Shown piece after piece: positions 1 to 28,654 of a stretch of DNA of 28,654 bases. Within the stretch, counting starts at the first letter, position 1. Every line of letters begins with the position of its first letter. The stretch is from a virus, in the IMG/VR virus record IMGVR_UViG_3300025120_000382, positions 1-28,654 of that record, one strand, 5' to 3'. The translations under genes and the position numbers were made by a program. Below the pieces are notes generated by a model. That model was not told the origin of the DNA and did not search any database. It saw nothing but the letters and a program-made list of their open reading frames with translations.

Positions 1-236
1 AATTTATCTGATGGGGCTTTTACTTGTTTAAATAGGTTATATACTGTTGTACCTCTAGCATCACATGCCCAACAATGCCAAGGGTTTTTACCTTCGCGAT
101 TTTCAGTTAAATTAACTTCTAATTTTGGTTTATGATGATTACATAGGGGACAATTATAAGCATAATTGTTTCGAGCAGTAGCTTTGCCCGAACCCAACAC
201 AGAGTTCACTAATGTAACCAGTAATTGATTTACCAT
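1..236 (-). CDS. DNA primase, T4 gp61-like, N-terminal part (cut by left edge)
   Basis: The gene starts at the ATG at 236 and runs off the left edge after 78 codons. The visible part is a zinc-binding primase N-terminus: CPLC at residues 29-32 followed by two histidines, then CWAC at residues 55-58. The spacing of the two Cys pairs resembles the T4 gp61 and DnaG/CHC2 zinc modules, which help the primase recognise its template while it makes RNA primers at the replication fork. The first 20 residues (VTLVNSVLGSGK) also look like the start of gp61-type primases. The catalytic TOPRIM part should lie beyond the edge. The GIY-YIG nuclease gene ends 18 bases upstream, so the two are probably co-transcribed. 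Family call is firm; the assignment to gp61 rather than another phage primase is inference. Confidence 0.85.
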   Translation of the reverse strand, partial: MVNQLLVTLVNSVLGSGKATARNNYAYNCPLCNHHKPKLEVNLTENREGKNPWHCWACDARGTTVYNLFKQVKAPSDK

Positions 237-254
237 ATGTGGTAATATACGAAG

Positions 255-737
255 TTATTTTTTGTCTGACACGAGATTCTCAAACTCTAAACCATCTAAA
301 TCTTTGGTAAAAAATTTACCTAAAATATTGTCATTAAAAAACTCATCTGGTTTTTCTAACACTTGGTAAAGCATTTGATATTTAATTTCAAAGTATGTAA
401 GTTGTTTTTTTGATTGTACACATTTTAATATAGTACGTTCAAATTCATCTTTTTTACCTTCTAATAGTAATTGTTTAATATCAGTTTGAGATCCATAATA
501 TTTTAGCCAATCTGATTCTTTAACTATTAATTTATATGAAGGTCGTCTACCAACTACTCCAGTTAGAGCTGCTAGTTCTTTTTTACCCAATTTTTTCTTT
601 TGATTATGAAATAGTACTTTCTTCCCAATATACGCCTTACCTGTAGGTATATGTGTTGTCATGTAAACGAAACCGAATGTATTTTCTGGGAATTGAGTAA
701 TATCTCCTATTTCATGTTGCTTATAGGTCCAACTCAT
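255..737 (-). CDS. GIY-YIG family nuclease (homing-endonuclease-like)
   Basis: A 160-residue protein with a GIY-YIG fold signature: GFVY at residues 22-25, AYIGKK at 35-40, then YYGS at 80-83, the candidate metal-binding Glu at 117 and Asn near 135-137. In this family the paired Tyr residues, a basic residue and the Glu form the single-strand nicking site. No separate DNA-binding domain such as the I-TevI NUMOD modules is visible, so it is a compact version. It lies directly upstream of the primase gene on the same strand, typical of free-standing phage homing endonucleases sitting beside replication genes, but a host-DNA degradation or recombination role is equally possible. A late-type promoter motif lies 35 bases upstream of the ATG. 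Confidence 0.75.
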   Translation of the reverse strand: MSWTYKQHEIGDITQFPENTFGFVYMTTHIPTGKAYIGKKVLFHNQKKKLGKKELAALTGVVGRRPSYKLIVKESDWLKYYGSQTDIKQLLLEGKKDEFERTILKCVQSKKQLTYFEIKYQMLYQVLEKPDEFFNDNILGKFFTKDLDGLEFENLVSDKK

Positions 738-772
738 AATTTTATTTTTAAATATATATAACTAATTTGTGG

Positions 773-782
773 TCATAAATAT
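773..782 (-). promoter_or_regulatory. Late-type promoter motif before GIY-YIG gene
   Basis: Reads ATATTTATGA on the minus strand, 35 bases before the ATG at 737. It matches the ATATTTATRA motif found before seven other starts or promoters in this window. There is no TTGG box 19 bases further upstream. The longer spacing than at the other sites (11-15 bases) lowers confidence. Confidence 0.5.
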
Positions 783-818
783 TAATTTAATATTGCTAAC
801 AACCTACATATATAGTTA

Positions 819-1898
819 TTATATAGATATTTTTAAAGTACCAAAAGAATCTCTATAAAGTTGACCTACATTTCCTGGGTCAGAAGTTGGTAAACCTCTC
901 ATCATTACAACCGATGTACCCCCTGCTGATCCACTTACTGTTAAGTTATTTACAAATGTTGTACATACAGAAGATGCTATAATATCTGAACCTACTATAA
1001 ATGCACAATTCTTACTATTAATAGTACTCGTACAACCACCTATAATAGAAGAATATGCTGAGCTAATAATTTGGTTATTACAACCAGCTTTAATAGTAGA
1101 GTGATCAGACCCATACCCAGAAATAGTGTTATTATTACCTCCAATTATTTGATTATGTCCAGATGAATATTCAGAAGAAATAGTGTTGTTTGAACCCGCA
1201 ACTATACCATTAAAAGTATTGTAACAACCACTAACAGTGTTATTTACACCTGCTAATATGTGCATATTACCAGCGGTTGGTCCAGTAATAGTATTATTTC
1301 TACCACCTCCAATTTGATTTTGTCCATAAGCAGAACTAATAGTGTTTTTACAACCTCCTGCTATAATATCTCTAGCACTTGATGCTGTATTTAATATACC
1401 ACCTCCTATTACTGAACCTGCACCTGATGATAAATTACGTTCTCCACCTCCTATAAAACTTAAATTTCCTGATGCAGTGTTTCTTATCCCACCTCCTATA
1501 AAACTACATGCTGAAGTAATCTTATTAAAGTCACCTGAAGCAATAGTAGAATTAGTACCAGTATTTTCATAAGTACCAAAATTTGATGGTATTATATTAC
1601 TAGTACTAGAACCCGTTTTATATACTTCATTTCCATCATCTCCATCATCAATACTAGCAGTATTCATTTTAAATATCTGACCAGTTGTTCCATCATAAGA
1701 TAAAATAAAAGGTTTAATTTGAGTTAAAAGTGTATCAGGTTCTATAAATTGAGATCCAGTTACTTTAAAGGACCCAGATACTGATATATCATAATCTTTT
1801 TGATTTACAGCTGAAAAAGCGTCTATGGATTGTGAGACCTGTTGCGCTTCTACCGTTTGTCCGGTTTCTATGCCAGTGTTTGATAATATTCTTGCCAT
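819..1898 (-). CDS. Tail fibre / tail-tip protein with 15-residue beta-roll repeats
   Basis: A 359-residue Gly/Ser/Asn-rich protein. Residues 1-110 form a non-repetitive attachment region. Residues 131-190 hold four copies of a 15-residue repeat of the type FIGGGxxNTASG (Ile at 134, 149, 164 and 179), continuing as looser copies (IIGGNNNTISG, IIAGGCKN) to about residue 305. Repeats of this kind form left-handed beta-rolls in trimeric adhesin heads and in phage fibres. The last 25 residues (LPTSDPGNVGQLY, then a short TLKIS tail) match a C-terminal end often seen in phage structural proteins. It has its own late-type promoter and is last in the run of fibre genes. I infer a receptor-contacting fibre tip, which is not proven by the sequence. 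Confidence 0.75.
   Translation of the reverse strand: MARILSNTGIETGQTVEAQQVSQSIDAFSAVNQKDYDISVSGSFKVTGSQFIEPDTLLTQIKPFILSYDGTTGQIFKMNTASIDDGDDGNEVYKTGSSTSNIIPSNFGTYENTGTNSTIASGDFNKITSACSFIGGGIRNTASGNLSFIGGGERNLSSGAGSVIGGGILNTASSARDIIAGGCKNTISSAYGQNQIGGGRNNTITGPTAGNMHILAGVNNTVSGCYNTFNGIVAGSNNTISSEYSSGHNQIIGGNNNTISGYGSDHSTIKAGCNNQIISSAYSSIIGGCTSTINSKNCAFIVGSDIIASSVCTTFVNNLTVSGSAGGTSVVMMRGLPTSDPGNVGQLYRDSFGTLKISI
1329..1508 (-). repeat. 45-bp imperfect tandem repeats encoding beta-roll coils
   Basis: Four consecutive 45-bp units encode the 15-residue repeat of the fibre protein. For example, the 17-base string ccacctcctataaaact on the plus strand occurs at 1444-1460 and again at 1489-1505, exactly 45 bases apart. 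The identity is at DNA level as well as protein level, so recent duplication or conversion between units is plausible. Confidence 0.75.
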
Positions 1899-1913
1899 TA
1901 TTAATATTGTTTA

Positions 1914-1923
1914 TTATAAATAT
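1914..1923 (-). promoter_or_regulatory. Late-type promoter motif before fibre gene
   Basis: Reads ATATTTATAA on the minus strand, ending 15 bases before the ATG at 1898, in the 28-base gap after the previous gene. There is no -33 box. It matches the consensus ATATTTATRA seen at the other late-type sites. Confidence 0.65.
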
Positions 1924-1926
1924 AAA

Positions 1927-3027
1927 CTATCTATCTATATTCACTAAAATTGTAGTATCAGTTGTAGGTGATGACTGTAATGGTTGAGCTAACTTACCAA
2001 CTGCTAATAATTCAAAATTTTTATTATATAATCCTACAGTTGTAATGTATGGTTCAAAAAATGAACTTGTTGTAAAATCTAAAGGCTTACCAATAGAAGC
2101 TGTATTTTCCCAATTTATATCACTTCCAGAAAATCTTGTTGGTATTTCACTTCCTGTTATTGCACTTGGGTTTAATGTATAGTTAAATTCATTTTCATTT
2201 AAAGTACATTGGTATTGAGTTTCAAACAATTTATATGAACTAGAAAATGACATAGTTACATCTTCACTTCTAATCCAAGCTGAAATATAAGCTTCTTTTT
2301 CAATTTGGTTACCACCATAAATTCCTGTTCCATAAACTGATTGACCATATAAACTATTTGCATCAGTAGTATTAACAGAATCAAATAATGTTACAATACC
2401 ATGTTGATATATAATATTACCTTCCATATATTCATACCCTGTAGCTGGTTCATTAGGATGTTTCCATAATAATCTTCCTTCACCATCATCTTTAATTGAA
2501 CCACTAGGCCCTTCAAATAAAAAGGATTCGGGTTGTATATAATCTCCAAATAATTTTGAAGGAATTGAAACTATTCCTATAGGAACAGAAGAAGTAGTAG
2601 CACTAGCTGTTGGAAACTGTTTATTAGGCCAAAGTGTTGTTTGTTCGTAGTTATAAAAATTAGATTGTTGGGTTTCCCCAATTATAGTATTACCAGCTTC
2701 ATTAGCCCCTAATAAAACACTAGCGGTTACAGCTTCTTGAGTAAATCCTTTACTACCTGTAAGATAATTTGTATAATAAAGCTGTTTAATTGAATCATAA
2801 AGTAAAACTATAGGGATTGCAGGTCCTCCTATATTTTGGAGGTTGCCCTTATCAGTAAATATTGGTTGGCTTCCAGAGAGTAGATAATTTCCACTCCTTC
2901 CTATATACCTTCCAATACCAACATTAGAGCCAGTTAAGGCATTACCACCAATAAAGTGAAATCCTTTGTTTACCTCAAATGGAGATACTATTAAATCTTG
3001 AGAAGTTAATTGTTTGTAAGCGCTCAT
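1927..3027 (-). CDS. Tail/baseplate structural protein, paralogous C-terminal domain
   Basis: A 366-residue Ser/Thr/Gly-rich protein without transmembrane segments or recognised enzyme motifs. Its C-terminal ~95 residues (from about residue 272) contain NEFNYTLNPSAITGS and later TTVGLYNKNFELLAVGKLAQP. The upstream neighbour at 3033-4106 has the same signature at its C-terminus (NEFNYTENPSFISGSS, then TVGLYNDSNDLLAVAKLSRP). The two genes are therefore paralogous at least in that domain, which I take to be a shared docking or assembly module. The N-terminal parts differ. Only 5 bases separate them and there is no promoter motif, so this gene is probably read from the promoters near 4800. Exact role unknown; a virion structural role is inferred from the context. 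Confidence 0.65.
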   Translation of the reverse strand: MSAYKQLTSQDLIVSPFEVNKGFHFIGGNALTGSNVGIGRYIGRSGNYLLSGSQPIFTDKGNLQNIGGPAIPIVLLYDSIKQLYYTNYLTGSKGFTQEAVTASVLLGANEAGNTIIGETQQSNFYNYEQTTLWPNKQFPTASATTSSVPIGIVSIPSKLFGDYIQPESFLFEGPSGSIKDDGEGRLLWKHPNEPATGYEYMEGNIIYQHGIVTLFDSVNTTDANSLYGQSVYGTGIYGGNQIEKEAYISAWIRSEDVTMSFSSSYKLFETQYQCTLNENEFNYTLNPSAITGSEIPTRFSGSDINWENTASIGKPLDFTTSSFFEPYITTVGLYNKNFELLAVGKLAQPLQSSPTTDTTILVNIDR

Positions 3028-3032
3028 TCATT

Positions 3033-4106
3033 TTAGAAATCTAATTTAACTCTAACAAGAGCTTCTTTTGTAAAATCTTTTTGTATAGGTCTTGACAATT
3101 TAGCCACAGCTAATAAATCATTACTATCGTTATATAAACCAACTGTTGTTGGGAATGTTTGAGGGTTGTTAATAAAGTAAGAATAAATTACTTCACCCGA
3201 TGAACCTGATATAAATGATGGGTTTTCTGTATAATTAAATTCATTGTTTCTAGCTCTAATAAATACATAATCAGATGTTAATGTTTCTTGTGAATTTAAT
3301 TCAAATATATTACCAATACTATTTCCTAATGATGCTGAAAATGCTCTATATAATTTAGAAGGATTATCACCAGCTGTATTAGCAGTAGTAATAGTACCAA
3401 TATCAATACCTCCATCTCCAGTTACTGAACCTGATAAAGCTGCGTTATTTAATAATATTGTTGAAATATCAGGACAAAACCAACCATAAGAACCACTACC
3501 TGGAGTAAATCCATTTCCTCCAGCTGCTGAATTATATGCTATACCATCAGAACCACTTATCATTTGGTAAACTCTTTGTGTACCATAATAAGTTGGTAAA
3601 GTTACCATTCCAGAATTATCTGTTAAATATATAGTCTCTGTAGACCCATTATTACTACCAGATAATGCTATATTAATGGTACCAGGTAATAAAGATTGTT
3701 TATATCTTGCTCTTTCTATACTAATAGCATAAAAATCATTATCTCCATTAGCACTTCCTGTTGCTGTATCACCCCATATAAAATTTGCATTTTCATCCTC
3801 TAGAATTAATGTTCTATATTGACCATAAATTGTAGTTGTTGGAGATACAAATGGTACACTACCATCGAAATTAACTCCACCACCACCATTTTTATTGGCA
3901 TATGCAATTTGGAATTGTACTGCTGCAGAGTCATCATTTGAGGCTGTTTGATAAACACTCAAATAATAAGGACCCGAGCTTCCTTCTTTTTGAACAGAAG
4001 ATGTAAAAAATGTGTTTAATGAAGGAGAATTATTACTCCATACAGTTGAAGTTACCGAATCGGAACTTACTACAAAATCTTCTGGATCTAATCTTTTAAA
4101 TGCCAT
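3033..4106 (-). CDS. Tail/baseplate structural protein, paralogous C-terminal domain
   Basis: A 357-residue Ser/Asn/Gly-rich protein, middle gene of the 4782-1927 run. The C-terminal part (from about residue 281) carries NNEFNYTENPSFISGSS followed by TVGLYNDSNDLLAVAKLSRP and ends in a beta-type segment. The same module ends the next protein downstream (1927-3027). The start begins MAFKRLDPEDFVVSSDSV, and the downstream protein has a comparable N-terminal phrase (LTSQDLIVSPFEV), so homology may extend to the N-terminus. The spacing to the neighbours is 4-5 bases on each side, indicating tight co-expression. No catalytic motif seen. I read it as a virion tail or baseplate component of unknown exact position. 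Confidence 0.65.
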   Translation of the reverse strand: MAFKRLDPEDFVVSSDSVTSTVWSNNSPSLNTFFTSSVQKEGSSGPYYLSVYQTASNDDSAAVQFQIAYANKNGGGGVNFDGSVPFVSPTTTIYGQYRTLILEDENANFIWGDTATGSANGDNDFYAISIERARYKQSLLPGTINIALSGSNNGSTETIYLTDNSGMVTLPTYYGTQRVYQMISGSDGIAYNSAAGGNGFTPGSGSYGWFCPDISTILLNNAALSGSVTGDGGIDIGTITTANTAGDNPSKLYRAFSASLGNSIGNIFELNSQETLTSDYVFIRARNNEFNYTENPSFISGSSGEVIYSYFINNPQTFPTTVGLYNDSNDLLAVAKLSRPIQKDFTKEALVRVKLDF

Positions 4107-4110
4107 ATTT

Positions 4111-4782
4111 TTATGATGTTAATGATTGTTTTGTTATTGTTACTGGTATTGTTAATCTTGCTCCACTATCTAACCCTGTTACTGTTAATGTTGTTCTTAA
4201 TTGAGAATTTGCACCAAATAAGGTATTAACTGTTGTTGCTGTTAGATTGAATTGAGTTCCAATTACAGTTTTAGAAACACTAGTTCCTATAGTTTGTGTT
4301 GCATTTGCATTGGCATCAATAGCTGCTTGTGTTTGTATTCCTTGACCTGCAAAATTACTAAGTAATCTTACATCACCAATAGTAGCACTGTATCCTGCTG
4401 TTTCAAACGATTGTTCATTACCTAAATAATTTAAGGTTTGAGGAGTAATTGCTAATATAGCACCTTGTTTCATTGTTATAGCTGCATATCCTAAATCTAA
4501 TACAGGTAACTTAGCTGTACCTCTAGGTAATGTAGTTAATTTGTACTTCATAATTTGAAGTTCACTTGGAAATGCTTCTAATAAGGGCATATTGTCAATT
4601 GCTTCACCATAATATGCAGAACCTGATGGATGATTTGGATTATAAAGTGTATAATCAATTTCATCATCTCCTAATGCAAATTGTGTAATTGTAAATGAAC
4701 CATCGTTAGATGCTAACAATTCTCTTCCTTTTGTAGTCAATATAGCATCAACTGTTATTACTGCGTTGTTTAAATATCCCAT
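4111..4782 (-). CDS. Virion structural protein, tail-module type
   Basis: A 223-residue protein whose first half has a strong, compact pattern: VDAILTTKGRELLA at about residues 11-24, FALGDDEIDYTLYNPNHP at about 36-53, then a PRGTAKLPVL segment near residue 86. I recall this pattern from structural proteins of marine T4-like phages but cannot assign a structural position. The second half (about 145-223) is Thr/Ala-rich and beta-like. It is first in the three-gene run 4782-1927 and is preceded by two late-type promoter motifs in the gap after the giant gene. No membrane segment, no enzyme motif. Confidence 0.6.
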   Translation of the reverse strand: MGYLNNAVITVDAILTTKGRELLASNDGSFTITQFALGDDEIDYTLYNPNHPSGSAYYGEAIDNMPLLEAFPSELQIMKYKLTTLPRGTAKLPVLDLGYAAITMKQGAILAITPQTLNYLGNEQSFETAGYSATIGDVRLLSNFAGQGIQTQAAIDANANATQTIGTSVSKTVIGTQFNLTATTVNTLFGANSQLRTTLTVTGLDSGARLTIPVTITKQSLTS

Positions 4783-4794
4783 TATGTTGTTTTT

Positions 4795-4804
4795 ATATAA
4801 ATAT
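4795..4804 (-). promoter_or_regulatory. Late-type promoter motif, proximal
   Basis: Reads ATATTTATAT on the minus strand, 12 bases before the ATG at 4782. It has one base difference from ATATTTATRA. A better match lies 10 bases further upstream (4814-4823), so one of the two may be a decoy. Confidence 0.45.
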
Positions 4805-4813
4805 TGTTATATG

Positions 4814-4823
4814 TCATAAATAT
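4814..4823 (-). promoter_or_regulatory. Late-type promoter motif, distal
   Basis: Reads ATATTTATGA on the minus strand, 31 bases before the ATG at 4782 and 10 bases after the stop of the giant structural gene. It is identical to the site at 773-782. It would drive the 4782-4106-3027 run. Confidence 0.55.
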
Positions 4824-4832
4824 GTGTTCTTA

Positions 4833-7800
4833 TTAAGATTCTATTATTCCTTTAGAAATTAAATCATTTACTATTATCGATGCACTTTGTACTAGATAAT
4901 CTGTTGGAAAATCGGGGTACAATATACCAGGGGTTTCTGCAATCTCCAAGCTACTAAATGAACTACTTAATGAACCACTAACAGCTTCAAAATTTCCTGG
5001 GGTTCCATTGTCTACTCCAGATCCTATTAAACTTCCTGTTAAACCAAATGATCCTGAAAATGATCTTACTTCCTGGCTTATACTTGCACTTGCTAATGAA
5101 TCGTAAGGGAATGGTTGATCTAGATATAATGAATTAGGGTTTACAATAGATCTTCTTACTAAGAAGAAATCTTTATTTATAGATTCATCTACTGGTTTAT
5201 TTAATTTAATTTTTAGTCTATTTCTACCATCTGGTGTTCCACTATTAGCTTGTGGAGAAAATACTTGCTCTATAGTATAAGTAAAGTTTTCATTATTAGC
5301 AAATCTAATTTCATCACCAATTTGTAATTCTAATGTATTTTCTATTTTATCAAACCTTGTAGTTTTTGGTTCTATACCTCCTGGAAAGTATGGAGATGGA
5401 GAAGGGAAATATTCTAAATCCGCTTGCCTAAATGATTCTCCATAGGCTTCATTCATATTAGAAGATGACATTACTAAGAATTGTTGGTCTATTATTGTAG
5501 GACTACTAGTACCTGATGAACCTGAAAATACCCAAAATGGAGCTGAAGCTGTATTTGCTTCATCTTGTAAATGATCATATGCTCCTACTGCTTCTAAATT
5601 AGCAGATACATATTGCCCTTCAAAACCAAGTGGAAAAAACATTCCTTGTTGATACCCACCTCTTGCATTTTTAAATCTTCCGTTAAATCTCCATTGTATT
5701 GAATCTTGTTGTTTAATAGTATAAGCACCAGAGTTAGCTTTAATATTCCATTCTAGAGCTAATACCCCAGCACCATTTTTAGGTTTTCTTTTTCTCATTA
5801 AACCTAGATCAAATAAGGTTTCATACATTTCCCAATCAACTATACATCTAATTCCACCTGTTGGTACTGGTACATATGAGTATTTCCATCTGTTGATACT
5901 CCAACCTGCTCCTTTAAGATTTTTACTCCTTCTTCTTTTTTCGTAATCTACTATATTTACAATTGAAAACCAACCATAAGTAAGTACACTTCCAATATCC
6001 GTTGCTCTACCATCATCTGTGTAAACAGTACAAGTAATATCTTCAATATTAAATGAAGTTTCTGTTCCTTCAGCATACCCAGATTCTGGATCCTCTGGAT
6101 CTATAGAACCTGTGTACATATGTAATTCAAATTGTAATTCATCCCTTACTTTTTTAGTTTCACTTACATAAGAAGTTACAATTGAATTTTGTAAGGTTAT
6201 AATTTGTTCATTAGGTAAATCTTGTCCTATAGCAGATGTTGGAATACCACTATTATAATAGTTAATAGGGTAAAATGCTACCCCATTTACTGGTCTTAAA
6301 GTAGTTTGATTAAATCTTGTAGTTAATGGATTAAAAGCATTTGCTGAGCCAGAAGTTACTGTTGTTTTTGGATTTATAATATAATCTACAGATTGTTTAG
6401 GAAGGTTTACAAGAACATTTGATGGAGCACCTAATGCATTAAATCCACTAAATATTTGTTCTCCTCCATCATCATTATCATAACGTGATATATAACCAGA
6501 TCCTGATAATGGTATTATATTTGCATAATTATTACCCGCATTTTGTGAATACATAATTGGAGTTAAATACTGCATTAGTCTACTAACTGGGGCAGGTGTT
6601 CCTAATACTCTAAAATTATTTTTACCTGATTTTGGTGCTATTTTAGCTGATGTAGTAGTAGGGAAAACTTGTTCAAAAGTATCTATACTCAATTGATTTA
6701 ATGAAGGAGGTAAAGCATTACCTTGTTCATCAATCAGATAATTTAAATTAACTCTAGTTAAATTGTTTATATTTGGGTATGGATCATCCAAATCATTAAA
6801 ATATCCAAAAAATGCATCCTTTAATTCTACTGTTGGATTTTTACCAAAGGTACCAGTATCACCAACATTCCAAACATTTAATTGTTGGCTTGTTGATTTT
6901 GCCCCATTATATCTAGGGTTAATAGATCTAATCTGAGTGTAATTTGATTCTGGTGTTGCTGCTCTTAAAGCATTACCTGTTAATATTTGTCTTATATTTA
7001 CTGGTGCTATTGAACTAGAAAAATAAGTAGTTGAGGATTGCCAATTGTAATCTATATCCATTAAGTATGGATTTAATCTTTGAGTAACAAAATTATTTAG
7101 TAATGGTTGACAATCTAAAGCTAAACTAAAAGGTAATACATTACCTGAAACAAATGTAGGTATTATAACTGATACTGGGATAGGTGCTTTAAATATATTC
7201 GCTCCTGGTGGTGAAGAAGGTAATGGGTCTGACCATATAGAGCTACTATTAAATACACTAAATGTATATGAACTAATGTCTAAACCATAATTAAATGTTT
7301 TTTGTAAACTAATACCCATTCTAAAAGTATCACCTAAAGCATAATCAAATATTTCTGTAGATATAGATCCTTGAAACTGAGCTATTCCTGTTGCAGTTAG
7401 AGATAAGGAATTAAATACTGGTCCACTTGCAACTACTGTTCCTATTTCATTTGTTGATTCAGGAGTATTTTTTGTAATATATATTGATGCTGATACAAAA
7501 TCAGTTCCACCAAAGTCTCCATTTATAGATTGAGAAATTATTAATTTACTTCCTGTATTTATAACAGAAGGTAATGCAATATTATCATCAGAATTATCGT
7601 TCCAATTAAATATAGTATCGGAATTAAGTTGTCTTTCGTCAAAATTTGACATACTAAATTCCATATAGTATATATCTCCAGCTTGATTAATTGTTGATCC
7701 GTTACCTAAATTAGATGGATTTGCAGCTGGCCAATTTGTAACTCCATCTCCATTATCTCCATGATAAGGATGTAAAATATCCAAAATAGGACTATCTGGG

Positions 7801-10800
7801 AATTCTACTATTTCATTATAATTATCCCTTTGTATACTTCCACCTCCAAATTTTCCACCACCCGCAACTTCTGTTCCTGTTCCTAAATTTAAAGTATAAG
7901 TAACTGGTGCAGATGATGTTATTAATTGGGGTGCGCCTGCTATATTACCAGAAGTTGAATCAGCACTACCACTTAACTTCATTAATCTAGCAGTAACTTG
8001 TACTTGATTAGGAATTCTTTTATCTGAGTTATTAGCTACAGTTAATACATTAGTTGTGGGGGTAGATGTTCCTGTTCCTTGACAACTTGGTGTATTTATA
8101 ATTGGAGAATTTCCTTGTGTTACATTCCAATTATACCCAGTCTGAACACTACCACCTGTTAGAGTAACAGAACCATTTGATGAGGGGTATGAAAATTGAG
8201 GTATAATTTTAATATCTTTAATTTGATAATTAAATGCACCTTCTTCTAAACCTTTTACAAAGGGTTTAATATATAATATAGCACTATTGTTACTTGCCCC
8301 TAAATAATTTGATCTATCAGTACCTGTAAAATTAGGAGCTGTAAAGTATTGATTAAAATCTAGTTGACTAAAAGATGCTGTTACTTCCCATCTCCCTGTA
8401 GTTCCATTTTCAGTCATATAAGATTCTCCACCACCACCAAGTAGACCACCACCTGTTCCTCCATCTGTTCTTATATATGTTCCAGAGGCAATATTTGTCT
8501 GAAAATCAGCTTGGGCACCTACAAAATATTGTGATAATGGAGTTGAAGGTGGTGTATTAAGAGATGTACCCATTGTTAGTCCTTCTAAATAATTAGTAGG
8601 CACTGTTCCATCATTAGTAGATGCCCCATATGCACTGGCAGATATATTAGTACCTGTTGGTGCTATTATTGTATAAAATACAAGTAAAGTGGCAGCTGTT
8701 ATAGGGTTTCCTGTAGCTTGGGAATTTCCTCCTGCATCATTATTTGCAACTGTTTGATTATGAAACCAATTCATGTTTACTCCTATTGCTCCATCTACAT
8801 CATCAAAAGTAGTTATATCTACCATACTAGTTTGACCTCCTACATTATATTTAAAATCATCATTACTACTTAAAGATGATCCTGAAAAACTTGTAAAACC
8901 GAATGTTAAATCAGGAGCGGGAGTTGTTGTTTGATTAAATTCAAATTTAGGAAAATGAAAATCAAAAGATGCGGTACCCGGACTAATAACTTGAGCATTA
9001 CCTGCTAAATAGTTTGGGTTTGGTTTAGTAAAAGGAGAATTTATTTCTTGAGATGGTACAAAAAGTGGATTAGGTACATCACTTCCTACACCTGGATTAG
9101 CCCCACCTGTACCAGCATCTGAATCATACCAACTTGCTGAGTTACCTGGGATTAAATTGTCAATCATTTCCCCTAAAGTATTTTCTTGAAATTGAGTATT
9201 TTGTAAAGATAATAAATGCGGCGCAGGTCTATAAATGGAAGATGAATTATATGTTCCTGGAGCTGCTCCTAATGTAAATTGTTGATCATATGCAGTTCCT
9301 AAGTTACTACTAGCTGATGCATATATACCAGAAGATGTAATATTATTAGTAAATCCTAATTCCGATGCTGAATAAGCAAATGAACAACTAAAAGCTAAAG
9401 GTGTGTTAGGTGTTTTTTGCAAAGTAAATCCTCCAAAATCGCTATATTCACTTGGATTATTAATTATATCTTGTGTTGTTACTGTTGATGATCCAGGGTT
9501 AAAAAAGCCTAATACATCTAGTCTAGGGTTTTCTGTAGTATCTGCACTTGTTATTCCTGCTTGGTCACCGTAATAATATATATTTTGATTTGTAATTAAA
9601 ACGGGATCATGAAAATATCCCTGATTTCTTAAATCACTACCACCACTTGAACTATAACTACCGGTTGCATCTAATAATGTATAATCCTCTTGACCACCTT
9701 TTATTGATGATGTTACATCAGCATCTAAACTAGAACCTATATTTAATAAGGTATGAGTAGAATAATTTGTAACCCCTTGTATATAATATTTTGCTCCACT
9801 AAGTATAACAGTAGTACCTTGCTGGAGATAATCTGTTGTTTCAAGACCATTGATATCTTGTTTTGCCAATTTAATAAATTTAACAGTACTTTTAGGGACT
9901 GCTTTTGATGTTTGAGAACTAGCAACTTCATCTAATGATGAACCTATCCATGCAAATCCTAAAGGAGGAATGTTATTTAAATCTACAAAGGTCTCAGAAG
10001 TAACTGAGCCTTCTAAACTATCTGTAAAAGAATAATAAACTGGTTTATATGTAGCACCTTTATCTGCTACATTAAGATAGGGACCACAATTAGGATTTAA
10101 AATACCATCTTCAACTTGTATATAAGAACCACTAAATATACCATCATAAAATTCTGATTGGTTTGATTTAATAAAAGATGATGGACCCGGATATTTACCT
10201 TCACCACCACTGGCACTTATGTATTGTGAACTACTTTGATTAAAAATAAGACTATCAATTACTGATGAAGAGAAATTTTGATCCCAACTTTGAGTTATAC
10301 CAAATCTATTATTGGGTCCTAATCCTTTTGACCCCGAAGGGTAAGTTGTCATACTATTAAATCTTTCAAATGAACCACCAGTTCCACCAGTAAATTTATA
10401 AAGGGCTGACCCTGAAGTTGAATATTGAGGGAAATCAGATGATCCTGAACTGTAATTTTTAGGTAAATTTACTACTAAACCTTCATAATCATGTAAAGAT
10501 GATGATGCTTGAGGAGGTGTTTTTCTATTTCTTTCTAATAAATGTTGTTTTACTACTACACCAGAAGCTAAACTCATTCTAGCGGGAGTAAAATCTTTAA
10601 TCATTTTAAATAATGAATTATCAAAGAATTTTATTAATCTAACAAAATCAACTATATCATAACCTCTTATATATTTTTCAAAATATGCATCTCTTAACCT
10701 ATCTAAATTAGGATATGAATCAAGTGATGAAGAAACAAATCTTGGATCACCTATATAATCTCCTAAATTAAAATAACCTAACTGAGCGTTGATATCATCA

Positions 10801-13784
10801 TTAATTTGATTTGATGGTGAAAATCCTACCTCTAAATAATTAACACTAGGTGTATAACTTTGACTTACAAATGAAGTTTGTTGGATTGACCCCATAGGAG
10901 ATATTACATCACTTATAGGGCTTGAAATTGTAGCAGTTGAAGATGTAGGGGTTTGAAAACCATACGGTGCTTCAGCTAAAATTAAACTTTCAGCTTGTAT
11001 TTTATTTGTAATTCTATTTTTTATACCTGCTGGTACTTGATCTTGAAATATATCTTCTACATTTGTAACCCATTTAGCGCTACTTGTATAAAATGTACTT
11101 GTATTACCAAATGATTGTGTAATTTGTACAGTAGATCCTGTTACCCTAGGGTGAATTGATGTTCTACTTCCTGTATCTAATTGAGTACCTAAGGCAGCTC
11201 TAAAAATTTGTTGATCAGGTGTTGAATTAATACCATTCCCTTCATTGGAATATGGATTAACAGTATAATCAAAGAATCTACTTTCACTAACTCTTGGAAC
11301 AAACATTCTATATTCTTGGAATGATCCAGAAAATGGTTCATAAATTTTACTATTAATTGTTCTTTCACCATTAATATTTAAGGCAGCAAAATCACTATCA
11401 TACCAACTTAATGAATTTAATCCATTTTTAACTTCAGAACCTGTAAATCCAATTTTTCCATTAATTTCATTTGCAGCAAATAAAGATCCTGTAAATTCTG
11501 TTGTTCCACTTCCTGTTGCAGTAAATTGTACTGACCACCAATCTTCATTAAAAAATGGAGCAGATACACTACAAGTTATAGTTGGGTTGTTTAATAAATC
11601 TGGGTAAAATTTTAAAATACCCCAAGTATCATAAGGACTAGCTATAGAACCTGAGTATGAGGATGAAACAAACCCCGATCCAGTATATTCTAAAACTACT
11701 GCTGAAGCTAGATTATTAAAACTATTACTAATATCATCTGATAACCATAAAGATTGAGAATATCTAATATCACTACTAGCTATATTATTAGAAGCAGTTG
11801 GTATTCCTGATGATTTAAATCTAAATTGAACCGTATTAGGTGAAGTTTTAGCCCCTGTAGAATATGGGTTAAATATTGGATTTGGTTGGAATGAAGACGA
11901 TACATAATTAATAGAATTAACCCCAGTATTAAATGCATAATTAAATACATCTTGTTTTAAATCGTAATCCTGAGATTCATTTCTATCTTTACCTCCAAAT
12001 TCACTAATTCGTAAAATTGTATCTGGTATCCCATAAGAAGTGATTAATGCTCTTATACCAGCTATTGTACCTTTAGTTTTAAGTAAATATGGTATATTAT
12101 GGTATACTCGTTTATATATTTGCTTTTGAACATTATTTAATGGTACTATATCATTCGATGCTGATATTTTAGTATCCACGTACTCAAACCCAGAAGGTAT
12201 GTCTAAATTACCACTACCATCTACAACTGAACCAGTTATATTAGGGAATGGGAAATCACTACCTGATGGAGTTAATCCCAAAAAGGCAGTAAATAAGTCA
12301 TCATTATTAAAATTACTTGAATATAATTTTACCCCAAAATCTCTTATAGCATCTGCAACTAAATCTTTAGAAATACCGTATTCTAATCTATTATCAGCAT
12401 CAAATTTATTTGATATATCTTTAGTATATAACCAAACATTATCATAATATTGACCTGCCATATCTACAAACAGTTCATATCCTTGATTAGCAGGATCTTC
12501 TCTTAAATACTCAGGAATAGTCCAATACAAATAGTCTCTATTCTCAAAATCAAAATTAGATGCTGATAATGCTTGGCCTCCATAGTAAGAAGATCCAGGA
12601 TCAGAATTACCTAACCAATTTAAGGCTTGTGTACTACCAGTTGGTGCAAGTACAAAAGGTGGTTGATTATTTAGTTTTGGATAGGAATATTGAGACCCAC
12701 TATTAAAGTATAAAAAATACTCATACCCATCAAAATTTTTAATAATATTATCAATTCTACCAGTTATAGATGCCCTACTAGAACTATATGCCGCAGTATT
12801 AATAGTTGCTCCAGTTATTTGGTCTATAAAACCAGATAATTCATTACTAGAGGATTCAATTAATGCAACTTTATATGCAAAATTTTCTAATCTAGTTTTT
12901 GCTGAAGAAAAATGTACAAAGTTAGCAAAGTTTTCATAATCAACATTAATATTAACCTCTTTTTGATTTAATAAATTTTGAATTTGGTTAATAGAGCTTG
13001 TTACGTCAGATTGGAGTAGATTTTGAATTGAAAATGAATCACTTCCTTTTGAAGTCTGTTGTGTAACATTTATACTATAATCAGGACCCGAAATATAAGT
13101 AAAATCATCTTCTACTACAGGTACAAATGGAAAATTAATTTGATAAGCTTGTGGAGTAGATAATAATTCTACTACCCATAATTCATCTTTTTCAGAAATT
13201 ATGTCTGGTAAGGGATCATATAATTTTATTAATATTGTAGGATCAATTCCTTCTTCAACCTCTAATTTTATATTATTAGCAATTAAAGTTTGATTTTGTC
13301 CAAAATTTAAATAAAAATCTACAAAATAATCTGCCTCTTCCCTATATTGTATAAATGCATTAGAAGAGGAGATAATTAATTCATTAGCAATTACATTACT
13401 ATCTAATCTAATTTCTGTTCTATCAGAAGATATATCAGATATAAAATATTTTACATCTGTATTTGATGCTAATCTTTTTTTATAAAAATTATATACAACA
13501 TTAAATGTACCAATCTCAAAACCTAAAGCTTCTAAACTCTTAACTGGTTCTAATACTACATCCCCCTCTAAAACTCTATAGTCTAAATAAGGTAATGTTA
13601 AGGAAGGATAAATATAATTTTGAGTCTGATCAAAAACATAAAATTCAATATAATCCGTATTTTTATCAAATACCGTATCTAATTCTGTTTGAACTATTAA
13701 ATTAGTATCCGCTTCAGAATATTCTTGATATTCAAAAGTTATTGGATCAATATTTACAATTGTTATATCTTTTACCTCTTCCAT
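4833..13784 (-). CDS. Giant (2,983-residue) tail/baseplate structural protein
   Basis: One uninterrupted frame of 2,983 residues, about a third of the window. The start MEEVKDITIVNIDP at 13784 lies 9 bases after the preceding gene. It is rich in Ser, Asn, Gly and Thr with many TGS/SGS triplets and no membrane segments. Conserved-looking islands stand out of the low-complexity background: near residues 305-365 (a helical part ending FDGYEYFLYFNSGSQ), near 560-605 (YHNIPYLLKTKGT, then GIPDTILRISEFGGKD), near 1035-1080 (DIVDFVRLIKFFDNSLFKMI then PARMSLASGVVVKQHLLER), and near 2610-2670 (RRRSKNLKGAGWSINRW, then IRCIVDWEMYETLFDLG). The long stretch between about 1100 and 2550 looks like a chain of beta-sandwich domains. 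Position after gp6-like, beta-sandwich and coiled-coil genes suggests a baseplate wedge or fibre-attachment protein in the place of T4 gp7-gp10. No lysozyme, protease or glycanase motif was recognised. Confidence 0.7.
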   Translation of the reverse strand: MEEVKDITIVNIDPITFEYQEYSEADTNLIVQTELDTVFDKNTDYIEFYVFDQTQNYIYPSLTLPYLDYRVLEGDVVLEPVKSLEALGFEIGTFNVVYNFYKKRLASNTDVKYFISDISSDRTEIRLDSNVIANELIISSSNAFIQYREEADYFVDFYLNFGQNQTLIANNIKLEVEEGIDPTILIKLYDPLPDIISEKDELWVVELLSTPQAYQINFPFVPVVEDDFTYISGPDYSINVTQQTSKGSDSFSIQNLLQSDVTSSINQIQNLLNQKEVNINVDYENFANFVHFSSAKTRLENFAYKVALIESSSNELSGFIDQITGATINTAAYSSSRASITGRIDNIIKNFDGYEYFLYFNSGSQYSYPKLNNQPPFVLAPTGSTQALNWLGNSDPGSSYYGGQALSASNFDFENRDYLYWTIPEYLREDPANQGYELFVDMAGQYYDNVWLYTKDISNKFDADNRLEYGISKDLVADAIRDFGVKLYSSNFNNDDLFTAFLGLTPSGSDFPFPNITGSVVDGSGNLDIPSGFEYVDTKISASNDIVPLNNVQKQIYKRVYHNIPYLLKTKGTIAGIRALITSYGIPDTILRISEFGGKDRNESQDYDLKQDVFNYAFNTGVNSINYVSSSFQPNPIFNPYSTGAKTSPNTVQFRFKSSGIPTASNNIASSDIRYSQSLWLSDDISNSFNNLASAVVLEYTGSGFVSSSYSGSIASPYDTWGILKFYPDLLNNPTITCSVSAPFFNEDWWSVQFTATGSGTTEFTGSLFAANEINGKIGFTGSEVKNGLNSLSWYDSDFAALNINGERTINSKIYEPFSGSFQEYRMFVPRVSESRFFDYTVNPYSNEGNGINSTPDQQIFRAALGTQLDTGSRTSIHPRVTGSTVQITQSFGNTSTFYTSSAKWVTNVEDIFQDQVPAGIKNRITNKIQAESLILAEAPYGFQTPTSSTATISSPISDVISPMGSIQQTSFVSQSYTPSVNYLEVGFSPSNQINDDINAQLGYFNLGDYIGDPRFVSSSLDSYPNLDRLRDAYFEKYIRGYDIVDFVRLIKFFDNSLFKMIKDFTPARMSLASGVVVKQHLLERNRKTPPQASSSLHDYEGLVVNLPKNYSSGSSDFPQYSTSGSALYKFTGGTGGSFERFNSMTTYPSGSKGLGPNNRFGITQSWDQNFSSSVIDSLIFNQSSSQYISASGGEGKYPGPSSFIKSNQSEFYDGIFSGSYIQVEDGILNPNCGPYLNVADKGATYKPVYYSFTDSLEGSVTSETFVDLNNIPPLGFAWIGSSLDEVASSQTSKAVPKSTVKFIKLAKQDINGLETTDYLQQGTTVILSGAKYYIQGVTNYSTHTLLNIGSSLDADVTSSIKGGQEDYTLLDATGSYSSSGGSDLRNQGYFHDPVLITNQNIYYYGDQAGITSADTTENPRLDVLGFFNPGSSTVTTQDIINNPSEYSDFGGFTLQKTPNTPLAFSCSFAYSASELGFTNNITSSGIYASASSNLGTAYDQQFTLGAAPGTYNSSSIYRPAPHLLSLQNTQFQENTLGEMIDNLIPGNSASWYDSDAGTGGANPGVGSDVPNPLFVPSQEINSPFTKPNPNYLAGNAQVISPGTASFDFHFPKFEFNQTTTPAPDLTFGFTSFSGSSLSSNDDFKYNVGGQTSMVDITTFDDVDGAIGVNMNWFHNQTVANNDAGGNSQATGNPITAATLLVFYTIIAPTGTNISASAYGASTNDGTVPTNYLEGLTMGTSLNTPPSTPLSQYFVGAQADFQTNIASGTYIRTDGGTGGGLLGGGGESYMTENGTTGRWEVTASFSQLDFNQYFTAPNFTGTDRSNYLGASNNSAILYIKPFVKGLEEGAFNYQIKDIKIIPQFSYPSSNGSVTLTGGSVQTGYNWNVTQGNSPIINTPSCQGTGTSTPTTNVLTVANNSDKRIPNQVQVTARLMKLSGSADSTSGNIAGAPQLITSSAPVTYTLNLGTGTEVAGGGKFGGGSIQRDNYNEIVEFPDSPILDILHPYHGDNGDGVTNWPAANPSNLGNGSTINQAGDIYYMEFSMSNFDERQLNSDTIFNWNDNSDDNIALPSVINTGSKLIISQSINGDFGGTDFVSASIYITKNTPESTNEIGTVVASGPVFNSLSLTATGIAQFQGSISTEIFDYALGDTFRMGISLQKTFNYGLDISSYTFSVFNSSSIWSDPLPSSPPGANIFKAPIPVSVIIPTFVSGNVLPFSLALDCQPLLNNFVTQRLNPYLMDIDYNWQSSTTYFSSSIAPVNIRQILTGNALRAATPESNYTQIRSINPRYNGAKSTSQQLNVWNVGDTGTFGKNPTVELKDAFFGYFNDLDDPYPNINNLTRVNLNYLIDEQGNALPPSLNQLSIDTFEQVFPTTTSAKIAPKSGKNNFRVLGTPAPVSRLMQYLTPIMYSQNAGNNYANIIPLSGSGYISRYDNDDGGEQIFSGFNALGAPSNVLVNLPKQSVDYIINPKTTVTSGSANAFNPLTTRFNQTTLRPVNGVAFYPINYYNSGIPTSAIGQDLPNEQIITLQNSIVTSYVSETKKVRDELQFELHMYTGSIDPEDPESGYAEGTETSFNIEDITCTVYTDDGRATDIGSVLTYGWFSIVNIVDYEKRRRSKNLKGAGWSINRWKYSYVPVPTGGIRCIVDWEMYETLFDLGLMRKRKPKNGAGVLALEWNIKANSGAYTIKQQDSIQWRFNGRFKNARGGYQQGMFFPLGFEGQYVSANLEAVGAYDHLQDEANTASAPFWVFSGSSGTSSPTIIDQQFLVMSSSNMNEAYGESFRQADLEYFPSPSPYFPGGIEPKTTRFDKIENTLELQIGDEIRFANNENFTYTIEQVFSPQANSGTPDGRNRLKIKLNKPVDESINKDFFLVRRSIVNPNSLYLDQPFPYDSLASASISQEVRSFSGSFGLTGSLIGSGVDNGTPGNFEAVSGSLSSSFSSLEIAETPGILYPDFPTDYLVQSASIIVNDLISKGIIES

Positions 13785-13793
13785 ATTTTATTT

Positions 13794-14357
13794 TTAATAT
13801 CCTCCTCCACCACCTGATGAAGTTGCTCCACTTGATATTGATGTTTGACCTGAGTTTGAACCTCCTACACTTGGTGATAAAGGTTCTTTTGTTGATGTAC
13901 TTGTACTAACAGAATTTGATAAACCTACAGCTGTTGCTTTAACATTATTATTTGCTAATTCTATTTCTCTAGCAATTTCTGCTAATGCAATAGTAGTACC
14001 ATTATCACTATCTCCGTCAGTATTCTCTAATTGAACAGCAGATATTTGTAAATTAAGTATATCTCCTCGTAATTGAGCAATTTCAGCTTGTAAAGCTGCT
14101 ATTTCTTCATTCATTTCATCAAAATTAATATACCCACCACTTGTTTTAATTAAATATTCATGCGAATTAGAATTACCTAATGCCGGTATATCATAAAAAA
14201 GAGTATTGTATAATCCAAAGAATTCTTCAACAGTAGGTTGAACTTGTTGATCTTCAGTTATAGTTGTAACACCAAATTCATTAAAACTGGTATCAATAGT
14301 TTTAACATATTCAGTTTTGTCATAAACTTCTTTTTGTAAGTCTAACCTTTCACCCAT
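13794..14357 (-). CDS. Small structural protein with central coiled coil
   Basis: 187 residues in three parts: residues 1-75 are acidic and folded-looking (containing VEEFFGLYNTLFYDIP), residues 80-110 form a clear heptad coiled coil (EEIAALQAEIAQLRGDIL), and the C-terminal ~50 residues are a Ser/Thr/Gly-rich tail ending in SGGGGGY. The gp6-like protein in the same operon also ends in a glycine-rich GVGGY tail. The ATG overlaps the stop of the preceding gene by one base, so translation is coupled. A short coiled-coil trimer such as T4 gp9, a baseplate-to-fibre connector, is one possible analogue, but this rests on size and position only. Confidence 0.6.
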   Translation of the reverse strand: MGERLDLQKEVYDKTEYVKTIDTSFNEFGVTTITEDQQVQPTVEEFFGLYNTLFYDIPALGNSNSHEYLIKTSGGYINFDEMNEEIAALQAEIAQLRGDILNLQISAVQLENTDGDSDNGTTIALAEIAREIELANNNVKATAVGLSNSVSTSTSTKEPLSPSVGGSNSGQTSISSGATSSGGGGGY

Positions 14358-15517
14358 TATCTATTTATAACTTTAAAGTAATAATTATCATCTTTCACTA
14401 TTGTACTTCCACTAATTGTAGTTTGTATTAAAATTTTATAATATCTTTCTGGTTGTAAACCATTCATATAAATATCAAAATAATTACTTTGGCTATCACA
14501 GCTTATTTTTGTAAATATTGGATCAAACTCTATTAATGTTTCATTTGTATCTAAATCTTTCACTGAATATAATGATCCTGCTGGTAAATAGTGATTTTGT
14601 GTATCTAAAGAAGATGTTAAAAATGATCTTGTTGGAAAATCAGGTCTTACATTTAACCTAAATCTATTTATGCTTTCACTATAAAATACTCCAGGATTTG
14701 AATCTAATGCTACAAATAAGTCTGTTGTTGCTATTTCAGGTAATGATCCAGTTTCAAAAACTTGATCATCCCATTTAATTTCTAAACAAGGAGGATATAT
14801 TGTATTAGTATCTACTGAATAAAATTGCATGATTGGTTGGTTAGCAGATGCTGGGCTAAATTCAATTGCATCTTCCCATTTAACTATAAATCCATCATTT
14901 ACTATATTAGTATAGGTTCCTGCTATTGCTTTAGAACTAGAATACCAAGTTTTAACTATATCAGAGACATTAACATTTAAATCTTTTTGTGATCTTAAAG
15001 TAAAACATTGTGATACTTCAATTTGAGCATTAGGATCAAGGGAAGCAGTATACCAATTTCCTCCTCCTTGACTTCCTGACCATGATGCAGTAACATATGT
15101 TGTACTGGGAGATAAATCCCATGGTGCAGCTCCGTTTGATATGGATCCAGAAAATGTTCTTTGTCTCCAACTTACACCATTAACTGCAAATGGTGAGTCT
15201 AGATATGTACCTGTGCCATTTCTCCAAGATCCAGATACAGGATATACTTCTAAACAGCTATCATGGTCTACTCCTTGGGCATTTGCAATGAAACATTTTA
15301 AACTACTAGAAAATTGTGTTCCTCCTATTTTAGTATCAATTATACTATTAATTTCAGATTGATCAAATTCAACTAAAAACCTAAATACTTGAGGTACTGG
15401 GTTAAGATTTACATTTAAGTTTCCAGCTTCAATAATAGCATCTATCCCTGTATTCATAAAGGGATAAAATGAATATAGAGATGCGTCTTGTAAGGGAAAA
15501 ATTTTATATACTGCCAT
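14357..15517 (-). CDS. Beta-sandwich structural protein (DNRLRE/CBM96-like N-terminus)
   Basis: 386 residues. The N-terminal part (MAVYKIFPLQDASLYSFYP, with FRFLVEFDQSEI near residues 45-56) resembles the DNRLRE/CBM96-type beta-sandwich found in cell-surface and phage structural proteins: a short 'tough and stable, aligned' strand, then a long domain with SLKCFIANAQG and a KTWYSSSK segment near 190. The last ~110 residues look like a second beta domain (FRLNVRPDFPTRSF to the C-terminus). It lies between the gp6-like wedge protein and the coiled-coil protein, 10 bases after the former. A baseplate periphery or fibre-anchor role is inferred. The domain assignment is by eye and needs a profile search. 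Confidence 0.6.
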   Translation of the reverse strand: MAVYKIFPLQDASLYSFYPFMNTGIDAIIEAGNLNVNLNPVPQVFRFLVEFDQSEINSIIDTKIGGTQFSSSLKCFIANAQGVDHDSCLEVYPVSGSWRNGTGTYLDSPFAVNGVSWRQRTFSGSISNGAAPWDLSPSTTYVTASWSGSQGGGNWYTASLDPNAQIEVSQCFTLRSQKDLNVNVSDIVKTWYSSSKAIAGTYTNIVNDGFIVKWEDAIEFSPASANQPIMQFYSVDTNTIYPPCLEIKWDDQVFETGSLPEIATTDLFVALDSNPGVFYSESINRFRLNVRPDFPTRSFLTSSLDTQNHYLPAGSLYSVKDLDTNETLIEFDPIFTKISCDSQSNYFDIYMNGLQPERYYKILIQTTISGSTIVKDDNYYFKVINR

Positions 15518-15527
15518 AATTTTTTAT

Positions 15528-17426
15528 TTAATATCCACCAACTCCAGTTGATCCTCCACCACCAAAACTATCAAAAGTTCCAGTACCTAAATTAACTACT
15601 CTTCCATTAATATCTTGTCCAGGATATTTTACTTCAAATATACTTGGATCTAAAGATGGATATATAATTCCATTTTGAGTAGCTCCTAAAATATCATAAG
15701 CAAATTTTGAATAACCGGAAGTTGTTCCAGCTTTATTTGATATTGTTATATTTTGTACTATTTGTACACCTGGTATAGCGTCTAATAAAACTCTTATTTC
15801 ACTTAATAAAATAGGTTGATTTATTTGCCACCTATTTATATTAAAATATTGCTGTACTGCTGTTATACAATTAGCTATAATTTCACTATTATTAAAATTA
15901 GGTAAAGTTACTATTTCAAAATCTACTGCTATATTAATAATAAATGCATCTTTAATATCAACTGTATCTCCTATCATTCTTGATTGATTTAGATAAGTTA
16001 TTAAATTGCTTTTAATAGTATTACTTGTAGTTACTAGTTGTTGTTGTTGATTATAAGCTAAAACGTATAAACATAAAATAACATCTGAATTTTTAGCATT
16101 AGGTTGAGTTGTAAAAGCTTTAGATAAATCTCCAAATTGGGAGGGCATACTTAATGCTCGAATTAAATAATCATCAGCGGTAACATTTCTTTGTTGAGTA
16201 TTATAATTTGATAAAGAATTTTGTCTTACTTCAGTAATAGTGTCACCATCACCCCCACCACTAGCTGCTACGGGATTATTTACAGCTAAAGAATTAAATA
16301 TAAATTGAGCTGTATTGGTACTTGATAATCCTGAGTTTTTAAATTTAGTATTACTAGTATTTAATTCAGTTATTGCGTTAGCTCCTACATTATCTCTTGT
16401 TCCACCTCCTGTTATGTATCTAATTGTTAAGTTAGTATTACTAGGAGCGGTACCATATGTATTTGTAAATACAAAGTTAGTAGGGGAATAGGCAGTTGTT
16501 AATTTACTTTGACCAAAAGGTAAACCAAGTCCTACATTATCAGGATTTGGAGTTATTTGTTCATCTATTTGTAATGCTTCTCCACCACCAAATTGTACTT
16601 GAAGAGTTGTTTGATTTAAAAATCTTGTTACAAATCTATTATTTGTAGATCTAGTTTTTAAAATATAAGGTGCATCTCCATCTTGGTAATTATTGGGGTC
16701 ATTAGTATTAGTATTTTTAATACTATCATATACTAAATCTTGAGCTAAATAATCAACTTCATAATACTGATTTCCATCACTATCAAAAATATCAATTACA
16801 CCCCCGATATTTGGGGAATTAATCCCAATAGTTGGAAAAGCTTGATAACTTCCTAAAGTAAAAGTTTGTGAATTTATAGTACCCGAACTTGCTTTTCTTG
16901 TTTTCTTTAATAAATAATAACTAGGTTGCCCTGCTGTTATTTGTGAGATTGTAACATCCGTTGGATCTACTGATGAAGAGATCGAAAAGTCTATGTCTTC
17001 ACCTATTATAAAATTTCTACCGGTTTGAGTAGAACAAGAACTATTTTTACTAATTATTAATGCATAACTGTAATCAGGAACTATAGTTACTCCCTCTACT
17101 TTAGATGGGACTTGTTGGTAAAAATCTACATCAACTGCTGCTAACCCAGTTACTTTAGGTTTATAACTAAACATATATGCTAAATCATATAAATTATCAA
17201 ATTGTTTAGCATATTGTAAATAAGTTTCTTGGATTTGATTATCTAAATAAAAAGATAATACATCACTAACATAAGCTATTTGCTCCATAAACATCATTCC
17301 AGGTGATGTATCACTAAAGTCTGTATATGAATTAGGGAAATAGGTTTGAGAATAATTAATTAGTTGAGCCCTAATATTATTAAAATCTCTATTTATGTAT
17401 GAAATATCTTTGTTTGCTAAGGCCAT
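15528..17426 (-). CDS. Baseplate wedge protein, T4 gp6 / phage J-like
   Basis: 632 residues, close to the 660 of T4 gp6. The N-terminus has the characteristic wedge pattern: INRDFNNIRAQLINYSQTYFP at about residues 10-30 (shown here in part), then SDTSPGMMFMEQIAYVSDVL and FYLDNQIQETYL at about 40-70. Around residue 410 the typical RNVTADDYLIRALSMP phrase appears, and around 520-560 the LLSEIRVLLDAIPGVQ segment. gp6 dimers form the inner ring of the baseplate that joins six wedges around the hub. The ATG overlaps the stop of the gp25-like gene by one base, the usual gp25-gp6 neighbour pair. The C-terminus ends in a Gly-rich tail (GGGGSTGVGGY). Confidence 0.88.
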   Translation of the reverse strand: MALANKDISYINRDFNNIRAQLINYSQTYFPNSYTDFSDTSPGMMFMEQIAYVSDVLSFYLDNQIQETYLQYAKQFDNLYDLAYMFSYKPKVTGLAAVDVDFYQQVPSKVEGVTIVPDYSYALIISKNSSCSTQTGRNFIIGEDIDFSISSSVDPTDVTISQITAGQPSYYLLKKTRKASSGTINSQTFTLGSYQAFPTIGINSPNIGGVIDIFDSDGNQYYEVDYLAQDLVYDSIKNTNTNDPNNYQDGDAPYILKTRSTNNRFVTRFLNQTTLQVQFGGGEALQIDEQITPNPDNVGLGLPFGQSKLTTAYSPTNFVFTNTYGTAPSNTNLTIRYITGGGTRDNVGANAITELNTSNTKFKNSGLSSTNTAQFIFNSLAVNNPVAASGGGDGDTITEVRQNSLSNYNTQQRNVTADDYLIRALSMPSQFGDLSKAFTTQPNAKNSDVILCLYVLAYNQQQQLVTTSNTIKSNLITYLNQSRMIGDTVDIKDAFIINIAVDFEIVTLPNFNNSEIIANCITAVQQYFNINRWQINQPILLSEIRVLLDAIPGVQIVQNITISNKAGTTSGYSKFAYDILGATQNGIIYPSLDPSIFEVKYPGQDINGRVVNLGTGTFDSFGGGGSTGVGGY

Positions 17427-17833
17427 TATCTAAAATTTAATTCTAAAGTATCATTAATACTAGTATTAGGAATATTATACCCAATTTTAACTTGTATTGT
17501 ATTTTCATTTGAATTTCTAAAAACTTCAACATCTTCAACTTGAACCTCAGGAAAATTACTATCTAATTTAACTTGAATGTCTTCTTGAATAAAATCTAAA
17601 TTATCATTAGAAATTTGAGTAAATACAAAATTTCTTAACCCTCCCCCAAATAAAGGATTTAATACTCTTTCTCCAGGGTTTGTTAAAAAGAAATTAATAA
17701 GATTATTTTTAATTGCATCTTTTGTTTGATAGTTAGGCCTAAAAACTGCAGGATCACTAAAAGGTAAATCAACACCTATAGCAACTCTTGGTCTTAAATC
17801 ATTAGGATATACTCTTCTTACTCCAAATGCCAT
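17426..17833 (-). CDS. Baseplate wedge protein, T4 gp25-like (GPW/gp25 family)
   Basis: 135 residues against 132 in T4 gp25. It shows the family pattern: KDAIKNNLINFFLTNPGERV at residues 38-57, followed by LNPLFGGGLRNFVF, and a C-terminal beta part (VKIGYNIPNTSINDTLEL). The 'NPGER ... NPLFGG' phrase is the family hallmark. In contractile tails gp25 sits at the end of the inner tube/sheath and initiates sheath assembly with gp6. The gene precedes and overlaps the gp6-like gene by one base, and follows the small helical protein by 6 bases, all behind the late-type promoter at 18229-18238. Confidence 0.9.
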   Translation of the reverse strand: MAFGVRRVYPNDLRPRVAIGVDLPFSDPAVFRPNYQTKDAIKNNLINFFLTNPGERVLNPLFGGGLRNFVFTQISNDNLDFIQEDIQVKLDSNFPEVQVEDVEVFRNSNENTIQVKIGYNIPNTSINDTLELNFR

Positions 17834-17839
17834 AATTTT

Positions 17840-18214
17840 TTATTTACTATTCATTAACCCCATTATTTGATCCATACTAACATTTCCTTGTGGTAAAGTA
17901 CCATTTGGGGAGGTAGTATCTACAGCACCAGTCATTTGTAAAGGCACATCTGCTGATGTAGCACTAAGTGTTCCATTTGCACCTGGCATCATACCTCCTA
18001 ACACATTTTGAATATTTTCTTTCATTGCCATTCTTTTATCTTCTGGCATTTTTTGTTGTGCTATAGGATTTATTGATGGTGGTGTAGAGGATGAATTTTC
18101 ATAGACTACAGATTTAGGAGCACGGACAGCTTCTATAAGAATGTCTTTCATTTCCTCTTGTATAGCCTCTTTTACGGCTTCTTTTACAATAGTTTTTAAT
18201 TGACTTAATTTCAT
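17840..18214 (-). CDS. Small protein with N-terminal amphipathic helix, unknown
   Basis: 124 residues, unrecognised. The first ~30 residues form a strongly charged amphipathic helix (LKTIVKEAVKEAIQEEMKDI); the rest is Pro/Ser/Met/Gly-rich and probably flexible, with a short NVLGGMMPGANG segment and a final DQIMGLMNSK helix. It is the first gene after the late-type promoter at 18229-18238 and leads the gp25-gp6 operon. A scaffold-like or chaperone-like assembly role would fit, but nothing in the sequence proves it. Confidence 0.55.
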   Translation of the reverse strand: MKLSQLKTIVKEAVKEAIQEEMKDILIEAVRAPKSVVYENSSSTPPSINPIAQQKMPEDKRMAMKENIQNVLGGMMPGANGTLSATSADVPLQMTGAVDTTSPNGTLPQGNVSMDQIMGLMNSK

Positions 18215-18228
18215 GTTATATTGATTTA

Positions 18229-18238
18229 TTATAAATAT
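18229..18238 (-). promoter_or_regulatory. Late-type promoter motif, baseplate operon
   Basis: Reads ATATTTATAA on the minus strand, 14 bases before the ATG at 18214 in the 28-base gap between operons. No TTGG box lies 19 bases upstream. It is the only promoter candidate seen for the run 18214-17833-17426-15517-14357-13784. Confidence 0.65.
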
Positions 18239-18242
18239 TAAA

Positions 18243-20021
18243 CTAAAATGCTTTTAAATCATTTTGCTGTATATAAAATACAAGCTCATCGATTAGTATT
18301 TGATCTGATGAACTAAATGAAGGTTCACCCTTTAAAACTGTTATTCCTCTAGAATCTTTTGCTACTGCAAATCTTCGTTTTAATGTACCTACAGGATTTG
18401 AATTATCAGTTTCAACACTAAAAATAAACCCATTTACATTACCTATTATAGGGTTCCCATCTTCAGCCTCTTCCTCAGCTAAATCTAATAATTCCTGATT
18501 AATGGCAGTTAGCTCTAAATCTTCTACTCCACCTTCCTCTGCACATTCTTGAGTCATATTATCTATAGCTTTTAATAAAAGAGTAACTGTTGTTGCTGCT
18601 GCTATTAAAAAAACTAAATTAGTTAATATTGCTTTATTTAGTTTTTCATTTTCTACTTCTAAGGTTGCAAAGGTATCTTTTAATCTTTGTACTTTACCAG
18701 TAAAAGAATAGGGTAAAGCAGAAATTAAACCACCAAAATCTTTAGCAGGAAATACACCTATTGCTTGTGGTGCAGGAAGTGCATCTGTTGATAGTCTTAC
18801 ACCTTTTAGGACTGCTGATAAAGCAATAAAGGCTGCAGCAAATGCTGTATTGGATACAATGGTTTTAAAAACTTGATTTAATTGTCTAACAACTTTATTT
18901 CTTGTTTGAACTACATCAAGTAAACCACCACCTGTAGGGCAAGTTTTTCTATTAGATTGGGAGATTTTAGAAATACCAAAAGCAAATAATAAACCAATTA
19001 CTAAAGGTAACATTTTTGTTTTAACTGCCTCTAAAATTCTATGTATAGCTAATTTTTTTGAAGATATAGCTTGTTCAGGTAAGCTTTGTGCTAACCTTTG
19101 AACAAATCTTTGTGCTTTATCAATACCATCACTAAATTCTTGTTGTACTTGTTTTGCGGCAGCATTAATATTAACAATACCTGATAATCCTAAATCTGTT
19201 TTAATTGTACTATCTCCATTTAGTATAACTTTAGTTCCAGGAACAAAACCAGGAGCAGTAAATAATAAAGCTAATGGTAAAGGTGTTTTTTGATTTTTTG
19301 GGATGATAGGGATTTTAATCTTCAGAGAATAATTTCCATCCTTATCTGTTCTAGTAATAGTAGATCCAACTACAGGTACATAAACAAAATTATTGGGGTT
19401 AATATCTATATTACCAGGAAGAATTTCTGGTGGTATAAGTATACCTTCTGATCGTAAATTTGTTAAAGAATCTATAGCATTAAAATCAGGTAATGGTTTG
19501 TCTAAAGGATTAGCTCCTAATTGAACTCTAACTCCTTTAAGAGGGGTGTTTGTTATTGTATCTTGAACTCTTCCAGTAAAAGTATATGATTCCAGTGCAG
19601 GAATTTCACTCTTTATTTTTAATTTTAATTCTTCATATTCAGCTTTAGCCTTATTAAAATTATCTGCTGCCCCACTTATAACTTGATCTTTTCGTTTTTG
19701 TAATTTTTCACGAGTAGATAATCTGGCTTCTTGTTTGTTTTCTCTTTTTTGTTCCTTGGTTAAATCTGTATTAGTTAAACTAGTAATTTCTTTAGTTGTA
19801 GCTTTTTCTAGATATTCTACATCAATATCATACCTAGATGATAGTTCTGTAAGTCTATTTGTAAGACCAATTATATCTAATTTTTCTCCTAGAAGAATGG
19901 CACCTGCTGGGGTTGAAAGGATTTGGACTGCTCTAGCCAATAATGCTTGACCATCAAGCTTATTTTCTGAACCATCATCAGGAGTAGCAGTTAAATTTAC
20001 ATTATCTGAGGGTGCTGCCAT
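18243..20021 (-). CDS. Tail-module protein with Ig-like domain and three membrane segments
   Basis: 592 residues with unusual architecture. Residues 25-70 are helical, 88-140 a highly charged coiled coil, 145-285 a carboxypeptidase-regulatory-like beta-sandwich (SYTFTGRVQDTITNTPLKGV, later TRTDKDGNYSLKI and FTAPGFVPGTKVIL). Then three hydrophobic segments follow at about 337-351, 389-405 and 466-484, and an acidic linker precedes a C-terminal domain (about 525-592). It lies between the hub/spike gene and the gp25 operon, starting 1 base after the spike gene stop. Length equals that of the T4 tape measure gp29 (590), and hydrophobic segments occur in tape measures, but the beta-sandwich is unusual there. 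Alternatives: an injected pore-forming baseplate protein, or a hub plug. Confidence 0.55.
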   Translation of the reverse strand: MAAPSDNVNLTATPDDGSENKLDGQALLARAVQILSTPAGAILLGEKLDIIGLTNRLTELSSRYDIDVEYLEKATTKEITSLTNTDLTKEQKRENKQEARLSTREKLQKRKDQVISGAADNFNKAKAEYEELKLKIKSEIPALESYTFTGRVQDTITNTPLKGVRVQLGANPLDKPLPDFNAIDSLTNLRSEGILIPPEILPGNIDINPNNFVYVPVVGSTITRTDKDGNYSLKIKIPIIPKNQKTPLPLALLFTAPGFVPGTKVILNGDSTIKTDLGLSGIVNINAAAKQVQQEFSDGIDKAQRFVQRLAQSLPEQAISSKKLAIHRILEAVKTKMLPLVIGLLFAFGISKISQSNRKTCPTGGGLLDVVQTRNKVVRQLNQVFKTIVSNTAFAAAFIALSAVLKGVRLSTDALPAPQAIGVFPAKDFGGLISALPYSFTGKVQRLKDTFATLEVENEKLNKAILTNLVFLIAAATTVTLLLKAIDNMTQECAEEGGVEDLELTAINQELLDLAEEEAEDGNPIIGNVNGFIFSVETDNSNPVGTLKRRFAVAKDSRGITVLKGEPSFSSSDQILIDELVFYIQQNDLKAF

Positions 20022-20022
20022 A

Positions 20023-21300
20023 TTAAATAGTTTTTACAATTTTAGAAACATAACTTTTTATATTAGTTAACATTAATGTAATTTGTGTTTTTGCTGAAGC
20101 AGCAGCTCCTGTACTAACTCCTAAATTTGGCTCAATTGATAGTTGTTGGGTTAAATTTTCTAATTTTCCTAATAAATCAGCAAAATCTTCCATAAAAGTA
20201 TCTCCAAGCATAACTGATTGGTTAGCACTTACATCCCCTAATCTTACATTATTTTTAGCTGATTGTATTACAACATCTCCTTCTCTTGAATATAAACCTA
20301 TAGTACCCAATGAGGATAAAGATATAGTTTTTTGAGAATTTAAAAGTATACTATCTGTTTTTGTATTAAATAATAACCTATCAGAACTTAATATAACTTG
20401 GCTCCCATTATAAGAACCTATAGATTCAGGTTGTTCATTTGAGTTTATAGAAGGATTATTTTTTATTGAGGTTATAAGTGGGATTTGTTGGTTTGAAGTT
20501 AAATAAATGGATGATAAATCTCTATTTATATTTTCAACAATAGGTAAAAAACCTTCTGGGTTTGAATCTGTGGGTTGACCATTTCTTATTATAGTTATAG
20601 GATTACCATTATCACCACTAATTGACCAATTATTATCATATATTATACTGTCCGATTTTGTTGTACTACCAAATCTAATAGAATTACCCCATCTTCCTTC
20701 CAATATTACATCCCCAGCATAAGCTAATAAAGGATGGATATTTGATCTTTCAGAAAAAGTCCCCCCTATAATAGGGGAATTATAATCATAATCAATTTCT
20801 TCATTTGAAGATTTACGAGTTTGACCTTCTTCTATTTGTTGGTATGATTTATTTTGTGAGGGTTGTGTTGTTGTACTTAATTCTATATCAGGATATGCAT
20901 TTAAATGTTGATTATTCCATAACGCAACGGGATTTAAATAAAAATATTTTTTAGTATTACTATTTAAACCAACACTATTATTGGGTGCTAAAAATAATAA
21001 AACAATTTCATTTACAACAGGGTAACTTTTTATATATGGTAATAAAGGTGAGGCAGTATTTAATTCATCAGGGTTTAGTTTAGCAGACGCTTCTACTTGT
21101 TCATAAAATATAGTACCCATAGAAGACCATTGCCCTAAAGTATCAAATTTAGGATGTTGGTCATCCAAAACAATATCCACCACTCTAGCAAAAATAAAAT
21201 TATTAGCCAGTGATTTTATTTGTTGTTGAACAGCTGATTGGTTATCTCTTCCAGAATTTAAATTAGAATTAACCCCTGCAAATCCGTATTTACTTTTCAT
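20023..21300 (-). CDS. Baseplate hub / central spike protein, gp5-like without lysozyme domain
   Basis: 425 residues. The N-terminal part (FARVVDIVLDDQHP at residues 37-50, NEIVLLFLAP near 97-106) looks like the OB-fold of gp5/VgrG-type hub spikes. GGTFSERSNIHP and LAYAGDVILEGRWGNSIRFG at about 180-211 resemble the segment joining the OB-fold to the beta-helix. The tail (about 300-370: SQVILSSDRLLF, SISLSS-type turns, GDVVIQSAKNNVRLG) reads as alternating beta strands, as in the gp5 C-terminal prism. No lysozyme catalytic domain is inserted, unlike T4 gp5, so cell-wall digestion must be done elsewhere. The start has one of the few strong Shine-Dalgarno sequences in the window (GAGGAG, 8 bases before the ATG) and overlaps the preceding gene by 11 bases. 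Confidence 0.75.
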   Translation of the reverse strand: MKSKYGFAGVNSNLNSGRDNQSAVQQQIKSLANNFIFARVVDIVLDDQHPKFDTLGQWSSMGTIFYEQVEASAKLNPDELNTASPLLPYIKSYPVVNEIVLLFLAPNNSVGLNSNTKKYFYLNPVALWNNQHLNAYPDIELSTTTQPSQNKSYQQIEEGQTRKSSNEEIDYDYNSPIIGGTFSERSNIHPLLAYAGDVILEGRWGNSIRFGSTTKSDSIIYDNNWSISGDNGNPITIIRNGQPTDSNPEGFLPIVENINRDLSSIYLTSNQQIPLITSIKNNPSINSNEQPESIGSYNGSQVILSSDRLLFNTKTDSILLNSQKTISLSSLGTIGLYSREGDVVIQSAKNNVRLGDVSANQSVMLGDTFMEDFADLLGKLENLTQQLSIEPNLGVSTGAAASAKTQITLMLTNIKSYVSKIVKTI

Positions 21301-21646
21301 TTTTTTTCTCCTCGAAATTAGTATTTAATTTATCTAATTCTTTCATTAATTCTGCTTTTTCTTCCTCCGTTATACCCATTGATTCTTCACCACCACTATT
21401 ATTAAGCGCACGCTGTACTATAGTAGCCATTTTAATTAATTGTTCATCGTTACGAACGCCAATTTCCATATATTCTTTAATAAGTGGTACAATTAAAGTT
21501 GCATCACCAATATCATTAATAAGTGGTTTTAATTCGGAGATTAATCCTGTTATTTGTGTTTCTTTTTTCTTTTGATTATCGTATATTTCGCTAAGTATAT
21601 CCGAAAATTTTTTCTTCTTAAATACAATATTATCTAATGATCCCAT
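21290..21646 (-). CDS. Small helical protein of tail module, unknown
   Basis: 118 residues, all-helical, charged at both ends. Notable phrase: LINDIGDATLIVPLIKEYME at about residues 42-61, then EQLIKMATIVQRAL. No known domain recognised by eye. It is the first gene after the late-type promoter at 21658-21667 and overlaps the hub/spike gene by 11 bases, so it is probably translated in step with it. Small helical proteins in this position of T4-like genomes are usually tail assembly factors or minor baseplate parts; here that is inference only. Confidence 0.6.
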   Translation of the reverse strand: MGSLDNIVFKKKKFSDILSEIYDNQKKKETQITGLISELKPLINDIGDATLIVPLIKEYMEIGVRNDEQLIKMATIVQRALNNSGGEESMGITEEEKAELMKELDKLNTNFEEKKNEK

Positions 21647-21657
21647 AATGTGTTTTG

Positions 21658-21667
21658 TTATAAATAT
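21658..21667 (-). promoter_or_regulatory. Late-type promoter motif, hub/spike operon
   Basis: Reads ATATTTATAA on the minus strand, 11 bases before the ATG at 21646, in the 36-base gap after the sigma factor gene. There is no -33 box. It would drive 21646-21300-20021. Confidence 0.65.
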
Positions 21668-21682
21668 GGATATAGAAAAGAT

Positions 21683-22387
21683 TTAGAATCTAGCGTAACC
21701 ATTTTCTAAATAAAAGATATACTGTGATTTAAATATATCATGAAGTTTATCTGCTATTTTAGTGATTTTAGGTGTTTTTACATCTACCATTTCTCTTATG
21801 TAAATATAAAGTGCTTTTTTATTAAATACTTCTAATGTTTCTCTTTTACGAAATAGTTCTAATATAGCATCTGCTATTTGGGCATCATTCTTTTTTGGAA
21901 ATAATTCAAATATATTTTCTGATGTATGATCTACAAATAGGTCAACATATTTATCTAAATCACTTTTAACTTTTTCATCTCCTTGAGAATATGTATGTGT
22001 AGAATTTTCACTAGTTAATACTTCTACTCCTACCTTGTTAATTTTCTTTTTATAATTTTTGGTATTATATAAAATTAACCAACGTTTAACAATAGTACCA
22101 AAATAAGAATATGCCTTAGCACCCCTAGTAGGATCAAATAAATGCATTTTAGATAACAAAAATGTAATTATTTCATGTTGTAAATGCTCTAAATTTTCTA
22201 CCTCAGTATGGTAAAATTTAAATGTATGAATTATATTTTGAGTAAGTTTAAAAAAGGGATAATGAATGTGAGTTTCATATATTCTACTCCTTTTTTTTGA
22301 GTTTTTGGTATTATTATATAATACAATATAATTTTCTGTTTCTTGAGTAAAATAATTTTTACTCTTTTTTCTTCTTTTTTTAGGCAT
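21683..22387 (-). CDS. Late-transcription sigma factor, T4 gp55-like
   Basis: 234 residues. After a very basic start (MPKKRRKKSK) comes a sigma-70 region-2-like helix bundle: PFFKLTQNIIHTFKFYH at about 44-60, LQHEIITFLLSKMHLFDPTRG at about 69-89 (the FDP-x-RG phrase is the sigma region 2.2-2.3 hallmark), then AKAYSYFGTIVKRWLI at about 90-105, corresponding to the DNA-melting and -10 recognition part. No region 4 helix-turn-helix is visible, as in T4 gp55, which explains why the late-type promoters here lack a -33 box. gp55 directs the host core polymerase to late promoters, in T4 together with the sliding clamp. Its gene sits just upstream of the structural operons. The call as a late sigma factor is good; details of promoter choice are inference. 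Confidence 0.8.
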   Translation of the reverse strand: MPKKRRKKSKNYFTQETENYIVLYNNTKNSKKRSRIYETHIHYPFFKLTQNIIHTFKFYHTEVENLEHLQHEIITFLLSKMHLFDPTRGAKAYSYFGTIVKRWLILYNTKNYKKKINKVGVEVLTSENSTHTYSQGDEKVKSDLDKYVDLFVDHTSENIFELFPKKNDAQIADAILELFRKRETLEVFNKKALYIYIREMVDVKTPKITKIADKLHDIFKSQYIFYLENGYARF

Positions 22388-22670
22388 TGTTGTCGGGGTT
22401 AGTTTTAAATTGAGATAAACCTTTTTGTAAAACCTTTATTTCATTAAAAAACCAACCAATTTCATCATCACTTTTAAATGTACCCGCCTTATCAATTTGT
22501 TTTAATCTTTTTTCTGAGAAGGTAACGTGTTCATCTACTTTGTTAATAAAATGTTGTTGCGAAATTATAATATCTTCAGCTTTTTCATTTTTTTTAAGTA
22601 GATTAAAAGTCGTAAACCCAAAGGTAACGACTATTAAACTTAATACTATAATGGAAACTATTAATATCAT
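22380..22670 (-). CDS. Small membrane-anchored protein
   Basis: 96 residues. Residues 2-24 form one strong transmembrane helix (LIVSIIVLSLIVVTFGFTTF), followed by a charged helical cytoplasmic or periplasmic part and the phrase FKSDDEIGWFFNEIKVLQ at about 65-82. No Cys near the N-terminus, so it is not a lipoprotein. It overlaps the HD phosphohydrolase gene by 4 bases (ATGA) and the sigma factor gene by 8 bases, so these three are a coupled unit. Its architecture resembles that of the rightward protein at 27397. Function unknown. Confidence 0.6.
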   Translation of the reverse strand: MILIVSIIVLSLIVVTFGFTTFNLLKKNEKAEDIIISQQHFINKVDEHVTFSEKRLKQIDKAGTFKSDDEIGWFFNEIKVLQKGLSQFKTNPDNNA

Positions 22671-23440
22671 AAACTATCTAACATATTTTTTAATCCTGGG
22701 CTAGATAACGTATTTAGTGCTTTAGTTTTGGATGATTTTATGTTGCCATTTAATGTATAATTCTTTTTTGGCGTAGCCACGCTATTTTGAGAAAACTTTG
22801 GTAACCATTCAATCTCAAATTCAATACGCGCTGCCATCATGTCAGCTTGGTGCAAAATAAATGGAAGTGATGTACGAGGTTTCTGTTCTGGCATGAATGC
22901 TTTTAAATATTTCTCATTGGCTGAGTCATACAAACCATCATGTGTTTGAATAGCAAGCATTTCATTGAATGAATATGTAATATCATGTTGTTGGAGTAGA
23001 AATAATCCTCTATCTGGAACAGAAGCAAATGCTAATTTTTTATTAAACATATAATCTTCACCTAATTTATCACGTCTCCAATTATCAGTCTGAGGGATAT
23101 ATGCTTCATGTTCTTTATCTCCCATTTTACCTAGGTCATGGTTAATAGCTGAAAATACTAATTCTTCAATAGTAAATGTAGAAGTATCCATACCAAATTG
23201 TTCCCATACACCATACATTTTAAGTGATGCTTCAACAACTCTATTTACATGGTCAACATAACCCCCTGGAAATGCTGAATGATATTCTTTTTTATGTGAT
23301 GCGGGCATTAACATAATACGTTCTTCGTATCGTTTATAAAAATTAACTAAACATTCCCCTCTATTACCTGGGATATGTTCTTCAATATTATTTAGGAATA
23401 TTTCCCAATTTGCCTGGATTTGTTCTGCTGATAGTTTCAT
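22667..23440 (-). CDS. HD-domain metal-dependent phosphohydrolase
   Basis: 257 residues. The HD-fold metal ligands are visible: H64 (GGYVDHV), H101-D102 with K105 (INHDLGK), H167-D168 (QTHDG) and D200 (HQAD). This pattern defines the HD superfamily, whose members hydrolyse nucleotides or phosphodiesters with bound divalent metal. Substrate cannot be told from the sequence; dNTP/NTP hydrolysis to alter the nucleotide pool, or breakdown of an alarmone or cyclic-nucleotide defence signal, are both possible in a phage. No synthetase or RelA-type partner domain is present. The last ~45 residues are Lys/Ser-rich and probably disordered. A weak AAAG-like site precedes the ATG. Confidence 0.75.
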   Translation of the reverse strand: MKLSAEQIQANWEIFLNNIEEHIPGNRGECLVNFYKRYEERIMLMPASHKKEYHSAFPGGYVDHVNRVVEASLKMYGVWEQFGMDTSTFTIEELVFSAINHDLGKMGDKEHEAYIPQTDNWRRDKLGEDYMFNKKLAFASVPDRGLFLLQQHDITYSFNEMLAIQTHDGLYDSANEKYLKAFMPEQKPRTSLPFILHQADMMAARIEFEIEWLPKFSQNSVATPKKNYTLNGNIKSSKTKALNTLSSPGLKNMLDSL

Positions 23441-23445
23441 AACTT

Positions 23446-23814
23446 TTATTTTAAATTTTCTCTTAATGCTTTTGCTTCTTCTTCTGTATTTAAGAATTTA
23501 GCCCATTTTCCATCTGGACAAGATGATATTAATGATCTAGTTTTTGTTTGCATAGCACACCCACATAAGGTACAACAAGGTTGTGTACCAGGCACGGTAC
23601 AACTTTTTCCTATTGTATCTAAATGTTGGCAAGTTTTGCAGATCGACCATCTAATAGCTGCTATTTCTTCAACATCTTCTTTTTTAAAGATTCGGTTTTT
23701 AATACCTTCATAAATTGCGGGCATATTACCAAATGCTGATATTAGTTGGTTTATTCTTCTCAATTTATCTAACTGAACTGTTTTGTTCTCCGGAAGATTG
23801 TGGTTCTCTTTCAA
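23446..23814 (-). CDS. Cys-rich putative zinc-binding protein
   Basis: At its longest 122 residues. Eight cysteines cluster at residues 59, 62, 72, 80, 81, 84, 86 and 99: CKTC, then SCTVPGTQPCCTLCGC, then SCPDGKW. This suggests one or two structural zinc sites of a ribbon type. I recall similar Cys-rich proteins in other Bacteroidetes phages, but no function. The start is uncertain: the longest frame begins with TTG at 23814 and overlaps the upstream gene by 50 bases; another TTG at 23763 begins 2 bases after the upstream stop; the first ATG is at 23724 and would still keep all cysteines (92 residues). The overlap makes the later starts attractive. Confidence 0.6.
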   Translation of the reverse strand: MKENHNLPENKTVQLDKLRRINQLISAFGNMPAIYEGIKNRIFKKEDVEEIAAIRWSICKTCQHLDTIGKSCTVPGTQPCCTLCGCAMQTKTRSLISSCPDGKWAKFLNTEEEAKALRENLK

Positions 23815-23968
23815 CCATTGACTTTAAATCTTCTATAATACCTTGTGCTTTTACAATCCCTTCTTTATAAGTTGAAAGTGGTTCCTGTGTATTTACAATA
23901 CGCTGGAGATTGATTAATGTGTGGTCTAATTGATCTAATTTTCTGTTAATTAATTCTCTATTTCTCAT
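23765..23968 (-). CDS. Small helical protein, unknown
   Basis: 67 residues, mostly one long charged helix (RELINRKLDQLDHTLINLQRI) and a second one (KAQGIIEDLKSMVEREP), which could form a helical hairpin. No known domain recognised. The C-terminal QSSGEQNSSVR tail overlaps the longest frame of the Cys-rich gene. The 131-base gap upstream contains no clear promoter motif, only a purine-rich strand. Confidence 0.5.
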   Translation of the reverse strand: MRNRELINRKLDQLDHTLINLQRIVNTQEPLSTYKEGIVKAQGIIEDLKSMVEREPQSSGEQNSSVR

Positions 23969-24099
23969 AACTTTATTATATTTAATATGGTACTGTATTA
24001 TACCCCTTGTTGCCTTTATTATCCATCCCTTTTTATTCCCTTTTCCAATAAACCTGTAATATTAATGTACGAGGGATTTTTTGTATATCCTAATTATCT

Positions 24100-24525
24100 T
24101 TAAATTTCTTTAACTATTTGTTGAATTTTAAAAAGATGTGCGCATTTTTCATATTCCTCATATTCTTGAAAATATGAAATAGCATCATTTAATACATTAT
24201 AAAATACTTTATTATCAAAATTTATTATTGCATTAATATCATCAGGGTTTTCAATATTAATATTTTGGATATAGGACCATGCTCTATTATATACAGTAAA
24301 TTCAGATGCTTCTTTTGTAGATTCTACATTATAATTAGGTTGTTCTTTTTTAAGAAACTTTTCTAATTTTTGGTGAAATATTTTATGATTTTGAATTAAT
24401 TTGACAAACATTCCTATTTTAGCAAAAGGACCATTCATAAAATCCTTTAATTCATTTTTTGTTTTTGGATCTTCAATTTCTTTTCCATCTACAAATAATT
24501 GAAATAATTTATCCTTATTTATCAT
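24100..24525 (-). CDS. Helical protein, unknown
   Basis: 141 residues, predicted almost entirely helical, with the phrases KDKLFQLFVDGKEIEDP (4-20), LKDFMNGPFAKIG (26-38) and several aromatic-rich segments (VFYNVLNDAISYFQEYEEYE). No enzyme motif. The ATG overlaps the SNase-type gene by 4 bases (ATGA), with a G-run (GGGGGG) 5 bases upstream that may serve as a ribosome site. Probably co-transcribed from the late-type promoter at 24879-24888. Confidence 0.5.
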   Translation of the reverse strand: MINKDKLFQLFVDGKEIEDPKTKNELKDFMNGPFAKIGMFVKLIQNHKIFHQKLEKFLKKEQPNYNVESTKEASEFTVYNRAWSYIQNINIENPDDINAIINFDNKVFYNVLNDAISYFQEYEEYEKCAHLFKIQQIVKEI

Positions 24526-24866
24526 CTTTTCCCCCCAAAATATTCTACAGCATGTCCCTCTGTAATTAGTAAATCATTTAATTTTACATCTCCTAAAAAT
24601 ATATCCCCCAAGCATCTACCATATTTCCCTACCCCCTGGGAGTGTAGTATAAATTCATTATTATGTTTATTTAAAATATCTTTAACAAATTGTTTAGCAG
24701 CTAACCCTCTAGATTTTTCTTCAAGATCTCTAGTTCTTGATTCAGCGGCATTTATACCAACTAATCTAATTCTAATCTTCTTCCAGGTATCGAAACCTAA
24801 ATCAATTGTGGCATCAATAGTATCTCCATCAACTACTCTATCACATTTTGCTTTATATATGTACAT
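24522..24866 (-). CDS. Staphylococcal-nuclease-like (TNase/SNase) nuclease
   Basis: 114 residues, a minimal SNase/OB-fold nuclease. Motifs: VVDGDTIDATIDLG at 11-24 with metal ligand D15 (SNase D21), IRLVGINAAES at 33-43 with R34 (SNase R35) and the general base E42 (SNase E43), and GKYGRCLGDIF at 80-90 with R84 (SNase R87). The second SNase metal ligand, D40, is replaced by N39, which may lower but not necessarily abolish activity. There is no signal peptide, so it acts in the host cytoplasm, perhaps degrading host DNA or processing phage DNA. A late-type promoter lies 12 bases upstream. Confidence 0.85.
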   Translation of the reverse strand: MYIYKAKCDRVVDGDTIDATIDLGFDTWKKIRIRLVGINAAESRTRDLEEKSRGLAAKQFVKDILNKHNNEFILHSQGVGKYGRCLGDIFLGDVKLNDLLITEGHAVEYFGGKR

Positions 24867-24878
24867 AATAACGTTTAG

Positions 24879-24888
24879 TTATAAATAT
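24879..24888 (-). promoter_or_regulatory. Late-type promoter motif before SNase gene
   Basis: Reads ATATTTATAA on the minus strand, 12 bases before the ATG at 24866 in the 25-base gap. It matches the structural-gene promoters, which would place this nuclease in the late regulon. Confidence 0.6.
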
Positions 24889-24891
24889 GTA

Positions 24892-25101
24892 TTACTTATT
24901 TAATTCTACTAATTCTAATTCAATATCAGTTTTTATTTGTTTAAGTATATCAAATTCTTTCCTAACATCTTTAATATCTGGATTATCTGGGTGGTATCTC
25001 CATAATTCTTCCATTACAGTAGTTGTTGCTAATAAATCATCTATTAGTTCTGATTTTTGATTATCTAATTCTTGTTGGGGTGTTAATTTTAATTCCTTCA
25101 T
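24892..25101 (-). CDS. Small helical protein, unknown
   Basis: 69 residues, two charged helices joined by the phrase LWRYHPDNPDIKD at about 34-46. No domain recognised. The start follows the T5orf172-type gene by 1 base, so it is translated as a continuation of that message. I recall short proteins with a similar YHP-xNP phrase in other T4-like phages, but no role is known. Confidence 0.5.
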   Translation of the reverse strand: MKELKLTPQQELDNQKSELIDDLLATTTVMEELWRYHPDNPDIKDVRKEFDILKQIKTDIELELVELNK

Positions 25102-25102
25102 C

Positions 25103-25573
25103 TTATTTAAATTTATTACCTATTAAGTTAATTGTTTCTTTTGCTTCTTCCAAACTAATTTGAAAAAATTCTTTATTATTATTTATTCGTTGCGCCTTTA
25201 ATTTATGATGTACTTCTCTTTCAACCATTTCACCATTAAAACATTGGTATGCCCATTCTACCTTATAGGGAAGAGCAACACCTGTTGCTGATGATATTTG
25301 TTTAGCTCGTTCTTCAGGTAATTTTTTAGTGTACCCAATTTTTAACAACCCAGGAGATGAAGGGTTTGATAATACATATACCCATTGATCTCCATCACCT
25401 TTATCTGCATATACCCCATATTTTTTATCGGTATAATACGTTATATCTTCCCATCCATCACCTCTTGCGCTGGGTGATAGTGTAAAATATTTAGCGTATT
25501 CTAAATCCGTATTTCCATAATTTTCACGAAGGGGGATAAACCCCTTCGCTTTATTTTTTGTTATTCTTTCCAT
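25103..25573 (-). CDS. T5orf172 / MUG113-type GIY-YIG-related protein
   Basis: 156 residues. Residues 63-145 form the T5orf172-type domain: QWVYVLSNPSSPGLLKIGYT at 63-82, EERAKQISSATGV at 87-99, EREVHHKLKA at 118-127 and NKEFFQI at 133-139. This domain is distantly related to GIY-YIG nucleases and is often fused to DNA-binding parts in phages. Here the N-terminal ~60 residues (GFIPLRENYGN, GWEDITYYTDKKYG) could be that partner. The ATG overlaps the DUF932 stop by one base. A perfect 8-bp hairpin lies in codons 9-16. Whether it nicks DNA cannot be told. Confidence 0.65.
   Translation of the reverse strand: MERITKNKAKGFIPLRENYGNTDLEYAKYFTLSPSARGDGWEDITYYTDKKYGVYADKGDGDQWVYVLSNPSSPGLLKIGYTKKLPEERAKQISSATGVALPYKVEWAYQCFNGEMVEREVHHKLKAQRINNNKEFFQISLEEAKETINLIGNKFK
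25527..25548 (-). promoter_or_regulatory. Perfect hairpin within first codons of T5orf172 gene
   Basis: Plus strand CGAAGGGG (25527-25534), a 6-base loop, and CCCCTTCG (25541-25548). In the coding-strand message this hairpin occupies roughly codons 9-16. On the plus strand it is followed by a T-rich run (25549-25559) and would look like a rightward intrinsic terminator, but no rightward gene lies to its left. A translational control hairpin is therefore one option and an antisense terminator another. Confidence 0.5.
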
Positions 25574-26382
25574 TATGCTACTAATTCTAATGCCTTACTA
25601 AACATTTTTTTATTTACGTCCTGGTCTTGCTTAAAATTCTTAATAATTCTAGCTTGACGAACTTTTCCACCTTGAGTTTTATACTCAAAATTTCCATCAA
25701 TAATATTCTCTTGGATTCTATTAAATACTTCCCAAAGCATATTACCTTCATCTTTTTTACGTTGAATATTTAAAACATCTTCAATTGCTTGATCATCGTA
25801 GGTATTGTTAGTACCTTCTACTCTAATATCTAGAAATGATTTAGCAAGATTAAACATTTGCTCCTCTTCTAATTCCACATTTTTCATTTTATTCATTGCT
25901 TCTACTGTTAAAGGTAATTTCTCAACCATACCTCTAATTAAAACTTGCAAATCTTCAAACGTATAACCCATATGACGCATTTTTAAATCTGCAAATTCAT
26001 CTGTAGCTATAATTAAACCATTTTCACAAATCATTCTAAATAATCCCGCTGTAAATTGAAAGGCATTCTTACCATCATGAGAATTAGTGATTAATATTTG
26101 GGGATAAACTGTATCTCCATCTTCACCATTAATAACAACATCATCATTTCTAAATACCAGCATGTGTTTTTGAACACCCTGAGTATTTTCAGTTCTTGCT
26201 TTAACTTCCTTAGCATCAACTGGTTTCCAACCTAATAACTCCATATCATCAATCACTCTTTCCGTAGGAATATGTGTATACTTTTCTGATACTTCACTTG
26301 AAGGTTTCATTGTGAAAATACTTGGAGCCATTTCACTTAACTCTTTTTTACTTAAAAATTTACTACTTTCTAAATTTAACAT
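25573..26382 (-). CDS. DUF932 family phage protein
   Basis: 269 residues. The typical DUF932 core is visible: HMLVFRNDD at about 73-81, YPQILITNSHDGKNAFQFTA at 93-112, LFRMICENGLII at 114-125 and a long helical C-terminal half (VEAMNKMKN, QAIEDVLNIQRKKD). DUF932 proteins are common in phages and plasmids and have no settled function; a DNA/replication-linked role has been suggested from context. The gene has its own host-type promoter (26411-26443) and a leader with AAAGG 6 bases before the ATG, and starts the run 26382-25573-25101. Confidence 0.8.
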   Translation of the reverse strand: MLNLESSKFLSKKELSEMAPSIFTMKPSSEVSEKYTHIPTERVIDDMELLGWKPVDAKEVKARTENTQGVQKHMLVFRNDDVVINGEDGDTVYPQILITNSHDGKNAFQFTAGLFRMICENGLIIATDEFADLKMRHMGYTFEDLQVLIRGMVEKLPLTVEAMNKMKNVELEEEQMFNLAKSFLDIRVEGTNNTYDDQAIEDVLNIQRKKDEGNMLWEVFNRIQENIIDGNFEYKTQGGKVRQARIIKNFKQDQDVNKKMFSKALELVA

Positions 26383-26410
26383 ATGACCTTTATTTAATTA
26401 ATTATTTATA

Positions 26411-26443
26411 CCTAAATATACGAAAGGTAGCCTGGGGAGCCAA
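26411..26443 (-). promoter_or_regulatory. Host-type promoter for DUF932 gene
   Basis: On the minus strand TTGG (26440-26443), exactly 19 bases, then TATATTTAGG (26411-26420). This resembles the Bacteroidetes sigma-A promoter TTTG-N19-TAnnTTTG. The -33 box lies inside one arm of a terminator-like hairpin (26426-26449). The first base of the -7 box is 38 bases before the ATG at 26382. Confidence 0.75.
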
Positions 26444-26449
26444 GCTACC
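26426..26449 (-). terminator. Hairpin after SH3-like gene, overlapping next promoter
   Basis: A 10-bp stem GGTAGCTTGG / CCAGGCTACC with a single T-G wobble and a 4-base loop, starting 17 bases after the stop at 26467. Only TTTC follows, so the T-run is weak. It probably ends the 26760-26467 message and is combined with the promoter of the next gene. Confidence 0.5.
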
Positions 26450-26466
26450 TGCGCATTACTTTTAAA

Positions 26467-26760
26467 TTAACTATAAACTTCTGTTGTGAATGTTTTCTTA
26501 ACTAGCAAACTTGGTGCTACTGTATATGAACCTCTATCACCTTGAACTTTAATATTTTTAGCATTAATTTTAATAACTTTAAATGTTTCATTAGGAGATA
26601 TTTTTTTATGATCAATACCAACCATATCACCTACTCTAAATGATAATTTAGCATCATAGGCAAGTTCTGTTTTTCTAATAGAAACTGCATTTTTAATTTT
26701 ATTAAATTCTTGTAAATCTGAATTTTTAATGAATTCTAACACTTCGTTTAAATTTGACAT
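26467..26760 (-). CDS. Small protein with SH3-like C-terminal half, unknown
   Basis: 97 residues from the ATG at 26760. Residues 1-30 are helical (NEVLEFIKNSDLQEFNKIKN); residues 40-92 read as a small SH3/KOW-like beta barrel (FRVGDMVGIDHKK, then FKVIKINAKNIKVQG), a fold often binding RNA or nucleic-acid complexes. A longer frame starting with GTG at 26799 is rejected because that codon touches the -7 box of the promoter at 26799-26831; the chosen ATG has AAAGG 4 bases upstream. Flanked by matching host-type promoters on both sides, so it is probably expressed early as a single-gene unit. Function unknown. Confidence 0.6.
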   Translation of the reverse strand: MSNLNEVLEFIKNSDLQEFNKIKNAVSIRKTELAYDAKLSFRVGDMVGIDHKKISPNETFKVIKINAKNIKVQGDRGSYTVAPSLLVKKTFTTEVYS

Positions 26761-26798
26761 AACCTTTATTTTAATTAATCGCTCGAACCATTCGAACA

Positions 26799-26831
26799 CC
26801 TAAATATACGAACCCTATCCCGCGTCTCCAA
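26799..26831 (-). promoter_or_regulatory. Host-type promoter for SH3-like gene
   Basis: On the minus strand TTGG (26828-26831), exactly 19 bases, TATATTTAGG (26799-26808). The 19-base stretch ending in the -33 box (26828-26846, TAATGCACAGGAAGCTTGG) matches that of the DUF932 promoter (26440-26458) at 17 of 19 positions, so the two promoters share an upstream box. Confidence 0.75.
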
Positions 26832-26849
26832 GCTTCCTGTGCATTATTT

Positions 26850-27233
26850 TTAACTATAAGTAAATGTTATACCACCAGTACCTCTAAGAAATACTGTTCC
26901 ATTAAACGTTGTGGTAAGGGGGAAGTAATCAAATGTTCCCCCTCCTGGAGGAATAACTATAGACCATACATGGTTTTCAAATTCCCCTGGAGATTTAGAA
27001 GTAATTAAAGTATCTTGGTTAATATTAACAAAATTAGTAAAATTTGCCTTAGCAGGTTGAGCACTAAAACCATCAAAAGATCCATTTGCATCTCGAATAG
27101 CTTCCATTGTAAAATATGCAGAACCACTACAAGTAGGAGCTCCTATGGTTATATTATAAGTTTGATTAGCATCAAAAGTATCAGGGTTTAATATTCCTTT
27201 TCCATTTAGTTGACCGAAAGTTATTGTAGGCAT
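26850..27233 (-). CDS. Small beta-rich protein, probable virion component
   Basis: 127 residues, no signal peptide or membrane segment, predicted all-beta with many aromatic/Gly turns (PTITFGQLNGKG, AYFTMEAIRD, VWSIVIPPGGGTFDYFP, FLRGTGGITFTYS). No known domain recognised. It has a late-type promoter and lies at the right end of the leftward gene block, so I infer a small structural or decoration protein. The stop is followed within 4 bases by the upstream box of the next promoter, a very compact arrangement. Confidence 0.5.
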   Translation of the reverse strand: MPTITFGQLNGKGILNPDTFDANQTYNITIGAPTCSGSAYFTMEAIRDANGSFDGFSAQPAKANFTNFVNINQDTLITSKSPGEFENHVWSIVIPPGGGTFDYFPLTTTFNGTVFLRGTGGITFTYS

Positions 27234-27245
27234 AGTATGATTTTA

Positions 27246-27255
27246 TTATAAATAT
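27246..27255 (-). promoter_or_regulatory. Late-type promoter motif before small beta-rich gene
   Basis: Reads ATATTTATAA on the minus strand (preceded by GT), 12 bases before the ATG at 27233. There is no matching -33 box at 19 bases. It faces away from the rightward promoter at 27347-27377. Confidence 0.6.
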
Positions 27256-27346
27256 ACAAAAGGCGGAAAACGACTCTTTCTCTTATACATACTCACATCT
27301 ATACATACGTATATACAATATACTTACATTTATTTTCTAAAATTCC

Positions 27347-27377
27347 GTGGACCCTTTGATTGGCGTTCGTATATTAG
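27347..27377 (+). promoter_or_regulatory. Host-type promoter for rightward genes
   Basis: GTGG (27347-27350), 19 bases, TATATTAG (27370-27377) inside TTCGTATATTAGGG. It shares the TTCGTATATT core with the three leftward host-type promoters but has one mismatch in each box. The -7 box ends 19 bases before the ATG at 27397. Confidence 0.55.
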
Positions 27378-27396
27378 GGTATATAAAAAATGAACA

Positions 27397-27825
27397 ATGG
27401 AATTAATTTATTTTATAAGTGGAATTTTAACTGTAGGAACAGTATATGGTGTATTGTTGTTACGTAAAGTAAAATCTTCACATGCGTTATTACTGGAGGA
27501 GTCATCGCGATTATTAGATCTCACACATTCTACTAGAGGGCAGGTTTTAGAGATGTTTGACCAGTCAAGTAAAAAGATGATTGAGGTATCTGAACAACAA
27601 GAAAAATTAATAGAGCAGATGCAAAATGATTCGTATACGGGGAATACTGAATTAAATCATAGGATATCAGAATTAGCAAAGACATTTAATGACCAGGGAT
27701 TGGGTAATAAAAAATTATTTGATGTGGCTGATAGTCAATTTAGGAAAATACAGTCTGATATACAAATATTAAATGGGACATTAAAAAGGTACATGGATGA
27801 TCCCAATATGATAGCAAAATATTAA
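27397..27825 (+). CDS. Membrane-anchored coiled-coil protein
   Basis: 142 residues, the first of two rightward genes. Residues 3-22 form an N-terminal transmembrane anchor (LIYFISGILTVGTVYGVLLL) followed by a long charged coiled coil (about 25-75 and 90-130: LLLEESSRLLDLTHS, MIEVSEQQEKLIEQM) and the C-terminal phrase DDPNMIAKY. This type II anchor plus helix plan resembles inner-membrane spanins (Rz) and other envelope-linked phage proteins, but there is no lipoprotein partner nearby. The opposite orientation and the host-type promoter suggest independent, probably early, expression. Role unknown. Confidence 0.6.
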   Translation: MELIYFISGILTVGTVYGVLLLRKVKSSHALLLEESSRLLDLTHSTRGQVLEMFDQSSKKMIEVSEQQEKLIEQMQNDSYTGNTELNHRISELAKTFNDQGLGNKKLFDVADSQFRKIQSDIQILNGTLKRYMDDPNMIAKY

Positions 27826-27912
27826 ATATATATTTTCCCGATGCCAAAAAGGTTTTGAAAAACTAGGGTTGCCATTTTACTATTTCTTAAATTTTGGTAT
27901 CAAATGGGAAAA

Positions 27913-27933
27913 AGACCCCCTTTATGGGGGTCT
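27913..27933 (-). terminator. Leftward intrinsic terminator between the rightward genes
   Basis: A perfect 8-bp inverted repeat AGACCCCC / GGGGGTCT with a 5-base loop. On the minus strand it is followed by a T-run (TCTTTTTCCC), the classical intrinsic terminator form; on the plus strand no T-run follows, though the hairpin could still slow rightward reading. It would stop leftward transcription coming from the 28470 promoter before it enters the 27397 gene antisense. Confidence 0.7.
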
Positions 27934-27946
27934 ATAATACTAAACT

Positions 27947-28066
27947 ATGGATAAAAAACAATTCCAAAAGTATGTTATGAATGCCTTAGGGTTCTCAATA
28001 GGTGTTAGTATAGCGGTAAGCTCCTTTATCGCTATTATCATACTATCCATAATCTTAATATTTTAG
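27947..28066 (+). CDS. 39-residue single-span membrane peptide
   Basis: ATG at 27947, TAG at 28064-28066. The translation starts MDKKQFQKYVMNALG and continues into one long hydrophobic segment (about residues 15-39, VSIAVSSFIAIIILSIILIF) that runs to the C-terminus. It lies 121 bases after the coiled-coil membrane gene, on the same strand, with the hairpin between. Small single-span peptides next to other membrane proteins in phages may be holin-like or superinfection-exclusion factors, but nothing here decides. No Cys, so not a lipoprotein. No clear Shine-Dalgarno. Confidence 0.5.
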   Translation: MDKKQFQKYVMNALGFSIGVSIAVSSFIAIIILSIILIF

Positions 28067-28371
28067 ATATAAATATATATTCATCGATGATATAAGTATA
28101 TACAACCCGAGGGTGTAAAATCGTGTGCGATTCATAAATTGTGCTACATCCTTTCCTCACGTATACACGCGTATATGGACACCAACGCGTATGGGATTAT
28201 GTACATATATATGCGCCGGTATGGCGGCGTATGCAATGTATTACATGCGTATTATTAATGTATTAAGTACGGTATAGGTAAGTATTATTCAGGGCGTAAG
28301 TACCACGTATAGAAGTGCCACCGCGGTATTTGTATCCACGGTGGTAATTATTATATTATGTCTGGTATATA
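28067..28371. other. Non-coding stretch with CGTAT motifs and inverted repeats
   Basis: About 305 bases without a convincing gene and clearly less AT-rich than the rest. CGTAT occurs on the plus strand at 28160, 28170, 28188, 28228, 28248 and 28306. Inverted repeats: TCATCGATGA (28081-28090), ACCC-GGGT (28105-28114), AATCG-CGATT (28119-28132), CGCCG-CGGCG (28214-28229) and a 9-bp arm hairpin (28318-28344). Frames of 26-40 codons exist but start poorly and show no protein-like pattern. It could be a regulatory region, a structured RNA or a replication-linked site. Confidence 0.5.
28318..28344 (-). terminator. Strong hairpin after 32-residue gene
   Basis: CCACCGCGG (28318-28326) pairs with CCACGGTGG (28336-28344) with one C-A mismatch and a 9-base loop. 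It lies 27 bases past the stop of the leftward 32-residue gene. No T-run follows on either strand, so it could be a rho-independent terminator in weak form or an RNA-stabilising structure. Confidence 0.35.
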
Positions 28372-28470
28372 TTATTTCATCCAACCAATACGATCTAACC
28401 CCGCATAATATTCATCACACGTAATTTCATCGTTATTGTATTGTTCAATTAATTTATTTAATTCAATCAT
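28372..28470 (-). CDS. 32-residue peptide under a host-type promoter
   Basis: ATG at 28470, TAA at 28372-28374. The translation starts MIELNKLIEQYNNDEITC, and ends DRIGWMK: an acidic helix followed by a short folded-looking end. It has a well-formed promoter (28490-28520) and AAGG 4 bases before the ATG, which support expression better than its length does. Small acidic peptides expressed early in T4-like phages often target host proteins such as RNA polymerase or nucleases, but no target can be named from the sequence. Confidence 0.55.
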   Translation of the reverse strand: MIELNKLIEQYNNDEITCDEYYAGLDRIGWMK

Positions 28471-28489
28471 AACCTTAATTATCAACACG

Positions 28490-28520
28490 TAAATATACGA
28501 ACCCTAACCCAGGTAGCCAA
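28490..28520 (-). promoter_or_regulatory. Host-type promoter for 32-residue gene
   Basis: On the minus strand TTTGG with TTGG at 28517-28520, exactly 19 bases, TATATTTA (28490-28497) in the context TTCGTATATTTACG. It keeps the same spacing and core as the promoters at 26411 and 26799. A direct repeat (28538-28556) lies just upstream. Confidence 0.75.
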
Positions 28521-28537
28521 ATGTTTTAGCATAAGCC

Positions 28538-28556
28538 GTTATGAACGTTTATGAAC
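28538..28556. repeat. Direct repeat upstream of host-type promoter
   Basis: GTTATGAAC (28538-28546) is followed at once by GTTTATGAAC (28547-28556) on the plus strand. It lies 17 bases upstream of the -33 box of the 28470 gene promoter, a usual place for an activator or repressor site. The repeat is short and may be chance. Confidence 0.4.
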
Positions 28557-28654
28557 ATCGCTTGGCATTGTCATATCCCCATTTATACATATGTTTTATT
28601 GTGAATAATAATTTTCTACACGTGTGCCAATTGTGGATACTGCAATTCGACGTA

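Follow-up and report, generated by a model that had tools for sequence, protein, structure and literature searches.

Putative late promoters carrying a T4-type box with an altered centre in uncultured T4-like phages

1. Introduction

In a viral DNA fragment of 28,654 bases (the whole stretch that was analysed, hereafter the window), short gaps upstream of genes carry the word ATATTTATRA, whose core TATTTATA is the letter-for-letter reverse complement of TATAAATA, the late promoter box of T4. The locus raises the question of whether this word marks late promoters and, if so, in which direction and by which factor it is read; the original prediction had raised the possibility of a gp55-like sigma factor reading the T4 box inverted. 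The analysis presented here indicates that the sites are very probably real late promoters of the T4 kind with an altered centre, acting through a mechanism that we infer.

The minus strand of the window carries nearly all of its genes, among them those for baseplate wedge proteins, and the gene order is syntenic with that of immuto (MW353175), a T4-like Flavobacterium phage whose genome is complete. The phage is probably a T4-like myovirus of a Bacteroidota host, presumably marine flavobacterial; genome bins, taken as host evidence, bear mixed labels, some of them Flavobacteriales. Relatives of the sigma-like protein encoded in the window are found in 541 candidate stretches of the viral collection, and a second query of the same collection returned at least 600 rows. 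A single open reading frame of 2983 aa (4833-13784, minus), which lies inside the tail gene region, has no PHROG match.

2. An Exact Word in Front of Minus-Strand Genes

All eight sites originally listed lie where they had been placed, on the minus (gene) strand and in gaps, with a start codon following after 11-35 nt; seven are exact copies of ATATTTATRA and one is a variant. Going along the window, ATATTTATGA at 773..782 (minus) lies 35 nt upstream of gene 255-737 and ATATTTATAA at 1914..1923 (minus) 15 nt upstream of gene 819-1898. The variant ATATTTATAT at 4795..4804 and a second box, ATATTTATGA at 4814..4823 (both minus), precede the same gene, 4111-4782, by 12 and 31 nt, so that the eight sites serve seven genes. 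The copy of ATATTTATAA at 18229..18238 (minus) stands 14 nt upstream of gene 17840-18214, the head of the baseplate gene run, and has an equivalent site in many relatives. Another copy at 21658..21667 (minus) lies 11 nt upstream of gene 21290-21646, which immediately follows the sigma gene; most relatives have an equivalent site, and the corresponding place in immuto is position 78885. The last two copies of ATATTTATAA, at 24879..24888 and 27246..27255 (both minus), each lie 12 nt upstream of a gene (24522-24866 and 26850-27233, respectively). A ninth candidate, absent from the earlier list, is ATATTTATAT at 28067..28076 (minus), about 16 nt upstream of a short ATG open reading frame of about 36 codons.

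The motif search by strand and gene start that had been suggested as a check was run on the window, and it found no exact site within a gene or on the plus strand. All seven exact occurrences of ATATTTATRA are on the minus strand, noncoding and less than 40 nt from an ATG, a placement with a naive chance of about 1e-10 given that 7.8% of the window is noncoding. Among the 252 ten-letter words that contain five each of A and T, ATATTTATAA ranks first in promoter position, with 5/5 matches, while the runner-up has three and overlaps ATATTTATAA. When one mismatch is allowed there is no enrichment in the window (37 matches against 40 expected), and the signal therefore resides in the exact word together with its position. 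The absence of a -33 box, also part of the original prediction, is borne out by the lack of a TTG peak upstream of the late sites.

3. Conservation of the Box in Relatives

Unbiased counts of 8-mers upstream of genes recover the same element. In the window, ATATTTAT comes first (7 gaps against 0.4 expected, with 0 antisense copies); in immuto, TATTTATA comes first (20 against 1.6); and in phage Mel-JY01, ATATTTAT is second (15 against 1.55, again with 0 antisense copies). The top word upstream of genes is ATATTTAT in the marine clade (114 against 6.2 expected), CTATTTAT in the immuto-like clade (102 against 3.2) and ATATTTAT in the distant clade (101 against 6.9), that is, about 15- to 30-fold above expectation in the three clades, with few antisense copies. 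The element, with the core [AC]TATTTATA, thus leads the upstream words in hundreds of related phage contigs. The base before TATTTAT shows a clade-specific shift, being mostly C in the immuto-like clade (L138-L217 and immuto) and mostly A in the others. In the marine clade the commonest distance from the end of the box to the ATG is 12 nt. In the complete genome of immuto, the box is found upstream of the terminase, portal, tail sheath, tail tube, baseplate hub and tape measure genes.

LR756508 is a 484-kb phage that encodes a relative of the sigma-like protein; over the 100 kb covered (LR756508.1, 60001-160000) the box word is not enriched, and a different late promoter may be used there. A search of the open literature, whose coverage leaves out most subscription journals, turned up no prior account of the box.

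4. Two Putative Promoter Classes

A second kind of promoter occurs in the same phages. Three host-type (Bacteroidota) early promoters of the form TTG-N20-TATATTTA are present on the minus strand of the window, at 26413..26443 and 26801..26831, both followed by GG, and at 28490..28520, followed by CG. Written in full, these three elements (window 26411-28520, minus) read TTGG-N19-TATATTTA(G/C)G, with TTCG immediately before the box. One of them overlaps the called GTG start of the open reading frame 26467-26799, and the real start of that gene is therefore probably a later ATG. In immuto, the second class takes the form TATATTTAGG and lies upstream of mostly small genes at 60-77 kb. The TTG stands exactly 20 nt upstream in 22/22 TATATTTAGG sites of immuto and its relatives, in 5/5 early sites of the marine clade and in 5/5 TAT[AG]TTTGTA sites of Mel-JY01, making 32/32 overall, although TTG was not part of the search pattern. 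Among late sites, a TTG at 20-21 nt is found in only 3/119, 9/160 and 7/120 cases. The labels "early" and "late" follow gene content; in immuto, the structural regions hold 19/28 late words and 0/16 early words (Fisher P 5e-6).

The primary-sigma promoter of Bacteroidota consists of a -33 TTTG and a -7 TAHHTTTG (PMC6847099), which the early class, TTG-N20-TATATTTA/G, resembles. The late boxes differ from it in having neither the TTG nor the final G, and in tolerating C where the host-type element has A. It could nevertheless be argued that the late sites are themselves variants of the host -7 element, for which the host primary sigma would suffice without a phage sigma, and the box does agree with TAHHTTTG (consensus from PMC6847099) at 6/8 positions when aligned from its first T. 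This reading is unlikely and was rejected on the TTG test and on register: the late sites are without the TTG that stands at 20 nt in all 32 early promoters, they lack the G that ends the host box, and early and late words occupy different genome regions. Moreover, the C before TATTTAT in most immuto-like sites is incompatible with the TATATTT register seen in the early class, and these CTATTTAT sites also rule out pairing the late box with the host element as (T)ATATTT. Judged by strand, position, wide conservation and the split from the TTG early promoters, the sites very probably form a late-promoter class.

5. The Sigma-Like Protein

The candidate reader of the late box is a protein of 234 aa encoded at 21683..22387 (minus), proposed as a late sigma factor on the grounds of fold prediction and synteny. 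It shares 46% identity with immuto26A_153 and 36% with a Mel-JY01 protein. The AlphaFold2 model is all-helical (pLDDT 76), with helices at residues 15-117 matching sigma region 2 and forming a predicted sigma region 2 domain, followed by a C-terminal helical domain at 143-228. Almost all PDB fold matches of the model are sigma factors (best E 0.14), as are most viral matches, the best of which (E 9e-5) is to an unnamed entry. The sole match of PHROG 234 (late sigma) in the immuto genome is the sigma gene (E 0.008), a value that is weak given that this family also matches in several control genomes, and the only match in G002 is likewise the sigma gene; a further comparison with phrog_234 gave E 0.09-0.5. 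Alignment of gp55 with the sigma-like family by hhalign is collinear but weak (P 0.03, probability 1.7%). Searches of Pfam and PDB sequences with the sigma protein gave no match, and a single-sequence search of the viral collection with the Mel-JY01 sigma gave no relatives.

The protein also departs from gp55 in its build. A clamp-binding motif of the gp55 type (LDFLYE type) is absent from alignments of the sigma-like proteins, whose C-terminus is variable. The C-terminal domain, modelled alone with pLDDT 86, gave no structural match in the PDB, and an assignment to sigma region 4 or to gp33 was ruled out for want of a fold match. HMMs of gp33 and gp45 gave no accepted match in immuto, G001, G002, G003 or Mel-JY01, a result in which diverged clamps may be missed, since Mel-JY01 has an annotated clamp loader. 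The resemblance to sigma factors that had been predicted for the product of 21683-22387 thus stands on fold and synteny, but the protein would be only a remote relative of gp55 with a different C-terminus. Membership in the sigma family of T4 is weakly supported, with the predicted region 2 domain on one side and the weak sequence relationship, the missing clamp tail and the extra C-terminal domain on the other.

Just upstream, a small conserved protein with an N-terminal hydrophobic stretch is encoded at 22380..22670 (minus), overlapping the start of the sigma gene. The overlap recurs in three diverged phages, and a GxFxSDDEVGxFF-like stretch is conserved (window 22380-22670 minus; L003:27900-28193; L090:8430-8792; same place in immuto and Mel-JY01). 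The small gene was considered as a gp33 and discarded, its product having no match and looking membrane-anchored.

A review of T4 late transcription states that no fused late sigma has been found in nature (PMC2988020). It is conceivable, if doubtful, that the 234-aa protein is a single-chain late sigma, in which a region-2 domain and a C-terminal domain standing in for gp33 make up one polypeptide that would read TATTTATA independently of a clamp. Alternatively, the promoters could be correctly identified and yet be read by another phage factor, with the 234-aa protein acting elsewhere, as the link between the two consists of synteny, co-occurrence and fold alone. We regard this as quite improbable, because the word and the protein are found together in three diverged clades and the 234-aa protein is the sole late-sigma match found in immuto.

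6. A T4 Box with an Altered Centre

The T4 late promoter (TATAAATA), which depends on gp55, gp33 and the clamp gp45, resembles the sites described here in having just one 8-bp AT box, in the -10 position and with no -35/-33 element, an A-T rich downstream flank, a location before structural genes and a phage-encoded sigma-like reader, which is a proposed one in the present case (PMC2988020, PMC7892883). The window-type sites likewise show a single -10-like box without a -35/-33 element and, in immuto, a placement upstream of structural genes that matches the T4 type as judged by gene position. They depart from the T4 consensus TATAAATA in reading TAT-TT-ATA: here the centre is TT, A or C is preferred before the box and a run of A follows it, and the predicted reader is longer, without a clamp-binding tail and with no gp33 or gp45 detected in immuto or the relatives. 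In phages related to the window, TT predominates at the centre of TAT-NN-ATA, the opposite of T4, where TATAAATA precedes structural genes seven times and TATTTATA once. Natural variation of this box is on record. The late consensus of the T4-like phages KVP40, 44RR and S-PM2 is like that of T4, while in Aeh1 a/gC replaces TA at -13/-12 (PMC2988020); the difference in Aeh1 falls on the first two positions, and that of the window-type box on the centre (-10/-9).

This comparison bears on the direction of reading. TATAAATA can be written TAT-AA-ATA, and because its flanks TAT and ATA complement each other, its reverse complement is TAT-TT-ATA; changing the central AA to TT therefore yields the reverse complement, and no inversion is needed. 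A T4 box flipped relative to transcription, with protein-DNA contacts as in T4, would explain the exact complementarity, but this is highly improbable: the inversion is superfluous, it leaves no trace in the flanks, where the upstream side is variable and the conserved A-rich side lies downstream, and the direction of transcription is set by the bound sigma. The inverted reading originally put forward was rejected as unnecessary, the complementarity being a coincidence of letters for which two substitutions in the same direction suffice. The box is most simply the T4 TATAAATA with its centre (-10/-9) changed, apparently read in the normal direction.

In the structure of gp55, Y97 stacks with A-12, N13 and H95 contact A-9, and T99 forms a bond with A-8; A-12 and A-8 are flipped into pockets (PMC7892883). 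The mapping of these residues onto the relatives rests on a weak hhalign alignment, given how faint the sequence relationship to gp55 is; on that alignment, the Y97 position is Tyr in 198/198 relatives, the H95 position is Tyr/Phe in 198/198, and the T99 position is Gly, Ser or Gln, though A-8 is kept. The replacement of H95 is suggestive in that it would fit an altered base choice at -9.

Finally, a translation-initiation or mRNA-leader signal in place of a promoter might be suspected from the spacing of 10-14 nt before the ATG in most marine-clade sites and from the lack of Shine-Dalgarno sequences in Bacteroidota (PMC6847099), but it is scarcely credible, as the word is absent before operon-internal genes, many Mel-JY01 sites lie 30-45 nt before the ATG with a Shine-Dalgarno-like GGAG in between, and the spacing in immuto ranges between about 1 and 68 nt.

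7. Proposed Mechanism and Implications

Taken as a whole, the preferred reading, which we hold to be likely, is that late promoters with the single box [AC]TATTTATA would be read in the same direction as in T4 by the phage sigma-like protein, and early genes from host-type promoters. The host enzyme would transcribe the early genes and the operon holding the sigma gene from TTG-N20-TATATTTA/G promoters. Once made, the sigma-like protein would bind the host core RNA polymerase and recognise the -10-like box [AC]TATTTATA in its normal orientation on the non-template strand, with no -33 element. Relative to T4, the TAT before and the ATA after the centre are kept, including A-12 and A-8, with only the AA at -10/-9 replaced by TT. 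We infer that the sigma-like protein reads the box and acts late, and likewise the positions of transcript starts. In the window, the host-type promoters lie about 4 kb upstream of the sigma gene with one late box between, and in immuto the sigma gene is likewise downstream of host-type promoters; in both, the next gene after it in the direction of transcription begins with a late box. This arrangement fits a simple cascade, in which transcription by the host enzyme yields the sigma, which in turn activates the late genes.

Mel-JY01 (PP395634.1, L087-L090) has Microcystis recorded as its host and early promoters of the Bacteroidota type, made up of CTTGCATA and then TATATTTGTA with TTG at 20 nt (e.g., record positions 68716, 129954 and 143673). 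Its true host may be a member of the Bacteroidota from a mixed culture, or such promoters may be carried for another reason.

The group of phages using TATTTATA is made up of ocean and lake relatives of T4 with a predicted distant and differently built relative of the T4 late sigma. The box would provide the late-promoter code of very common uncultured T4-like phages (at least 600 relatives), whose late genes could be marked from sequence alone. It would also offer two natural tests, one of a gp55-like factor that changes its base choice at -9/-10 while -12 is kept, and another of how T4-type late transcription, perhaps clamp-independent, proceeds on the divergent polymerase of the Bacteroidota.
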